Part shown: positions 1 to 64,000 of the stretch, piece by piece
How the letters are laid out: every line of letters begins with the position of its first letter
How positions within the stretch are numbered: the stretch's first letter is position 1
Assembly (NCBI GenBank): GCA_030066975.1
Contig: JASJAO010000004.1
Span: 186,001 to 250,000 of the forward strand
DNA from: Henriciella sp.
Lineage (GTDB): Bacteria > Pseudomonadota > Alphaproteobacteria > Caulobacterales > Hyphomonadaceae
DNA: 64,000 nt
Reading direction: 5' to 3'
Notes under the pieces: generated by a model
Seen by the model: only the letters and a program-made list of their open reading frames with translations
Told to the model about the DNA's origin: nothing
The model's database searches: none
Program-made: the position numbers and the translations under genes

Positions 1-2625
1 AAGTGTCAGCAGGAACCCGTCATAATCGGCATCCTGACCGACGCGCGAGGAGTCGCTTTCGGCTTCGTAGAAATTCACATCCGCAAACATGCCCCAGCCA
101 TCTTTCAGCTGAACCGGCTCTGATGCCGCAGAGGACATCGTCGTGGCTTGCGATGCCAGGGCAGAGAATCCAGCATTCGGATCGCTCGACGCCACCTGGA
201 TCGGCTGGCCTTGCACGTTGCGAACGAACCCGGTCGAACCATTCCGGATCTCGCCAAGGCGGCTGCCGAACTTGGTCCCAAGGACGTTGCCAAACGCAAA
301 CAGACCCTGACCGGTGGTTAACGCGTCATTCGGGCTGATCGCAGTGAACGCATTCGCGAGATCTGCACCTTCCAGCGTATCAATTTGCTGATACAGGCCC
401 TGCAGATTGGTATAGCTCGTCCCCCGTGCGGAATCGAGCGCTGAGGCGTAGCTGCGTTGCGCGGCCGTTGTGCTGGCGGGCAGCACGTCCAGGAATGACC
501 CGGCTTCAATATCGACCAGAACGGCCCCATCGCCCATCGAAACCACAGCCTCCAGGACACCGGCAATTTCAGACACGGAGTCAAATTCGCCGCTGGCTGT
601 GCCATCATACGTAACCACCGTATAAGACTGTCCAAACTCAACACCGTCATTGCCGACCATCAGAGCCAGCGTTCCACCGAATGAGGCATCGCCGGTAATC
701 GCCAGCAAATCGCTTTGGCCCCCATTGATGTCGATCGCCAGACCGGACCCTGAGGACATGATGGCACTGCCATCAATGGTCAGCGTCCCGACCGTGCCCA
801 TGCCACCTGGCGCAATGCCGCCCATGACATTTGTCAGGAACGGCGTCTCAACCGTACCTGACCCGGTCAGCATCCCGGACACCAACAGATAATCGCCGGG
901 CGTAGACAATGTCCCGTCAACATTCATCGTGCCCGCTTCCTGCGTCACATCGATCAGGCTGGTCAGAGACCCGTCTGAGGTAATGTCCAAACCTGCGCCT
1001 GATCCCGCCAGAGTCAGCTTGTCGATCTCGACCGTGCTGCTGAGGCGCGTTGTGCCATCCGCAGACAGCGTCACGTCGAAATAGCGGGCATTCACACCGG
1101 CCAGCGGATCCGGATCGACATTATTGGGTACAAAATCCGTCGCACCGGCCAGACCGTTCTCGATCGTTGGCTCCGGCAGTTCTTCTTCCAGGAACGGACC
1201 AACCTGCTCTTCCTCTTCCGGCTCAAACAGCAGTGTTTCCAAACTGTCATTTTCGCTATCGGTCGCTGCGGAACCGGAGACCGTGTCGAGCGAGACTTGT
1301 GCCCGGCCGCTTTCCAGCCCCTCGACCTGTCCTATCCCTGAGCTGTTGCCGCCCGCATCGGCTGTCACACCAATCGGAACAAGGTCATCGGTTTCCAGAT
1401 CCTGACACGCGTCACCAGGGCCACCGAACTCGACACAGACAAGGCCAAAGCTCGGCTCGTCACCATCCGGACCGGCGCCCGGCGCATCAGGGGTCCCGTT
1501 CACAACGTTCCCATTGGCATCAATCACGCGATAATTCGGGTCCTCCAGCGAGGTCCAGTGACTGCCATCTTCCCAGTCGCCGTCTCCGGCATTCGCGCCG
1601 ACATATCGATAGGGATTAACCGCCGCGATCCAGTCCCAATACAGGAAAAGCGGCTGATAGAAGCTGGTCGTACCGTATGAACTGAAATTCTGATCCACAA
1701 AAAAGCGTGATCCACCAGACAGAACGCCCAGCACCAGGTCTTCATCTGCCAGGTCATTGTTCTCTGCATCCAGGATCAACGGACCACCGGAATCACCGCC
1801 CGCCGTCGTCCCTTCATTCGGCAGCGCCTCGTCCCCGAATATGTTCACGTCAAATGGATTGGATTGGTTCGGATCATCAAAATCGGTTTGATACAGAACC
1901 TGCGGGAAAGTCTCTGGACCTGTCCCGAACAGGAAGTTGTCGCGCTGATCCAGAGAGGCGAGCGCGCCCAGCATGTTCTCAGCCGACCGGCGACGGAAAT
2001 CCACGCCGAAAATGTCACCATCCGCCCCTGTGCCAGTACCGCCATAGCCCGTGATATCAACGTGGTACCCCGTGCCATTGACCGAATCCACGCTGTCTGG
2101 CGCTTCAAGCGGTGAAAATAACAGCGCCCAGGTCGGGATACCGGTCGCCGGGGTATCGAGCGACGAAATCGCGACGTCCGCCTCAATGAAGCCGAGACCA
2201 AACGCGTCATTCACCGAATCCGGATGCCAGATCACCTGATTGCTGTTGTAAACGTAGAGATCTGGATTCGACTGGAACCCGCTTCCGAACCAGTCCTGAA
2301 ATCCAGGCAGAGCATCCGCCTGGAAAGACCAAGCCGCAGGGATCGATGTCCCGAACGCTTCCCCAGGTACATCATTCACACAATGCGCGGCAAACAGAAC
2401 CGTTCTCGGATTGATCAGGGATCCCGAACAGACAAACCCGTCCGCGCGGAAAAACATGCCGACACCGGTCAAATTGGTCTCATCATCCACAATCTCTTCG
2501 GAGTCTGTATTGTCGTTCGGCACGACCGCAGAAGCGGTCGGTGTAATCATTGCCGTGGCAATGACGGAGGCGGCCGCGGTTGCGAACAACCGATTGGATA
2601 AAGTACGTTTTTCAAGAATGGTCAT
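1..2625 (-). CDS. Autotransporter serine protease (S1 family), 3' end outside window
   Basis: The frame is open from an ATG at 2625 to the left edge, giving 875 codons and no stop, so the C-terminus is missing. Residues 1-33 form a signal peptide ending in TASA. A trypsin-like domain follows with the full triad: His81 in AAHC, Asp150 in EADVAIS and Ser279 in GGDSGGP. Beyond about residue 340 comes a Gly/Asp/Thr-rich passenger with autotransporter-type beta strands (an APGGMGTVGTLTIDG block), and the last part in view matches the start of an autotransporter beta-domain. Expected role: a secreted or surface protease that crosses the outer membrane through its own barrel. A GGGG ribosome binding site lies 6 nt before the ATG, and a palindrome sits just upstream. 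The substrate cannot be told. The protease call is firm; the barrel is inferred because it is cut off. Confidence 0.85.
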   Translation of the reverse strand, partial: MTILEKRTLSNRLFATAAASVIATAMITPTASAVVPNDNTDSEEIVDDETNLTGVGMFFRADGFVCSGSLINPRTVLFAAHCVNDVPGEAFGTSIPAAWSFQADALPGFQDWFGSGFQSNPDLYVYNSNQVIWHPDSVNDAFGLGFIEADVAISSLDTPATGIPTWALLFSPLEAPDSVDSVNGTGYHVDITGYGGTGTGADGDIFGVDFRRRSAENMLGALASLDQRDNFLFGTGPETFPQVLYQTDFDDPNQSNPFDVNIFGDEALPNEGTTAGGDSGGPLILDAENNDLADEDLVLGVLSGGSRFFVDQNFSSYGTTSFYQPLFLYWDWIAAVNPYRYVGANAGDGDWEDGSHWTSLEDPNYRVIDANGNVVNGTPDAPGAGPDGDEPSFGLVCVEFGGPGDACQDLETDDLVPIGVTADAGGNSSGIGQVEGLESGRAQVSLDTVSGSAATDSENDSLETLLFEPEEEEQVGPFLEEELPEPTIENGLAGATDFVPNNVDPDPLAGVNARYFDVTLSADGTTRLSSTVEIDKLTLAGSGAGLDITSDGSLTSLIDVTQEAGTMNVDGTLSTPGDYLLVSGMLTGSGTVETPFLTNVMGGIAPGGMGTVGTLTIDGSAIMSSGSGLAIDINGGQSDLLAITGDASFGGTLALMVGNDGVEFGQSYTVVTYDGTASGEFDSVSEIAGVLEAVVSMGDGAVLVDIEAGSFLDVLPASTTAAQRSYASALDSARGTSYTNLQGLYQQIDTLEGADLANAFTAISPNDALTTGQGLFAFGNVLGTKFGSRLGEIRNGSTGFVRNVQGQPIQVASSDPNAGFSALASQATTMSSAASEPVQLKDGWGMFADVNFYEAESDSSRVGQDADYDGFLLTL

Positions 2626-2652
2626 GTTTTTCCCCAGCACGAATTCGATCAA

Positions 2653-2670
2653 TCTTACATTATTGTAAGA
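2653..2670. promoter_or_regulatory. Palindrome upstream of the autotransporter protease
   Basis: A perfect inverted repeat, TCTTACA-TTAT-TGTAAGA, lies 28 bp upstream of the protease ATG at 2625. Its place and symmetry suit a dimeric repressor or a 5' UTR hairpin. I do not recognise the regulator. Confidence 0.4.
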
Positions 2671-2754
2671 CTGGAACCTGTCACTAAATTTAGGTTTAAC
2701 GCTGTACGGATTCGAACCGAACGTAACCTTTTAGCCACAATGCAACTTTAGATT

Positions 2755-3378
2755 TTATATTTCGCCCGATGCGCGAATTCTGTCGAAAAACATCAGCGAA
2801 ACCAAGCGTCCGGTATCCGGATCTGTACCAAACCCGGGTCCGGCATCGTGAAACAACCAGGGATCAAATAGAATCAATCGGTTAAATCGCATCGGCACAC
2901 GCTGAACACGTTCCCAGGCGGAGCTGCGAAACGTATCCTTGTTCACCACATCCTCGATCAACGCGTTTGGGTCTGAATAGCCGTGCTTGACCCATTCCGT
3001 CGGAAGCTTGGGCACGCTTTCCAGCCCCGTGCGGCGATGACGATAAAAATCCGTGCCGCCCCGGCAGTGTTCCGGCAGGCTCAAATACAGGATCCCGGAA
3101 TAGAAACAGGGATCGATATGCACACCGGTCCGCCCCTTGTCCTGTTTCAGGGTCAGACGACAGAAACCGTGGCTCGTCCCGGGCGCCGGCTGCACCGCCG
3201 TCCCGATCTGTTTCGAAATCAAGGCCTCAAGCCCCTGAATCTCAAGCGGCCTCGTCGACAAAGTGCCCGGATAGTTGCCCTTCTTCAGCGCCGGATCATA
3301 ATTCAGCCCAAGCGCTTTCACCCGCGCCGCAAACGGATCTTTCAGAAAATTGTCAATCACAATCAGACTGGGCAGCAT
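2755..3378 (-). CDS. DUF6445-like protein, probable 2OG-Fe(II) oxygenase fold
   Basis: 207 residues from the ATG at 3378; a TTG at 3414 would add 12 residues of unlikely sequence. The protein shows the layout of an iron/2-oxoglutarate oxygenase: His87-x-Asp89 (GVHIDP), then a distal His177 (WLFHD) and Arg191 in GRLVSL. DUF6445 proteins of this size are known from Caulobacter relatives, often near tryptophan halogenase or SapC-like genes, but none of those is adjacent here. It faces the membrane-protein gene at 3535 across a 156-bp divergent gap. The family has no firmly established reaction that I know of, so enzyme activity is inferred from the HxD...H spacing. Confidence 0.65.
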   Translation of the reverse strand: MLPSLIVIDNFLKDPFAARVKALGLNYDPALKKGNYPGTLSTRPLEIQGLEALISKQIGTAVQPAPGTSHGFCRLTLKQDKGRTGVHIDPCFYSGILYLSLPEHCRGGTDFYRHRRTGLESVPKLPTEWVKHGYSDPNALIEDVVNKDTFRSSAWERVQRVPMRFNRLILFDPWLFHDAGPGFGTDPDTGRLVSLMFFDRIRASGEI

Positions 3379-3449
3379 GGGTCTGGTTCTAACGCAGCTC
3401 GGCAAAAGGAACAATTATCACAATCAATTCAAGGCCCAACCCGGCTGAG

Positions 3450-3463
3450 AAAACGCGCGTTTT
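3450..3463. promoter_or_regulatory. Perfect 14-bp palindrome between divergent genes
   Basis: AAAACGCGCGTTTT is fully self-complementary and lies between the divergent starts at 3378 (minus) and 3535 (plus). It could be a shared operator. The regulator is unknown and chance is possible. Confidence 0.3.
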
Positions 3464-3534
3464 ACGGTGTACGGTATTGTTTCTGCACCGAGCAATCAGC
3501 CCGAGGAAACGCTGTCCCGATATAAGACAAATAT

Positions 3535-4323
3535 ATGACAAACCCCGTTTATGATCCGACCCGAACGGTTCGCTTCGCCATCACGCCAACTCTAATTATG
3601 TCGCTGCTATCGATCGCGCTGGCCGCGATCCTGGCCGCCCACTGCTTTGCGCTCTATTTGCATCACGGTTCAAACTGGGAAAAGGCCGATATCATTGTCG
3701 ACTGGCTCCATATGGGCCGCGAGCGCAATCTACCGACGCTCTATTCGGTTTTCATCATTGCCTGTGCTGGCGGCATGTGCCTGCTGATGCCCAGACTCAA
3801 CGTTAATCTGCCAGAAGGCAGCGCCGGGTGGAACCTGATCGGATACATCCTGCTCGCCCTCAGTCTGGACGAGTTGGTCTCGATCCATGAGAGAATCGGT
3901 TGGCGACTACAAGAAAGCCTGAACCTCACCGGGCCGCTGTATTTCGCCTGGGTTATTCCTTACGCTGCTTTCGCGCTTATTGTTGCGGTGATCCTCTTAC
4001 CATGGCTCTTACGCCTGGATTTTCGCACAAAAGCTTTCATGATTGTCGCTGGAGGGATTTATCTCACCGGCGCCATTGGGATGGAACTGATCGGCGCGAG
4101 CATTCACTACGAGAACCTGCTGCAGAACATACAGACCGATGACAGTTTGAAGGCCGATGTCATGGTCACAATCGAAGAGACCCTCGAAATTGCGGGCATG
4201 TCACTCTTCCTTGCCACAGTGCTGACCGCGCTCTCGCATCGGGGAGGCCGCGTGGTGTTCAATTTCGCTGAAGCGGAGCCGACCGTCCAACCGCAATCGA
4301 TTTGGACGCCTCACCGCTACTAG
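3535..4323 (+). CDS. Multi-pass membrane protein of unknown function
   Basis: 262 residues from an ATG. Hydrophobic stretches near residues 20-42, 70-84, 100-112, 133-157, 167-185 and 215-232 suggest about six membrane spans. A charged DELVSIHERIG segment lies between spans 3 and 4 and resembles a conserved polar motif, but I cannot name the family. There is no clear Shine-Dalgarno site. The stop codon overlaps the stop of the convergent DUF6489 gene. Confidence 0.6.
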   Translation: MTNPVYDPTRTVRFAITPTLIMSLLSIALAAILAAHCFALYLHHGSNWEKADIIVDWLHMGRERNLPTLYSVFIIACAGGMCLLMPRLNVNLPEGSAGWNLIGYILLALSLDELVSIHERIGWRLQESLNLTGPLYFAWVIPYAAFALIVAVILLPWLLRLDFRTKAFMIVAGGIYLTGAIGMELIGASIHYENLLQNIQTDDSLKADVMVTIEETLEIAGMSLFLATVLTALSHRGGRVVFNFAEAEPTVQPQSIWTPHRY

Positions 4324-4595
4324 TCTTTCTTGCTCCGTCCCGCTGCCTTTTTGGCGGTGCCCGTCGCGCGGCTGACCACGCTGCCCATCAGCGACTGGAA
4401 CTGCTCAATCCCTTTACCGGACACCGTCATCCACTGGGCAATCAGCCGCTCCGGATTGGCGAGGGTGTCGATATTCTCCTGGGTACGCCGCATCATCTCC
4501 TCCATGATCATGTCGTTTATCGGCTCGACATCCGGCAGCCCCATAAAGGTCCGCGCCTCCTGAGGTGTGACCTCAACATTGATGGTGATTTTCAT
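4320..4595 (-). CDS. DUF6489 family protein
   Basis: 91 residues from the ATG at 4595. The N-terminus MKITINVEVTPQEARTFMGL followed by PDVEP is the DUF6489 signature, a small alphaproteobacterial family of unknown function. The middle is an amphipathic helix rich in Met and Glu, and the tail is Lys-rich. Upstream codons back to a TTG at 4676 are in frame but do not look like the family. The stop overlaps that of the gene ending at 4323, so the two transcripts converge. Confidence 0.75.
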   Translation of the reverse strand: MKITINVEVTPQEARTFMGLPDVEPINDMIMEEMMRRTQENIDTLANPERLIAQWMTVSGKGIEQFQSLMGSVVSRATGTAKKAAGRSKKD

Positions 4596-4720
4596 GGCGT
4601 CCTCACTTGATTGATCTGCGACGCTAGAGCTAACGAGCAATTGGGCAAGACACCAGTGGGTGCCATTATCAAACATCTCATTTACACATAGCTTTGAATC
4701 AATTCGCGGATCATCGACTT

Positions 4721-5251
4721 ATGCAAAATACCCTCTCCATGGCCATTTGCTTCGCCACGCTTTTATGCACAGCGCAACAGTCCGAGGCCCAAGCGAGCCC
4801 TGACGACATTGTTGCGGGACGCATCTCTCAAGAGCCGACTAAGGCTTGTATTGCTGAAGCGATGAGCCGAACTGAGAAACTGGAAAAATGCGCCGAACTG
4901 TCACGCCAGAGAACATATACGCCGCCCAGATCAACTTATGCAATGGTGAACTCCTATCGTTCAGAAACGCTAGTTTGGACAGAGCTAATGAACAGCGCCT
5001 ACAGTGCGTTGACGGCGTTCTATACAGAACAAGAGAGACAATCAGCGTCGGGCGAAGATCTCTCAGATTTGCTGACGAAAAGCCAGAATGCCTGGATTGG
5101 CTGGACAATATCTCGATGCGAATATCAATACGGAAGATCGGGCGAAGGCTCCATGCGAATGACCAATGCAGCGGTATGCAAACACGAACTTACGGCAGCG
5201 CGAGCAATTGAGTTGGAAGTCATCCGACATTGGGAAATCGAGCGCCAATAG
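4721..5251 (+). CDS. Secreted protein with LprI/DUF1311-like domain
   Basis: 176 residues from the ATG at 4721, chosen over an in-frame TTG at 4694 because the signal peptide (to about EAQA) starts here. The C-terminal part has the LprI-type pattern: an aromatic-rich helix with a WIGWTISRCEYQYG block, then a Cys and a TAARAIEL helix. LprI-like proteins act in the periplasm and some inhibit lysozyme, but the domain is also common in proteins of unknown role. Base composition is more AT-rich than most neighbours. Confidence 0.55.
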   Translation: MQNTLSMAICFATLLCTAQQSEAQASPDDIVAGRISQEPTKACIAEAMSRTEKLEKCAELSRQRTYTPPRSTYAMVNSYRSETLVWTELMNSAYSALTAFYTEQERQSASGEDLSDLLTKSQNAWIGWTISRCEYQYGRSGEGSMRMTNAAVCKHELTAARAIELEVIRHWEIERQ

Positions 5252-5308
5252 CGCATACTCACCATTCTTCTTTAGGTTGGCGGATTGAAAAAGCTGATCA
5301 AGCTCCCA

Positions 5309-5524
5309 TCAATCAGCCAATTCCAGCCGTTCTTCGATCCTGTCCAGGCGTGTCTTGATATGCGCGATATCTGCGTGGTCATGATCCTGAAGTGATGTGA
5401 GCCCGGCAACGTGCTGACGCGTCGCGCGCATCTCTGCGGCCACAGTATCCATACGGTCCGCCATCCGCCCCATATCGCTGCGAATGGCGCGCAAATGCTC
5501 TAGGATGATACTATCCGTTTCCAT
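5309..5524 (-). CDS. Small coiled-coil protein
   Basis: 71 residues from the ATG at 5524. It is almost entirely heptad-like: IILEHLRAIRSDMGRMADRM near the start and IKTRLDRIEERLEL at the end. Similar short helical proteins are frequent in alphaproteobacteria and have no assigned function. It lies 43 bp downstream of sufB on the same strand and could be co-transcribed, but occupies the place where sufC would be expected. Confidence 0.55.
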   Translation of the reverse strand: METDSIILEHLRAIRSDMGRMADRMDTVAAEMRATRQHVAGLTSLQDHDHADIAHIKTRLDRIEERLELAD

Positions 5525-5567
5525 CACCAAGAACTAGCACAAAAAGAGAACAAGCAAAGCCGAAATT

Positions 5568-7127
5568 TTACCCAACGCTCCCCTCTAGGCTCACCTTCAG
5601 CAAGCTCTGCGCCTCGACCGCGAATTCCATCGGCAATTCCTGCAAAACCTCACGCACAAACCCATTCACCAACAGGGCCACCGCCTCTTCTTCGCCAATG
5701 CCGCGCTGGCGGACATAGAAGAGCTGATCATCGGACAGTTTCGTCGTCGTCGCCTCATGCTCCAGCTGCGCATCGGCGCGCCGGTTCTCGACATAGGGCA
5801 CCGTATGCGCCCCGCAGCGATCACCGATCAGCAGGCTGTCACATTGGGTGAAATTGCGCGCCTTGTCGGCTTTCTTGTTCACCGAAACGAGCCCGCGATA
5901 GGTATTGTCGGACTTGCCCGCCGAGATGCCTTTGGAGATGATCCGCGACTTCGTCCGCTTGCCGAGATGGATCATCTTGGTGCCGGTATCGGCCATTTGC
6001 CGTCCATTGGTCACCGCAATCGAGTAGAACTCCCCCACGCTATCATCGCCGCGCAGCACGCAGCTCGGATATTTCCAGGTCACCGCCGAGCCGGTCTCAA
6101 CCTGCGTCCAGGAAATCTTGGACCGATCGCCCCGACAATCGCCGCGCTTGGTCACGAAATTATAGATCCCGCCCTTGCCGTCTTCATCGCCCGGCCACCA
6201 GTTCTGCACCGTCGAGTATTTGATTTCGGCATCTTCCAGCGCGACCAGTTCCACCACCGCCGCATGCAGCTGGTTCTCATCTCGCATCGGCGCCGTACAG
6301 CCCTCAAGATAGCTTACATAACTGCCCACATCGGCAATAATCAGCGTGCGCTCAAACTGGCCGGTATTCTCCGCATTCATACGGAAATAGGTGCTGAGCT
6401 CCATCGGGCAGCGCACGCCCTTTGGAATGTAGACAAACGTCCCGTCAGAGAAGACCGCGCAGTTCAGTGTCGCAAAGTAATTGTCCGACTGCGGCACCAC
6501 AGAGCCGAGATACTTCTTCACCAGTTCCGGATGCTCATGCACAGCTTCCGAGATCGACATGAAAATCACGCCCGCTTTTTCCAACTCGGCCCTGAATGTC
6601 GTCGCAACAGAGACAGAGTCAAACACCGCATCCACGGCCACGCGAGGGGTCTCGCGCGCCGCCGCGGCCGTCTCCGCCGCGCCCTCGACGCCGAGCAGGA
6701 CTTCCGCTTCGCGCAGTGGAATGCCAAGCTTTTTGTAGGTCTCCAGAATCTCTTCCGGCACGTCGTCAATCGACTCATACTTCGCGCCGACCTTTGGTGC
6801 CGCGTAAAAATAGGTTTCCTGATAATCGACCGGATCATAGCGCACCATCGCCCAGTCCGGCTCCTCCATAGTCAGCCAGCGCTCATAAGCCTTGAGCCGC
6901 CACTCAAGCAGCCACTCCGGCTCATCCTTTTTCTCGGAGATGAAACGAACAATGTCCTCATTCAGGCCCTTTGGCGCGAATTCGGTCTCGATATCGGTTG
7001 AAAATCCGGCTGAATAATTCTCCGACTCCAGCGCTTTGGCCGCCGCAACCGTGCCCTCATCAATGCTGTCCTTGACTTTAACTTCGCAGTCTTCGTCATG
7101 ATCGTCGATACCTCCGCAGCAATCCAT
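5568..7127 (-). CDS. sufB: Fe-S cluster assembly scaffold SufB
   Basis: 519 residues. SufB, with SufC and SufD, is the scaffold on which Fe-S clusters are built in the cytosol. The match is clear along the length: [16 protein letters not shown], the [17 protein letters not shown] core, [19 protein letters not shown] with its conserved Cys, and QLEHEA near the C-terminus. The start ATG at 7127 overlaps the TAA of the cysteine desulfurase gene (TAATG) with AGGAG upstream, indicating translational coupling. The protein is longer than usual: it begins with an unusual Cys/Asp-rich leader ([15 protein letters not shown]), and an Ala-rich insert lies around residues 140-160. No sufC or sufD follows. 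Confidence 0.95.
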
Positions 7128-8272
7128 TATGCTCGCTCCTTCAACACCGTCCGCCGCGCAGCCTCGAGCCACACATCTGCCGTCCGGTCAAAATCTTCTA
7201 CCACACTTTGCCATCCATAGCTGGTGCGGATTGCCGAATCTGCAAGTGTGTCATCGACGCCCATCGCCGACAAAACGAGAGATCGCTTCACCTTGCCGCT
7301 GGAACAGGCTGATCCTGAGCTGACCGCAACCCCGCCCAGATCCATCGCCATGACCTGAGTCTCGGCCCGAAACCCCGCAATCGCGAAGTTGGACGTCTGC
7401 GCCAGACGCTCCGCCCCTGCGCCAAACACCGTCACCCCGGCTTCAGACTTCAGACGCGCTTCCATCGCATCCCGCGCCGCCGCCAGGCCTTGCAGCTTTC
7501 CCATGTCGCGCACGCCCGCCTCGGCCGCGGCACCAAAACCGGCAATCCCGCTCAAATTCTCCGTGCCTGAACGCAAAGACCGCTCCTGCCCGCCACCAAA
7601 AAGCACCGGCTTTAACGGCGCACCAGCGCGCACCCACAGCGCGCCGACGCCCTGCGGCCCGCCCACCTTATGCGCAGACAGGGCCAGATAATCGACACCC
7701 AGCAAGCCGACATTGACCATCACTTTGCCAAGCCCCTGCACCGCATCGCAATGGGTCAAGCCGCCCGCCTCACGCACGATTTCCGCGGCCTCGGCGACGG
7801 GTTGAATCACCCCGGTCTCATTGTTCGCCAGCATTACCGCCAGCACGGGCATCCCGTCCCGCGCCCGATCCCACCGCGCGAGCCGATCCCGCAGCCAATC
7901 GAGGTCCAACACGCCCTGCGGCGTCACATAGGCGGTTTCCACGGCCACGCCGGCATAGCCTGCATTCTTGATCACCGCCTCGTGCTCAATCGCTGAGATC
8001 AGTAGTGTGCAGGCCCGATCGAGCTGCGCGACCACGCCGTGCAGAGCAAGCGCATTCGCTTCGGTCCCGCCGGAGGTGAACACGACATCCTGCGCCCGCG
8101 CGCCAACACTCAGCGCGACCTGCCCGCGCGCCGTCTCGAGCAGCTTACGCGCCGCCCGCCCCGGCCCGTGCACAGACGACGGGTTCGCCCCTGCATCCAT
8201 CGCGGCCAGCATCACCTCACGCGCTTCCGGCCGCAGCGGCGCCGTGGCATTATAATCGGCATAGATCGTCAT
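7127..8272 (-). CDS. Cysteine desulfurase (IscS/NifS type)
   Basis: 381 residues. This PLP enzyme takes sulfur from cysteine and hands it to Fe-S assembly proteins, here presumably SufB encoded directly downstream with a 1-base stop/start overlap. PLP-binding Lys202 lies in [10 protein letters not shown], and the catalytic Cys323 sits in [10 protein letters not shown]. The SACSSG loop places it with the IscS/NifS group (class I) rather than SufS, as in many alphaproteobacterial suf operons. Upstream, where iscR or rirA often lies, there is instead a divergent gene for a small secreted protein. Confidence 0.93.
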
Positions 8273-8337
8273 ATTCTGGACATAGCATATTCATATGGAG
8301 GCAAAAGGCGCGTCAGCCACCTCATAAGGATATCAGC

Positions 8338-8889
8338 ATGCGAGTGATATTTGCAGCTTTCATTATGTTTCAGGCTAGCTTTACCGCAAACGCAGACCAG
8401 TTTCTGGGTAGCGCTCTACACATCATGTGTGACGAAGAAGCTGGCTTCTTTGAGCTGCAAACCAAACAGGCGCCCAATATTTCGCACTACCCCGATATGT
8501 ATACTATTAACACTCTGGAGCAAACACCCTTTATATGCGAGTTCAATCGCCACAAAATAAGAATCAGCGGCAAGAACCGCGTCGATGGAAAAGGGCCATG
8601 CGGCGCGGTACATGGAAAATTTGCTCAAGTCACGATCAATGACATGCCTCTAACAGCGCCCTTAACAAGCACAAAACCTTATACGTCAGCCAGGCAGATA
8701 CGCAAAAACGGCACTTTCGATATTACGGGGTGCTTTGATCGGAGTATTAGTATGACTGTTCGCGAAGGCGAGGGCTGGTTTTTGACTGAAGTGTGTCATT
8801 CCGAAGATGATCGAAGTGACGATCATGGCAGAACAACTGGCGAATGCATCCAAGAGTTCCATACCAAAGACTCGCCATACGAAGACTGA
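8338..8889 (+). CDS. Small secreted cysteine-containing protein, unknown
   Basis: 183 residues with an AAGGA ribosome binding site before the ATG. A signal peptide ends near residue 19-20 (TANAD). The mature part has several Cys residues and a hydrophilic, His/Asp-rich tail, so a disulfide-stabilised periplasmic or secreted protein is likely. I recognise no family. Codon use is clearly more AT-rich than in the neighbouring genes, which suggests acquisition or weak selection. Confidence 0.55.
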   Translation: MRVIFAAFIMFQASFTANADQFLGSALHIMCDEEAGFFELQTKQAPNISHYPDMYTINTLEQTPFICEFNRHKIRISGKNRVDGKGPCGAVHGKFAQVTINDMPLTAPLTSTKPYTSARQIRKNGTFDITGCFDRSISMTVREGEGWFLTEVCHSEDDRSDDHGRTTGECIQEFHTKDSPYED

Positions 8890-8978
8890 GATGCAGAAAA
8901 ATTTGCATTCGCGCCACCACATCCGCTATAGCGCCCGCTCAACACAGATTTGCAGCCCGAGAGCGAGACCCTACCGCC

Positions 8979-9734
8979 ATGGCAGAACTCCTTATTCCTG
9001 GCCCACAAGGCCGGATCGAAGCCCGCTACACGCCGCCCCCACATGAAGGTGCGTCTGTCGCCCTGATCCTGCATCCGCATCCGCGCGCTGGCGGCACAAT
9101 GCAGGATCCGATCACGATCCGCTTGTATCAGATGTTCGAATCCAAAGGCTTCGGTGTCCTGCGCTTCAACACACGCGGCGTCGGCCGCTCTCAGGGCGTT
9201 TATGATCAAGGCGTTGGCGAGCTCGAAGATGCCGCTTTCGTCCTCGATTATATGGAGAACATGGTTGAAAGCCCGCGCTATGTCTGGTGCGCCGGCTACA
9301 GCTTCGGCGCCTGGATCACGCTCCAGCTGCTGATGCGCCGACCGGAGCTTGATGGCTTCCTCGCCATTGCACCGCCTGCCAATCACTATGATTTCAGCTT
9401 CCTCGCCCCCTGCCCGGCCTCCGGCCTGATCATTTCCGGTGAGAATGACGCGATCTCCAAGCCATCTGACGTCGAGCGCGCCTTGACCAAAGTCCGCATC
9501 CAGAAAGGCGAAGAAATTGAACGCGCCAGCATCGACGGCGCCAATCACTTCTTCCAGGACAAGCATGACGAGCTGATCGACATTTGCGAGGCCTATGTCG
9601 ACCGCCGTCTGGTCGACGATGAGGAAAAACTACGCCGCGAAGCAGAAGCCGCCGCCGCCAAAGCCGGCAGCCGCAAACCGCCCATCCCACGCGCCCTGCC
9701 CCTCAACCCAGAAGACAATGATCCGCTGGGTTAG
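8979..9734 (+). CDS. Alpha/beta hydrolase
   Basis: 251 residues from the ATG at 8979; an upstream extension in the same frame is Arg-rich non-family sequence. The fold is of the dienelactone-hydrolase-like COG2945 type: HPHPRAGGTM (oxyanion region), LRFNTRGVGRSQG, nucleophile Ser108 in GYSFG, Asp157 in ISGENDAIS and His190 in GANHFF. The C-terminus carries a charged Ala/Glu/Lys tail. Family members hydrolyse esters or related bonds; the substrate cannot be inferred. A mechanosensitive channel gene follows 36 bp downstream. Confidence 0.85.
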   Translation: MAELLIPGPQGRIEARYTPPPHEGASVALILHPHPRAGGTMQDPITIRLYQMFESKGFGVLRFNTRGVGRSQGVYDQGVGELEDAAFVLDYMENMVESPRYVWCAGYSFGAWITLQLLMRRPELDGFLAIAPPANHYDFSFLAPCPASGLIISGENDAISKPSDVERALTKVRIQKGEEIERASIDGANHFFQDKHDELIDICEAYVDRRLVDDEEKLRREAEAAAAKAGSRKPPIPRALPLNPEDNDPLG

Positions 9735-9770
9735 TTAGGCCGGATTTGATATTGCAAGCGGCGTGACACC

Positions 9771-10913
9771 ATGCAAACCACAGGCATGGACGGACTGACG
9801 ACATTGCCATTCAACACATCAGGCTGGCCAACGTGGCTAGCCGATTGGGCGCCGCAAGGCTGGCTGATCATCATTGGCTTTGGTCTGTTTGTATCGGCGT
9901 TTTTGATTGGGTATCTGGCGAAGCGGAGCGTGCGCTTCCTTGCCCGCAAAGCCTACACTTCTGATGAGCAGTTCCTCGGTTCCAGCTGGGACCTTTCTGC
10001 CCCGGTGATCCAGTTATTGGTTTTCCTGCTCGCTTTAACCGCAGGCGCCGAGCTGCTTGGCTTCGACTTTGGCGACCGCCTTGTCGGGTACTGGCCGCGC
10101 GCTCTGGCCGGGCTTATCATCATCAGCGGCGCGATGATGCTGGCCACATGGATCAACCGCTCGCTACGCGCCTACGGCCAGCGCGCCCATGCACGAAACA
10201 AGGTTGATGACACGCTGATTTCGTTCAGCGCCTCAATCATTCGCTATGTCGTACTCGGCATTGCGATCCTGGCAGCGATGACGCAGTTCGGCTTCGCCCC
10301 CGGATCACTGATCGCAATTGTTGGTGCCGCAGGTCTCGCGATCGCCCTCGCCCTTCAGGATACGCTCAAGGCCGTCGCAGCCGGGTTCATGATCGCGGCT
10401 TTTCGCCCTTTCCGCATTGGCGATTGGGTTCAGATTGGCGAACATGAAGGTGAAGTCGCAGAGATCACACCGTTCACAACCGCGATCAATCAGATCGACA
10501 ACAAGCGTGTCGTCCTCACCAATGACAAAGTCTGGGGCGACGCGATCATCAATTATACGCGCTTGCCACAGCGCCGCCTCGATCTCTATTTTGGCGTGCA
10601 CTATGACACCGACCTCGACCATGCGCTTGACGTCGTCAAACAGGTGGCAAACGCACACACACGGGTGCAGAAGACGCACGAAACCTGGGTTGGCGTCCAC
10701 AGTCTTGATGATTGGGCCATAACCATCCGCCTGCGGGCCTGGGTACCCGCGCGGGAATTCGTCCAGGTCCGTGCCGACATCACCAAAGATATGAAACAGA
10801 CGTTCGACAAGGAAGGGATCGAAATTCCATATCCGCATCAAGTCGAATACGTGAAGGAGGGACTTGCTCTGAAACCCATGCCATCCAATTCTCCTTCGCC
10901 TCAAGACGACTAG
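9771..10913 (+). CDS. MscS-family mechanosensitive ion channel
   Basis: 380 residues. MscS channels in the inner membrane release solutes on osmotic down-shock. Membrane spans lie near residues 30-50, 80-95 and 110-125, and the pore helix region has the small-residue run IVGAAGLAIALALQDTLK. The beta domain follows with FRPFRIGDWVQIGEHEGEV and the conserved ITPFTT and LTND parts. The C-terminal tail is longer than in E. coli MscS. It may be co-transcribed with the hydrolase gene upstream. Confidence 0.9.
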   Translation: MQTTGMDGLTTLPFNTSGWPTWLADWAPQGWLIIIGFGLFVSAFLIGYLAKRSVRFLARKAYTSDEQFLGSSWDLSAPVIQLLVFLLALTAGAELLGFDFGDRLVGYWPRALAGLIIISGAMMLATWINRSLRAYGQRAHARNKVDDTLISFSASIIRYVVLGIAILAAMTQFGFAPGSLIAIVGAAGLAIALALQDTLKAVAAGFMIAAFRPFRIGDWVQIGEHEGEVAEITPFTTAINQIDNKRVVLTNDKVWGDAIINYTRLPQRRLDLYFGVHYDTDLDHALDVVKQVANAHTRVQKTHETWVGVHSLDDWAITIRLRAWVPAREFVQVRADITKDMKQTFDKEGIEIPYPHQVEYVKEGLALKPMPSNSPSPQDD

Positions 10914-10914
10914 A

Positions 10915-10972
10915 GCGTTTTCATCGAAAGCGCTTTGGGACAGACCACCGGAAAATTTCCGCGATCTGTCCC
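10915..10972. repeat. Tandem hairpins downstream of mscS
   Basis: Two stem-loops fill the gap between mscS and the broken yjhX gene. The first pairs GCGTTTTC with GAAAGCGC (one G-T pair). The second pairs GGGACAGA (10937-10944) with TCTGTCCC (10965-10972) and contains an inner CGGAAA-A-TTTCCG stem. No T-run follows, so it looks more like a REP-type intergenic element or transcript-end structure than a standard intrinsic terminator. Confidence 0.45.
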
Positions 10973-10978
10973 GGCATG

Positions 10979-11255
10979 TCAGCGATTGTCCAGCTGCGCG
11001 CGAACCGACCGCCGCCCCAGCCGCGAAATCCGATAAGGTTTACCGCTATTCGAGCGGATCAGCCCCCGTCGCTTCAATTTGTTAAACACAGTTCAATTTG
11101 TTAAACACAGGCAGCGTGCAATCGGACAGCACATAGCCCTCACGTGTATAACAAATGACCTCGATGACTTTTCGATTGTCACCGCGCGTGTGTTTGATGA
11201 ATCCACCTTGCGCGAGCACGTGCAGCACGCGCTGTTCATGTTTTGAGATATTCAT
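10979..11255 (-). pseudogene. yjhX: UPF0386/YjhX-family gene broken by a 19-bp duplication
   Basis: The N-terminal half (MNISKHEQRVLHVLAQGG, then ECYSREG-like CYTREGYVLSDCTLPVF) matches the YjhX family. The frame then ends early (KLNCV stop at 11082). A second, shifted frame from about 11091 downward carries the rest: [18 protein letters not shown] and VRAQLDNR up to a TGA at 10979-10981. The cause is a perfect 19-bp tandem duplication (11073-11110). With one copy removed the gene is 258 nt, 85 codons plus stop, the same length as E. coli YjhX. That protein is annotated as a putative toxin or regulator of unknown mechanism. As it stands the product is truncated, unless repeat slippage restores the frame. 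Confidence 0.85.
11073..11110. repeat. 19-bp perfect tandem repeat
   Basis: Two adjacent identical copies of TTCAATTTGTTAAACACAG at 11073-11091 and 11092-11110. They lie inside the yjhX-like gene and shift its frame by one base. Confidence 0.97.
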
Positions 11256-11283
11256 TGGATTGCTCGGAAAATGAGACCTAACC

Positions 11284-11331
11284 AACGACAAGATCCAGCC
11301 GGCGCCGCCAGGCGCCTGCCGTCTTGTCGTT
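11284..11331. repeat. 48-bp inverted repeat upstream of yjhX
   Basis: AACGACAAGA (11284-11293) pairs with TCTTGTCGTT (11322-11331), and GGCGCC-GCCA-GGCGCC forms an inner hairpin. It lies 28 bp upstream of the yjhX ATG, so it may be a 5' UTR hairpin, an operator, or the scar of a mobile element. The remaining gene-free bases up to 11509 hold nothing else I can support. Confidence 0.5.
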
Positions 11332-11509
11332 CACCCACGTCTCCTGGTCTCAGAAGACGTTAGCGGGGTCGCACATTCTCGAACATCAAAGCTCCAAACC
11401 AATCCGGGTGGTCCCGGCAGGGCGTCCGTACGCAGGTTACGCGCCGGTTTCAAGCCAAATGTCTGAACCGCCTCGCTCAGCGCACCTCAGACACAGGCCG
11501 AGCCTCCCT

Positions 11510-13183
11510 TTACCAGAACAAAGCGTAAAGCCCGACCAAGATAGCGATGGCCACACTCGCCGTCACCTTGAATGTGGTCGTCGTGGCAAAGCCGATATCG
11601 CCGAGGTCCACCGGTTGGTCGGGCTCCGGCGGGTCCGTCATCAGCGATACGACCACCCCGACCAACAGGCAGATCAGGAAGATGAACCAGATCCGCACCA
11701 CAAACGGCATATCGGTCACCGAAAACCCGACCAGACCCAGCAGCGGATCAAACACCGGTCCCAGCACTCCAGCGACCGCCCCGCCCCACGGATTGGCCGC
11801 GGCATAGAACAGGAAAGACAGGACGACAGAACTGATCAACAGCGCGAACGCCCCAGCTGTATTCGTCCGCTTCCAGAAAAAGCCGAGCAGGAACACCGCG
11901 ACAATCCCGGGCGCCACAAAGCCTGTATATTCCTGGATTGTCTGAAAGATACTCGTCCCGCCGCCAAGCAGCGGGATCGCCAGAAACAGCGCGATCAGCA
12001 TCGCCGTAGCCGCCGTGATCCGCCCGGTCAGCACATAATGCGTTTCAGGCCGATCCAGCGCGATATAGTCGCGATAGATATCCATCGTGAAGATGGTCGA
12101 GATCGAATTGATCATTGAGGCCAGCGAAGACACAATCGCTGCGATCAGCGCCGCAAAGATCAGGCCGCGAATACCCGTCGGCATCAGCGCCATCAGCGCC
12201 CCATAGGTGCTGTCCGGATTCTCCGCGAGCGCGCTTTCGCTGAGGCCCTGCAGCTCATTCTGCGCAAGCCAGAGCGCGGCAATCCCCGGGATCACCACGA
12301 TGAGCGGGATCAGAAACTTCAACAAGGCGGCAAATGCCAGACCCTTCTGGGCTTCGGCCAGGCTTTCCGCGCCAAGCGCACGCTGAATAATATACTGGTT
12401 GAACCCCCAATAGGAGAAATGCAGCACCCACAATCCGCCCAGCAGGGTCCAGATCCCTGGCAGGTTGCCATAGGAGGGATCATCCCGCGACAGGATCATC
12501 TCAAAATGTCCCGGAAGCTCCCCCATCAAGGTTGAGAGCCCGCCAAATGCGCCGCTGTTTCCACCCACCAGGCTGAGCACCACAAACGTAATCGCAAACC
12601 CGCCCAGGATCAGCACCACGACCTGAATGATATCGGTGAGCGCCACCGCTTTCAGACCGCCATACAGCGAATAGAGCAAAGCAAATCCGGCCAGCATCGC
12701 CATGCCCAGAAACACGCCCAGCCCGGTCACAGCCGAGATCGCCAGCGCGCCGCCATACAGGATCGTCGTTAGGTTCACCGCCGTGAACAGAAAGATCCAG
12801 AACAGCGCCATCAGCGTCTTCACGCTGGCCCCGAACCGCGTCTCCAGAAATTGCGGCATCGTATAGATCCCGCGCTTCAGAAAGATCGGCAGGAAGAACG
12901 CCGCGACAATGATCAGAACCAGCGCGGCCTGCCACTCATAAGCCGCGATCGCGAGCCCGACGACAAAGCCCTGGCCGGACTGCCCGATAATCTGTTCCGC
13001 AGAAATGTTCGCCGCAATCAGCGAGGCCCCGATCGCCCACCAGGGCAGCGCCTTGCCGGCCAGGAAATAGTCTTCTGTATCTTTCGTCTCACCAGCCGGT
13101 TCGCGCGACACATAAAGCGCAATGGCGAGCAGCGAGCCCGCATACAGCACCACAATCAGCAGGTCCAAAGCACCTAAAGCCAT
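11510..13183 (-). CDS. Sodium:solute symporter (SSS family, SGLT-like)
   Basis: 557 residues with about 14 hydrophobic segments, the usual size of SSS carriers that couple sodium to uptake of sugars or similar solutes through the inner membrane. The vSGLT-like features are visible: ISAEQIIGQSGQGF in span 1, LYSLYGGLKAVALTDIIQ, GGLWVLHFSYWGFNQYIIQR, and the IVSSLASMINSISTIFTMDIYR sodium-site segment. A GGAGG ribosome binding site lies before the ATG. A palindrome of LacI-operator type lies 57 bp upstream, suggesting carbohydrate-responsive control. The substrate is not determined by the sequence, and no catabolic genes adjoin it. Confidence 0.9.
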   Translation of the reverse strand: MALGALDLLIVVLYAGSLLAIALYVSREPAGETKDTEDYFLAGKALPWWAIGASLIAANISAEQIIGQSGQGFVVGLAIAAYEWQAALVLIIVAAFFLPIFLKRGIYTMPQFLETRFGASVKTLMALFWIFLFTAVNLTTILYGGALAISAVTGLGVFLGMAMLAGFALLYSLYGGLKAVALTDIIQVVVLILGGFAITFVVLSLVGGNSGAFGGLSTLMGELPGHFEMILSRDDPSYGNLPGIWTLLGGLWVLHFSYWGFNQYIIQRALGAESLAEAQKGLAFAALLKFLIPLIVVIPGIAALWLAQNELQGLSESALAENPDSTYGALMALMPTGIRGLIFAALIAAIVSSLASMINSISTIFTMDIYRDYIALDRPETHYVLTGRITAATAMLIALFLAIPLLGGGTSIFQTIQEYTGFVAPGIVAVFLLGFFWKRTNTAGAFALLISSVVLSFLFYAAANPWGGAVAGVLGPVFDPLLGLVGFSVTDMPFVVRIWFIFLICLLVGVVVSLMTDPPEPDQPVDLGDIGFATTTTFKVTASVAIAILVGLYALFW

Positions 13184-13239
13184 TTACGTTCCTCCCCGAA
13201 CCAAAGCTTTGCGTTTTCTTTTCAGCTATGCCGCCAGCA

Positions 13240-13253
13240 TGACAACGGTGTCA
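13240..13253. promoter_or_regulatory. LacI-type operator candidate
   Basis: TGACAACGGTGTCA has TGACA/TGTCA arms and a central CG, the form of many LacI-family operators for sugar-uptake genes in proteobacteria. It lies upstream of the symporter. No LacI regulator gene is in the window. Confidence 0.45.
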
Positions 13254-13290
13254 ACAACAAGCCGCAACGCCGCTGTGTTGAATTGGCCCA

Positions 13291-13462
13291 AGGGTGCAGA
13301 CTCATAAGTTTTGTTGGGGCGGTCATTTGATGCGCAAGGGATGCGAGGAAAAGCGTGCAGAGCGGGGTAATCCCCGGTCAAACGCTTTGACGCAGCAAAC
13401 CGCCGCTCAGCAGATGAAGGTCCTGATCATCCGCCGCGGAAAAATTTATGGGTCTGCACCCT
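13291..13462. mobile_element. MITE-like element with about 22-bp terminal inverted repeats
   Basis: The left end AGGGTGCAGACTCATAA (13291 onward) is matched in reverse complement by the right end ending at 13462, with 20 of 22 positions pairing. The 172-bp element has no convincing gene. Inside are smaller palindromes, GTCAAA-CGC-TTTGAC at 13377-13391 and CGGGG-TAAT-CCCCG at 13363-13376. With the LacI-type site it fills the only gene-free stretch over 300 bp (13184-13529). Paired ends and no transposase suggest a miniature, non-autonomous insertion or a decayed IS. I see no clear target duplication. Confidence 0.6.
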
Positions 13463-13529
13463 CTATCACGTCTCGACAGGATTGGTTGTCCATGCAACCA
13501 TTTACCAAAGATGACAAAAGACGGGGGCC

Positions 13530-16500
13530 ATGATGGCAAAGCATTGGCAAGCAATTATCGCAGGTATCGCAGCAACTTTTACGATTTGTGCAGCAGAGGC
13601 CGAAACGAAACTTCTGGGACATCCGGCCCTGTCTGACGATAAACTCGCCTTTACCTATGCCGGGGATATTTACGTCGCCAACCGCGACGGCTCTGATCCG
13701 TTTCGCCTGACCAGCAATGCCGGTGACGAGAGCAGCCCGATCTTCTCCCCGGACGGCCAGACCATTGCCTTCACCGCCGATTATCACGACCAGACAGACG
13801 TCTATACGATTTCCGTCTCGGGCGGACAGCCAGAGCGCCTGACCTGGCACCCGGGCAATGATGAGGCGATTGGCTGGCTGCCGGACGGGTCTGCCGTGGC
13901 CTTCATTTCCAGACGCGAAACCAATCACGGACGTTCGGCGCAACTCTATTCGGTGAGCACCGATGGCGGCTTACCCGAAAAGATGATGCAGGCCCGGATC
14001 TTCCATGGCGAACTTAGCCCGGACGGCGCGGAGATTGCCTATATCCCCTATCGCCCGGCTTATAATGCGCTGTATGGCGGCACGTCGGGCTGGCGCGGCT
14101 ATCGCGGCGGGTCGTCGCCATCGATTACGCTGCTCAACATGGATGACAACACCGCGCGATACATCCCGGGCGACCGGGTCAATGACATTGAGCCGATGTG
14201 GCTGGACGGAAAAATCTACTTCCTCTCCGATCGGGACAATAAAATCCTCAACCTTCACATGTTCGATCCGGCGACCGGCGCGATCGCAAAAGTCTCGAAC
14301 GAAACGGTTTGGGACATCCGCTCGGCCGACGCCCATGACGGCATCATCGTTTACGAGGCAGGCGGCGAGTTGAAACAACTGGTCGTCTCGACCGGGGCAG
14401 TGGAAACGCTCTCAATTACGCTCAACCCCGATCTGCCACAGCTTCAACCGGCGCTGAAAAACGTCACAGGTCAGATCACTGCAGCGAGTATTTCAAAAAC
14501 TGGCCAGCGCGTGGCCATCACCGCCCGCGGCGAAGTGTTCAGCGCGCCGGTCAAGCATGGCTCGATCCGAAATGTCTCTGATTCCAGCGGCGTTCGCGAG
14601 TATGACGCCACCTTCTCCTCGGATGGTCAGCGCCTGGCTTACGTCGTTGAAACGGGCGAAATTCAGAAACTGGTCATCGAGGACCAGTCCGGCCGCGGCG
14701 ACACGACAGAATTCGTGCTCGGCCCAGACTTCTACACCTTGCGAACCTGGACCGGTGACGACGCACGGATCATTTTCGAAGACAACAAACTGAACCTGAT
14801 CAGTCTGGATGTTGAAAACGGTCGCAAGTCGACCCTGCTTACCAATTATCGCCGCCAATGGGGGCCCGGCGATACTGGTTTCAGTTCGTCACCGGATGGC
14901 CGTTGGCTCGCTCTCACGCGTGAGGAACCGAACTTCAAGCGCAATCTTTACCTCTATGATTTCGAGGAGCGCGAGCTGACCCGCATCACCGACTATATGG
15001 CCGATGTCAGCAGCCCGGCCTTCTCCAAGGACGGCAAGCATCTATTCTTCGCCGCCTCGACCAATTCTGGCCCAAGTCAGGTTGGCCTCGATATGACCAC
15101 ACAGGAACAGCCCTACAGAGCTGGTCTCTACGTGATCACGTTGGAATCCGACGGTGAGTCGCCGCTGGCGCCGCGGACCGGCGATGAGGAAGCGAAAGAC
15201 GAGGATGAAGAGAACGGAAACGGCAACGGCGACGAAAACGGTGACGAGGACACTGTCACAATCGCGCTCTCCGGCATCGAAGACCGCCTCGAAGCCCTGC
15301 CCGTTGAACAGGCCTCCTATAGCGATCTCGCAACCGGCGCCGACGGGGCGCTCTATTACATCAAATTCGTTCAGCCCGGTTCGGAAATCCCGACACCCGG
15401 CGAACAGCTGCAGGCCGATGCGGAACTGTTCCGCTTCGACCTTGAAGATCGCGAGGCCAAATCCGTCGGCAGCAATGTGACCGGTTTTGCGATCAGCGGA
15501 GATGGCAAGACCGCTCTCATCCGTCAGGCCAGCGGGAAAATCGCCACCGCACCCGTTGGCGACTCGCTGAAATCCAAACCGCTTGAGGCCACGCCGCTCG
15601 ATCTGTCCAACCTGCGTCTGCGCGTCGATCCGCGCGAAGAATGGGTGCAGATCTTCCAGGACGCCTGGCGCATGCAGCCGAATTTCTTCTACGATCCCAA
15701 CATGCATGGCCTCAACTGGCAAAGCGTGTATGAGCGCTACCGTCCGCTTGTTGACCATGCCGGTCGCCGCGAAGATCTCAATCGCATTCTAGCGGAGATG
15801 ATTGCAGAGCTGCAGGTCGGCCACAATCGCGTCGGCGGCGGCGATGTCTATAGCGGCACGTCAGAAAGCACCGGGCTGCTCGGCGCCGATCTGACGCGCG
15901 TGAATGGCAGAACGCAGATCACTCGCATCTATGACGGTGAAAACTGGAACCCCTATATCAAAGGGCCTCTGGCGCGCCCTGGCATCGATGTGTCGGAAGG
16001 CGATTACATCCTCGCAGTGAACGGCCGCGAGTTGGGCGAGGATGACAATATCTTCGCCTTCCTCGCCGGAACCGTCGGTCAACAGACTGTGCTGGAGGTT
16101 TCCAGCAACGCCAATGGACGCGACTCCCGCGAGGTTCTGGTCGAACCGGTCGGCAATGAATTCGTCATGCGTCTCTGGGCCTGGGTTGAAGGCAATCGCA
16201 AAGCCGTGGATGCGGCGACCGATGGCCGCGTCGGCTATGTCTACCTGCCGAACACCGCCGGGGCCGGTTACACCTTCTTCAATCGCATGTTCTTTGCCCA
16301 GACCGACAGGGACGCGATGATCATCGATGAGCGCTCCAATGGCGGCGGTCAGGCGGCCAACTATATCACTGATGTGCTCAGCCGTACCTATCTGTCTGGC
16401 TGGAAAGACTTTGCCGGGGCGACTTTCCGCACACCGGGCGGCGCCATGTTCGGCCCGAAAATCATGCTGATTGATCAGGATGCCGGGTCTGGCGGCGACT

Positions 16501-16835
16501 TCCTGCCCTACAGCTTTCGCGAAATGGAAATCGGCACACTGATGGGCACCCGCACCTGGGGCGGCCTGATTGGTATCTCTGCCAATCCGGGCCTGGTCGA
16601 TGGCGGCTTCCTCACAGTCCCCTATTTCCGCTTCTTCGACACCGATGACCAATGGACCGTAGAGAATCAGGGCGTCGCGCCGGACATCGAGGTCACACTC
16701 GACCCGGTGCTCACCAATCTCGGACGCGACAGTCAGCTTGAAGCGGCCATCGCCGAAGCCGAACGCCAGCGCGTCAGCAATCCAAGCCCCGTGCCGGATA
16801 CAGCCCCGGCCTATCCAACACAGCTCGGCGACTAG
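13530..16835 (+). CDS. Exported tricorn-like protease (peptidase S41 family)
   Basis: 1101 residues starting at one of two adjacent ATGs (13530/13533). A signal peptide ends near residue 24 (AAEAE), so it acts in the periplasm or outside. WD40-like/PD40 beta-propeller repeats fill about residues 28-620 (SPDGQTIAFTA, SPDGRWLALTRE, FSKDGKHLFFAAS). They are interrupted at about 550-575 by a very acidic Asp/Glu/Asn/Gly linker. A C1-type domain, a PDZ-like region (about 800-880) and an S41 catalytic domain follow. Likely catalytic residues are His765 (QVGHNRVGGGD), Ser987 (DAGSGGDF) and Glu1045 (VENQGVAPD). Tricorn proteases cut peptides, in archaea downstream of the proteasome; exported bacterial forms probably degrade peptides in the envelope. 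The gene converges on guaA. Confidence 0.9.
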   Translation: MMAKHWQAIIAGIAATFTICAAEAETKLLGHPALSDDKLAFTYAGDIYVANRDGSDPFRLTSNAGDESSPIFSPDGQTIAFTADYHDQTDVYTISVSGGQPERLTWHPGNDEAIGWLPDGSAVAFISRRETNHGRSAQLYSVSTDGGLPEKMMQARIFHGELSPDGAEIAYIPYRPAYNALYGGTSGWRGYRGGSSPSITLLNMDDNTARYIPGDRVNDIEPMWLDGKIYFLSDRDNKILNLHMFDPATGAIAKVSNETVWDIRSADAHDGIIVYEAGGELKQLVVSTGAVETLSITLNPDLPQLQPALKNVTGQITAASISKTGQRVAITARGEVFSAPVKHGSIRNVSDSSGVREYDATFSSDGQRLAYVVETGEIQKLVIEDQSGRGDTTEFVLGPDFYTLRTWTGDDARIIFEDNKLNLISLDVENGRKSTLLTNYRRQWGPGDTGFSSSPDGRWLALTREEPNFKRNLYLYDFEERELTRITDYMADVSSPAFSKDGKHLFFAASTNSGPSQVGLDMTTQEQPYRAGLYVITLESDGESPLAPRTGDEEAKDEDEENGNGNGDENGDEDTVTIALSGIEDRLEALPVEQASYSDLATGADGALYYIKFVQPGSEIPTPGEQLQADAELFRFDLEDREAKSVGSNVTGFAISGDGKTALIRQASGKIATAPVGDSLKSKPLEATPLDLSNLRLRVDPREEWVQIFQDAWRMQPNFFYDPNMHGLNWQSVYERYRPLVDHAGRREDLNRILAEMIAELQVGHNRVGGGDVYSGTSESTGLLGADLTRVNGRTQITRIYDGENWNPYIKGPLARPGIDVSEGDYILAVNGRELGEDDNIFAFLAGTVGQQTVLEVSSNANGRDSREVLVEPVGNEFVMRLWAWVEGNRKAVDAATDGRVGYVYLPNTAGAGYTFFNRMFFAQTDRDAMIIDERSNGGGQAANYITDVLSRTYLSGWKDFAGATFRTPGGAMFGPKIMLIDQDAGSGGDFLPYSFREMEIGTLMGTRTWGGLIGISANPGLVDGGFLTVPYFRFFDTDDQWTVENQGVAPDIEVTLDPVLTNLGRDSQLEAAIAEAERQRVSNPSPVPDTAPAYPTQLGD

Positions 16836-16847
16836 CCGGGCACGGGC

Positions 16848-18440
16848 CTATTCCCACTCAATCGTGCCGGGCGGTTTTGACGTAATGTCATAGACCACCC
16901 GGTTCACGCCTTTGACTTCATTGATGATCCGCGTGGCGACACGGCCGAGAAAGGCGTGGTCATAGGGGTAATAATCCGCTGTCATCCCATCGGTTGACGT
17001 CACCGCGCGCAGCGCCAGCACGCTCTCATAGGTGCGTTCATCGCCCATCACGCCGACCGTGTTGACCGGCAGCAGGACGCTGAACGCCTGCCAGATCTCG
17101 TCATACAGGCCCGCCGCCTTGATCTCTTCAATATAGATCGCATCGGCCTTGCGCAGCGTATCGGCCTTCTCGCGCGTAATCTCGCCCGGAATGCGGATCG
17201 CAAGGCCCGGCCCTGGGAAAGGATGACGCCCGACAAACGCCTCCGGCAGGCCAAGTTCACGCCCCAGCGCGCGCACCTCATCCTTGAACAGATCCCGCAG
17301 CGGCTCGACCAGCGCCATATTCATGCGCTCCGGCAGGCCGCCAACATTGTGGTGGCTCTTGATCGTCACACTCGGCCCGCCAATCGCGCTCACGCTCTCG
17401 ATCACATCCGGATACAGCGTGCCCTGCGCGAGGAAATCCGCCCGTTGCCCGGTGGATTGGGCAATCTTGCCCGCCTCTTCCTCGAACACATCGATGAACA
17501 GGCCGCCAATAATCTTCCGCTTGCGCTCAGGATCAGAGACGCCCGCCAGCTTACCCAGGAACAGCTCTGAGGCATCCACATGCACCAGAGGAATATTGTA
17601 ATGCTCGCGGAACAGGCTGACGACTTCCTGGCTCTCATTCAGGCGCATCAGGCCGTGATCGACATAGACGCAGGTCAGCTGTTCCCCGATCGCCTCATGG
17701 ATCAGAACCGCAGCGACCGAGCTGTCCACTCCGCCCGACAAGCCGCAAATCACCCGGCCAGACCCGACTTGCGCGCGGATCTTTTCAATCGCCTCCTCGC
17801 GATAGGCCGCCATCGTCCAGTCGCCTTTGAGGCCCGCAATCCCGTGCGTGAAATTGCGCAGGATGGTCGCGCCATGCGGCGTGTGCACCACCTCGACATG
17901 GAACTGCGTTGCATAGAAATTCCGCGCACGGTCGACAATCGCCGCGACCGGCGCCCCGGGCGATTTTGCAATCACTTCAAAGCCCGGCGCCATCTCGGCG
18001 ACGTGGTCGCCATGGCTCATCCAGACTTGCTCCTGCGCGCCCGCCTCAAACAGCCCATCGAGCAGCGGATCTTCAGCCACCTGCTCGATGAAGGCCCGGC
18101 CAAACTCGCGGCTCGTGCCGCTTTCCACCCGCCCGCCAAGCTGTTGCATCATCACCTGCTGGCCATAACAGATGCCGAGCACCGGCACGCCGAGCTCAAA
18201 CACCGCCGGATCGGCCCGCGGACTGTCCTCCCAGGTCACCGAAGCCGGCCCCCCTGACAGGATCACCGCTTGGGGATCATAGGCGTTCAGAAACGCCGCA
18301 TCGACCTTGTTAAAGGGATGGATCTCACAATAGACCCCGGACTCCCGCAACCGCCGCGCAATCAGTTGTGTCACCTGCGACCCAAAGTCGACAATCAACG
18401 CACGTTCATGTTTGTTTTGGGCATGTTTTTGATCAGCCAT
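16848..18440 (-). CDS. guaA: GMP synthase (glutamine-hydrolysing)
   Basis: 530 residues, standard length. It converts XMP to GMP using ATP and glutamine. The amidotransferase half has nucleophile Cys91 in GICYGQQ and the FHVEVVHT His/Glu pair, where most relatives read FHPEVVHT. The ATP-pyrophosphatase half has the SGGVDSS P-loop, and the C-terminal dimer domain ends in KPPGTIEWE as expected. guaB, the preceding step, lies 6 kb away. The gene faces the tricorn-like gene with a 12-bp gap. Confidence 0.97.
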
Positions 18441-18619
18441 GCCGCGCTTTAGCCGAGTCGAGCGCTAAGGGGAATGGGGAACTCTCTGATGTTCGGGAAT
18501 AGTCTTATTCGCACCAATCCAAGGATGCTAACTGTCCATAATTCCTATCAACATAGTTTTTTGGGCGAGACTTATCAAATAATGATGTCCGCAAAAATTT
18601 TGTACTGTTAGATACTCGA

Positions 18620-19321
18620 ATGTCTGTTGAAGCCGATAAACTCGATTATGGCTGGATTAAACTCGGCCCAAAGTGGAAGTCGAGACTCGAGCGGGCTAGC
18701 ACCGTTTTAACGGTAATCGGCTTAGCCTCGTTTATGGAAGACCTTCAAACATGGCGCAATCTGTTCATTTGGATTTTCCATCAGCTCGAGAACTGGGTGA
18801 CACCGTTTCGACAGATCGCTTATTTATTATCAAACGGCTTGGACAACCTTATTCATCTCTATCGAATGATTGTATATCCCATAATCCAATGGATTGGGAA
18901 CATAGTCTCTCTAGAGATACCTGAGTTTCTTTATGATCCAATTTTCATCGCTTCAATTACACTTTCAGCGTGGGCGCGGGTCTTTTTATCCTTGATGCCT
19001 AAGGTAATCTCTGAACGCTCAAACATACCTAAGCGCCCAAAAGCACCCAAGAAACCTTATAACCACCTTCTTGGAATATTTCATAAAGGGTTCGATTATG
19101 TTGTCCTCAACGACACTTATCATCGCCGGAAAGCCCAGTTCGAGAGAGAGGTTCAAGAGTACAAAAGAGCAGTTTCTCGATTTTACGAGAATTTTGGCAA
19201 ATATGCCAAAGCCGCTGGTCATCAATGGTTAGTCTCGCTCATAAGTGGCGCGATCTCATTTTCGTTCGTGTTTTCCATTTGGTTAATTGATTGGGCTTTT
19301 ATGAACTATTTTGACGCTTGA
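18620..19321 (+). CDS. Orphan membrane protein, AT-rich
   Basis: 233 residues from an ATG. Hydrophobic stretches near 28-42, 100-125 and 205-228 suggest membrane spans, with a basic, helical, probably cytosolic segment between about 130 and 200 (Lys/Arg/Tyr-rich). I recognise no family. Composition and codon use are much more AT-rich than the surrounding genes, as is the 179-bp region upstream, which suggests recent horizontal acquisition. Translation is long and free of stops in a region where chance stops would be frequent, so it is probably real. Confidence 0.5.
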   Translation: MSVEADKLDYGWIKLGPKWKSRLERASTVLTVIGLASFMEDLQTWRNLFIWIFHQLENWVTPFRQIAYLLSNGLDNLIHLYRMIVYPIIQWIGNIVSLEIPEFLYDPIFIASITLSAWARVFLSLMPKVISERSNIPKRPKAPKKPYNHLLGIFHKGFDYVVLNDTYHRRKAQFEREVQEYKRAVSRFYENFGKYAKAAGHQWLVSLISGAISFSFVFSIWLIDWAFMNYFDA

Positions 19322-19393
19322 ATCGCCCACAATCGCGAAACCATATCCCCCAATCTATCCGACCGAATTCAGGCCTGCTCTATACTCCGGCGC

Positions 19394-20056
19394 ATGACCC
19401 TGACCCCTGGCTTTTTTGCGTTTGCGCAGTCTCAAGGTGACTTGCTGTTTGGCAAGGTTCTGGCGCGGGATGGGTTGAATCTGGCACCGGCGAGCCTCAC
19501 CCGTGCAGCGGCGCGGCGGGCGCGGGCCGGGATCCGAGCGCTGGAAGCCTATTTGCGCCGGGTGATCCTGTTGCTGGCGCTGGTGCTGGAGCCGGACTTG
19601 AAGGCCGACAACAAACCCGTCATTCCACAAGACCGCCCGCCGAACCCAACACAAAAACCACAACGCTTTCAGATCTTTACCGGCGAGCAAGATCGCCCGG
19701 ACTTCACTGACCTGCACGACCCGTGGGCCGATCCATCCGATCGGGCCTGGGCATCTCACATGAACCGAGGCCTACCCGTCCCGACCGCGCCCCTGCTCGC
19801 CCGACTGGCGCAGCTGCAAGCCTTGCTACAGGCGCCGGAGGCCCGGGCCCGGCGGCTCGCTTATCACCTGGCCCGGCGCCGCCCCGGCCTGCTCACCGCG
19901 CCAGACTTCTGGCGCTGCCCCGTTCGGTCCCGCCACGGCACGGAGCTCTCAGCGCTCTATACCGGTATGGCCGCCGCGATCATTCAGATGAGCCGCATCC
20001 GCCCGCCACCGCTTGGCCCCCGCCCCCGCGCCGGGCCTCGCCTACGCTGGCTTTAA
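19394..20056 (+). CDS. Conserved-type hypothetical protein, Arg/Ala-rich
   Basis: 220 residues from an ATG. The N-terminal part has a helix AARRARAGIRALEAYLRRVI followed by a hydrophobic stretch (LLLALVLEP), then a Pro-rich segment and an Arg/Leu-rich C-terminus. It is very GC-rich, in contrast with the AT-rich gene just before it. I do not recognise a domain. Other long frames overlap on both strands because of the high GC; this one is preferred for its start position and its helix pattern. Confidence 0.4.
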   Translation: MTLTPGFFAFAQSQGDLLFGKVLARDGLNLAPASLTRAAARRARAGIRALEAYLRRVILLLALVLEPDLKADNKPVIPQDRPPNPTQKPQRFQIFTGEQDRPDFTDLHDPWADPSDRAWASHMNRGLPVPTAPLLARLAQLQALLQAPEARARRLAYHLARRRPGLLTAPDFWRCPVRSRHGTELSALYTGMAAAIIQMSRIRPPPLGPRPRAGPRLRWL

Positions 20057-20076
20057 GTCAGAGCTTACGGAGCCCT

Positions 20077-21381
20077 CTAACTCTTTCTAAGCACCGCGAA
20101 GAAAAAGCCATCCGTACCCGCGCTTCTGGGGGTCAAACGGACGCTTCCGGCTGGCCCCTGCCCGGCTTTGACCACGGCAAGCCCATCATCGGTCAACAGC
20201 CCGCTTTCGGTAACGTGTTGAAGCGCGTCTTCCTGTTGAAAATCCGGGTGCGCGCTCAAAAACGCGTCGACCCGGTCTTCATCTTCCTCGACCAGGAAAG
20301 AACAGGTCGCATAGACCAGCCGCCCGCCGGGTTTCACGAACGCTGCGGCCTTGGTCAGCACTTCATTCTGTTGTTCGATCCGGGTCGCGAGCGAGCCCGG
20401 CTTCACCCGCCATTTCGTATCGGGTCTGCGCCGCCAGGTCCCGGTGCCGGTACAGGGCGCATCGACGAAGACGCAATCCATCTGGCCTCTCAAAGCTTCC
20501 AATTGTTCCGGCTCCCGCGGATGCACCAGCTGCACATTGTGCGCGCCGGAGCGTTTCAGCCGCGGGATGATCGCTGAGAGCCGCCGCCCATCAATGTCAT
20601 AAGCAAAGACCTGGCCTTTACCGCCCATGGCCGCCGAGAGCGCCAGGGTCTTTCCCCCGCCGCCCGCGCAATAATCCAGCACCTGCTCACCGGCTTTCAC
20701 ATTCGCCGCCGCCGCAGCGATTTGCGATCCGGCATCCTGCACCTCGACCCAGCCTTTGGAATAGGCCGGAATACTTTCCAGCGAGGCTTCTCTCTGGGAT
20801 GGATCGCGGGCGGGAATATGAAAGGCATTTTTTAATAAACGCGACGGTTCCGCCTTGGCCGAGCGCAGCGGTGCGGCAGCTTTTTCGGCATCCACTTTCA
20901 GCGTGTTCACCCGCAAATCAACGTCGGCGCGCACCGCCATGGCCTGGCCTTCAATCGCGGTCATCTCGCCAAAGGCCCGCACCATGTGAGGGGCGAGCCA
21001 TTCCGGAAAATCTCCAGCAACATGCGGCGCAGCCGTTACATCCGGTGCCATGACCAGGCGCTCGCGTTCCTGCAAAGTCAGCGCGCTTGGCGCATGCGGT
21101 TCATCCATCGCGTCATCAATCTTGCGAATGTCCCACTTCCAGGCATGAGCAAGCGCGCCGAGGATCAGTCCGCGCGGGCTGTCATCGCCCATCGCATGAG
21201 CGATTGAGTTTCGTTTCCTCAACGCATCCAGCACCAGACCGGATACCCAGGCCCGATCCTTCGATCCGGCATAGCGCGCCCGCTTGCCCCAGTCGCGGGC
21301 GGCCACTTTGACCGGCTGATGCCGTCCAATCACATCCGACAGCACATCAATCGCTGCGGCTATTCTTCCACCATCTCGCAT
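20077..21381 (-). CDS. RsmB/NOP2-family RNA m5C methyltransferase
   Basis: 434 residues. It is a SAM-dependent methyltransferase that makes 5-methylcytosine in RNA; RsmB acts on 16S rRNA. The N-terminal part is an RsmB/NusB-like helical region. The Rossmann domain begins with VLDYCAGGGGKTLALSA (SAM site). The two catalytic cysteines are Cys310 in DAPCTGTGTW and Cys360 in YATCSF. The exact target base is not certain in alphaproteobacteria, which often have several paralogues, so no symbol is given. Confidence 0.9.
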   Translation of the reverse strand: MRDGGRIAAAIDVLSDVIGRHQPVKVAARDWGKRARYAGSKDRAWVSGLVLDALRKRNSIAHAMGDDSPRGLILGALAHAWKWDIRKIDDAMDEPHAPSALTLQERERLVMAPDVTAAPHVAGDFPEWLAPHMVRAFGEMTAIEGQAMAVRADVDLRVNTLKVDAEKAAAPLRSAKAEPSRLLKNAFHIPARDPSQREASLESIPAYSKGWVEVQDAGSQIAAAAANVKAGEQVLDYCAGGGGKTLALSAAMGGKGQVFAYDIDGRRLSAIIPRLKRSGAHNVQLVHPREPEQLEALRGQMDCVFVDAPCTGTGTWRRRPDTKWRVKPGSLATRIEQQNEVLTKAAAFVKPGGRLVYATCSFLVEEDEDRVDAFLSAHPDFQQEDALQHVTESGLLTDDGLAVVKAGQGPAGSVRLTPRSAGTDGFFFAVLRKS

Positions 21382-21483
21382 ATTGGATATCCTTGTTGGA
21401 GGGCGGGTTTAGGCGTCTGCCTCTTGAATGCCAACACTTTGCGCTGTTGTGTGCAGTATAAGTGAGGTGAGGACCCCGTCGGA

Positions 21484-22092
21484 ATGATTTTAATTCAACT
21501 CCCCGAAACCCAACGCGAAGCTCAGCCGCGCGAGTGGAAACAGGTCGCCGATATCACCGCGGAAGCCTTTGCCGAAGACCCGGTCAATCGCTGGGTGTTC
21601 GGATCGCCCCGCGCCATTCAATCCACATTCCGCGTCCTGATCCGCGAGATTTATATGAAACAAGGCCGATGTTTTCTCGCCGGAGACAATGGCGCGACCA
21701 CCTGGCTCGAACCGGGGGTAGCCTCCAACTTCTCCACCTGGGCGATGATCCAGTTCGCCCTCGGTCAGATGCGGTATGGTAAGACAGGTGCGATCCGGCG
21801 CGCAACCGCCCTTGGCGACTTGATGGCGCAGCATCATCCAACCGAGCCGCATATGTATCTCTTCACCATCGGTACAAGACAATCGGCGCGCGGCAAAGGC
21901 CTCGGCAAAGCGCTGCTCCGCCCGGTGCTCGAAGCCTGCGACCGCGATGGGATTCCCGTCTATCTTGAGAACTCTAACCCGGTGAATTCCGGATTCTATA
22001 CCGCCCACGGGTTCGAGCGGATTGGTTTGTTCAATGTCGGTGACGGCGGCCCGGTCATGGAGCCGATGTGGCGAGCACCAAAAGAACTTTGA
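21484..22092 (+). CDS. GNAT-family N-acetyltransferase
   Basis: 202 residues from an ATG. The acetyl-CoA site is visible as IGTRQSARGKGLGKALLRPV (motif A), with VYLENSNPVNSGFYTAHGFE as motif B. The N-terminal DITAEAFAEDPVNRWVF is typical of the broad GNAT group with this layout. The acetyl acceptor cannot be predicted. It is divergent from the RsmB-like gene with about 100 bp between starts. Confidence 0.85.
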   Translation: MILIQLPETQREAQPREWKQVADITAEAFAEDPVNRWVFGSPRAIQSTFRVLIREIYMKQGRCFLAGDNGATTWLEPGVASNFSTWAMIQFALGQMRYGKTGAIRRATALGDLMAQHHPTEPHMYLFTIGTRQSARGKGLGKALLRPVLEACDRDGIPVYLENSNPVNSGFYTAHGFERIGLFNVGDGGPVMEPMWRAPKEL

Positions 22093-22177
22093 ACAGGCCG
22101 TACAAAAACCGCCGTCACCGCCTTCTTGCTTAGAAGTGTACTCTCAAAGCCACAGTTTGCAGGGATCGGGTTCGATT

Positions 22178-22199
22178 GTTTTCAAACATGATTGAAAAC
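22178..22199. promoter_or_regulatory. Inverted repeat upstream of the Zur-type box
   Basis: GTTTTCAA-ACATGA-TTGAAAAC is a perfect 8-bp stem with a 6-nt loop, ending 11 bp before the Zur-type palindrome. It may be a transcript end for the GNAT gene (no T-run) or a second regulator site for znuD. Confidence 0.35.
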
Positions 22200-22210
22200 C
22201 TGGAAGCGCA

Positions 22211-22227
22211 TTGTTATAGCATAACAA
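22211..22227. promoter_or_regulatory. Zur-type zinc box
   Basis: TTGTTATAGCATAACAA has perfect 7-bp arms around AGC and fits the alphaproteobacterial Zur consensus TGTTAT-N-ATAACA. It lies 89 bp upstream of the ATG of a His-rich TonB-dependent receptor. The predicted effect is repression when zinc is plentiful. Confidence 0.75.
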
Positions 22228-22315
22228 CTATCATGTGATCCCTCCTAATTTTTGGCGTCTACCTCCCCTGCCGAGATAACAACTCCCCTATTATAAAACG
22301 GAAGAAATAAGACTG

Positions 22316-24478
22316 ATGAAGAAGACTTTCTCACGCCGCCTTCTGGTGGCGACGCTGCTTGCAGGCGCTTCTCCTGCGGCCTTCGCTGAGGACACCCTGG
22401 ACACAGTTATCGTCACAACGCCCGGCCCTGACCGCAGCGCCGACGAACTCGTCGGCAATGTCAGCGCGCTGGATCGCGAGGACATTGTCGAAAGTCTCGC
22501 GGCCTCCCTCGGCGACACGCTTGATCGCGAACCGGGTGTTTCGACCTCGACTTTTGGACAGGGCGCGAGCCGTCCGGTTTTGCGAGGCCTTGGCGCTGAG
22601 CGCGTTCAGGTTCTCACCAATGGTATTGGCGTGATTGATGCCTCTGCCGCCTCACCTGACCATCAGGTCAGTGCTGACGGCATCGATGCAAAGAAAATCG
22701 AAATCGTCCGTGGCCCGGCCGCGCTTGCCTATGGCGGCCAGGCGATTGGCGGCGTGGTCAACGTGATTGACGGCCTCATTGTTGAAGAATTGCCAGAACA
22801 GCCTTTCTCCGCCGATCTGTTCTCGGCCTATAACACAGTCAATGAAGGCACCGAGCTTGCCGGACAAGCACAGTTTACCGCTGGCGAGTTCGTCTTCACT
22901 CTGTCCGGTTCAGCCCGCGACTTCGATGATTACGACATTCCGGACTTTGCTGAATCGTCTTTGTTCCGCGAACTCGAGGAAGCCGAGGAAGATCACGACC
23001 ATGATGACGATGATCACGACGATGAGGATCATGACGACGACCACGACGAAGAGGAAGAAACACGCGGCACGCTCGAAAACTCCTTCGTCGAGACCCAAAC
23101 GATCGCCGGCGGTCTGAGCTGGGTTGGCGATAATGCCTTCTTCGGTGTCGCGGTGCGCCAGCAAACAGCTGAGTATGGCCTTCCCGGTCATGGCGAACAT
23201 GGGCACGGCCATGGCGAGGATGAAGGCGTTGAAGGTGGCGAAGGCGCTGATCTTGAGGAAGAGGAAGAAGAAGAGAATCCGTTCATCGATCTCGAACATA
23301 CGCGTATCGATGTCCGCGGCGGCATTACCGTCAATAATGGCTTCTTCACGGATATTATCGGAACGGTTGCCATCGTCGACTATGAGCACACCGAATTCGA
23401 GGCGCCCGGCGAGACGGGGACGCTTTACGACTCAGAAGGGGTTGAAGCGCGGGTCGAGTTTGATCACGTGATTGGCGGCTTTGAAGGCGCGTTCGGGCTT
23501 CAGTATCTGGATAAGGATCTGAACGCCTTTGGCGAAGAGGCCTTTATCACACCCACAGATACGCAAAGCTTCGGCATGTTCTTGTATGAAACTCAAGAAT
23601 GGGAAGATGTGATTGCGATTGAGGGCGGCATCCGCTTCGAGAGCGTTGAACTGGACAATATCGAGTTCGGCACCCGCGACTTTGATCTGTTCAGCGCTTC
23701 CTTCGGGACTCACAAACACCTGCAAGGCGGCTTCTGGCTGGGCGGGCAGGTATCTTACACTGAGCGAGCGCCGAACGAGAGCGAACTGTTTGCCTTTGGT
23801 CCGCACCTGGCCACAGAGCAGTTTGAAGTCGGCGATCCGACCCTTTCGAAAGAACGTGGGCTCAATTTCGAGGGCACGCTGCGTTGGAGCAATGAAAATG
23901 GCCGCTTCGGCATCAACCTGTTCACGACGGAGTTTACAGACTTCATCTACCTGACACCCGGTGAGGTTCTGATCGACGGCGAACTGGTTGATGAGGAGGA
24001 CGAACTTCCCGTGTTTCTCTTCGAGCAGGAGAATGCGAGATTCTTCGGCGGCGAGCTTTATGCCGACTATGTCATCGAAGCTGGGCCGCTCGGCGCAGAA
24101 TGGACGTTTGATGCGAGCATCGATTTCGTGGAAACCGAACTCGGCAGCGGCGGCAATGTGCCTTACATCCCGCCAGTGACGTTCAACGCTGGCGCCAGTG
24201 CTGAGTGGGGCCCATGGGAAGTGGGTGCTGCGCTAACAGCGGCGGCTGATCAAGACGATCCGGGTGAAGGACAGTTGGAGACGGATGGATTCACAACGAT
24301 CGATCTGCGCGCTGAAGTGGACCTTTCAGACTTTGGCATCGGCGCCGATGGCACCGAACTGTTTGTCGAAGCCCGCAACGTCACCGATGAGGAAGTGCGT
24401 CATGCCACTTCAGTTCTGAAAGATGTCGCGCCAGCGCCGGGTCAGAACTTCAGGTTCGGTATTCGCGCAGCCTTCTAG
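22316..24478 (+). CDS. znuD: ZnuD-like TonB-dependent zinc receptor
   Basis: 720 residues with a GGAAG ribosome binding site. The signal peptide ends at AAFAED. The plug domain (about 30-155) contains RPVLRGLGAERVQVLTNGI and IEIVRGPAALAYGGQAIGGV; the 22-strand barrel ends in FRFGIRAAF with a terminal Phe. Two metal-binding loops stand out: residues about 221-248 are almost only His, Asp and Glu, and residues about 291-320 are Gly/His then Glu-rich. These match ZnuD-type zinc importers of the outer membrane. A Zur-type palindrome upstream supports zinc control. Copper or nickel transport cannot be ruled out from loops alone. A hairpin terminator follows. Confidence 0.85.
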   Translation: MKKTFSRRLLVATLLAGASPAAFAEDTLDTVIVTTPGPDRSADELVGNVSALDREDIVESLAASLGDTLDREPGVSTSTFGQGASRPVLRGLGAERVQVLTNGIGVIDASAASPDHQVSADGIDAKKIEIVRGPAALAYGGQAIGGVVNVIDGLIVEELPEQPFSADLFSAYNTVNEGTELAGQAQFTAGEFVFTLSGSARDFDDYDIPDFAESSLFRELEEAEEDHDHDDDDHDDEDHDDDHDEEEETRGTLENSFVETQTIAGGLSWVGDNAFFGVAVRQQTAEYGLPGHGEHGHGHGEDEGVEGGEGADLEEEEEEENPFIDLEHTRIDVRGGITVNNGFFTDIIGTVAIVDYEHTEFEAPGETGTLYDSEGVEARVEFDHVIGGFEGAFGLQYLDKDLNAFGEEAFITPTDTQSFGMFLYETQEWEDVIAIEGGIRFESVELDNIEFGTRDFDLFSASFGTHKHLQGGFWLGGQVSYTERAPNESELFAFGPHLATEQFEVGDPTLSKERGLNFEGTLRWSNENGRFGINLFTTEFTDFIYLTPGEVLIDGELVDEEDELPVFLFEQENARFFGGELYADYVIEAGPLGAEWTFDASIDFVETELGSGGNVPYIPPVTFNAGASAEWGPWEVGAALTAAADQDDPGEGQLETDGFTTIDLRAEVDLSDFGIGADGTELFVEARNVTDEEVRHATSVLKDVAPAPGQNFRFGIRAAF

Positions 24479-24490
24479 GCAAAGACAGAG

Positions 24491-24516
24491 CGTGGCGGGC
24501 TCAGCGGCTCGCCACG
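24491..24516. terminator. Bidirectional terminator-like hairpin
   Basis: CGTGGCG (24491-24497) pairs with CGCCACG (24510-24516), followed by TTT on the plus strand. It lies between the convergent znuD and guaB genes and probably ends znuD transcripts. Confidence 0.6.
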
Positions 24517-24564
24517 TTTAGCCTATAAAGACCGTCATCAAGCTGCGCCGGTACAAGCGTAGCG

Positions 24565-26043
<1,479 letters not shown>

Positions 26044-26164
26044 CTAATTGAGTCCACAGCACTTGTGAAGCCCCGAATACGGCATGCGTCAATCGATGCA
26101 GATCGCGGGCGTTGTTTTTCCGATCTGGACGGACTGAAAACACCCAAATAGACAGTCTCCCGGG

Positions 26165-26344
26165 TCAGGCATCACTCGGGTCAGGTGCGCTCGGCACATC
26201 GTCGGCTTGATCCGCTGGACGCCCGGGAATCGCATAGCTGCCCTTGAGCCAGCGCGAGAGATCCACATCGGCACAACGCTTTGAACAGAACGGTTTGAAC
26301 CTCGGATCGACCGGTTTGATTTCACAGACCGCACATTTCTTCAT
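26165..26344 (-). CDS. yacG: YacG-family zinc protein (DNA gyrase inhibitor)
   Basis: 59 residues, from ATG at 26344 to TGA at 26165-26167. It has the YacG pattern: CAVC at residues 4-7, then FCSKRC at 19-24, giving a four-Cys zinc site, followed by DLSRWLKGSYAIPG. In E. coli YacG binds GyrB and blocks gyrase. It begins 2 bp after the end of the RNase E/G gene on the same strand, the common alphaproteobacterial order. Confidence 0.9.
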   Translation of the reverse strand: MKKCAVCEIKPVDPRFKPFCSKRCADVDLSRWLKGSYAIPGRPADQADDVPSAPDPSDA

Positions 26345-26346
26345 AT

Positions 26347-27396
26347 CTATCTCACCCTTACGGCATCGCTCTCATCGGAACTGCGCGCGATCTGAACCCG
26401 GCCACCGAAGCGATCCCGCAGGACCGAATCGCAAACCTCCTGTCGACGACAGTAGATGTCAAACACAGCCGGTGAAAGATCAATCCGAAAAAGGGCCGCA
26501 CCCTTGGCTGAGGCTTCACGGTCCACTTGGCGGAGCAGAGCCAGCAGGCGCGTTTCCGGTGTCGGCTGGCCGTCGGAACCCAGCATGCGATCATCGATGG
26601 GCGCGCGCCCCCAGGCAATTGCGGCCTGCAACAGACCAAACCTGGACGGTGCGATCACATCCAGACCTCTTGAACTCACCGACTGAAAGGCTGATCGAAA
26701 CGCCTTTGAGACCTCAGCGCCCGAAGAGCGGTTCAGCGGTGCAACACAATCGAGTACGATCAACCCGCCAAGATCCCGCAGCGCGCATTGACGCGCAGTT
26801 TCGATCGCCGCCTCACGGTTGATCGAAAGCGCCCGGGCGCCGGCACTGCCGCGCCCCTGGCGTCCTGATGTGTCGACGTCAATTGCGGTGAGGGCGCGAG
26901 TGCGTTCAAGATGGATCTGTCCCCCCTCCGGCAGGGTCACGGACGGCTCCATCGCAATGTCAAATGCGGTTTCTACTGTCGCCGGATCTGGCACCGTTTC
27001 CAGCTCGGATTGAACCGGCAAACTGGCTGCCCATACGTCATAAGGATCAACACCTTGGATCGGATCTTCTGTCCAGGTCGCACGCGCCAGTTTGTCCCGC
27101 CTGGCCTCTGCCTGAATGCGCGCGCGAACCTGCGCGCCTTCCGAGATATTGTCCGGCAACTGACCGGTCACCAGAACCGGCGCGCCGCTCTCCAACTCCG
27201 CAAACGTGCCGCCCTGGCTGCGATCCTTGTGCCGCAGTCGCGCATTCACCACATCGCCAACGTTCGCGACATCGAAGAGGCCCTGCCAACGGCGCTGAAA
27301 CAGTCGCCAGACCTTGCCCTCGCCATCTAAAGCCGCTGCGCGAAATTCCCCGGGTGCATCATGTGTGACAATCTTTGACAGCAATCCGGCACTCAC
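26347..27396 (-). CDS. Short ribonuclease E/G family protein
   Basis: 349 residues from a GTG at 27396 that overlaps the TGA of the preceding lipoprotein gene (GTGA). An ATG at 27444 is also in frame but would overlap that gene by 52 nt. The N-terminal third is a degenerate S1-like RNA-binding region. The RNase E/G catalytic part shows TAIDVDTS, with the metal-binding Asp, and RDLGGLIVLDCVAP, with the second Asp. The zinc-link CPxC and the long C-terminal scaffold of RNase E are absent. This shorter form is typical next to yacG. It is probably an RNase G-like endonuclease; activity is inferred. Confidence 0.8.
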   Translation of the reverse strand: MSAGLLSKIVTHDAPGEFRAAALDGEGKVWRLFQRRWQGLFDVANVGDVVNARLRHKDRSQGGTFAELESGAPVLVTGQLPDNISEGAQVRARIQAEARRDKLARATWTEDPIQGVDPYDVWAASLPVQSELETVPDPATVETAFDIAMEPSVTLPEGGQIHLERTRALTAIDVDTSGRQGRGSAGARALSINREAAIETARQCALRDLGGLIVLDCVAPLNRSSGAEVSKAFRSAFQSVSSRGLDVIAPSRFGLLQAAIAWGRAPIDDRMLGSDGQPTPETRLLALLRQVDREASAKGAALFRIDLSPAVFDIYCRRQEVCDSVLRDRFGGRVQIARSSDESDAVRVR

Positions 27397-27869
27397 TCCG
27401 GCTGGCAGGCGCGCACGCCAAGAATGGGCAGTTTGGTCTGCCATCCATCCGGATCCGTCACCGTGATCAGGCCTGCCTCGACGCGCTGGCCCCCGTTCAG
27501 GGTTTCGCCAGGTTGGAATGTCAGGGCCACTTCACTGCCATCACTGGCCGTATAGCCCATATCGGTGGTGAACTGACCGAAGATCGTGCCGCGAGAGCGC
27601 GATTGGGTGAGCCTCAGCTCCTCCTCCGCTGGCTTGAAAACCGCCGTTCCGCTCAAGGCTTTGCTGAAGAAGGCGAACCGGTTGGTGTCGGTCTTGCTCC
27701 AAAGAAACAGGCCGCACTCACCGGGCTCAAGCGACTGCGCCGACAGGCCGACACGGGATACAGTGTCCACAGCAGAGGCGTTTCGTGACCCTTCGCGCGT
27801 TTCAGGCGAACTCGCACACGCGGTCACAAGCAAGACTGCGCTCAACGCCCCGAGAACAGATTTCATCAT
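27393..27869 (-). CDS. Lipoprotein of unknown function at the end of the gsp operon
   Basis: 158 residues. The signal peptide ends in a lipobox, LVTAC, with the acylated Cys at about residue 18. The mature protein has a CGLFLWS-like start and a beta-rich middle (GTAVFKPAEEELRLTQS, MGYTASDGSEVAL). I recognise no named family. Its ATG overlaps the TGA of gspN (ATGA), and its TGA overlaps the next start, so it is translated as part of the gsp run and may be a secretion-related accessory. Confidence 0.65.
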   Translation of the reverse strand: MMKSVLGALSAVLLVTACASSPETREGSRNASAVDTVSRVGLSAQSLEPGECGLFLWSKTDTNRFAFFSKALSGTAVFKPAEEELRLTQSRSRGTIFGQFTTDMGYTASDGSEVALTFQPGETLNGGQRVEAGLITVTDPDGWQTKLPILGVRACQPE

Positions 27870-28612
27870 CGCACCATACCTCCGGACGCGTAACTGTAAG
27901 ACCAGACACCGTCTCGAAGTTGAAACTGCGCCGAAGACAGAACCAGAGGCAATTCGTCGTCATCAGTACGCACCTTCACGTCAACTTGCGCCGCCCCGAA
28001 CAGGGAAGCACGGGCATCAAGCTCCAATTCGTCGCCGCTTTGCGATTGGCCTTCGGCATCAAGGACAAATTGCCCATTTTCGCACGACAGGCGCCCCTCG
28101 ACCGGCCCGAATTCGCGGCCATAGGATTGGGCTGCGCGGCTGAGCACATCGCTTGTGAGGCGACCCCCAGCGGCCTCACATCCGGTTCGGGACAGCTCAA
28201 AGGACCCCGCCTGCAAGCGGACATCCCCGCCTGCGGCTCTCACGATCGGTGCGAGCCCTTCAATGGCTGAAATTTGCAACTGCGCCCTCATCTCACGCCC
28301 CTTGATCCGGCTGGGTCGAAGTTCGAGCACGCCAGTCCCACGGCCGCTCGCCCCGCCCCATTGAACATCATAGGCCAGCCCGCCGTACAGTATGGAGAGC
28401 GGCCGCAATTCAAGACTGACATCCCCGACAAACTGACCCGGTAAAAACAGGCCATCCACGCGGCCTTTTCTCAGTGTACCTTCGGCCTGGGCCCAACCAA
28501 TACCGGCACTGCCAAGACCGATGCGCGACAGCACAAAGCCCAGAGGGGTGAATAGCAAGGCCGACAATGCCAGTGTGAGCACAAAGATGATTGTCAGGAT
28601 GAGCGTCTTCAT
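27866..28612 (-). CDS. gspN: Type II secretion system protein N
   Basis: 248 residues. One N-terminal membrane anchor (ILTIIFVLTLALSALLFTPL) is followed by a periplasmic beta-rich domain, including SLELRPLSILYGGLAYDVQW, as in GspN. GspN is an optional inner-membrane part of the system with an ill-defined role. The start overlaps gspM by an ATGA. Identity rests on size, topology and its place as the last gsp gene. Confidence 0.8.
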   Translation of the reverse strand: MKTLILTIIFVLTLALSALLFTPLGFVLSRIGLGSAGIGWAQAEGTLRKGRVDGLFLPGQFVGDVSLELRPLSILYGGLAYDVQWGGASGRGTGVLELRPSRIKGREMRAQLQISAIEGLAPIVRAAGGDVRLQAGSFELSRTGCEAAGGRLTSDVLSRAAQSYGREFGPVEGRLSCENGQFVLDAEGQSQSGDELELDARASLFGAAQVDVKVRTDDDELPLVLSSAQFQLRDGVWSYSYASGGMVR

Positions 28613-29094
28613 TGCGGGCGCGTTCCTTCAAATTCAATGTTCGCGCGAATATTGCCGCCGCCTGCCTGTTCCATCGTCAAGCGGGCTACGCGGCCACCCA
28701 GTCGGGTTTCGACCTCCTCCAACCAGAAGAAGAAAATCCGCGGATCTGCACTGTCAAAGAGCAGGCTAATCGATCCATCTTCCCCGGTCTGCAAACGCGC
28801 AATAGCGAGGCCCTTGTCGCTCGCAGCCCGCGTAATCTCGGTCTTTAGCGCGTCTGTCGATGTTGCTGCGAGGTTTGCCGACAGGTCTTCAGGGCTGGCG
28901 CGCTGGCGGCCATAAGCTTCCTGAACGCGGGTGAGCACCGTTCGGGCCTGTGTGAGTTCAGCCCGAGCCCGGTCCTGCGCGGTGAATGTCGGGACGAGAA
29001 TGAACTGCCACAGGATAAAGAGCACCGTCAGCACCGCGGCAGTGCCGATCAACACACGCTCACGCGGCGCGAGATCATTCCACCAGGCGTTCAT
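28609..29094 (-). CDS. gspM: Type II secretion system protein M
   Basis: 161 residues. It has a short cytosolic start (MNAWWNDLAPRERVLIG), one membrane span (TAAVLTVLFILWQFIL), a coiled-coil part and a ferredoxin-like periplasmic domain, as in GspM. GspM binds GspL and GspC in the inner-membrane platform. ATGA overlaps link it to gspL upstream and gspN downstream. Confidence 0.88.
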   Translation of the reverse strand: MNAWWNDLAPRERVLIGTAAVLTVLFILWQFILVPTFTAQDRARAELTQARTVLTRVQEAYGRQRASPEDLSANLAATSTDALKTEITRAASDKGLAIARLQTGEDGSISLLFDSADPRIFFFWLEEVETRLGGRVARLTMEQAGGGNIRANIEFEGTRPQ

Positions 29095-30251
29095 TGCGGT
29101 GCCTCCAAGGTCAGCTCACCCACAATCACGGCCCCGCTCTGGCGCGCGTCCCCGACGCTGACGGTTAGACCTGACGTTTCGATCTTCGCAGAGATCAGAT
29201 CGATATTCTCATAGTCGGCAAACCCGATCCGGGCCGTCATTTGTCCGCGCTCGCGGTCGTACCGGACGCTTCGCAGCTCGGTATCCGGAACACTTTCTAT
29301 CGCTTCATAAAGCGCCGCCATGACGGTCAAGGCAGACGGCAGTTCAGCCCCAGGGGCTGCACGGCTCAGGGACGTTGACACAATGCGGGCTGCATTCCCA
29401 CCCGCCTCCGGCCAGCCGGCATTTACATATTCCACGGTCCGGGCTTCCAGTGCCTCAGCGCGCGCATTCAGACCATGCGTTTCCAGAAGTACAGACACGA
29501 ACCAACCAATGACCCCGATACCAATCATTGCCGCCAGCAACCGCCAGCGATTGAGCCCCGCGAGATCCATCGCCCGTCGGACCCGATAATCGCCTTGCCG
29601 CAAGTCGATCACGTCACGATCCTGCGTCCAGTCAATCAGTTGCAATAACAGCGCGTCTTCCGTGGCCAGGCCATCCTCGACGGGGCTTCGGTTCAACATT
29701 ACGGCCAGATCGTCGCCAGCGACATGCAAGTCAGTGACACCGTCCGCCAAACCGAGGAACACGTCACCTCCAATGCTCCGGTCCAATACGAAACTGCGAT
29801 CAGCGATACGGCCCAGCACGTACGCACCGGCTTGATGATAGCGATCACCGGCGGGCAGCACAGAATGGGCGGCCAACAGGGTGGCATCGCCCTGCCCCGC
29901 CGCCTTCAGTGCCTCCAGCCAAATGTCCATCTGCGCTCGCGACGCAATCAGGACTTCACGCTGCAGGCTGTTATCACGCGGAGGCGGGCCCAGCGCGACA
30001 TGCAGCTGCTCAACCGGTTCAGCGACGTCATCTTCAATGGCAAAAGGGGCGGCCAACCGCGCTTCGCGTTCATTGCGCGACGGGAAGGACGCCGTCATCC
30101 CACTTATGTCGGCCCCAAGCACAAACACTGCCAGTCGATTTCCAGCAGGGCCGGTGTCTGGAGCCGTCGCCGTGGTCTTCCACACGCCGTCACTCTTATC
30201 AGCGTAAAGCAACGATCCATCGTCGCGCAGGAGAGCGTAGACCTCCGCCAT
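29091..30251 (-). CDS. gspL: Type II secretion system protein L
   Basis: 386 residues. The cytosolic actin-like part, about 1-235, is the region that holds the GspE ATPase. A membrane span lies at about 243-265 (LLAAMIGIGVIGWFVSVLL), followed by a periplasmic domain (ELRSVRYDRERGQMTARIGF) resembling that of GspL. It begins 2 bp after gspK ends. It is somewhat divergent, but order and topology make the call firm. Confidence 0.88.
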   Translation of the reverse strand: MAEVYALLRDDGSLLYADKSDGVWKTTATAPDTGPAGNRLAVFVLGADISGMTASFPSRNEREARLAAPFAIEDDVAEPVEQLHVALGPPPRDNSLQREVLIASRAQMDIWLEALKAAGQGDATLLAAHSVLPAGDRYHQAGAYVLGRIADRSFVLDRSIGGDVFLGLADGVTDLHVAGDDLAVMLNRSPVEDGLATEDALLLQLIDWTQDRDVIDLRQGDYRVRRAMDLAGLNRWRLLAAMIGIGVIGWFVSVLLETHGLNARAEALEARTVEYVNAGWPEAGGNAARIVSTSLSRAAPGAELPSALTVMAALYEAIESVPDTELRSVRYDRERGQMTARIGFADYENIDLISAKIETSGLTVSVGDARQSGAVIVGELTLEAPQ

Positions 30252-30253
30252 GC

Positions 30254-31252
30254 TCAGCCGACTCTCTCGCGGCGCAAGGTTGTAATCGGCTGCCCGAGGC
30301 GCACATCGAAAAGAAGCTCTATCCGCATCATTTGTTCCCGATAGGTGAGTTCGGCGGAAACTTCTACAAATCTCGATACGACGTCGAGCCGTTCGGCTCG
30401 GATCAGCTCAGGCGCAATGGAGTTGATAAGAGGTTCGGTCAGAAAGTCTTCAACGGTAGACCAGCCGCCTTGTGGCCGCGAGGCAATCAGCTGCACCGCG
30501 TCTTCCACCTCAATCGCTCCAGACACGACATCGACCAGCAAAGGCGCCTCTTCCTCCTTTAGCGTATTGATGTTCAACACATTCGTTGCACCGTCCAAAT
30601 TCGCGGGTCTCGTACAGACCAGATCACGCAGCTCCGCGACCGTCTCGGCATCATAGTGACGAATGGCCCGCAGCTCGCTGATATCGTTCAGCATCAGGCC
30701 GGACGTTCGATAAGACGGCGTTAATCCGAGATAAAAAGAGTCTTCTGCGCCGCCCTGGCCGGCGAGCTGATCGTCATCCATCCAATCAACCAGGCTTGAC
30801 GTCAGCGCACTTGGGTCACCGCTTGGGAGCTGCAGCCGTTCGAGCAGACGCGTGTAATCTGCCATCGCCTCGACATTGGGCCGTAATTCATCCCGCTCGT
30901 CATCAAGTACGAGCGCGTTGAGATCGAAGCAGTTGCTGGCGTCGCTGACGATATAGGCGATTAGACCACCTTCCACGGCCTGTGTCTGAACTTCATCCAA
31001 GCCGGACATGCCAGCCACGAGTTTACCCTCGATCTGGTCCCGCGTTGCATCGATCTGCGATTTGACAGCCTCCTCCGCCGCAACCGCGTAGAAACGAAGC
31101 TGGCTCTGTCCATCCAGGGCACGGGCCCGCTGCGTCGCGGAACTGACCGCTTGGGTCAGGGCCAAGGCCACCGACGACATGGCCGCAACAATCATCAGGA
31201 CGGTGACCAGCGCAGCGCCGCGATCAGGTCGGGAGGCAGGCGCTCGGCTCAT
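30254..31252 (-). CDS. gspK: Type II secretion minor pseudopilin K
   Basis: 332 residues, the length of GspK, which caps the pseudopilus. The prepilin site is RG-AALVTVLMIVAAMS; position +5 is Thr, not Glu, as is usual for GspK. The large inserted domain has DWMDDD, typical of the SAM-like/metal part, and LNINTLKEEEAP followed by a helix-hairpin-like segment. It overlaps gspJ by ATGA. Confidence 0.92.
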   Translation of the reverse strand: MSRAPASRPDRGAALVTVLMIVAAMSSVALALTQAVSSATQRARALDGQSQLRFYAVAAEEAVKSQIDATRDQIEGKLVAGMSGLDEVQTQAVEGGLIAYIVSDASNCFDLNALVLDDERDELRPNVEAMADYTRLLERLQLPSGDPSALTSSLVDWMDDDQLAGQGGAEDSFYLGLTPSYRTSGLMLNDISELRAIRHYDAETVAELRDLVCTRPANLDGATNVLNINTLKEEEAPLLVDVVSGAIEVEDAVQLIASRPQGGWSTVEDFLTEPLINSIAPELIRAERLDVVSRFVEVSAELTYREQMMRIELLFDVRLGQPITTLRRERVG

Positions 31253-31875
31253 GAGCGTCCCCCCGTCAGCGCCGCGATGGTCATCCGCGTCTCGTTGGCG
31301 AACACGATCTCAAGCTCGATCAGGTCGGGCACGACGTTCAAAGCCTGCCCGGCATCGCCGATCCATTCGACCGACCATTCGCCCCCGCGACGAAAGCGCG
31401 TCCTGACCATCTCGACATCCTGCAAGAGGACTTGTTCTGCGCGATCTGTAGCATCGGTCGCATCCGGTCGCAGTGTGGCCGAACGGATCAGCTGACCGTC
31501 CTCAAGGCGATAGGACACAGCCTGCAACTGGCTTCGCGCCTCAAGCTGTCCGGGATTGAGCCATCCTGACCGAACGAAACTCAGGAATGGACGCACGCCA
31601 TAACTATCTTCACCAAACACATTGCCAGGCCGACTAAAGCCATCGTCTGGACGGATCGCACGTATGGAGAGCGCCGCGATGTCATTGCGGATCATGGCCT
31701 GCGCCACATCAAGCTGGCGGGTTTGCTGTTCGCGTGATTGGACCTGCTTCTGCGTTTGCGTTGCGCCGAGGAGCAATGCGCCCCCTGCAGCGGAAACCAT
31801 CGCAAGCACGAACAGCGCGACGAGCGTTTCAACCAGCGTGAACCCGAGCTGCGAAGAGGATGACTGTGGGGTCAT
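31249..31875 (-). CDS. gspJ: Type II secretion minor pseudopilin J
   Basis: 208 residues. The prepilin motif LG-FTLVETLVALFVLAMVSA has Gly at -1 and Glu at +5 for processing by the prepilin peptidase encoded at 44825-45361. The C-terminal beta-rich domain is of GspJ length. It overlaps gspI and gspK by ATGA junctions. Confidence 0.92.
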   Translation of the reverse strand: MTPQSSSSQLGFTLVETLVALFVLAMVSAAGGALLLGATQTQKQVQSREQQTRQLDVAQAMIRNDIAALSIRAIRPDDGFSRPGNVFGEDSYGVRPFLSFVRSGWLNPGQLEARSQLQAVSYRLEDGQLIRSATLRPDATDATDRAEQVLLQDVEMVRTRFRRGGEWSVEWIGDAGQALNVVPDLIELEIVFANETRMTIAALTGGRS

Positions 31876-32345
31876 TCCTCATCCTCGCTATCTGCAGGCG
31901 AAGCACCTGGCTCTTCGCCTGTAACCTCGCCGTCCAGCCCGGAGTCTTCCGAGACGTCCTGCACCGGCAACGGGATGGCTTTCAGACTGACAAGGCGCGT
32001 AAGAACTTGCGGCCGGTCTTCCTGGCGCACCGTCATCTCGAGCGATTGGGTCTCTCCCGGCACGGCCGGGCCAGCGACCAGCGTCCATTCAAAGGCGCGT
32101 TCAAGCTGGCGCGAAATCCCGGTGCTCAACCCGGCATCCAGCGGTTCGCGCTCTGACATGACGTAGGACATCTCGTTTTCTGCCACCATTCTGGCGAGCA
32201 ACCTTGTCTCCAGTCGCCCGGTATTGTTGGCGGCATCGCCTGCAACCTGCATCAGGGGCAAAGCGGCAATTGCCAGCACCGCCATGGCCGCAACGGTCTC
32301 AACGAGACTGAATCCTGCTTCGGAGGGCAGTCTAGGGACGGTCAA
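31872..32345 (-). CDS. gspI: Type II secretion minor pseudopilin I
   Basis: 157 residues from a TTG at 32345. No ATG is available; the TTG has a strong GGGGAGG site 6 nt upstream, lying inside the end of gspH. An in-frame TTG at 32369 lacks such a site. The prepilin motif is EAG-FSLVETVAAMAVLAIA. GspI is a core tip pseudopilin. The C-terminal tail after about residue 125 is unusually acidic (Glu/Asp/Ser-rich) for the family. Confidence 0.88.
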   Translation of the reverse strand: MTVPRLPSEAGFSLVETVAAMAVLAIAALPLMQVAGDAANNTGRLETRLLARMVAENEMSYVMSEREPLDAGLSTGISRQLERAFEWTLVAGPAVPGETQSLEMTVRQEDRPQVLTRLVSLKAIPLPVQDVSEDSGLDGEVTGEEPGASPADSEDEE

Positions 32346-32802
32346 TGCGAACCTCCCCGTTCGGCTCAATCGTCAGGTCGATATCGGTCTGTCGAGCGCG
32401 AACAGTAATCGTTGCAGGATCCACCAACCCTGTCGGGTCAAATACCAAATCCGGCCACGCGTCCGGACGCGTGATCTGTTGGTCGTACGATATTTCGACG
32501 TCGACCTGGTCGGGCAAGAGCTCGGGTCGTCCACGTTCAACCCAGATCGGGTCACGCCAAACAGAAAGATCAAGAACCTGATCCTCGACAAGTAATCCGA
32601 CCGGTTGCCCGGTGAATATGGCCTGATCACGTGCCTGCGCGATAACACGAGACAGATATTGCGCTGTCGACTCCGGTTCGCCGCGGCGATCTGGCAGTGT
32701 CAGGACCACCAGGCTGGTTGTCAGGCCGATGATAAACACCACCATCATCACCTCAACCAGGGTCATGCCCGATTGGGTCGATATGTGAGGTCCGCTACGC
32801 AA
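32332..32802 (-). CDS. gspH: Type II secretion minor pseudopilin H
   Basis: 156 residues from a TTG at 32802. The leader is short, with the prepilin motif SG-MTLVEVMMVVFIIGL (Met at +1, Glu at +5). The rest is beta-rich and matches GspH in length. Its last 14 bp overlap gspI and carry that gene's ribosome binding site. It starts 11 bp after the end of gspG. Confidence 0.88.
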   Translation of the reverse strand: MRSGPHISTQSGMTLVEVMMVVFIIGLTTSLVVLTLPDRRGEPESTAQYLSRVIAQARDQAIFTGQPVGLLVEDQVLDLSVWRDPIWVERGRPELLPDQVDVEISYDQQITRPDAWPDLVFDPTGLVDPATITVRARQTDIDLTIEPNGEVRIDRP

Positions 32803-32813
32803 TCTCGTCTCGA

Positions 32814-33266
32814 CTACCAGTTACCAATATCTGCGTTCAGCTCTTCACCGCCTTCGGCGCCGTCAGCGCCAAGGGAGTAAAGGTCGAAAGCGCGACCGGA
32901 TTTGTCGCCGGGACGTTCATACACGTACGCCTGCCCCCACGGATCTAGCGGGAGCTTGGCGATATAGCCTCCGGTTCGATAGGTCGTGGCCTCTGACACG
33001 TCGTCAGGCGCCGTGACCAAAGCCTCAAGCCCCTGCTGCTCAGAGGGATAGTCGAACATGTCGAGACTGTACTGCTCCAGCGCATTTGACAGTGTCTGGA
33101 TGTCCGCCCGCGCCTTGGTTTCCCGCGACTGCCCAACCACGCCGCCAATATTGATCAGTACGGCGGTTGAGAGCAGTCCAATGATGAAGACAACGACCAT
33201 AATCTCAGTCAGGGTAAAACCGCCCTGTTTTCTAAGACGCTTCAGCTTCTTCTTGTCCATATTCAT
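32814..33266 (-). CDS. gspG: Type II secretion major pseudopilin
   Basis: 150 residues from the ATG at 33266; an ATG 6 nt on is the alternative. A basic leader (DKKKLKRLRKQGG) precedes FTLTEIMVVVFIIGLLS, with Gly at -1 and Glu at +5. The GspG core follows: ALEQYSLDMFDYPSEQQGLE, then LPLDPWGQAYVYERPG and FDLYSLGADGAEGGEE, which carries the calcium-site residues. GspG polymerises into the pseudopilus that pushes substrates out. Confidence 0.95.
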   Translation of the reverse strand: MNMDKKKLKRLRKQGGFTLTEIMVVVFIIGLLSTAVLINIGGVVGQSRETKARADIQTLSNALEQYSLDMFDYPSEQQGLEALVTAPDDVSEATTYRTGGYIAKLPLDPWGQAYVYERPGDKSGRAFDLYSLGADGAEGGEELNADIGNW

Positions 33267-33270
33267 CTGA

Positions 33271-34482
33271 TTAAGCTCCAATGGCGAGTGAATTCAGTTG
33301 CAGAATGGGTAGCATGATGGCGAGCACGATCAGTGCAATCACGCCCGCAAGCAACACGATGAGCAAGGGCTCGACCAGGCCTAGGGCCACCGTGGCGTTG
33401 CTGTCCAATTCGTCTTCCATATAGTCGGCGGCCCGGCCAACCATGGCGGGCAGATCGCCGCCGCGCTCGCCACTGGCAATCATGTGGACGAGCATCGGCG
33501 GGAACACACCTGTGGCTCGCATGGCATGGTGCAGAGGCTGGCCCTCTTCGACCTGTTGGCGGACATCTTTTGCGGCCTGTCGGAAGACCTCATTGCCGAC
33601 GGAGCCGCGTGCAGCAACGAGCGCATCGGGAACGGTCGCGCCGCTGCTCGACAGGGTCGCAAAAGTCCGCGCAAACTGGGCGGCATTGACACTGCGAAAC
33701 ACTTTTCCCAGCAGCGGCAGGCCAAGCACGAACTTGTCCCAGCCAACTTTGACAGCTGGGTTTGCGAAAATCTGCCGGACCCCCCAGCCGATGCCGATCA
33801 ACAAAGGGACGACTAGGATCCCCCAGGACCGCAGAAACCCGGAAATCGCGATCACCGCTTCAGTCAGGGGTGGCAGATCCTCTCCAATCGTGTCGAATTG
33901 CTCAACCACGGCCGGGACAACAAAGATCATCAGCAGCGCGACAACCACCATTGCGACGCAGGCAAGAACCGCAGGATAGATAAGCGCGGACATGAGTTTA
34001 CGTTTCAGCTTGCGCGATTTCTCCAAATGCGTTGCCAGCCGTTCCAACACGTCCCCCAGACGTCCTGAGGCCTGCCCGGCCGAGACAACAGCGCGGTAGT
34101 ATGGCGGAAAGGAGCGCTGTTCCCGCGCCAGAGCTTCCGCCGGGGAGAAGCCTTCCTGCACACCGCCACGAACATTCATCAAAACGCGACGCGCGGCTTG
34201 CTTATCGGTTTGTCCGGCAATCGCGCCTAGGGCTTCTTCCACCGTTGAGCCGGAGCGAACCAGCATCGCCAATTGGCGGGTCACGAGAACAAGATCGCTT
34301 CCGGAAATGGAGCCCCCTCTTTGAAACTGAGAGGTTTTTCTCTCTTTGGCCTGCGCGACATTGAGCGGTGACAGCTGGCGCAACCGTAATTCCTTGCGTG
34401 CCGCCCGCGCAGAGTCCGCTGTGATGACACCGCTTTGCCGTTTGCCATCAGCGCCGACCGCGACATAGTCGAACACGGCCAT
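33271..34482 (-). CDS. gspF: Type II secretion inner-membrane platform protein F
   Basis: 403 residues, full length. Two homologous GspF domains are seen, with FARTFATLSSSGATVPDAL marking the second, and three membrane segments at about 170-195, 220-240 and 375-398. GspF is the polytopic platform that works with GspE. The start ATG lies 2 bp after the gspE stop. Confidence 0.95.
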   Translation of the reverse strand: MAVFDYVAVGADGKRQSGVITADSARAARKELRLRQLSPLNVAQAKERKTSQFQRGGSISGSDLVLVTRQLAMLVRSGSTVEEALGAIAGQTDKQAARRVLMNVRGGVQEGFSPAEALAREQRSFPPYYRAVVSAGQASGRLGDVLERLATHLEKSRKLKRKLMSALIYPAVLACVAMVVVALLMIFVVPAVVEQFDTIGEDLPPLTEAVIAISGFLRSWGILVVPLLIGIGWGVRQIFANPAVKVGWDKFVLGLPLLGKVFRSVNAAQFARTFATLSSSGATVPDALVAARGSVGNEVFRQAAKDVRQQVEEGQPLHHAMRATGVFPPMLVHMIASGERGGDLPAMVGRAADYMEDELDSNATVALGLVEPLLIVLLAGVIALIVLAIMLPILQLNSLAIGA

Positions 34483-34484
34483 CG

Positions 34485-35978
34485 CTACCGCGCCTCCTCT
34501 CGGCGGCAGACGCGTAGCACTTCCTCAATGCTGGTTTGACCGGACGCAATATAGCGACCCGCATTCTGAAACAGCGTGTCGAAGTCCGCAAAGGCTGCGT
34601 CCTGCAATTGATCCTCGGACGCGTCATTTCGAATCAGTTCACGCAATTGGCTGTCTACGGTGATCAGTTCATAGACGCCAAGTCTTCCGTCATACCCGCT
34701 ATTGCCGCAGGCCATACATCCGCGCGGTCGCCAGATCTGCTGGACTTCACCGGGCACAAGCCCGAACATGGCGAGTTCCTGATCTGTGGGCTCGTGCGGC
34801 TGCTTGCAATGATCACATAGCTTGCGCACCAGTCGCTGCGCCACAACCGCCCGCAGCGTCGCCGCCAACACATAGGGCTCAATGCCCATATCGCGCAAAC
34901 GCTGGATAGCGCCCGCAGCGCTATTGGTATGCACTGTCGACAGAACGGGACGGCCTGTCGCGGCGAACTCGAATGCAACTTTCGCTGTCTCAAGATCGCG
35001 GATCTCGCCGACCATGACCACGTCCGGGTCGTGGCGCAGTATGGCGCGCAAAGTCGCCGCAAATGTCAGGCCGACTTTATGATGCATTTGCGTCTGAGTG
35101 ATGCCTTCAAGTCCGTACTCAATCGGGTCTTCCAGCGTCATCACGTTGCGTTCGCCATTGTTCAGAACCGAGAGCGCAGAATAAAGCGTCGTCGTTTTCC
35201 CAGAGCCTGTTGGACCGGTCACAAGGGTGATCCCGTTTGGCTGGGCCAGGACCGAGCGGACGCGTTCTAGCGTCACATCATCCATGCCGAGCTCTTCGAG
35301 CCCCAGAAGCGCGTTGCGCGTGTCGAGCAGGCGCATCGTCACGCGCTCGCCATAGCGCGATGGCAACGTCGACACCCGGACATCAATGCTACGCCCGCCA
35401 ATCGAAAGGGAAATCCGACCGTCCTGCGGTACACGCTTCTCGGCAATATCGAGCCGCGCCATGACTTTGATGCGGCTGATCAGAGGGGCCGCCAGTCGGC
35501 GCGACGGTGTCAGCACTTCCTGCAAAACGCCATCAATCCGGTACCGAACCGACAGATTGTCCTCGTGCGGTTCGATGTGGACGTCAGAGGCATTGCGGTC
35601 GACGGCTTCATAGATCAATCCATTGATCAGGCGGATAACCGGCGCGTCATTTTCGCCGTCCAGGAGGTCGGCTGTTTCCGGCAAGCTCTCGACGAGACTG
35701 GCAAGCCCGCCAGGCGCATCGAGGGCCGCCTCGGCTTCATCGCCGCTGACGCCTTCGCGAGCATAGTGTTCTGTCAGAGCGCGCTCAAAATCCTGATGAT
35801 TGAGGGGCTGGAGTTGCAGCGGTTTTCGCAAGACCCTGCGGGCTTCGATCAAAGTGATCGGATGGGCGCCATGCTTGACGCCTAAACGCACGTCCTTCTC
35901 ACGTCGCTCCAGCACGACCAGGCCTTTATCGCGAGCAAAGGCGTAGCTCAGATCAGTTTCAGTGTGTGCATCGGCCAT
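34485..35978 (-). CDS. gspE: Type II secretion ATPase E
   Basis: 497 residues. It hydrolyses ATP to drive pseudopilus assembly, docked on GspL and GspF. The Walker A is GPTGSGKTTT (255-264); the Asp box is NVMTLEDPIEY, and Walker B is DVVMVGEIRD. The zinc module is CDHC...CMACG. The N-terminal part is a normal N1/N2 region. The ribosome binding site directly before the ATG is weak; a 15-codon upstream frame with a perfect GGAGG ends 3 bp before it (see that entry). Confidence 0.95.
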   Translation of the reverse strand: MADAHTETDLSYAFARDKGLVVLERREKDVRLGVKHGAHPITLIEARRVLRKPLQLQPLNHQDFERALTEHYAREGVSGDEAEAALDAPGGLASLVESLPETADLLDGENDAPVIRLINGLIYEAVDRNASDVHIEPHEDNLSVRYRIDGVLQEVLTPSRRLAAPLISRIKVMARLDIAEKRVPQDGRISLSIGGRSIDVRVSTLPSRYGERVTMRLLDTRNALLGLEELGMDDVTLERVRSVLAQPNGITLVTGPTGSGKTTTLYSALSVLNNGERNVMTLEDPIEYGLEGITQTQMHHKVGLTFAATLRAILRHDPDVVMVGEIRDLETAKVAFEFAATGRPVLSTVHTNSAAGAIQRLRDMGIEPYVLAATLRAVVAQRLVRKLCDHCKQPHEPTDQELAMFGLVPGEVQQIWRPRGCMACGNSGYDGRLGVYELITVDSQLRELIRNDASEDQLQDAAFADFDTLFQNAGRYIASGQTSIEEVLRVCRREEAR

Positions 35979-35981
35979 CGG

Positions 35982-36029
35982 TCAGCGCTTTCCCGGTGCG
36001 GCAGGCTCTAATTTGCAGCCTTCAATCAT
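35982..36029 (-). CDS. Possible 15-residue leader ORF before gspE
   Basis: ATG at 36029, with GGAGG 7 nt upstream, encodes MIEGCKLEPAAPGKR and stops with TGA 3 bp before the gspE ATG in the same frame. gspE itself has only a poor ribosome binding site, so ribosomes finishing this leader could re-initiate on gspE. This is read from sequence alone; expression is not known. Confidence 0.4.
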   Translation of the reverse strand: MIEGCKLEPAAPGKR

Positions 36030-36073
36030 CAGAAGACCTCCACAAAAATCCCCACTGGCCCACTTGTTAGACT

Positions 36074-37996
36074 TTACTCATTCAACGGCGTAGTGCCCAG
36101 AACTTCATTCAGAAAATTGTCAATCGTGGAGATCTCTTCTCCCGTTCTCAACAATTCTTCTGCGCGAATATAATTGTAGTTGCGCTGCGTGACGTCTTGA
36201 GCGCTTTGGCGATCACGGACGATGGTCGGGCGAATAAAGACCATGAGATTGGTTCTCTGAAGTCCTTTTCCTTCGCTCCGAAACAGGTTTCCGAGAAGCG
36301 GCAGATCCCCCAGAAATGGCACCTGCTCGGCGACACGGGCGTCATCCTGCTCAATCAATCCGCCGATCACCAGGATCTCGCCATCGTCGACCAGCACGTC
36401 GGTCGCGATTTCGCGGGTATTGGTGATCAAGTCGCTCGACTCGCTGTTCACGGTCCCGAAAATGCTTGAGACCTCCTGATAGATGCTCATCCGGATTGTA
36501 TCATCTGAGGAGATGCGCGGGGTGACGTCCAGTTTGATCCCCACCTGCTCGCGTTCCACCGTTCGAAACGGATTAGAATTATCATCCCCCAGAGTTTCAC
36601 CAGTGGTAATCGGGACTTCCTGACCGACGACAAGGCTTGATGTTCCATTGTCCAGAACCATGCTGAACGGTTTGGAGAGGACTTGCGATTCGGTATCTTC
36701 CTCGACCGCCGTGACGATCGCCCCGAACAGTGTATCGCCGGACTCCCCGCCAACCCCAAAGTTCCCGCCTTCCAAGTTCAGAAGAGAGTTCAGCGCGCCT
36801 TCCTGTAAGCCGGTATCGGTAAAGACATCACCGCCGGATACCGCTCCGGTAAACCCAAGCAGGTTCACGATGTTGTTGTTAAAGTTGGTCGAAAGAAGCG
36901 GCACGGTCCCGTCGGTGCCCGACAGTAGGAATTCAACCCCGAGTTCGCGTGCTGTATCGTCTGAAATCTCAACAATAATTGCCTCAACCAGGACTTGGGC
37001 CCGGCGTTGATCAAGGGCCGCCACCACGCGCTCCATGGATAGCAGCGTGTCTGGCGTTGCACTGATAACCAGCGAATTGGTCGGCGCGTGATGTGCAATC
37101 GTCGCCGTTTTCTGCAGTTCCGCCCCAGGCGCTGCCTGACCGGACATGGTTTGGGCCAGTTTCTCCAGGATGGGCACGATCTCTTCCGCCGTTGAGTTCG
37201 CCAGCGGGATCACCCGAAGCGTGTCACGCACCGGATCTGTGCTGTCGAGTTGCTGCGAAATCCGCACCGCCTGCGCGATCTTCAACTCATTCCCGCGAAC
37301 GACGACCGCGTTGCTGCTGGCAGACGCTGCCACTTCAAAATTTGAGGCTGCCCCGTTCTCTGACTGCCCCAACAGGTCGTTCAGGATGCCTTCCATCTCT
37401 TTTGCAGGAATGTTGCGTAGAGAGACGGTCTCCATCTTTGCCGTGTCGCTTGACTCCAGACCGGCCACCAATTCGCGCAGACGCGGCATGTTAGAGGCGT
37501 AGTCCACCACTACCAAAGTGTTGGAATTGGCGTTCGCGATGACCTGGCCCTGTGCATCAATCAGAGGCTTGACCATCTGCGCCGCCTCAATGGCATTAAA
37601 ATTGTTGAGACGCATGACTTCGGTGATGAACGTGTTGGGACCGGCGGCGCGCTGGCCAGCTTCCCCAATTGCCGCTTGCTCCGGAATGATACGATAGACA
37701 CCCTTGCCCGCCGGAACCGCGGCAAAGCCATGCACGCGCAAGGTGGACAGGAAGACCTGGAAAACATCCTCGGTGCTCATCGGCGCCTGGGACATGACCG
37801 TCACTTTGACCCGTCGCACATCAGGATGCAGGACAAAGGTATATCCGGTGATGATCGAGACATCATCAATCAGCGCTGTGATCTCAACGTCGTTGAGGCT
37901 GAGCACATGACGCGCCGATTGCGGCGAATTCATTTCTGCGGCGACGGGAAGGCAGAATGCAGCTGCAATTGTGCTGGTCAGGGCAAACTTGTTCAT
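36074..37996 (-). CDS. gspD: Type II secretion secretin D
   Basis: 640 residues from the ATG at 37996. A GTG at 38011 overlapping the gspC stop is an alternative start. The signal peptide ends at VAAE. N0-N3 domains follow (LSLNDVEITALIDDVSIITG; then VMRLNNFNAIEAAQMVKPLI and similar KH-like units). The secretin core contains VLVEAIIVEISDD, LSKPFSMVLDNG and VPFLGDLPLLGNLFRSEG. It forms the outer-membrane channel. It is followed by 95 bp before gspE that hold the leader ORF. Confidence 0.95.
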   Translation of the reverse strand: MNKFALTSTIAAAFCLPVAAEMNSPQSARHVLSLNDVEITALIDDVSIITGYTFVLHPDVRRVKVTVMSQAPMSTEDVFQVFLSTLRVHGFAAVPAGKGVYRIIPEQAAIGEAGQRAAGPNTFITEVMRLNNFNAIEAAQMVKPLIDAQGQVIANANSNTLVVVDYASNMPRLRELVAGLESSDTAKMETVSLRNIPAKEMEGILNDLLGQSENGAASNFEVAASASSNAVVVRGNELKIAQAVRISQQLDSTDPVRDTLRVIPLANSTAEEIVPILEKLAQTMSGQAAPGAELQKTATIAHHAPTNSLVISATPDTLLSMERVVAALDQRRAQVLVEAIIVEISDDTARELGVEFLLSGTDGTVPLLSTNFNNNIVNLLGFTGAVSGGDVFTDTGLQEGALNSLLNLEGGNFGVGGESGDTLFGAIVTAVEEDTESQVLSKPFSMVLDNGTSSLVVGQEVPITTGETLGDDNSNPFRTVEREQVGIKLDVTPRISSDDTIRMSIYQEVSSIFGTVNSESSDLITNTREIATDVLVDDGEILVIGGLIEQDDARVAEQVPFLGDLPLLGNLFRSEGKGLQRTNLMVFIRPTIVRDRQSAQDVTQRNYNYIRAEELLRTGEEISTIDNFLNEVLGTTPLNE

Positions 37997-38007
37997 AACT
38001 GCGCGCC

Positions 38008-38910
38008 TCACTCTTCGAAATCCAAACGCAGTGTCTGCGTCGTCCCATTACGTTCAATCAACAGAATCGCGGATTCTGAATCCCCCAATTGTCTTACCAA
38101 TTCGGCAATGCTCGTGCCCTCGATACTGTTCCCGTTCACCCCGAGCAAGATATCGCCGGCTTCCAGCCCGGCCTCAGTCAGGGATTGCTCAGACCCACGG
38201 CTGTTAAACGCGTATCCAAACAGGCGATCGTCTCGCTCCACCGGAGACATCGCCACATCGCGCAGGAAGGCCTCGGAGTTCGCGATGCGGCCTTCTGCTG
38301 ACACGCGTGAGGCAGAAGAGGTTCCAGCCTCCTGAGCATCAACCGTATCGAGCGAACCCGCCCGCGTCGCGGTTGAGACCTGATTGCCATCTCCGATTAC
38401 AGAAAGTCCCGCCCCGCGACCATTACGCATAAGTGTCTCAGAAACGCCGTTCCGGATTAAGATCACCCGGTCGGACAGGACGCGATCCAGGGTCACGCCG
38501 GGCAGGATCTCTTCTCCCGGCGCGTAGCGACCCGATTGGCCGTCAGGTGTTTGAATGATAGCAGACCCGAGCGGCCCCTCTGTGGACATCAATAATCCGA
38601 CAAGCTGAAGATTGAGCTGCGTTTCAGGCACTTCGGGAATGGCCTCAACCCGATCCGTCGCAAACGGATTCAACCGCACCAGGAGAGATCGGTCGGCGGC
38701 AACCGAGCGGGATACATCTGATCCGTTGAGCATCGCCGGAAGCGGGCGTGGTTGAAGCGTCCCCGCGCTGCCCGCAGGCGCTGCAACCATCCAGATCAGA
38801 CGCGCCAGCAAGACAGCCAAAAGGACCGCAAAGATAATTTCCAGACCGCGACGCGCCGGATCTGCGATCCGGTAAGCAAAGTCAATCACGGGGTTCTGGG
38901 CATGTGGCAA
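38008..38910 (-). CDS. gspC: Type II secretion protein C with PDZ domain
   Basis: 300 residues. It has one membrane span at about 22-44, a homology region (about 95-175, with QLNLQLVGLLMSTEGPLGSA and YAPGEEILPGVTLDRVLSDRV) and a C-terminal PDZ domain (GLEAGDILLGVNGNSIEG). GspC links the platform to the secretin and helps choose substrates. The start is uncertain: TTG at 38910 or GTG at 38889, since there is no ATG. It is the first gene of the gsp run, and 102 bp separate it from the TonB receptor gene upstream. Confidence 0.92.
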   Translation of the reverse strand: MPHAQNPVIDFAYRIADPARRGLEIIFAVLLAVLLARLIWMVAAPAGSAGTLQPRPLPAMLNGSDVSRSVAADRSLLVRLNPFATDRVEAIPEVPETQLNLQLVGLLMSTEGPLGSAIIQTPDGQSGRYAPGEEILPGVTLDRVLSDRVILIRNGVSETLMRNGRGAGLSVIGDGNQVSTATRAGSLDTVDAQEAGTSSASRVSAEGRIANSEAFLRDVAMSPVERDDRLFGYAFNSRGSEQSLTEAGLEAGDILLGVNGNSIEGTSIAELVRQLGDSESAILLIERNGTTQTLRLDFEE

Positions 38911-39012
38911 TGCGATTTCTCTTACAACACAAATGAGGCGACGCCGAGTGGTCGCCCCTTTCTATACAACTATTGGTGGCGTTACCGTTATTAATTATCA
39001 AACAGGCGGACT

Positions 39013-41613
39013 CTAGAAGATTTTCTTAAGACCAACAGACAAGATTGTGCCCTGTTCATAACTGTCGACTGTAATGCGATCGGACCCACGTTCCTGATAG
39101 GCATCATAGCCTTCACCGAAAATGTTCTGAGCACTGAAGCTGAGTTCATACTCACCGCCTCGAATTTCGAGGCCCTTATTCAGCACGAAATCAACCGTTG
39201 CGGGTGGCTCTTCGATGATCGCGGGCAGGTCTCGTGCGACGGTTTCGGCGGTCCGGATCCGTTCACTCGCATAGTTGAACAGCAGGTTCGCATCGAGATC
39301 GGCATCTGGATCGGTATAGATCAGCTGCAGGTTAAACAGGTGTTCTGACTGACCCTGCAAGCGACGACCATCTTCGATCCGACCGTCTGCGGGGGTTTCC
39401 CCACGCACCGGAGACAGAGGTGTACCCACGTTGATCGCAACATCTCCATCGGCGCTGACCTCTGAATCCGACCAAGTGTAGTTGGTTTTCACACTGAATT
39501 CATTGTCGCCCAGAAACGTCCAACCAAACCAGTCTTCAAAATCGAGAACCTGCTCATATTCGACCTCAACGCCGTACAGCTCTGCAGCAGGCGCATTGAG
39601 GAAGGTCGTTTGCACATTCTCAGTTGGAACGATGATTTCTTCAATCGGATTGACCATGTCCTTGTAGAACAGGCCGATCGTGAAGAACTGGTCCCGGGCA
39701 AAATAGTACTCAAACCGCGCGTCGAAATTCTCGATCTCCGCGTTCTCGAGATACGGGTTCCCGAAGAAGGTTACGTCGGTTTCCGTGTTCACAAAGATCG
39801 CGGGGGCGAGTTCGCGGAACTGTGGGCGCGTAATCGTCTGGGAGTAGCCAAAGCGAACCTGTAAATCATCAATCGGGTTCCAGGTGATGGTTGCGGCAGG
39901 CAGAAAGTCTGACTCTTCAATTACGCCTTCAACAACATTGTCAGCGAGGTCACCGCCAATGTCACGCGTGTCGACGGCCTGGATCGCATCCTCATATCGC
40001 CCGCCTATGGCAGCGCGGATGTAAGGCGTAATTTGCGCATCGAGACCAACATAGGCCGCATCGATTTCGAGTGTTGCGACATAGAATTGCGGGAAGACGT
40101 TACTTCCCACTTCAATCACAGAACCGGTACCTGCATTGAAGATTGAAGCATACGCAAAGTCGTTCCGCAGCGTATTTGTCGTCCCGTCAATGCCCAGAAT
40201 ACCGTAAAGCAAGCTGGTCGCGTTGCGATCATTCTCAACGTAGGAATAACCGGCTTTCAGCTCGACTTCACAAAGATAGACACACTCACCGCTGGTGTTT
40301 TCAAACGGTAATGTGCCGTCGATACCGAAGTCAGTTGTATCATCATCCACCCGAGAGAACTGGAACTCGTTGCCGCTGGATGTGCCTTGAAGGAAGTACT
40401 CGCCAGTCGATTCGTTGAGCTGATAAATATTGGTCAGCTGATAGGGCGCATCCCGCAATGCTTCGGAGTACGAACCACGCCACTCCACTTCGAGGTTCTG
40501 AAGGTTCGGGAAATAGTGTTGCCCGGTGACCTGGGTGGTCCAGAGTTGGCGCTCAAACCATTCGAGATTATCGGTACGGATCGGCGTATCTTCCTCGTTC
40601 ACGCCCTCAGTAATCCGCGCTTCCTTCTCAGTTGAACGCGTAATCAGGCCCGTGAACTGGATCTCATGGTCATCATAGATATCGAAACCGATCGCAGCGA
40701 GCGCATTCAGGCCAATCGTGTTTTCTGTACTGCGGCGATCAAAGTCAAAGAACTGTCCGAGACCGGTTCCGGTGTTGATGGCAAATCCTCGGCGGCCTTC
40801 TCGTGTCACCCAACTGTTGCTGTAGCCGAGAGAGCCAATCATACCAACGGACAGGTCTGCGTTAACATCGAAACGCTCGCCGCCCGTGATACCGAAATCA
40901 AAGTTTGGGCCAACCTCGCCTTCCTGCATGACGAGCAGAGAGGAATCGTCTGTCAGTTCCTGTCCAAACGTTGGGGTCAAACCCTCAGCAAGGCTCGGGC
41001 GGTCCCGCGTGCCATCATCAAAGCCGAGAAAGTCGGTATCGCCGCCATCATAGAGCAAGCCGTCCTGAAAGCTGGTCACGGTGTTGATGCCACCGCCAAT
41101 GGAAACTTCCAGGAAACGGCTGTCCGGGATGGCCTTGGTGCGAATATCGACCATACCCCCGCCAAACTCACCCGGCAAATCTGGTGAATAGGTCTTCTGG
41201 ACGAGGATCGATTTCAAGGCTGAGGTTGGGAACAGATCCAGCGGCGCAACCCGGCGCAATGGCGCGGGGGACGGCAGCGGTGACCCATTCAGCAGAGCGG
41301 TCGAATATCGCTCGTTCAAACCACGAACATAAATGAAATTGTCTTCAGATGTCGCGATGCCCGCAACCCGAGATAGCGCCGCCGCCGCATCGGAGTCGCC
41401 CTGCAGCGTAAAGTCGCCTGCGTCGATCAGATTGGCGACCTCGGATGTATTGCGAACCTCGTTCGGGATAAACTCACCGCGAACGATGATCGTCTCCTGG
41501 CGCGCTTCTTCTTCAACTTCAACTGGCTCTGTCTCCTGAGCCTGAGCGAGATTGAGTGTTGCGAAACAGGCACCTGTGAAAAGGACCGAGCGAAGAATGG
41601 ATGAGCGCGTCAT
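39013..41613 (-). CDS. TonB-dependent receptor next to the T2SS
   Basis: 866 residues. The signal peptide ends near residue 26 (AQAQE). The plug domain includes IYVRGLNERYSTALLNG and LKSILVQKTYSPDLPGEFGG. A 22-strand barrel follows and ends in a terminal Phe (VGLKKIF). Such receptors take up ligands too large for porins; the ligand is unknown. The gene lies downstream of a large repeat lipoprotein gene and upstream of gspC, all on one strand, so the three may work together on a polymer or a phosphorylated or metal-bound substrate. No Fur or Zur box was seen in the 100-bp gap upstream. Confidence 0.9.
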   Translation of the reverse strand: MTRSSILRSVLFTGACFATLNLAQAQETEPVEVEEEARQETIIVRGEFIPNEVRNTSEVANLIDAGDFTLQGDSDAAAALSRVAGIATSEDNFIYVRGLNERYSTALLNGSPLPSPAPLRRVAPLDLFPTSALKSILVQKTYSPDLPGEFGGGMVDIRTKAIPDSRFLEVSIGGGINTVTSFQDGLLYDGGDTDFLGFDDGTRDRPSLAEGLTPTFGQELTDDSSLLVMQEGEVGPNFDFGITGGERFDVNADLSVGMIGSLGYSNSWVTREGRRGFAINTGTGLGQFFDFDRRSTENTIGLNALAAIGFDIYDDHEIQFTGLITRSTEKEARITEGVNEEDTPIRTDNLEWFERQLWTTQVTGQHYFPNLQNLEVEWRGSYSEALRDAPYQLTNIYQLNESTGEYFLQGTSSGNEFQFSRVDDDTTDFGIDGTLPFENTSGECVYLCEVELKAGYSYVENDRNATSLLYGILGIDGTTNTLRNDFAYASIFNAGTGSVIEVGSNVFPQFYVATLEIDAAYVGLDAQITPYIRAAIGGRYEDAIQAVDTRDIGGDLADNVVEGVIEESDFLPAATITWNPIDDLQVRFGYSQTITRPQFRELAPAIFVNTETDVTFFGNPYLENAEIENFDARFEYYFARDQFFTIGLFYKDMVNPIEEIIVPTENVQTTFLNAPAAELYGVEVEYEQVLDFEDWFGWTFLGDNEFSVKTNYTWSDSEVSADGDVAINVGTPLSPVRGETPADGRIEDGRRLQGQSEHLFNLQLIYTDPDADLDANLLFNYASERIRTAETVARDLPAIIEEPPATVDFVLNKGLEIRGGEYELSFSAQNIFGEGYDAYQERGSDRITVDSYEQGTILSVGLKKIF

Positions 41614-41668
41614 TGGCGTAACCCCTGATTTTTCGGCGCAAAGGCCGAAACAAAATAGTCAAAACGGG

Positions 41669-41696
41669 AAAAAGCAGGGCGCAGACTCGCCCTGCT
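41669..41696 (-). terminator. Intrinsic terminator after the repeat lipoprotein gene
   Basis: On the minus strand AGCAGGGCG-AGTCTG-CGCCCTGCT forms a 9-bp stem followed by TTTT. It lies 18 bp after the lipoprotein stop and before the TonB receptor ATG. Read-through would allow lower expression of the receptor. Confidence 0.8.
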
Positions 41697-41713
41697 TCTC
41701 CGAATTTCCAGAC

Positions 41714-44608
41714 TTAGTTGCTGGTTTCAGCGCCAGTCTGATCAACGGTCCAACCCAGGAACCAATCGTCGTCAGCGTCAGCCACAGCCCCGATATAGGT
41801 GGTTGGCTCGAGCTCTCCGATGCCAGTCACGTCAAACACAGGAACGGCCAGCTCGTTGGTGCCCGGCACAACTCCGTTGCGACCGGTCTGGAAGGTAAAG
41901 CCACCCAGTGTGATTGGCTCGCCTGTCACGATGTTTGCCGTTGCTGGGAAGGCTGGAACGGTCACGCCGTCGCCTGCCTCATCAGTTGGTGACTCTACGT
42001 CGTCCCCATTGCCACTGAGGAAGAAGGATTCAACGACGAGGCTGCCATCACCGAGATTGTCGACGGTCGCCTGGCTATCGATGTCCAGACCCGCATCTGG
42101 CCAGCCCACAGCAATCGTATTCACGACAGTACCCGCCATACCGCGGCGCAGAACTGCACCAGTGTCTGTGGCGGCGTCACCTGAGTTGATTAGCGTGATG
42201 TTGGAGACACGCGGTGTGGAGACCGGCGTTGCGGTATTGTTGGAAGACAGGTTGTCGCCTTCGATCCCCCGTGGGTCCCCAGACAGAGCCCCGGTTGCAT
42301 CTGTGAGCCCTGGATACGCGATGCCGTACTGCAGAGACCCCTGCCAGCCATCGGTCCAATCAAAGCTGTCATCGCCGACACCGAGCGCGATCAGGTTTGT
42401 GGCAGAGACCGTGCCGCCAAACCACTCGAACGCATCATCCAGATTGTTATAGACCTGAATGTTCTGCAGCTCGGTTCCGGAGCCGACACCTTGCAGCGCC
42501 AGACCGTTCAGCTCGTCATTATTGGTCAGGCGAACGCCTGCATACTGAATGCGTGTGAAGAAGATCTGTCCAGAGTCGTCGTCGGCCGTTGCACCGCCGA
42601 AGAGGCCTGAGGCACCTTCACCTGATTTCTCACAATCAACGGTTCCGCCAACAGCAGCACCGCCGTCACAGGCGTTGATCGGGGCGCGGCCATTGACCAC
42701 GATACCACCCCAAAGGCCCTTTGTGTTGGCATTCACTGTGGCGTCGGAGCCATCAAAGGCCCCCTTGGCCGTGAACACGACCGGGTCTGATGCTGTGCCG
42801 TTTGAGAAGATCTGCGATCCACGTGTGATCACCAGGTAGTCATCATTGCCTTCAGACACGACGGTAACACCGGCGTCAATCGTGATTGAAGTTTGAGCGG
42901 AACCTGCGAGCGGCGCAGCTGGATCTGGACCCGCATCAACGCCGATGAAGACCGGCTCGACCAGTTCGTAGACGATCTGATCGCCATTGGAGAGACGCAG
43001 ATTGCTCGTGATGGCGTTGGACCCATCAATCTGACACAGCAGTTTTTCGGTGCTGGTTGCTGCCTCAACAATCGTACCGGCATCCATCGTGCCAGTTGGA
43101 CACTCCGCTGGGTCTGTCGGTACCAATGTACCCGGCAAGGCGAAATTAGCCCAGCTTGCGCCATTGCTTTCTGTTGCTGAAAACGCACCGACATAGTCCG
43201 CAGGCATCAGGCCCGTTGGCGTCGCTGCCGCTGGGAAGTTCGCTTCTGCTGTACCTGGAAAAACAACATCAATCAGCGAGTTGTTGTAAGCCGTTACATT
43301 GTCAGCGGGATCAAATGCGGGGACGCCGTCTGAGTCTGTTGCGAACGGCGTTGGCGCATCAATCGCGATCGACGAGAAGGTCAGCTCACCATTTGTGAAA
43401 TTGGTGAAGGTCTGTGTTGAATCGACATCCAGACCGACCGGGAAGCCGGCGAGCACGCCGTTGACGAAATTACCTTTGGTTCCGCGGCGAATAACAGCCC
43501 CGGCATTATTCTCGTCCACGCCCACGAGCGTGAAGTTGGCAATGGTCGGTTCGGAGAACGGTTCTGCAGCATTATTTGAAGACAGGTTGTCACCTTCAAT
43601 ACCGCGAGGATCACCAGACGTTGGGATGTTAGAGCGCACGGCGGCGAATTGCAGTGTCCCCGTCCAGCCATCTGTCCAGTCGATCGAATCGTCACCGGCG
43701 CCTGTGACCACGGCATAGTTGACGTTCACAGTCCCACCGAACCACTCAATCCCGTCGTCCAGGTTGTTGTGGACCTGAATATAGTTGACCTCAGTGCCGC
43801 TACCGACACCCTGGAACGCAATTCCGTTCAACTCGTCATTGTTGGTCAGGCGCGCGCCCGCATACTCGACGATAACATAGTTAAGTGAGCCGGAGTCATC
43901 CAATGGGTCGTCACCGCCAAAGAGACCAGAAGCCCCTTCACCTGTCTTCTCACACTCTGCAGTTCCACCCGTCGCAGCGCCGTCACAGGCGTTGATGGGC
44001 GCGAAGCCGTTGATGACCAGGCCGCCCCATTGGGCGTTGGAGGTCTCGGAAATGATCGATGTGCCGACCTCTTCGTCGTTAATAGCCGCGCGCGAGGTGA
44101 AGCGGATGGGCGCTGCTTCTGTACCAGAAGCTTCAATCGCAGAGCCGCGCGTAATCACCAGATAGTCATCCGTTGCGTTTGCGGAGCCGCCTGAGGACGC
44201 CCCAAAGAAGCGGACGCCTTCTCCAATTGTCAGAACGGCGTTTGCACCGCCATCAGTTCCGACAAATACAGGACCCTGGATCGCGATGGTTGAATTCGCA
44301 GGGATGGTCAGGTCTGAGTTAATGTTCGTTTCACCGCTATCAGATCCAATCGAACATACGTCGACATCCGAAAATCCATCAGCCGCAACAGCTGCAAATG
44401 TCGTCTCGGTTGTGCCGGTTGGACAGCCCGAAGCCGGGACCAGGTTGATTGTCGAGGGAGCCGGTGCCGGATCCGGATCAGGCGCCGGCGCAGGGTCCAC
44501 GATCGTTTCCGCGCCGGGCGAGGCGATATCCGTGTCCGAACAACCTGCAAGCGCCAATACCGCAGCACTCGCCATAATTGCATAACGCAGGTTCCCTGCT
44601 TTTCTCAT
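41714..44608 (-). CDS. Large surface lipoprotein with two beta-helix-like repeats
   Basis: 964 residues. A lipoprotein signal ends in LALAGC (Cys23), followed by a Pro/Asp/Ala-rich linker to about residue 52. Two homologous units follow, roughly 62-490 and 503-960, each opening with CPTGT. Shared blocks include DYLVITRGS (148/590), WGGLVING or WGGIVVNG (194/633), APINACDG, GEGASGLFGG, LTNNDELNG (254/696), GVGSGTE, NNLDD-x2-EWFGGTV, WTDGW and GDPRGIEGDNLSSNN. The short strand periodicity suggests a right-handed beta-helix. It is probably exported and anchored to the outer membrane, perhaps exposed by the neighbouring T2SS, and partnered by the TonB receptor. The function is unknown; polymer binding or hydrolysis is a guess. 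A good AGGGGG site precedes the ATG. Confidence 0.8.
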   Translation of the reverse strand: MRKAGNLRYAIMASAAVLALAGCSDTDIASPGAETIVDPAPAPDPDPAPAPSTINLVPASGCPTGTTETTFAAVAADGFSDVDVCSIGSDSGETNINSDLTIPANSTIAIQGPVFVGTDGGANAVLTIGEGVRFFGASSGGSANATDDYLVITRGSAIEASGTEAAPIRFTSRAAINDEEVGTSIISETSNAQWGGLVINGFAPINACDGAATGGTAECEKTGEGASGLFGGDDPLDDSGSLNYVIVEYAGARLTNNDELNGIAFQGVGSGTEVNYIQVHNNLDDGIEWFGGTVNVNYAVVTGAGDDSIDWTDGWTGTLQFAAVRSNIPTSGDPRGIEGDNLSSNNAAEPFSEPTIANFTLVGVDENNAGAVIRRGTKGNFVNGVLAGFPVGLDVDSTQTFTNFTNGELTFSSIAIDAPTPFATDSDGVPAFDPADNVTAYNNSLIDVVFPGTAEANFPAAATPTGLMPADYVGAFSATESNGASWANFALPGTLVPTDPAECPTGTMDAGTIVEAATSTEKLLCQIDGSNAITSNLRLSNGDQIVYELVEPVFIGVDAGPDPAAPLAGSAQTSITIDAGVTVVSEGNDDYLVITRGSQIFSNGTASDPVVFTAKGAFDGSDATVNANTKGLWGGIVVNGRAPINACDGGAAVGGTVDCEKSGEGASGLFGGATADDDSGQIFFTRIQYAGVRLTNNDELNGLALQGVGSGTELQNIQVYNNLDDAFEWFGGTVSATNLIALGVGDDSFDWTDGWQGSLQYGIAYPGLTDATGALSGDPRGIEGDNLSSNNTATPVSTPRVSNITLINSGDAATDTGAVLRRGMAGTVVNTIAVGWPDAGLDIDSQATVDNLGDGSLVVESFFLSGNGDDVESPTDEAGDGVTVPAFPATANIVTGEPITLGGFTFQTGRNGVVPGTNELAVPVFDVTGIGELEPTTYIGAVADADDDWFLGWTVDQTGAETSN

Positions 44609-44824
44609 GATCGCCCCCTTAGAGCTTGTCGAAAGAATCCATTACAATTTGCACAGGCCATCCTCCGGACGCCCGATGGCGGTGCCTTATGCACACGAAA
44701 AAGACACTTTTTTTACAGTCACAAAAGCTTCGTTTTTGAGCGACGTCACGCCCGGATCAAATGCTACATTTTTGTGATATTCGTATACGGAACTTAATTT
44801 TGTCCGGTCTCGGATGTTTTTGAT

Positions 44825-45361
44825 TTAACTGGAAAAAACAGGTTTGAAACACCAGACAGACCAAATCGCCAGTGATAACAAAGGGCCGAACGGAATGTAG
44901 GATGTGGAAGGCCTTTCCGCACGTCTCAGACCACTCACCAAAACGAGCATCAAACCGAGTCCGGAACCCAGCAGCAAGGTTAACGGAATGTTATACATGC
45001 CAACCCACGCACCACCGGCTGCGAAAAGTTTTGCGTCACCGAGTCCGATGCCTTCCCGACCGATCCTGAGCTTCCAGAAATAATGCAAACCAGCCAGCAG
45101 CGCATAACCAACGATTGCCCCGATAATCGATTCGGATATCGAAGCGCCATACCACCAGGCCTGAATCAGTCCGAAGGCGATGAGCGGTAAGGTGAGCCAG
45201 TCCGGAAGCAGGAAGCGGTCCAGATCGATCCAAGACAAGATTAACATCCCGATGCCAAGGACAAACGTCGCGCCCGCCAAGCGCCACTCAAAAATAGCAA
45301 ACCGATCAGCAATCAGAAGCGCTAATGCAAAGGCGACGACCAAAGCGGCGAACAACACCAC
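44825..45361 (-). CDS. gspO: Prepilin peptidase (A24 family), GspO role
   Basis: About 178 residues if started at the GTG at 45361. An in-frame ATG at 45472 would overlap the upstream gene by 74 nt and add a basic stretch with no membrane character. Six hydrophobic segments are visible. The two catalytic aspartates of A24 enzymes lie in SWIDLDRFLLPD and in GREGIGLGDAKLF. The N-terminal zinc/methylase domain of E. coli GspO is absent, as in the shorter A24 forms. It should cleave the leaders of GspG-K encoded downstream. The exact start is unsure. Confidence 0.85.
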   Translation of the reverse strand: MVLFAALVVAFALALLIADRFAIFEWRLAGATFVLGIGMLILSWIDLDRFLLPDWLTLPLIAFGLIQAWWYGASISESIIGAIVGYALLAGLHYFWKLRIGREGIGLGDAKLFAAGGAWVGMYNIPLTLLLGSGLGLMLVLVSGLRRAERPSTSYIPFGPLLSLAIWSVWCFKPVFSS

Positions 45362-45398
45362 CGTCTCGCGGCGCTCGCGCCTGGGAAAAGGAAACGGT

Positions 45399-46286
45399 TC
45401 ACTCAGGTGTCTCTCCCGTCCACCCTGCGTTTGCCATCGCTTCCTCAAGCGGGATCTGCAACAGCTGGCCATCCCGGGAGAAGAAGAAGGTTTGCCCATC
45501 CAGACTGACGCCGGCGCCGAGTTCCGGCTTTTCAGTATTCACCGGCGGGCCGATGTTTACCGGATCCCCCCAGATGCCGTTCTCATCGCGAGACGTCATC
45601 CAGATGTCCACATAGCCGAGTTTTGGCTGGCGATAGGTATAGAAGAACAGGTGTTGTCCGTCCGGCGTGACGCCGATCTGCGCGTCAGCCCGTCTGCTAT
45701 TGATCCCATCCGGCATTTTCAGCACGGTCCAATCGTTGAGCGCTTCATTCCAACGGGCCTCGTAAATGTCGTGTCCACCTGCACCATCTGAATGGTTGGA
45801 CGTGTAGTAGAGGCGGCCAGCCTCATCCATCACCGGGCTGAGCTCTGAGGCACCAGTGTTCAAAGCGTCCGACAACGGCTCCGGCTCGCCCCACCCCGTT
45901 TCAGTCGGCAAGACCCGCCAAAGGTTTGGATCATTTCCGCGCCCCCGCGATTCCAGCAAGGCATTTGAAGAGTAATACAGATACCCGTCGAACGGACTGA
46001 ACGACGCCTCACCCACAAAGCCCTGTGTAGGCCATCCAGTGATTTCCGTAATCTCAGACCAATTTCCGTCGGCATCCTGGCGCATTTCGAACAGAAGCGT
46101 CAGGTCGCCGCGCTCCTGCGTCCAAACCCGGTGCATTTTGTCAGCAGACTCTGTGTAGCTGTACATCCGATTAAACGGCCCCGGTAGCTCCATATCGGGG
46201 AAGATGGCGGACTCGCCGACCGGTGGCGCGTCTTGTGCACCGCAGGCACTGATCAGCAGAACCCACCCCAGAACCACACCACGCAT
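45399..46286 (-). CDS. PD40 beta-propeller lipoprotein
   Basis: 295 residues. The signal peptide ends in LISAC (lipobox, Cys15). PD40/WD40-like repeats follow: SFSPFDGYLYYSSN, PVMDEAGRLYYTSNHSDG, GVTPDGQHLFFYTY and GVSLDGQTFFFSRDG. Such propellers bind partners or glycans and resemble the N-terminal part of TolB-like proteins. It sits just upstream of the prepilin peptidase gene on the same strand and may belong to the secretion cluster. Confidence 0.8.
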   Translation of the reverse strand: MRGVVLGWVLLISACGAQDAPPVGESAIFPDMELPGPFNRMYSYTESADKMHRVWTQERGDLTLLFEMRQDADGNWSEITEITGWPTQGFVGEASFSPFDGYLYYSSNALLESRGRGNDPNLWRVLPTETGWGEPEPLSDALNTGASELSPVMDEAGRLYYTSNHSDGAGGHDIYEARWNEALNDWTVLKMPDGINSRRADAQIGVTPDGQHLFFYTYRQPKLGYVDIWMTSRDENGIWGDPVNIGPPVNTEKPELGAGVSLDGQTFFFSRDGQLLQIPLEEAMANAGWTGETPE

Positions 46287-46348
46287 GTTGAAACTCCACG
46301 AACATTCTTAGGCAGGCGACGCCCTACCGCCTGGATGTGACGCTTTTT

Positions 46349-47074
46349 TTACTGCGTTGAGGCCTGCTTTCCTAGAAATCCCGTCGCAACAACGAACAAT
46401 TCCGGAGAGCCTGAGCGGCTGGCGGGCGGTTTGATGTGTTTCACAGTTCGAAACCGGGCCCTCAGCGCCTCCATCATATCGGGGGTGGCGCCGCCCTGGA
46501 ACACTTTCGAACAGAATGCGCCGCCCTGAACCAGGTTCTCAGTTGCAAAGTGCAGAGCCATGTCTGCGAGCGCCGCGGTGCGCAGATGGTCAGTCTGGCG
46601 ATGCCCTGTCGTATTCGCCGCCATGTCCGAGAGAACAAGATCGGGCGGCCCGCTCAGTCCGGCCAGCATGGCTTCGACATCGGCCGGGTTATTGATATCG
46701 CCTTGCACGACATGTGCACCGACCACCGGCTCAACCTCCAGAAGGTCAATCCCAACCAGTTCTTTGACGCCCTTCCGCACACAGACCTGCAGCCATCCCC
46801 CAGGCGCGCTGCCAAGATCAACAACGCGTTGTCCTGGTTTTAACAGCCCCGCTTTCTCGTCAATCTCGAGCAGTTTGTAGGCTGCCCGGGCACGGTAGCC
46901 ATCCTGACGTGCTTTTTGCACATAAGGATCGGCCAATTGACGCTCGATCCACTTTTTCGAGCTCTCGGACTTGGCCCGATAGGCGATGATTTTTCGCTCG
47001 CCAGTACGCCGTCCGGAGTCTGGCTTCCGATCTTTGCCAGGCCCCCGCCAGCGCCGTTTCCCATCATCACTCAT
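46349..47074 (-). CDS. rlmE: 23S rRNA 2'-O-methyltransferase RlmE
   Basis: 241 residues. RlmE (FtsJ) methylates U2552 of 23S rRNA late in 50S assembly. The catalytic tetrad is visible: Lys in RAAYKLLEID, Asp in LVLSDMAANTTGH, Lys in FCSKVFQGG and Glu in SGSPELFVVATGF. The SAM site is VVDLGSAPGGWLQV. The basic N-terminal extension is longer than in E. coli, as in other alphaproteobacteria. It overlaps the ppx/gppA-like gene by ATGA. Confidence 0.95.
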   Translation of the reverse strand: MSDDGKRRWRGPGKDRKPDSGRRTGERKIIAYRAKSESSKKWIERQLADPYVQKARQDGYRARAAYKLLEIDEKAGLLKPGQRVVDLGSAPGGWLQVCVRKGVKELVGIDLLEVEPVVGAHVVQGDINNPADVEAMLAGLSGPPDLVLSDMAANTTGHRQTDHLRTAALADMALHFATENLVQGGAFCSKVFQGGATPDMMEALRARFRTVKHIKPPASRSGSPELFVVATGFLGKQASTQ

Positions 47075-48201
47075 GCCAAACTCGCTTGCGTTGTTTTGGG
47101 GCGGTTCTGGCCGCTTGCTGGCCTACGACGGCGCCGTCTCCCGGACCTTTTTCGGCTTTTCGCCCCGTGAATCATCGATAGAAGCAAGCCTTCCCGCAAA
47201 CCGCGATCAGCGACCCGCATACGCCCTTGTGGCGCAAGGTCCCAGACGGCCTCAATTATGGCGCATCCCGCTGGCATCAGCACCGCGCGATCTTCCCCGA
47301 TTGTCGGATACTTCGCCCGACCCGCCACACCGACGGACTGAAGCTTGGATATGGTCGCCATCATCTGCGCTTGCGTCACCCACTGTCCGTCAACAAGGTC
47401 ACGCCGGTATTTGTTCAGGCCGAGGTGAACCCCGGTCAGGCAGGTCACGGTCCCGGATGTCCCGATGACATGCGCTTCGCCGCGTTCGAACACATCCCGA
47501 ATACGCTCTGCATGTTTCCAGTCCGAAAGCAGGCTTCGCGCTTTGGCGAGCATGGCCGGATAAGCTTCGTCCTCCGGCATATGATTAAAGGCTTCAGTGA
47601 GTGTGACGACCCCGATCGGCAGGCTTGTCCAGGCCTTGATCGGCGGTTTTTTGATCAGGGCGGGGAGACCGTTATTGTGCACGGGGCGCGTGTCAACGAA
47701 GGACAGTTCGGTCGATCCACCACCAATATCCAGGACCAGGACGTTCGGTACGTTGGGCTCCATCAGATTGTGACAGCCAATCAAAGCCAGCTTGGCTTCC
47801 TCTTCCGGGCCAATGATTTTGAATGTCATGCCCAGTTGTTCACGCACACGCTTGATAAAGTCCGGTCCGTTTTCTGCGCGTCGACACGCCTCTGTCGCGA
47901 TGCATCGAATATGACCGACACGCTTGGCTTTCAGTTTGGCGGAGATCTTTTCAAGCGCATCAATCGCGCGCTCAATCGAGGCGTCAGACAGTCGACCGGT
48001 CGCGGTCAGTCCCTGCCCCAGACGCACCATCTGCGAGTGTGAATCGATTACAGTGAAGCGATCGCGCTTCGGCGCGGCAATAAGCAGCCGACAATTATTC
48101 GTGCCCAAGTCCACCGCAGCATATAGCGGTGCCCTTTTGCGTTTGCCTGACCCGTTGCGGCTGCTACCTTGCCGGTCATCAGGCACTTTTTCTTTAGCCA
48201 T
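47071..48201 (-). CDS. Ppx/GppA-family phosphatase
   Basis: 376 residues from the ATG at 48201; an in-frame upstream start at 48261 is less likely. The family hydrolyses polyphosphate or pppGpp. The ASKHA-fold motifs are seen: AAVDLGTNNCRLLIA, ATEACRRAENG, VLDIGGGSTEL and VIGTSGTVTCL. The C-terminus is very basic (Arg/Lys-rich). Substrate choice between polyphosphate and pppGpp cannot be made from this. The rlmE start overlaps its stop, so the two are co-translated. Confidence 0.9.
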   Translation of the reverse strand: MAKEKVPDDRQGSSRNGSGKRKRAPLYAAVDLGTNNCRLLIAAPKRDRFTVIDSHSQMVRLGQGLTATGRLSDASIERAIDALEKISAKLKAKRVGHIRCIATEACRRAENGPDFIKRVREQLGMTFKIIGPEEEAKLALIGCHNLMEPNVPNVLVLDIGGGSTELSFVDTRPVHNNGLPALIKKPPIKAWTSLPIGVVTLTEAFNHMPEDEAYPAMLAKARSLLSDWKHAERIRDVFERGEAHVIGTSGTVTCLTGVHLGLNKYRRDLVDGQWVTQAQMMATISKLQSVGVAGRAKYPTIGEDRAVLMPAGCAIIEAVWDLAPQGRMRVADRGLREGLLLSMIHGAKSRKRSGRRRRRRPASGQNRPKTTQASLA

Positions 48202-48252
48202 GTGCGGCCCAAATCTTGTGCGTTGGTCAAACCTGTAGCACACAATGTCAGT

Positions 48253-48699
48253 ATGGGCCATCGACCAAACTTCTTGCAGCGCCTTGCAGGCGTTTTTCAG
48301 ACCTCAGCTGTAGAGGTACCCGCTGAAGTTGAGGAGCCCGTGGTCATTGCGCCTTCAGAGACGCCAAACGCGATCCCGACCACTGAGGCCAAGTACCAGA
48401 TCGGCCAGGTGGTGCGCCATCGGTTATTCGACTTTCACGGCGTCGTTTTCGATGTCGACCCGGTCTTTGCAAACACCGATGAGTGGTATGAAGCCATTCC
48501 CGAGGAAGTGCGCCCGGCCAAGAACCAGCCCTATTATCATCTCTTCGCAGAGAATGACCGCACGCATTATGTGGCCTATGTGTCAGAGCAGAACCTGAAA
48601 GCGGACGAGAGTAATCGCCGCGTCATGCATCCCGATATTCCAAATATGTTCGAGATGACAGACACAGGCTACGTCCTGAAATCGGTTCAACGGAACTAG
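48253..48699 (+). CDS. hspQ: HspQ heat-shock protein, N-terminally extended
   Basis: 148 residues from the ATG at 48253. The HspQ/YccV core begins at about residue 48: KYQIGQVVRHRLFDFHGVVF, then WYEAIPEEVRP and QPYYHLFAEN. HspQ is a specificity factor for Lon protease in enterics and binds hemimethylated DNA in vitro. E. coli HspQ is about 105 residues; here about 45 extra, Pro/Glu/Val-rich residues come first. It diverges from the ppx-like gene with a 51-bp gap, and its stop overlaps that of maiA. Confidence 0.88.
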   Translation: MGHRPNFLQRLAGVFQTSAVEVPAEVEEPVVIAPSETPNAIPTTEAKYQIGQVVRHRLFDFHGVVFDVDPVFANTDEWYEAIPEEVRPAKNQPYYHLFAENDRTHYVAYVSEQNLKADESNRRVMHPDIPNMFEMTDTGYVLKSVQRN

Positions 48700-49340
48700 G
48701 GTTTCACAGCCTCTGGCACAGCATCCTTGAAGGCTTGAATGTCGGCGCAGACCGCATCAATCTCCACCAGTCTTGGAAACGCGGACAGGTCCACTTTAAA
48801 TCGCTTAGCGTTATACATCTGCGGGATCAGGCAGACCTCCGCCAAAGTCGGCTGGTCGCCAAACAGAAGTCCCTGTCTGGAAGGCAAGTCCTTAGCGCCG
48901 GCTTCCAGAGCTGCAAAGCCTCGCAAAATCCAATCGCTATACCAGTTTGAGATGGCTGCTCTATCGGCTTGAAAGTCGGTGCGCAAAGTTTGCAGAACCG
49001 AGATATTGTTGAGGGGGTGAATGTCACAAGCAATTGTATCGGCGAATGCCCGCGCCTGGAGACGCAGAACCGGATCTACTGGCAGCAGAGCAGGCTCTGG
49101 ATGCGTTTCCTCCAACCATTCCAGGATCGCCATGGACTGGCCATGCACTTCGTCGTTCAGCTCGATCGCTGGAACGCGCATCTGCGGGTTCACCTTACGA
49201 TAGGCCTCAGTTGACTGTTCCTGTTGATCTGGATGCAGATTGATCGGGATGGACTGATACGCCACCCCCTTCAGATTGAACGCTATTCTCAAGCGATAGG
49301 ACGCTGAAGAACGCCAGTAATCGTAGAGCTTTAATAACAC
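48696..49340 (-). CDS. maiA: Maleylacetoacetate isomerase
   Basis: 214 residues from a GTG at 49340 with GAGGAG upstream. It is a zeta-class glutathione transferase; SSASYRLRIAFNLKG is the glutathione-site motif (usual SSCS; the Cys is Ala here). MaiA isomerises maleylacetoacetate in tyrosine breakdown. It diverges from phhA, which makes tyrosine from phenylalanine, so the pair forms a phenylalanine/tyrosine catabolic unit with a shared promoter region. Confidence 0.92.
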   Translation of the reverse strand: MLLKLYDYWRSSASYRLRIAFNLKGVAYQSIPINLHPDQQEQSTEAYRKVNPQMRVPAIELNDEVHGQSMAILEWLEETHPEPALLPVDPVLRLQARAFADTIACDIHPLNNISVLQTLRTDFQADRAAISNWYSDWILRGFAALEAGAKDLPSRQGLLFGDQPTLAEVCLIPQMYNAKRFKVDLSAFPRLVEIDAVCADIQAFKDAVPEAVKP

Positions 49341-49370
49341 AGATCACTCCTCGTCGATCAGTTGAACCAG

Positions 49371-49391
49371 CTTGCGGGCCAATGACGCAAG
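49371..49391. promoter_or_regulatory. Inverted repeat in the maiA/phhA promoter region
   Basis: CTTGCG (49371-49376) pairs with CGCAAG (49386-49391) across a 9-nt spacer. It lies between the divergent maiA and phhA genes, where an Lrp/AsnC-type or other regulator could act. If phhA started at the ATG at 49382, the site would lie inside it. Confidence 0.3.
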
Positions 49392-49423
49392 ACAGGCCGC
49401 CCTTCATGAGTTATATTAGTTGC

Positions 49424-50296
49424 ATGAGCAACCATTATTCAACGCCTCCGCCGAGCGCTGACTGGACGATCGATCAGGGTTGGAGCTCTTACACGCCGCA
49501 GCAGCATCAAACCTGGGATACGCTGTATGATCGTTTGCAGGAGGTCCTGCCCGGGCGTGCCGCGCCAGAGTTTTTGAACGGATTAGATGCGCTTGATCTC
49601 CATCGCGGCGGTATTCCTGATTTCAGAACCATCTCTGAAGAGCTTAAAGCCCTGACCGGTTGGCAAGTGGTGGCGGTTCCGGGTCTTGTCCCTGATGACG
49701 TGTTCTTTGAACACCTCGCCAATCGCCGCTTTCCGGCCGGCAATTTTATTCGGGAACCTGATCAACTGGACTACATTCAGGAACCGGATGTCTTTCATGA
49801 CGTATTCGGCCACGTCCCGATGCTGACCGATCCCGTTTTTGCCGACTATATGCAGGCCTATGGTGAAGGCGGACTTCGTAGCCTGCGGCACGCTTCGCTT
49901 AAAAATCTCGCTGCGCTCTATTGGTACACGGTGGAGTTCGGCCTGATCAACACGCCGCAAGGCTTGCGCATCTACGGCGCCGGGATCGTCTCTTCAGTGG
50001 CCGAAAGCAAGTTTTCGCTTGAAGACCCCTCGCCTAACCGCATCGCATTTGATCTCGAGCGCCTAATGCGTACCGACTATCGGATCGACGATTTTCAGCA
50101 AACCTACTTCGTGATCGAGTCTTATGAGCAACTGTTTCGGGCCACCGTCGATACTGACTTCGCGCCCCTCTACGCGAAGATGAATGGCAAGTTCGATTTC
50201 AAACCCGACACGGTGCTCGACACCGACCATGTCCTGCATCGAGGCACGCAAGCCTACGCCTTGTCAGGGGGCCGTTTCGCCACTTCAGGGCAATAG
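49424..50296 (+). CDS. phhA: Phenylalanine 4-monooxygenase
   Basis: 290 residues from the ATG at 49424; in-frame ATGs at 49382 and 49406 would add 14 or 8 residues. It hydroxylates Phe to Tyr with tetrahydropterin and non-haem iron. The iron ligands are His125 and His130 (FHDVFGH) and Glu171 (YWYTVEFG). GQGW-like DQGWSSYT and GIPDFRTISEELKALTGW are typical of bacterial PAH. Its 3' end overlaps queA by 12 bp on the opposite strand. Confidence 0.95.
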   Translation: MSNHYSTPPPSADWTIDQGWSSYTPQQHQTWDTLYDRLQEVLPGRAAPEFLNGLDALDLHRGGIPDFRTISEELKALTGWQVVAVPGLVPDDVFFEHLANRRFPAGNFIREPDQLDYIQEPDVFHDVFGHVPMLTDPVFADYMQAYGEGGLRSLRHASLKNLAALYWYTVEFGLINTPQGLRIYGAGIVSSVAESKFSLEDPSPNRIAFDLERLMRTDYRIDDFQQTYFVIESYEQLFRATVDTDFAPLYAKMNGKFDFKPDTVLDTDHVLHRGTQAYALSGGRFATSGQ

Positions 50297-51343
50297 CAAG
50301 CACGCATCGCCATAGGAGTAGAACCGATATTTTCGGGCAATCGCGTGGGCGTAGGCGGCTTGCATAATCTCTGTTCCCATCAGGGCGCAGACCAGCATGA
50401 ACAGGCTGGACTTCGGCAGGTGGAAATTGGTGATCAAAGCATCCGTCGCACCGATCCGATCGCCCGGTTTGAGAAAAATATCGGTTGGCCCCGTTGCAGC
50501 AGAAAGCTCGCCCTGCGCATTCAGGCAGCTCTCCAAAGTCCGCATCGCGGTCGTTCCCACCGCCACGCAGCGATGACCCAATCGGCGGCTTTGATTGATC
50601 CGATTGGCCGTCGCGGGCTTTAGCTCCCGCCATTCCGCGTGCAAGCGGTTGGCTTCGATCTGGCTTTCTTTCAACGGCGCAAAGGTGCCTAGCCCGACAT
50701 GCAGCCGCACGGTTTCGCGATGCAGCCCCGCGGCATCAATCTCGTCCAGCAGACGCTGTGTAAAATGCAGACCGGCTGTCGGCGCCGCGACCGAGGCGGC
50801 TTCCTCGCCAGCAAATGAAGTTTGATACGTCGTCTTGTCTTCAGCATCTGCGGCGCGGCGACGCGCGATATAAGGCGGCAAGGGCATCGCGCCATACCGT
50901 TCAAGCGCCGAGACAAGGTCTGCCGCAGGCAAGTTGAACTCAATGACCGTCTCGCCGTCCTCAAGTTTATCGACAACCCGCGCTGCGAACTGTTCACCAA
51001 ACTCGATTGTGTCACCGGTCTTGAGACGCTTGCCCGGTCGAGCCAGAGTTTTCCATTTTGTTCCCGAGACATGCTCAACCAGGTTCACATCAACCGAGAT
51101 ATCATGTCCAAGTTCATCGCGTGCGGGTCGAACGCCCTTTAGAGCCGCCGGCAAGACGCGCGTATCGTTGAAAACCAGAACATCGCCGGGGGTCAGATAA
51201 GCCGGTAAATCACGCACAGACGCGTCTTCCAAACGTCCGTCGCCATGCACAACTAATAATCGTGCGGCATCTTGCGGCGTTACCGGTCGTAGCGCGATAC
51301 GCTCCTCCGGCAGCACAAAATCAAAGACTGACAGGTCTGTCAG
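50285..51343 (-). CDS. queA: QueA tRNA ribosyltransferase-isomerase, probable CTG start
   Basis: 352 residues if started at a CTG at 51343. QueA adds the epoxycyclopentane precursor of queuosine to tRNA from SAM. The match is full: RPVTPQDAARLLV, VFNDTRVLPAAL, AAPTAGLHFTQ and TDALITNFHLPKS. The family's N-terminal FxFxLPEERIA block is encoded as VFDFVLPEERIA, but the first ATG/GTG/TTG in frame (GTG at 51316) comes after FDF. Upstream, the frame stays open to the TAG of the cyclophilin gene, and an AGGGG site lies 6 nt before the CTG at 51343. The minimal standard start would be 51316. Confidence 0.93.
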   Translation of the reverse strand: MTDLSVFDFVLPEERIALRPVTPQDAARLLVVHGDGRLEDASVRDLPAYLTPGDVLVFNDTRVLPAALKGVRPARDELGHDISVDVNLVEHVSGTKWKTLARPGKRLKTGDTIEFGEQFAARVVDKLEDGETVIEFNLPAADLVSALERYGAMPLPPYIARRRAADAEDKTTYQTSFAGEEAASVAAPTAGLHFTQRLLDEIDAAGLHRETVRLHVGLGTFAPLKESQIEANRLHAEWRELKPATANRINQSRRLGHRCVAVGTTAMRTLESCLNAQGELSAATGPTDIFLKPGDRIGATDALITNFHLPKSSLFMLVCALMGTEIMQAAYAHAIARKYRFYSYGDACLLLP

Positions 51344-51352
51344 GACAGGCCC

Positions 51353-52234
51353 CTATTTCACAACCGCCGGAACCGGAGGCAGGTCGCAAACCCGATTGCC
51401 CAAGCGGTCCGCTGCAACAAGACGGTCCGCCCAGCTCTGAACGCTGGTTTTCTGCACAAACACTTCCGGACGGTCGGCTTCTGGAAGATCCGCGGCAAGC
51501 GTCGCGCTTAACAGCACATCCGGATTTGGAATCGGAAAGCCGTTCGGACGTGGCCCCAATTTGATTTTCTTCACCACATCCAGGCCAACCAAGACCCGAC
51601 CTTTGGCCGTGTATTGCTTGTCCAGGTGCTGGCCTCCATCGGAAATCAGAAAGAATTGCGCGTTGCCAGAATTCGGATCATCGGTGCGCGCGGTCGACAG
51701 TACACCCGGGCAATGCGGAATCCAGCTTTCAACTTGTCCATCACGTGACATCTCAGCCAGGAACTGGGCCTGCGTTTCGATTGGAAACCCATTATAATAG
51801 CCGCCTGTCGCAGAATCTGCCGGGCCAATCGTATCGAGCGGCATGTCGGCAGGAGTCCGTCGAAACACGAATTGCCCATCCATCGGCGGCAGCATCTTAT
51901 CCTGCCCATGCGTGGCTGCCACGTCGCCACCTTGCGCCATAAAGCCTTGAATCACACGGTGAAACTCGGTCCCATCATACAGAGCTGACTGCACATAGGC
52001 ACGAAACTGATCGGCATGCTCCGGGGCGACATCCGGCAGCAATTCGATGAGAATCTCACCTTTGGACGTATTGAAGATGACCAGATTGGCGGGGTCAACA
52101 GCGCGCCAATCACCTGGCGCGGCCTCAACATCAGCGTATGTGAAGTCCGGTGATGTACCATCTTCTGTGTCTGCCCCTGCACAGGCAACAAATCCCAGAA
52201 AAGTCAGTCCGCTCAGCAGGCTACGAAAAATCAT
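51353..52234 (-). CDS. Cyclophilin-type peptidyl-prolyl isomerase lipoprotein
   Basis: 293 residues. The signal peptide ends in the lipobox GFVAC (Cys18). The cyclophilin domain follows: EFHRVIQGFMAQGGD, then NSGNAQFFLI and the TAKGRVLVGLDVVKKI part. The C-terminal 60 residues form a tail not seen in the minimal domain. It probably speeds folding of envelope proteins. Its ATG overlaps the coaD stop (ATGA); queA follows in the same frame after its TAG. Confidence 0.88.
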   Translation of the reverse strand: MIFRSLLSGLTFLGFVACAGADTEDGTSPDFTYADVEAAPGDWRAVDPANLVIFNTSKGEILIELLPDVAPEHADQFRAYVQSALYDGTEFHRVIQGFMAQGGDVAATHGQDKMLPPMDGQFVFRRTPADMPLDTIGPADSATGGYYNGFPIETQAQFLAEMSRDGQVESWIPHCPGVLSTARTDDPNSGNAQFFLISDGGQHLDKQYTAKGRVLVGLDVVKKIKLGPRPNGFPIPNPDVLLSATLAADLPEADRPEVFVQKTSVQSWADRLVAADRLGNRVCDLPPVPAVVK

Positions 52235-52728
52235 TTCTTATACTTCTCCAACAAACGCTGTTTCACGCTCGGTGTGACAAATGGTGTGATGTCCCCGCCA
52301 AAACGGGCGATTTCCTTGACGAGCCGCGATGCAACGGCCTGATGCTTAACATCGGCCATCAGGAAGACGGTTTCAATCTCGCGATTCAGTTGTTCATTCA
52401 TGGCGGTCATCTGAAACTCGTATTCAAAGTCTGACACCGCGCGTAATCCGCGCACAATGACATTGACTTCGCATTCTTCAGCAAAATGCATCAACAATTT
52501 GTCGAAGGGGCGAACTTCTATTTCGGCACGCCCCGGGCCGGACAGTCGCGCGCATTCTTCCTGCATCATCTCGATCCGCTCTTCGAGGAGGAAGAGCGGC
52601 CGTTTCGCCTCACTGACGGCAACACCAATGATCAGCTTATCGACGAGCTTCATCGCCCGACCGATAATGTCCATATGCCCCATCGTGACCGGATCGAACG
52701 TTCCCGGATACAGCCCCAATCGTTTCAT
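52231..52728 (-). CDS. coaD: Phosphopantetheine adenylyltransferase
   Basis: 165 residues. It joins ATP and 4'-phosphopantetheine to make dephospho-CoA. The nucleotidyl-transferase motifs are GTFDPVTMGH (T/HxGH at 15-18) and RGLRAVSDFEYEFQM, which binds substrate. The length and hydrophobic core fit CoaD. It lies 43 bp downstream of gyrA and overlaps the cyclophilin gene by ATGA. Confidence 0.96.
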   Translation of the reverse strand: MKRLGLYPGTFDPVTMGHMDIIGRAMKLVDKLIIGVAVSEAKRPLFLLEERIEMMQEECARLSGPGRAEIEVRPFDKLLMHFAEECEVNVIVRGLRAVSDFEYEFQMTAMNEQLNREIETVFLMADVKHQAVASRLVKEIARFGGDITPFVTPSVKQRLLEKYKK

Positions 52729-52771
52729 GCGCGCCTCCAGATATTCGCGATCCGCGTCCTAGACGGACGTT

Positions 52772-55543
52772 CTACGCTTCATCTGTATCGTCATCGCCGT
52801 CATCTACAAGGCGTGCAACAGAAACAACCCGCTCGTCATCCTTGGTTCGCAGCACCCAGACGCCTGCGGTGGACCGTCCGGCGATGCGAATTTGGTCCAC
52901 GGGTGTACGGATCAGCTGACCCGCATCCGTCACCAGCATGACCTCGTCTCCGTCTTCAACGGTGAAGGATTGTGCAATCTTTTTGATCGGTCCGGTCTTC
53001 TTGTTGCTACCCCAGATATTGTGCGCAACGAGGCCTTTTCCGCCGCGACCCGTAACCCGATAGTCGTAGGCCGAAGAGCGTTTGCCCATGCCGTCATCTG
53101 CGATGGTCAGGATGAACTGGTCAGCAGCGCCAAGCTCCGCGATCCGCTCGGCTGACAGAGCTGCTTCTTCGGACGCCTCTTCGCCATCCTCTTCCAGGCT
53201 CTCGGAAACGTCCTCGTCTTCACCCGTGGCTGCCCGGCGCATGGCGGACGCATGTTTCAGATAAGCGCGGGCTTCGGCACTGGTGACATCCACATGCCGC
53301 AGGATGCCCATGGCGATCACCTTGTCACCTTCGGCGAGGCGTATGCCGCGTACACCGGTGGAGTTCCGGCCGGCAAACACCCGCACATCGTCGGCGCGAA
53401 AACGAATGCACTGCCCGAGCGCCGTGGTCAGGAAGACATCATGCTGCGCCGAACAGACTTTAACGGATACGAGCCCATCACCTTCATCCAGTTTCATCGC
53501 GATCTTGCCATTGCGATTGACGCGTACAAAGTCGGACAGCTTGTTTCGGCGGACATTGCCCGAGCGCGTCGCAAACATGACGTCCATTTCGGCCCGGGTT
53601 TCTTCATCATCAGGGAGGGGCATCACGCTTTCGATCCGCTCATCCTTTGACAGCGGGAACAGGTTTACCAGCGCCTTGCCGCGCGATTGCGGGGAACCAA
53701 CCGGCAAGCGCCAAACCTTTTCCTTGTAGACCATGCCTTCGGAGCTGAAGAACAGGATCTCAGTGTGCGTATTGGCCGTAAACAGGCGTGTGACGAAATC
53801 TTCGTCCTTCATCGACACGCCGGAGCGACCCTTACCGCCGCGATGCTGGGTGCGATACGTCGAGAGCGGCGTGCGTTTGACGTAGCCACCGTGCGTCACG
53901 GTGACGACCATGTCTTCGCGCTCAATGAGATCCTCATCATCCATGTCCGCTCCGCCGAACGTGAATTCAGACCGGCGCGGCACGGCAAACTTCTCTTTCA
54001 CCTCGCTGAGTTCGCCGCGAATAATGTCGAGAATACGTGGCCGAGAACGCAATATATCGAGATAGTCGGCAATCTTCTCCGCCAGACCTTTGGCTTCGCC
54101 ACCAATCTCGTCGCGACCAAGTCCCGTCAGTCGAGAGAGCTGTAAGGCGAGGATCGCGCGTGCCTGTTCATCGGAGAGGAAGATCGCCTTATCCCCATCC
54201 CAACGGGTCCGACGATCCGCGACCAGTTCCAGGAGCGGGCCCATATCCATGATCGGCCAGGCCTTGGCGAGCAGTCGCTCACGCGCGGTATTCGGATCCG
54301 GCGCATTTCGAATGATCGAGATAATCTCATCAATATTCGCAACCGCCATAGCGAGGCCGACCAAGACATGCGCGCGGTCACGGGCTTTGTTCAGCTCAAA
54401 CTTGGTGCGGCGCGCAACAACTTCTTCGCGGAACTGAATGAACGCCTGCAGGATCTGGCGCAGGTTCAACTGTTCCGGACGCCCGCCATTCAAAGCCAAC
54501 ATATTGGCCGGGAAGCTTGTGCGCAGCTGCGAGTAACGATGCAACTGGTTCAGCACGACTTCGGCGCTGGCATCCTTTTTGATCTCGATCACAACCCGAA
54601 TGCCGTGGCGGTCGGATTCGTCGCGCAGATCAGCAATGCCCTCGATCCTTTTCTCGCGCACCATCTGCGCAATTTTCTCAACCAAGGTCGCCTTGTTCAC
54701 CTGATAGGGAATCTCAGTGACGACGATGGCTTGCCGCCCATTACGCATTTCCTCAAACTCGGACCGCGCCTGCATCAGGATCGATCCGCGCCCTTCAAGC
54801 AATGCCTTGCGGGATCCAGCATGTCCAAGGATCAGGCCGCCCGTCGGAAAGTCAGGGCCCGGAACGATGTCCAGCAGAGTCTCGTCATCGATCGCAGGGT
54901 CATCGATCATCGCCATGGTCGCGTCGATCACTTCGCCCAGATTGTGCGGCGGAATATTCGTCGCCATACCGACCGCAATACCCCCCGCCCCATTCACCAA
55001 CAGGTTCGGATACTGAGCTGGCAGAACCATGGGCTCTTGCTGCGAGCCATCATAGGTATCCTGAAAGTCGACCGTGTCCTTGTCGATGTCGGCGAGCAGA
55101 TATGTCGCTGCCTTGGTCATCCGCGATTCGGTGTAGCGCATCGCCGCTGGCGGATCATTGTCGATCGAGCCGAAGTTGCCCTGCCCGTCGACCAGGGTCA
55201 GCCCCATTGAGAAAGGCTGTGCCATTCGGACCAGCGCGTCATAGATCGCGCTGTCGCCGTGGGGGTGGTAGTTCCCCATCACCGCGCCGACAATGTTCGC
55301 CGACTTCTTGTAAGGCTTGTCCGGCGTGTTGCCGTTAACCTGCATCGCATAGAGGATGCGGCGGTGGACCGGTTTCAAACCATCGCGCACATCAGGCAGC
55401 GCCCGGCTGACAATCACGCTCATCGCATAGTCGAGGTACGACCGTTTCAGCTCAGTCTCGATATTGATCGGATCGATACCCTCTTCTGAGGGATCCGGCT
55501 CCGGCATTTCCGGCTCTTCTGGCGGAGTATTCTCGTCGCTCAA
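52772..55543 (-). CDS. gyrA: DNA gyrase subunit A
   Basis: 923 residues. With GyrB it introduces negative supercoils. The catalytic tyrosine is Tyr137 ([10 protein letters not shown]). The quinolone region reads [17 protein letters not shown], with Ser98 and Asp102, the usual sensitive residues. The C-terminal beta-pinwheel carries the GyrA box region ([13 protein letters not shown]) and repeats such as VVRNKLS-type strands, then an acidic insert of about 35 residues ([20 protein letters not shown]) and an acidic tail. The acidic N-terminal 25 residues are longer than in E. coli. Confidence 0.97.
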
Positions 55544-55651
55544 GGGACATCGCCTCTCTGTTTCGCGACAGGCTTCGAATCGCCTGTTCGTATCGCATAG
55601 AAGACTAGCAGGATGAGGCGGCGCTTACAAATGTCTGAAACAGCCCTTATA

Positions 55652-55664
55652 GTGTTATAAACAC
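55652..55664. promoter_or_regulatory. Palindrome upstream of the Kelch lipoprotein gene
   Basis: GTGTTATAAACAC has perfect 5-bp arms around ATA and ends 20 bp before the GTG at 55685. It includes a TATAAA-like -10 sequence, so a repressor here could block the promoter. It does not match the Zur-type box fully. Confidence 0.35.
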
Positions 55665-55684
55665 ACCTCAGAAGGAACGCTCAA

Positions 55685-56731
55685 GTGTCTGAATATATTG
55701 CATTTAATAGACGACAAACGGTTGGCCTTCTGCTTGGATTGGGGATTGCTGGTTGCACCGCGCCGGATGGGTCTACGAATCCGGTCACAGAAACGGCAAA
55801 ACCGACCCCCTCGGCCTGGCAAGCAGGTCCGAAATTACCGTTCGCCGTTCAGGAAATATATCCCTGTATGCACAATGGGCGAGTGCATCTGGCAGGTGGC
55901 TTTGTTGCTGAAGGTGAGCGAATTTCCGGTCCGACGGATCAGCATGTGTCCTGGGGCGTAGGTTCGCAGACATGGACCCCTGAACCCTCTCTACCCACGC
56001 CGCGCCATCATCCAAACTTGATTAGCTTTGACGGACACCTGTTAGCCATTGGCGGCTTCGAATCTGCATCCGCTGACGCCGTTTGGATCACGCAGTCTGG
56101 TGTCTGGAAGCTGGTCGGCACGACCTGGGAAGACGCTCCGTCACTCCCACAGCCAAATGGTGAGAGTGTGACCTGCGTCCTCGGTGATCACTTGCATGTC
56201 TGCGGCGGCCGAAAGCCTCAAGGCGGATCCAATGCCAGTTGGAATGATCACACTGATATTGCTGACCACTTCGTCCTAACGGGACTGGATGGGATTTGGG
56301 AAACCGCAGCCCCGCTGCCAACGGCAAGAAATAGCGCCGCGAGTGCTGTGATTGGCGACAGTTGGCATGTCGTCGGCGGACGCACCGTTGCTGACGGCAA
56401 TACGCCTGTACATGAGGTCTATGACGTAAACGAAGATCGCTGGCGTACGGTCGCGCCCATGCCTCAAGGTCAGGGCGGTCTCGCCGCCGTCGCACTCGAT
56501 CAGAAGGTGTACGCTTTTGGGGGTGAGTACTTTAACGATGGCGGTGGAGTTTATCCGGAGTGCTGGGTCTATGACCCAACTGCCGATGCCTGGTCAGCCC
56601 TTCCGGACATGCCAAATCCCCGCCATGGCCTGGGCGCTGTCGCGATTGACGGGAAGGCCTACGTGATTGGCGGTGCCCTTCAGGTCGGCGGAAACCAGAC
56701 GTCAGATCTGGTTGAGGTGTTCACGCCTTAA
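55685..56731 (+). CDS. Kelch-repeat lipoprotein, possible Tat signal
   Basis: 348 residues from a GTG with AAGGA upstream. The N-terminus FNRRQTVGLLLGLGIAGC combines an Arg-Arg pair with a lipobox (Cys24), so export by Tat and lipid anchoring are likely. The mature part has Kelch-type blades: PRHHPNLISFDGHLLAIGGF, GLAAVALDQKVYAFGGEYF and HGLGAVAIDGKAYVIGGA. Such propellers bind ligands or, as in NanM or galactose-oxidase-like proteins, act on sugars. No catalytic residues are assigned. Confidence 0.8.
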   Translation: MSEYIAFNRRQTVGLLLGLGIAGCTAPDGSTNPVTETAKPTPSAWQAGPKLPFAVQEIYPCMHNGRVHLAGGFVAEGERISGPTDQHVSWGVGSQTWTPEPSLPTPRHHPNLISFDGHLLAIGGFESASADAVWITQSGVWKLVGTTWEDAPSLPQPNGESVTCVLGDHLHVCGGRKPQGGSNASWNDHTDIADHFVLTGLDGIWETAAPLPTARNSAASAVIGDSWHVVGGRTVADGNTPVHEVYDVNEDRWRTVAPMPQGQGGLAAVALDQKVYAFGGEYFNDGGGVYPECWVYDPTADAWSALPDMPNPRHGLGAVAIDGKAYVIGGALQVGGNQTSDLVEVFTP

Positions 56732-56807
56732 GCCTTGGTTGAGCATCTCGATTGACAGAGCAAAACCTCCGTGGTGCCCTTACCTCAACAACAAGTGGGA
56801 GGGTGCG

Positions 56808-57512
56808 TTGAAGCGTCTATTCATCAGTTTTGCCATTTCAGGCTTAGCATTCAGCCAAGCTATCGCTCAGGAGGCCATGCAAGAAACAGTCGTCGTTACA
56901 GCGTCCATGATTGACGAAGACGACCTATCGGAAACGCCCAATGCCACACTGCGCGTAAGAGCTGACTTCGTACTTTATGAGCTTAGCTACATTAACAGCA
57001 CGCTAGACCCATCCGAACGCAAATCTGAAATGAAGGATATGTATGAAGCGGTGCTTCGTGAGGTTTCCAGGCAACCTGGTTTAACCTTGTTGGCCGGTGA
57101 TGCGTTCGCCTATGCGAATATTGAAACGGTGACCTTTGACGAGATTTATGCAAATTATGGCAATCAGGGACGTCTCGACTTTGTTGTCCGCGCGGATGTT
57201 GGATCGAATGAGACGTATCAGCGGGTTCGTTCACGTGTCGAAAACTATGTGAAAGCTTCTGGTGAAGTTGGTCGTTCACAATCGATTTTAGATGAAGAGC
57301 AGTACTTGGGGGTCAGTGACCTCAAAAGCTATCGATCTGCGCTCATTCAAACCATCTGGGATGATATCTATACCTCATCCAACCCAAATGGCGCGACAGA
57401 CGTTGAAATTCTGGGCCTTGAAGCACGCACACAATACCGACCGGTTGGCCCGCTCGAACTGGAACTGTTTATCCCGTACATAATTGAGTATGAGACAGTC
57501 ATTGAGCGTTAA
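56808..57512 (+). CDS. Exported protein of unknown function
   Basis: 234 residues from a TTG at 56808, chosen because GGAGGG lies 4 nt before it and a signal peptide (LFISFAISGLAFSQAIAQ) starts there. The mature part has LRVRADFVLYELSYINSTLD and mixed alpha/beta character, which faintly recalls the SIMPL group, but I do not assign it. It lies 76 bp downstream of the Kelch lipoprotein gene, may share its transcript, and converges on ssb. Confidence 0.55.
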   Translation: MKRLFISFAISGLAFSQAIAQEAMQETVVVTASMIDEDDLSETPNATLRVRADFVLYELSYINSTLDPSERKSEMKDMYEAVLREVSRQPGLTLLAGDAFAYANIETVTFDEIYANYGNQGRLDFVVRADVGSNETYQRVRSRVENYVKASGEVGRSQSILDEEQYLGVSDLKSYRSALIQTIWDDIYTSSNPNGATDVEILGLEARTQYRPVGPLELELFIPYIIEYETVIER

Positions 57513-57548
57513 ATTTCAATCTGCGCCATACACGCCCCTTGCCCATCA

Positions 57549-58025
57549 TCAAAAGGGGATTTCGTCGTCAAAGTCCTGGCTGAAATCCTGCGCTGGACCT
57601 TCCATCTGACGCGGACCGCCGCTGCCTTGATTATAACCCGCCTGACGTCCGCCACCGGCGCCAGCGCCATCACCCCGTCCGTCCAGCATGGTCAGATTGC
57701 TGCCATAGCCGCGCAGAACAACTTCAGTCGTGTAGCGATCCTGACCGTTCTGATCCTGCCATTTCCGGGTCTCGAGTTGGCCTTCAATGTATAGCTTGGA
57801 GCCCTTCTTCACATAGTTCTGCACCACGCGAACCAGGCCTTCATTGAAAATCGAAATCCGATGCCACTCGGTCTTTTCGCGGCGTTCGCCGGTATTCTTG
57901 TCTTTCCAGTTCTCGGACGTTGCCAAAGAGAAGGAGCAGACCTGCCCCCCATTCTGAAACTGGCGCACTTCCGGGTCCTGCCCGACATTTCCCACAAGGA
58001 TTACTTTGTTCACTGAACCAGCCAT
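57549..58025 (-). CDS. ssb: Single-stranded DNA-binding protein
   Basis: 158 residues from the ATG at 58025. The OB-fold is typical: [17 protein letters not shown], then [20 protein letters not shown] and [19 protein letters not shown] Gly/Gln-rich linker is followed by the acidic tip DFDDEIPF that recruits repair and replication proteins. A LexA box lies about 115 bp upstream (58139-58153), so SOS induction is likely. Confidence 0.97.
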
Positions 58026-58138
58026 AACGTCTCTCCGATCTTTTGCTTCCGAATCCAAACGCCCATGTACAGTCTGCTCAAAAGACTGTCGCGCGCAGGT
58101 ACGGACGTATCCACAAAGGATGACCGCGTCAAGCTTTT

Positions 58139-58153
58139 GTTCTTTTTATGTTC
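58139..58153. promoter_or_regulatory. LexA (SOS) box upstream of ssb
   Basis: GTTCTTTTTATGTTC is GTTC-N7-GTTC, the alphaproteobacterial LexA site. It lies between ssb and the 3' end of the hydroxylase-family gene. An identical 17-mer (with the preceding TT) occurs before uvrA. Confidence 0.8.
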
Positions 58154-58156
58154 CCA

Positions 58157-58993
58157 TTAGGCGGCCGTCTTGCGAACCGCGTTTCCGATCATGCGTCCCC
58201 ATTCCTTGAATGGGTAAATCAGCAATTGCAGGAAGTTTTCGCCGGGATTTCCCGCGAAACCGAGCGGTGCATCACATTTGCCGGGGCAGTAATAGGTTCC
58301 AAACAGGCGATCCCAAAGCGGCATGATGTTTGAGAAATTCTTGTTCCAGGCTTCGGGATGATCGGCATGATGCCAGCGATGAAAACGCGGCGATGCTAGG
58401 AACAGCCCAAACGGCCCATGCGACCAATCTACTTTCATATGACAATATTGCTGATGAAAGGCGCGGAAGATCACAACACCTGCCACCGCGCCCGGCGAAG
58501 CCCCCATCCAGGTCGCCAGAACGAGATACCCACCTTGAATGACCACAAGTTCAATGATGTGGGCCCGATACCAGGACAGATAGTGCATCTGCGTGTCGGA
58601 ATGATGCACCGCATGCATCGGCCAGAGCACTGACGTGTGGCGAATGCGGTGGCTCCAATAGTCGACAAAGTCGGCGACAATCACAGCGACGATCGCCGGA
58701 ACGATCGCTGGCGCAACGGCCCAGAACTCCGGCGGCACCGTCGGTATGCCGCTCGCCTCGAAACCATTGTTCAACGCCTTCACAGCCAGGAAGGCCACCG
58801 GCGCGAGCAGTCCGTTGAATGCAATAAACGACCAATTCACACGGACACTTTTGAGAAAGTCGGGTGACCAGCGTATGGCATCACCCCGGCGTGCTACAAA
58901 GGCCAGCACCGTAAACAATGTGAACTGGATCAGATAAACCGTGACCAGCGCTTTACCGGCTGCAAAATCGATATTCAGCCCCAAAATCTCCAT
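58157..58993 (-). CDS. Sterol desaturase/fatty acid hydroxylase family protein
   Basis: 278 residues from the ATG at 58993, with GGAGG 5 nt upstream. It is a membrane di-iron enzyme with several hydrophobic segments. The His clusters are HRIRH, HAVHH, a HQQYCH-type segment and HRWHH, as in the family that hydroxylates or desaturates lipids. In bacteria its substrates include sterols, hopanoids, carotenoids and fatty acids; the one here is unknown. It stands between ssb and uvrA, which are often adjacent. Confidence 0.88.
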   Translation of the reverse strand: MEILGLNIDFAAGKALVTVYLIQFTLFTVLAFVARRGDAIRWSPDFLKSVRVNWSFIAFNGLLAPVAFLAVKALNNGFEASGIPTVPPEFWAVAPAIVPAIVAVIVADFVDYWSHRIRHTSVLWPMHAVHHSDTQMHYLSWYRAHIIELVVIQGGYLVLATWMGASPGAVAGVVIFRAFHQQYCHMKVDWSHGPFGLFLASPRFHRWHHADHPEAWNKNFSNIMPLWDRLFGTYYCPGKCDAPLGFAGNPGENFLQLLIYPFKEWGRMIGNAVRKTAA

Positions 58994-59116
58994 GCACACC
59001 TCCAGATACTCTACGCCAAGCGCTCTTATGCGTGAAAATGTTTAAGGTTCGCTTGAGACGGACGTGGTTTGATCTCTTTTCCGATGCAGATTGCCGCGAA
59101 CTGCGAAATCTAATTT

Positions 59117-59131
59117 GTTCTTTTTATGTTC
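59117..59131. promoter_or_regulatory. LexA (SOS) box upstream of uvrA
   Basis: GTTCTTTTTATGTTC, identical to the site before ssb, 69 bp upstream of the uvrA ATG at 59201. Predicted LexA repression of uvrA. Confidence 0.85.
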
Positions 59132-59200
59132 TTGTGTTTTCACTGGACTCAGGTAACAGACGCGGTTGACCTCCGACCTCGCAAGACAAAGATACCGCCG

Positions 59201-62143
59201 ATGGCTTCTCTCGAATCTCCGTTCATTCGCGTCCGCGGTGCCAAAGAGCACAATCTCAAGAATGTCGATGTCGACATTCCGCGTAATCAGTTGGTCGTCG
59301 TCACGGGCCTTTCCGGGTCCGGTAAATCCTCGCTCGCCTTTGATACGATCTATGCCGAGGGTCAGCGCCGCTATGTTGAGAGCCTGAGTGCTTATGCCCG
59401 CCAGTTTCTGGAGCTGATGCAAAAGCCCGATGTGGAGAGCATTGAGGGCCTCTCCCCAGCGATCTCCATCGAGCAGAAGACCACCAGCCGCAATCCGCGT
59501 TCAACGGTCGGCACTGTGACTGAGATTTACGACTATATGCGCCTGCTCTGGGCGCGGGTTGGCATTCCATATTCGCCGGCCACAGGCCTGCCCATCGAAA
59601 GCCAGACCATCTCCCAGATGGTCGACCGCACCATGGCGCTGCCCGAGGGAACCCGACTCTATTTGCTCGCCCCGGCGGTGCGCGGTCGCAAGGGTGAGTA
59701 TCGCAAAGAATTTGCCGAGTGGCTGAAGGATGGGTTCCAGCGAGTGAAGGTCGATGGCGAGTTTTACGATCTCGAAACCCCGCCCACGCTCGACAAGAAG
59801 TACAAGCACGACATTGACGTGGTGGTCGACCGGATCGTCGTGCGCGAGGGCATGGAGCAACGCCTGGCGGAGAGTTTCGAAACCGCGCTTCCGCTCGCAA
59901 ACGGTATCGCCATCGCTGAATATGCAGACATCGCCGAGGACGAGACCGAGCCGAAGCGCATCACTTACAGCGCCAATTTTGCGTGCCCGGAGTCCGGTTT
60001 CACTATCCCGGAAATCGAGCCTCGTCTGTTTTCATTCAACAATCCGTTTGGCGCCTGTCCTACCTGTGATGGCCTGGGTCAACAGCTGAAAATTGATCCC
60101 AGCCTGATCGTTCCGGACAAGGATTTGACCTTAATGAATGGCGCGATAGCGCCGTGGGCGAAGTCCACCTCCCCCTATCAGACCCAGACCCTGCAAGCGC
60201 TCGCCAGTCACTATGATTTTGAGCTGAAAACTCCTTGGAACAAGCTTCCCAAAAAGGTTCAGGACATCGTGCTCTACGGCACGGGCGAAGACGAAATCGA
60301 CTTTGTCTATGATGATGGTTTGCGGCGTTATGAGGTCACCAAGACCTATGAAGGCGTGATTCCCAACCTACAGCGCCGGTCGCTCGAAACCGACAGCCAG
60401 TGGGTGCGGGACGAGATCTCGAAGTACCAATCGTCGGCAGCCTGTCCGACCTGCCTCGGCAAACGCTTGCGCCCGGAAGCCTTGGCGGTGCGGGTTGCCG
60501 GCCTCGATATCTCCGACGCGTCCAGTTTTTCGATCAAGGAGGCGGGCGAATGGTTCGGAAAAGTCAGCGACTCGCTCAGCGATCAGTCGAAAGAGATTGC
60601 CAGCCGCATCCTGAAAGAGATCAATGATCGCCTGATCTTCCTGAACTCAGTCGGTCTCGACTATTTGTCCATGTCGCGATCCTCAGGCACGCTTTCGGGC
60701 GGTGAAAGCCAACGCATTCGCCTGGCCAGTCAGATTGGCTCAGGCCTGACGGGCGTGCTCTACGTTCTCGATGAGCCAAGTATCGGCCTGCATCAACGCG
60801 ACAATGAACGCCTGCTACAGACCCTGAAACGCCTGCGTGACCTCGGCAACTCCGTGATCGTTGTTGAACACGATGAAGATGCGATCCTGACGGCAGACCA
60901 TGTCATCGATATGGGGCCACGTGCCGGGGTCCATGGCGGCACGGTCGTTAGCCAGGGCACTGCCGCAGAGGTGATTGCTGATCCGATGTCTCTGACCGGA
61001 GATTATCTCTCCGGGCGGGAAGAGATTGCCATTCCAGCAAAGCGCCGCCCGAAGAAGAAAACCAAACAGCTCGCTATCAAGGGTGCGACCGGCAACAATC
61101 TACAGAATGTGACGGCATCGATCCCACTCGGAACGTTTACCGCCATTACCGGCGTCTCGGGCGGTGGAAAATCCACGCTGATCATCGAAACGCTATACAA
61201 AGCGCTTGCGCGAAAGCTGAACAAAGCGAGCAAGGCCCCTGCTCCGTATGAAAGTCTTGAAGGACTGCATCACCTCGACAAGGTGATCGATATTGATCAG
61301 AGCCCGATCGGGCGCACACCGCGCTCAAACCCCGCAACGTATACTGGCGCATTCGGGCCAATAAGAGACTGGTTTGCCGGCCTGCCAGAGGCCAAGACGC
61401 GAGGCTACAAACCGGGTCGGTTCTCGTTCAATGTCAAAGGTGGGCGCTGCGAAGCCTGCCAGGGCGATGGTGTCATCAAGATTGAAATGCACTTCCTGCC
61501 GGACGTTTACGTGACGTGCGAGACGTGTGGCGGAAAGCGCTACAATCGCGAGACGCTGGAAGTGCTGTATAAAGGCAAATCAATCGCTGACGTCCTCGAC
61601 ATGACAGTTGAGGAAGCGCAGAAATTCTTCGCGGCCGTTCCAGCGATCAAATCCAAGATGGACACGCTCGCCCGCGTGGGGCTGACTTACATTAAAGTAG
61701 GCCAATCCGCCACGACACTATCCGGCGGAGAGGCGCAGCGGGTCAAACTAGCCAAGGAGTTGTCCAAGCGCGCAACGGGACGCACGCTCTATATCCTCGA
61801 CGAACCGACCACAGGCCTGCATTTCGACGATGTCCGTAAGCTGCTTGAGGTGCTGCATGAACTGGTTGACGCTGGCAACACCGTTCTGGTGATCGAGCAC
61901 AATCTTGATGTCATCAAAACCGCCGATCACGTGATCGACCTCGGCCCCGAAGGCGGCGACGGCGGCGGCAAGATCGTGGCCGTTGGCACCCCGGAGGAAG
62001 TTGCCGAGATCGAGGGAAGTTGGACCGGGAAGTTCCTGACCGAAACCTTCAAACGCCAGGCTGAACGTTCCGGTGGGTCTGCTAAGCCGAAAAAAGCTAC
62101 GCCCAAGAAGCCTGCCAAACGGAAGAAGAAGGCTGCCGCTTAG
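59201..62143 (+). CDS. uvrA: Excinuclease ABC subunit A
   Basis: 980 residues from the ATG at 59201; an upstream start at 59126 would include the LexA box. UvrA recognises DNA damage and loads UvrB in nucleotide excision repair. Two ABC ATPase modules are clear: [16 protein letters not shown] and [16 protein letters not shown] (Walker A), with signatures [12 protein letters not shown] and [15 protein letters not shown]. Zinc motifs are [14 protein letters not shown] and CEACQGDG with CETCGG. The C-terminus is Lys-rich. An SOS box lies upstream. Confidence 0.98.
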
Positions 62144-62208
62144 TCGGAGCGTTGCTTTTAAGGATCAGATCAGCGGCAATCGGGGATTCGAGCCTGCTTG
62201 TACGGTGC

Positions 62209-64000
62209 TTACCGGTTCGCAAACCGTCCGCGCTGCAGGTCATCGGACAGCTGAATGTCTTCCGGCTCGCCGCTGAGCCGGTGCCGGTAGACTTGCGTAT
62301 TCTCCAGCACGCGCTGCACATAGTTGCGCGTCTCGCTGAACGGAATGAACTCAACCCAATCCACAGGATCAACTTCACCAGCGCGCGGATCGCCATACTC
62401 TTCAATCCAGCGCCGCGGGCGCGATGCCCCTGCATTATAGGCCGCGGCGGTCATGATGTAGCTGCCATTAAACTGTCCGAGCAGCGTATCGAGATGCGCG
62501 CCGCCAAGCGTCATGTTGTAGCCCGGATCGTCCGTCAACCAGCTCGTGCGGTAGGGCAGTCCCTGCTTACGCGCCTCATAACGGGCGGTTCGCGGGACAA
62601 ACTGCATCAGGCCACGTGCATTGGCGTGACTGATCGCGGCCGGGTTCATTTCACTCTCCTGACGCGACAGGGCGAGCATTAGTGAGCGCTCGACGCGCGG
62701 TTCTCGCAGCAGCGGATACTCGACCAGCGGGTACGCTGCATCCGGCGCAACAACCCCTTTCGCCATACCCGCTTTGGCGCCGCGTACCCCAATGTCGGAA
62801 TAATGATACTCACGCCCGAGTTCCGCCAGCAGATCGAACTGCGCTGCCTCAGTGAGTTGGTCATCCAGGTGATAAGCCAGCTTACGAAACGCGGCATCCC
62901 AACCGTTTTCGGCGAACAGGCGCATAGCCCGAACCAGGGACTTGCGATTGAACGCCTCCCGGTCCGCATCACTGATCTGATGGTTCGCGATCAAGGCGAT
63001 CTCACGCGCTGAAACTTTCTCCGCTGCGAGCTGGCCATAATAGGTGAAAGGGTATTCGGCGGCGCGCCGATAGGCGGCAGAGGCGAGCTCTGTGGTATTC
63101 ATCGCCTCATGCGCTCGACCGACCCAATAGCGCGCTCGGGACAGGCTGATCGGTGATCCCACGCCTGCCTCAAGAGTCTCGAAGTGTTTCAAGGCACGTT
63201 CGGCATCCCCGCGATGGCGAAGCGCGATCCAGCCCGCCGTCCATTCTGCCTCAGCAAACTCCCTCCCGCGGGTCAGTCCGTGCGGCGCCGACAAATCGTA
63301 AGCCAGGGCCCAATCGCCGTCTTTCAGCGCAACGCGCACAGCCAGGCTGCGCTCGTTCCAAAGGCGCTCCCGGCCTGCAACCGGCACATCGTTACCATCA
63401 ATCTGTCGCAGTAGAGGTGCTACGGTCGACTTGATCCCGGACCGGCGCCGCCACTGCGCGCGATCGAACAGCAACCCTGGGTGCTCTTTCAGTTTTACCG
63501 GTACGCGATCGATCGCCGCGTCGACGCCTCGGCCCCGGCGAATAAGCAGAATTCGTGCCTCGGTTAGCGCCCGCCAATCGCGCGACAGATACGACATCAA
63601 TCGGTTGGCAGCGCTGGTCTGGCGCGTCCACAACAGGAAGTCAGCGCGCTTGTGATGATCGTCCTGGGTCAAGCGATCGCCATACCGCGCCATGACTTGC
63701 TGGCTGAAATCTCGCGTGAGTGTACGCCCGTGCCAGGCTTTGCGGATCTGAACCATTGCCTCGTCATGTCGCCCGACATTGTCGAGTGCGCGGGCATAGG
63801 TGAAATAGCCCGGACCACTGCGAGCGCCCTCATGACTCTCAAACCACTCGATCCGTTCTGCCGATGACAGCGCAGAAATTGCTAGATGCTCTTCGGCCCG
63901 GTTGCGAATTTCTCGGATCTGGGGCCAGTCATGCAGATCGTCTAAAGCCTGATTAAGCTCATCGAACGAGATGCGCAGATCTCGCCGCGCGCGATACCAG
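62209..64000 (-). CDS. Soluble lytic transglycosylase, 5' end outside window
   Basis: The frame is open from the stop at 62209 to the right edge, so the N-terminus is missing. The visible 597 residues include a long alpha-superhelical region (TPR-like, as in Slt70) and a C-terminal SLT domain. The catalytic Glu is in LSRQESEMNP (codon at 62656-62658), followed by GLMQFVPRTA and AYNAGASRPRRW. It cuts peptidoglycan in the periplasm to leave 1,6-anhydro ends. It converges on uvrA with a 65-bp gap holding nothing notable. Confidence 0.93.
   Translation of the reverse strand, partial: WYRARRDLRISFDELNQALDDLHDWPQIREIRNRAEEHLAISALSSAERIEWFESHEGARSGPGYFTYARALDNVGRHDEAMVQIRKAWHGRTLTRDFSQQVMARYGDRLTQDDHHKRADFLLWTRQTSAANRLMSYLSRDWRALTEARILLIRRGRGVDAAIDRVPVKLKEHPGLLFDRAQWRRRSGIKSTVAPLLRQIDGNDVPVAGRERLWNERSLAVRVALKDGDWALAYDLSAPHGLTRGREFAEAEWTAGWIALRHRGDAERALKHFETLEAGVGSPISLSRARYWVGRAHEAMNTTELASAAYRRAAEYPFTYYGQLAAEKVSAREIALIANHQISDADREAFNRKSLVRAMRLFAENGWDAAFRKLAYHLDDQLTEAAQFDLLAELGREYHYSDIGVRGAKAGMAKGVVAPDAAYPLVEYPLLREPRVERSLMLALSRQESEMNPAAISHANARGLMQFVPRTARYEARKQGLPYRTSWLTDDPGYNMTLGGAHLDTLLGQFNGSYIMTAAAYNAGASRPRRWIEEYGDPRAGEVDPVDWVEFIPFSETRNYVQRVLENTQVYRHRLSGEPEDIQLSDDLQRGRFANR

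Follow-up and report, generated by a model that had tools for sequence, protein, structure and literature searches.

A two-lobed ElpS-type lipoprotein and its TonB-dependent receptor beside secretion operons in Henriciella and its relatives

Known clusters of lipoprotein, receptor and secretion genes

SusCD and TbpAB are surface pairs of a lipoprotein and a TonB-dependent receptor (TBDR). In Caulobacter crescentus, the order elpS (cc0170)-cc0171-gspC-N, i.e. lipoprotein, receptor and type II secretion system (T2SS) operon, has been known since 2010 (Le Blastier et al. 2010, PMC2996285), and the same study describes a comparable arrangement for Hyphomonas neptunium, Sphingomonas alaskensis and Xanthomonas campestris. 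The original prediction for the locus studied here regarded the receptor pairing as not described; it was already in print, including for one Hyphomonas, and the lipoprotein-receptor-T2SS arrangement itself is not new. The Caulobacter study reports that elpS is induced by phosphate starvation and that release of ElpS needs the T2SS. There, cc0171 was expressed constitutively, ElpS was still produced when cc0171 was deleted, and no change in intracellular phosphate was detected (PMC2996285). The Caulobacter T2SS has also been listed in the PhoB regulon. In the xcs T2SS cluster of Xanthomonas, a TBDR gene and hypothetical genes are found upstream of xcsC, and the xcs T2SS is described as resembling the Caulobacter system more closely than it does xps (PMC2585010).

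The Henriciella locus and its lipoprotein

The window analysed here is a 64,000-nucleotide stretch of Henriciella sp. DNA (contig JASJAO010000004.1). It carries a complete gspC-N set with genes for a TBDR, a 964-residue lipoprotein and a prepilin peptidase 5' of gspC, all on the minus strand, and thereby shows the same order as C. crescentus and a likeness to the Xanthomonas xcs cluster. Open reading frames and domain matches agree on the predicted position of the receptor and the double-repeat lipoprotein upstream of the operon. The operon consists of gspC (38008..38910; PF11356, below the NCBIfam and above the Pfam cut-off), the secretin gene gspD (36074..38011; TIGR02517, 516 bits vs a cut-off of 351), the ATPase gene gspE (34485..35978; TIGR02533, E=3.9e-189, with a score of 629.3 about 1 bit short of the cut-off of 630.25), gspF (33271..34482; PF00482, TIGR02120), gspG for the major pseudopilin (32814..33281; PF08334, TIGR01710), gspH (32332..32802; PF12019), gspI (31872..32369; PF02501), gspJ (31249..31875; PF11612), gspK (30254..31252; PF21687, PF03934), gspL (29091..30251; PF12693, PF05134), gspM (28609..29094; PF04612) and gspN (27866..28612; PF01203). 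Judged by the first called starts, seven of the 11 adjacent gsp pairs overlap by 4-38 bases and four are spaced by 2-95 bases, in line with the overlapping operon that had been proposed.

Together with the gspC-N core genes in one operon, the prepilin peptidase gene gspO (44825..45499, minus strand; PF01478; true start probably more 3') qualifies the locus as a T2SS. It is the only prepilin peptidase gene in the 64-kb window: a tblastn search with the peptidase returned itself alone. A homologue occurs in 6 of 120 relatives' loci, and gspO lies upstream in the window, whereas in Caulobacter it is located downstream of gspN in opposite orientation. The predicted PD40 propeller lipoprotein gene (45399..46286, minus strand; PF07676) exists, but it was not found in the 120 relatives' loci, many of which have a short upstream flank, and we consider it a neighbour. 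Module membership of a 158-aa lipoprotein and an RNase E/G-like reading frame was likewise unsupported by these loci. The window's own genome contains no virB4.

The lipoprotein (41714..44608, minus strand) has an LAGC lipobox ending at Cys23, which is placed at 17-20 in Caulobacter ElpS, and two tandem lobes (residues ~56-477 and ~495-943) that align over 463 columns with 43% identity (E = 1e-99). An AlphaFold model (mean pLDDT 86) predicts a parallel beta-helix for both lobes, and both match solved right-handed parallel beta-helices (lobe 1, Z up to 22.4, rmsd 3.2 over 279 residues; lobe 2, Z 21.9, rmsd 3.7 over 282 residues), while Foldseek global scores for the model were weak. A sequence search against solved structures returned nothing useful; the protein matches no Pfam or NCBIfam model, and its Caulobacter relative has no NCBIfam match. 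Lobe 2 shares 36% identity (218 bits) with a protein of Caulobacter vibrioides T5M6, the strain used for this comparison in place of CB15N. This homology, the LAGC-type lipobox and the TBDR and gspC-N genes directly downstream place the locus, at the sequence level, in the ElpS-receptor-T2SS module, with a lipoprotein of two lobes. This lipoprotein differs from the Caulobacter-type one, which has one lobe of ~500 aa, and from the one-lobed lipoproteins of the gammaproteobacterial Xanthomonas loci, mostly 506-510 aa long. The receptor (39013..41613, minus strand; 866 aa; PF00593, PF07715) is CC0171-like by position and the probable partner of the lipoprotein. The likeness to SusCD and TbpAB lies in a lipoprotein gene beside a TBDR gene, whose products may act jointly; the predicted beta-helix is unlike SusD or TbpB.

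A beta-helix of this kind is common to lyases and epimerases, and the Caulobacter study records increased alkaline phosphatase activity upon ElpS overexpression (PMC2996285), so that the lipoprotein could act enzymatically, as a beta-helix lyase or a phosphatase, instead of binding the receptor. We regard this as very improbable, because neither the refolded nor the immunoprecipitated ElpS showed phosphatase activity in the same study (PMC2996285) and the fold matches are scattered across unrelated functions at 7-15% identity.

Secretion genes beside the pair

In a survey of 150 genomes of the window's order, lipoprotein and receptor genes were neighbours in 109 of 112 genomes. In 83 of 113 genomes (82 plus G080, where a contig end divides the receptor into two pieces, one adjoining gspD), a T2SS gspD was found no more than 5 kb from the receptor, and 11 of the 113 had no T2SS gspD; G131, which has lipoprotein matches, is absent from the listed rows of this count. 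Among named loci with a readable receptor, gspD was within 5 kb in 64 of 77, and in about one sixth of the receptor genomes the T2SS is located elsewhere. Since receptor and lipoprotein stay adjacent while the proximity of gspD varies, the pair is the constant unit. The linkage to T2SS genes extends to the best-matching named Xanthomonadales records. The check proposed with the original prediction was whether the pair tracks with gsp genes; it does so in the order but not in the sampled genomes outside the class, presumed to be Gammaproteobacteria, where the pair is mostly away from the T2SS. Here, 21 genomes bear the lipoprotein. In the 19 with a listed gspD, this gene lies over 200 kb away or sits on a different contig; in G249 no gspD reaches an E of 1e-60, and G466 has none among the matches listed.

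All 11 genomes of the order that contain both pair genes and lack a T2SS have a VirB-type type IV secretion system (T4SS) operon adjoining the pair; in the eleventh, the contig opens with the end of the receptor and continues into virB1. Among the VirB4 matches listed, a T4SS beside the pair was present in none of the 103 pair-bearing T2SS genomes, of which G149 (470 contigs), with receptor and virB operon both running off contig ends, cannot be judged. The VirB4 distance test used rows with E <= 2.7e-39 (34 rows from 32 of the 89 genomes with any match among the matches listed). Six genomes of a further family (f9) likewise have the pair beside a T4SS, one of them, G300, with a T2SS-type gspD in addition. 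This family is probably sphingomonad, because the receptor tree places it beside Sphingomonas and Sphingosinicella records.

The pair-T4SS loci occur in three gene arrangements. Family models on representatives, and homology in 15 of 16 stretches, revealed virB1-2-3-4-6-9-10-11; the sixteenth, L172, stops after virB8, and L050 was counted as a T4SS because the longer stretch L159 shows the operon. In none of 17 genomes was VirD4 (PF02534) detected near the pair-linked T4SS, and in seven of them it was found nowhere in the genome; in G048 and G082 the contig stops just past or inside the operon. These loci do not show the VirD4 that marks a conjugative or effector-type VirB/VirD4 system. VirB-type T4SSs without VirD4 include Ptl-like and Brucella-like systems, and the relatives' operons share with them the lack of a coupling protein found beside them, but differ by adjoining the lipoprotein-TBDR pair and by the failure to find VirB8 at all in 6 of the 17 genomes, which would fit a degenerate or unusual T4SS. 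Among the listed open-licence papers, no description of a VirB T4SS adjoining such a pair was found. Several genomes encode DUF1501 and DUF1800 proteins beside the pair-linked T4SS, which would be candidate cargo if this T4SS stands in for the T2SS; DUF1501 proteins presumably carry a Tat-type signal and are alkaline-phosphatase-like. The data do not bear out a direct replacement of the T2SS by the T4SS at one site in Phenylobacterium: two flanking reading frames common to G037 and G022 sit elsewhere relative to the pair, and a 186-aa reading frame after virB11 in G022 looked spurious.

The original prediction further held that the T2SS displays or releases the lipoprotein. The linkage is real and a role in release has been demonstrated in Caulobacter, while T2SS-dependent display found no support. 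Display would mean that the large lipoprotein is brought to the surface by the T2SS, as happens with pullulanase, and by the T4SS where a genome lacks a T2SS; the presence of a T4SS beside the pair in all 11 T2SS-less genomes of the order with both genes and the reported toxicity of overexpressed ElpS without a T2SS would fit. However, ElpS remained surface-located after gspC-N deletion (PMC2996285), the pair persists in T2SS-less genomes, and the distant gspD genes in 19 of the 21 genomes outside the class, and its absence from G249, also speak against this route, which we consider rather unlikely. Lipoproteins read from T2SS-less genomes, with crude start calls, possess a lipobox.

On the receptor tree, built after near-identical rows had been reduced (117 to 81, then 77) and four contig-edge rows left out, at least five changes of secretion partner are forced. 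Only four contrasts that are independent bear on the link between pair and machine (sign test, p = 0.125). Linkage could reflect inherited proximity only, in an island where pair and secretion operon travel together without joint function. Whole-module transfer is likely, as the xcs genes of Xanthomonas are similar to the Caulobacter cluster and have been described as an island; some genomes of the window's family bear a different, single-lobed version beside a higher-scoring gspD; and 12 genomes contain a T2SS without the pair, in addition to the receptor genomes with a distant T2SS. Nevertheless, the pair has become linked to an unrelated machine several times and in differing orientations, which bare inheritance does not predict, and genomes with a T2SS also tend to have the pair (103/12/12/23; Fisher p = 2.9e-10, relatedness ignored), so that an island without joint function seems unlikely, although it deserves more weight than the other two alternatives.

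A possible role in phosphate scavenging

We slightly favour the view that the pair scavenges phosphate and is served by interchangeable secretion machines that are not its display route. The present analysis shows the family, the predicted fold, the linkage and the repeated change of secretion partner, whereas the nutrient, its binding and import and the task of the T4SS are inferred. The conserved unit would be a beta-helix surface lipoprotein with its own TBDR; the two most probably capture a phosphorus-containing nutrient and take it up. The adjoining machine, usually a T2SS, would export periplasmic enzymes that free this nutrient or would release the lipoprotein, and would not carry it to the surface; in the sampled T2SS-less alphaproteobacteria, a VirB T4SS without an adjoining VirD4 gene may fill that place.

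Of 13 stretches taken from outside the class, two encode PhoB, PhoR and PstS beside the pair, and ppk-ppx follows virB11 in four of the six loci of the probable sphingomonads. Some presumed gammaproteobacterial pairs adjoin phoB-phoR-pstS or TonB/ExbB genes, and in 7 of the 13 stretches the pair has no phosphate-regulon or TonB/ExbB genes next to it. No Pho-box-like site was detected upstream of the window lipoprotein, and the window as a whole contains 15 matches to the E. coli-type consensus used vs 13.2 expected, a number at chance level.

More tentatively, and with less than even confidence, we propose that loss of the T2SS was made good by a VirB T4SS that has no VirD4 and, in some groups, no recognisable VirB8 either. 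This T4SS would export folded periplasmic proteins as a stand-in for the T2SS in phosphate scavenging, which would make the pair a plug-in for two unrelated machines.

The widespread lipoprotein family would gain from a name and a fold in annotation. If the change of partner reflects function, the pair is the constant part, and the role of the T2SS in alphaproteobacterial nutrient scavenging becomes testable against T4SS-bearing relatives; it would also suggest that periplasmic cargo can be handled by a T4SS in place of a T2SS.

The module in the window and its published counterpart

The minus strand carries, in transcription order, a PD40 lipoprotein (46286-45399), the prepilin peptidase (45499-44825), a 964-amino-acid lipoprotein (44608-41714), a TonB-dependent receptor (TBDR; 41613-39013) and gspC to gspN (38910-27866), which confirms the predicted gene order upstream of the type II secretion system (T2SS). 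The lipoprotein has a single match across its own genome and the remaining TBDR matches are weak, reaching E 3e-11 at best. One of two secretin matches in this genome is the gspD of the module, above the GspD cut-off, and a search of the genome for VirB4 found none.

The PD40 lipoprotein (45399-46286, minus) gives partial matches to type IX secretion PorE and OmpA-like models, at scores well below their cut-offs. Downstream of gspN (26347-27444 and 27393-27869, minus) are a 158-amino-acid lipoprotein-like ORF, without a Pfam or PHROGs family, and an ORF that matches part of the RNase E/G family; neither turned up in 120 relatives' loci, many of which are too short to reach there. A further TonB receptor-like protein (22316-24478, plus; 720 amino acids) with long His/Asp/Glu-rich stretches presumably resembles a zinc receptor of the ZnuD type.

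The module is the known ElpS-receptor-T2SS arrangement. The original prediction regarded the receptor pairing as not described, but the 2010 ElpS paper reports the Caulobacter ElpS gene cc0170 and the TonB receptor cc0171 together with gspC-N (PMC2996285), and on this point the prediction is therefore wrong. The same paper describes comparable gene arrangements in Hyphomonas neptunium, Sphingomonas alaskensis and Xanthomonas campestris, and the induction of Caulobacter ElpS by phosphate starvation. According to two other papers, TBDR and hypothetical genes precede the xcs T2SS of Xanthomonas, in a region regarded as an island (PMC2585010), and the Caulobacter T2SS is among the PhoB regulon members (2024; PMC11208175).

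The lipoprotein and its linkage to the T2SS

The LAGC lipobox of the lipoprotein ends at Cys23, and its two lobes share 43% identity over 463 columns (E = 1e-99). In a structure model built from 21 two-lobed proteins (mean pLDDT 86, pTM 0.62), each predicted lobe matches known right-handed beta-helix structures (Z up to 22.4 and 21.9), and these matches have no function common to all. Foldseek global scores were low, perhaps reflecting a different placement of the lobes relative to each other, and no family was matched in Pfam, NCBIfam or PHROGs. Lobe 2 is 36% identical (218 bits) to the Caulobacter vibrioides T5M6 lipoprotein; the Caulobacter protein, however, has one lobe and about 500 amino acids, whereas that of the window has two. 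Directly after the lipobox of the window's protein stands an [IV]xSPG motif, which is also present in all 13 rows of the lipoprotein alignment that cover this part. Because the source genomes include both T2SS-bearing and T2SS-less ones, a role as a T2SS signal is unlikely; the motif could be a candidate signal for surface sorting or receptor contact. In four genomes of the window's own family (G021, G031, G036, G075), the lipoprotein is one-lobed, the receptor is less similar and gspD outscores that of the window, as though the module had been exchanged in its entirety.

Of 150 genomes sampled in the order, 115 have the lipoprotein, 113 the receptor (E no higher than 1e-40) and 115 a gspD above the T2SS cut-off; 12 have a T2SS gspD without the lipoprotein-receptor pair and 23 have neither. 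The receptor lies immediately 3' of the lipoprotein on the same strand in 109 of the 112 genomes with both genes among the matches used; one of the remaining three has them 2 kb apart by a split hit, and two have them on separate contigs. In the order, gspD lies within 5 kb of the receptor in 83 of 113 receptor genomes, elsewhere in 19 and nowhere in 11 (83 and 19 arise from 82 and 20 by counting a second piece of the G080 receptor, split by a contig end). The 82 linked gspD genes, G080 not included, are downstream on the same strand in 78 cases and placed otherwise in 4. Named records were the 80 best matches, a non-random sample, and of 77 with a readable receptor, 64 adjoin a T2SS, 3 a type IV secretion system (T4SS) and 6 neither, while 4 meet contig ends.

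Outside the class, in genomes presumed to be Gammaproteobacteria, 20 of 21 lipoprotein-bearing genomes have a T2SS-type gspD; in all 19 with a listed best gspD match, the gene is over 200 kb from the pair or on a different contig. The pair therefore lives there without a linked T2SS, sometimes with phosphate or TonB genes. Thirteen stretches were fetched (families assigned by model in L137, L138 and L148, by clustering in the others). DUF3450 and two ExbB-type genes adjoin the pair in four, accompanied by TonB in three (L137, L140, L148), the fourth (L139) being cut short. An ExbB-type gene is beside the pair in L144 and phoB-phoR-pstS in L138 and L148; neither phosphate nor TonB/ExbB genes are beside it in 7 of the 13.

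A VirB-type T4SS beside the pair

In the T2SS-less pair genomes of the order, a VirB-type T4SS adjoins the pair. VirB1 (SLT), VirB2, VirB3, VirB4, VirB6, VirB8, VirB9, VirB10 and VirB11 were recognised in representatives by Pfam or NCBIfam, and homology revealed the virB operon in 16 fetched stretches, of which one stops after virB8. Ten of the 12 T2SS-less order genomes with lipoprotein or receptor have VirB4 at a distance of 2.1 to 5.3 kb from the pair. In the eleventh (G062) a contig end cuts the receptor, and the virB1-virB4 contig starts with a receptor C-terminal part; the twelfth (G038) matches the lipoprotein, with no receptor passing the threshold. Among the VirB4 matches listed, none of 103 T2SS-bearing pair genomes has the T4SS within 10 kb of the pair, G149 not being judgeable, as both its receptor and its virB operon run off contig ends; at least 12 of the 103, including G149, have the same T4SS elsewhere. 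In the phylum sample the lipoprotein occurs in 51 of 398 genomes, 43 of them with a gspD (E no higher than 1e-60). VirB4 is 2 to 5 kb from the lipoprotein in seven of the eight without gspD (G003, G022, G234, G273, G277, G394, G488) and not in G249, from outside the class. Strict exclusion is broken by G300, which carries gspD (E = 1.4e-113) and a T4SS adjoining the pair.

The Fisher value for T2SS absence versus T4SS linkage (9e-13) takes no account of how the genomes are related and should not be relied on. In independent contrasts the two coincide in 4 of 4 informative pairs (p = 0.125), too few for significance. On a receptor tree of 77 rows, made by a quick method, well supported branches force five changes of T4SS state, and the T4SS-type pairs of Phenylobacterium cluster with T2SS-type pairs of the same family. 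The VirB4 tree places pair-linked operons in three groups among T4SSs located elsewhere. Arrangements vary: in family f3 a single strand carries lipoprotein, receptor and virB1 to virB11 in that order; in G022, G086 and the six genomes of family f9 the lipoprotein and virB1 diverge; in G096 and G131 the receptor and virB11 converge.

In 17 genomes the surroundings of the pair-linked T4SS showed no VirD4-type protein, the near flank being partly covered in G048 and G082, where the virB operon is cut by a contig end or nearly reaches it; 7 of the 17 have none anywhere. VirB8 lies inside the operon in f3 and went undetected genome-wide in 6 of the 17. The pair-T4SS genomes keep VirB1-4, 6 and 9-11 even where VirB8 is missing, an unusual T4SS make-up. 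T4SSs without VirD4, such as Ptl and Brucella VirB, receive their substrates from the periplasm, as does the T2SS; by analogy, the T4SS may therefore be a stand-in for the T2SS that would perform the same job.

DUF1800 and DUF1501 genes, a possible T4SS cargo pair, lie beside the pair-linked T4SS in four f3 stretches (L162, L163, L167, L168), beside same-family T4SSs away from the pair (L197, L199, L203) and beside a T4SS in the absence of the pair (L204); they are missing from three further T4SS stretches (L200-L202). Four of the six f9 loci with the pair beside a T4SS (L160, L161, L164, L170) carry ppk and ppx, the genes for polyphosphate kinase and exopolyphosphatase, after virB11. None of these four proteins had a match in 120 pair loci (L037-L156), many of them with short flanks.

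A proposed constant pair with an exchangeable secretion machine

The original prediction let the T2SS display or release the lipoprotein. In the Caulobacter study, ElpS is still surface-located in a gspC-N deletion, which speaks against a carrier role, and its release requires the T2SS, perhaps via a secreted protease, which agrees with a role in release (PMC2996285). Because of this ElpS result, we favour a secretion machine that would export enzymes or a releasing protease, and not the lipoprotein itself. The context of the pair in several lineages points to phosphate. On this reading, lipoprotein and receptor form the constant unit, with the secretion machine as an exchangeable partner.
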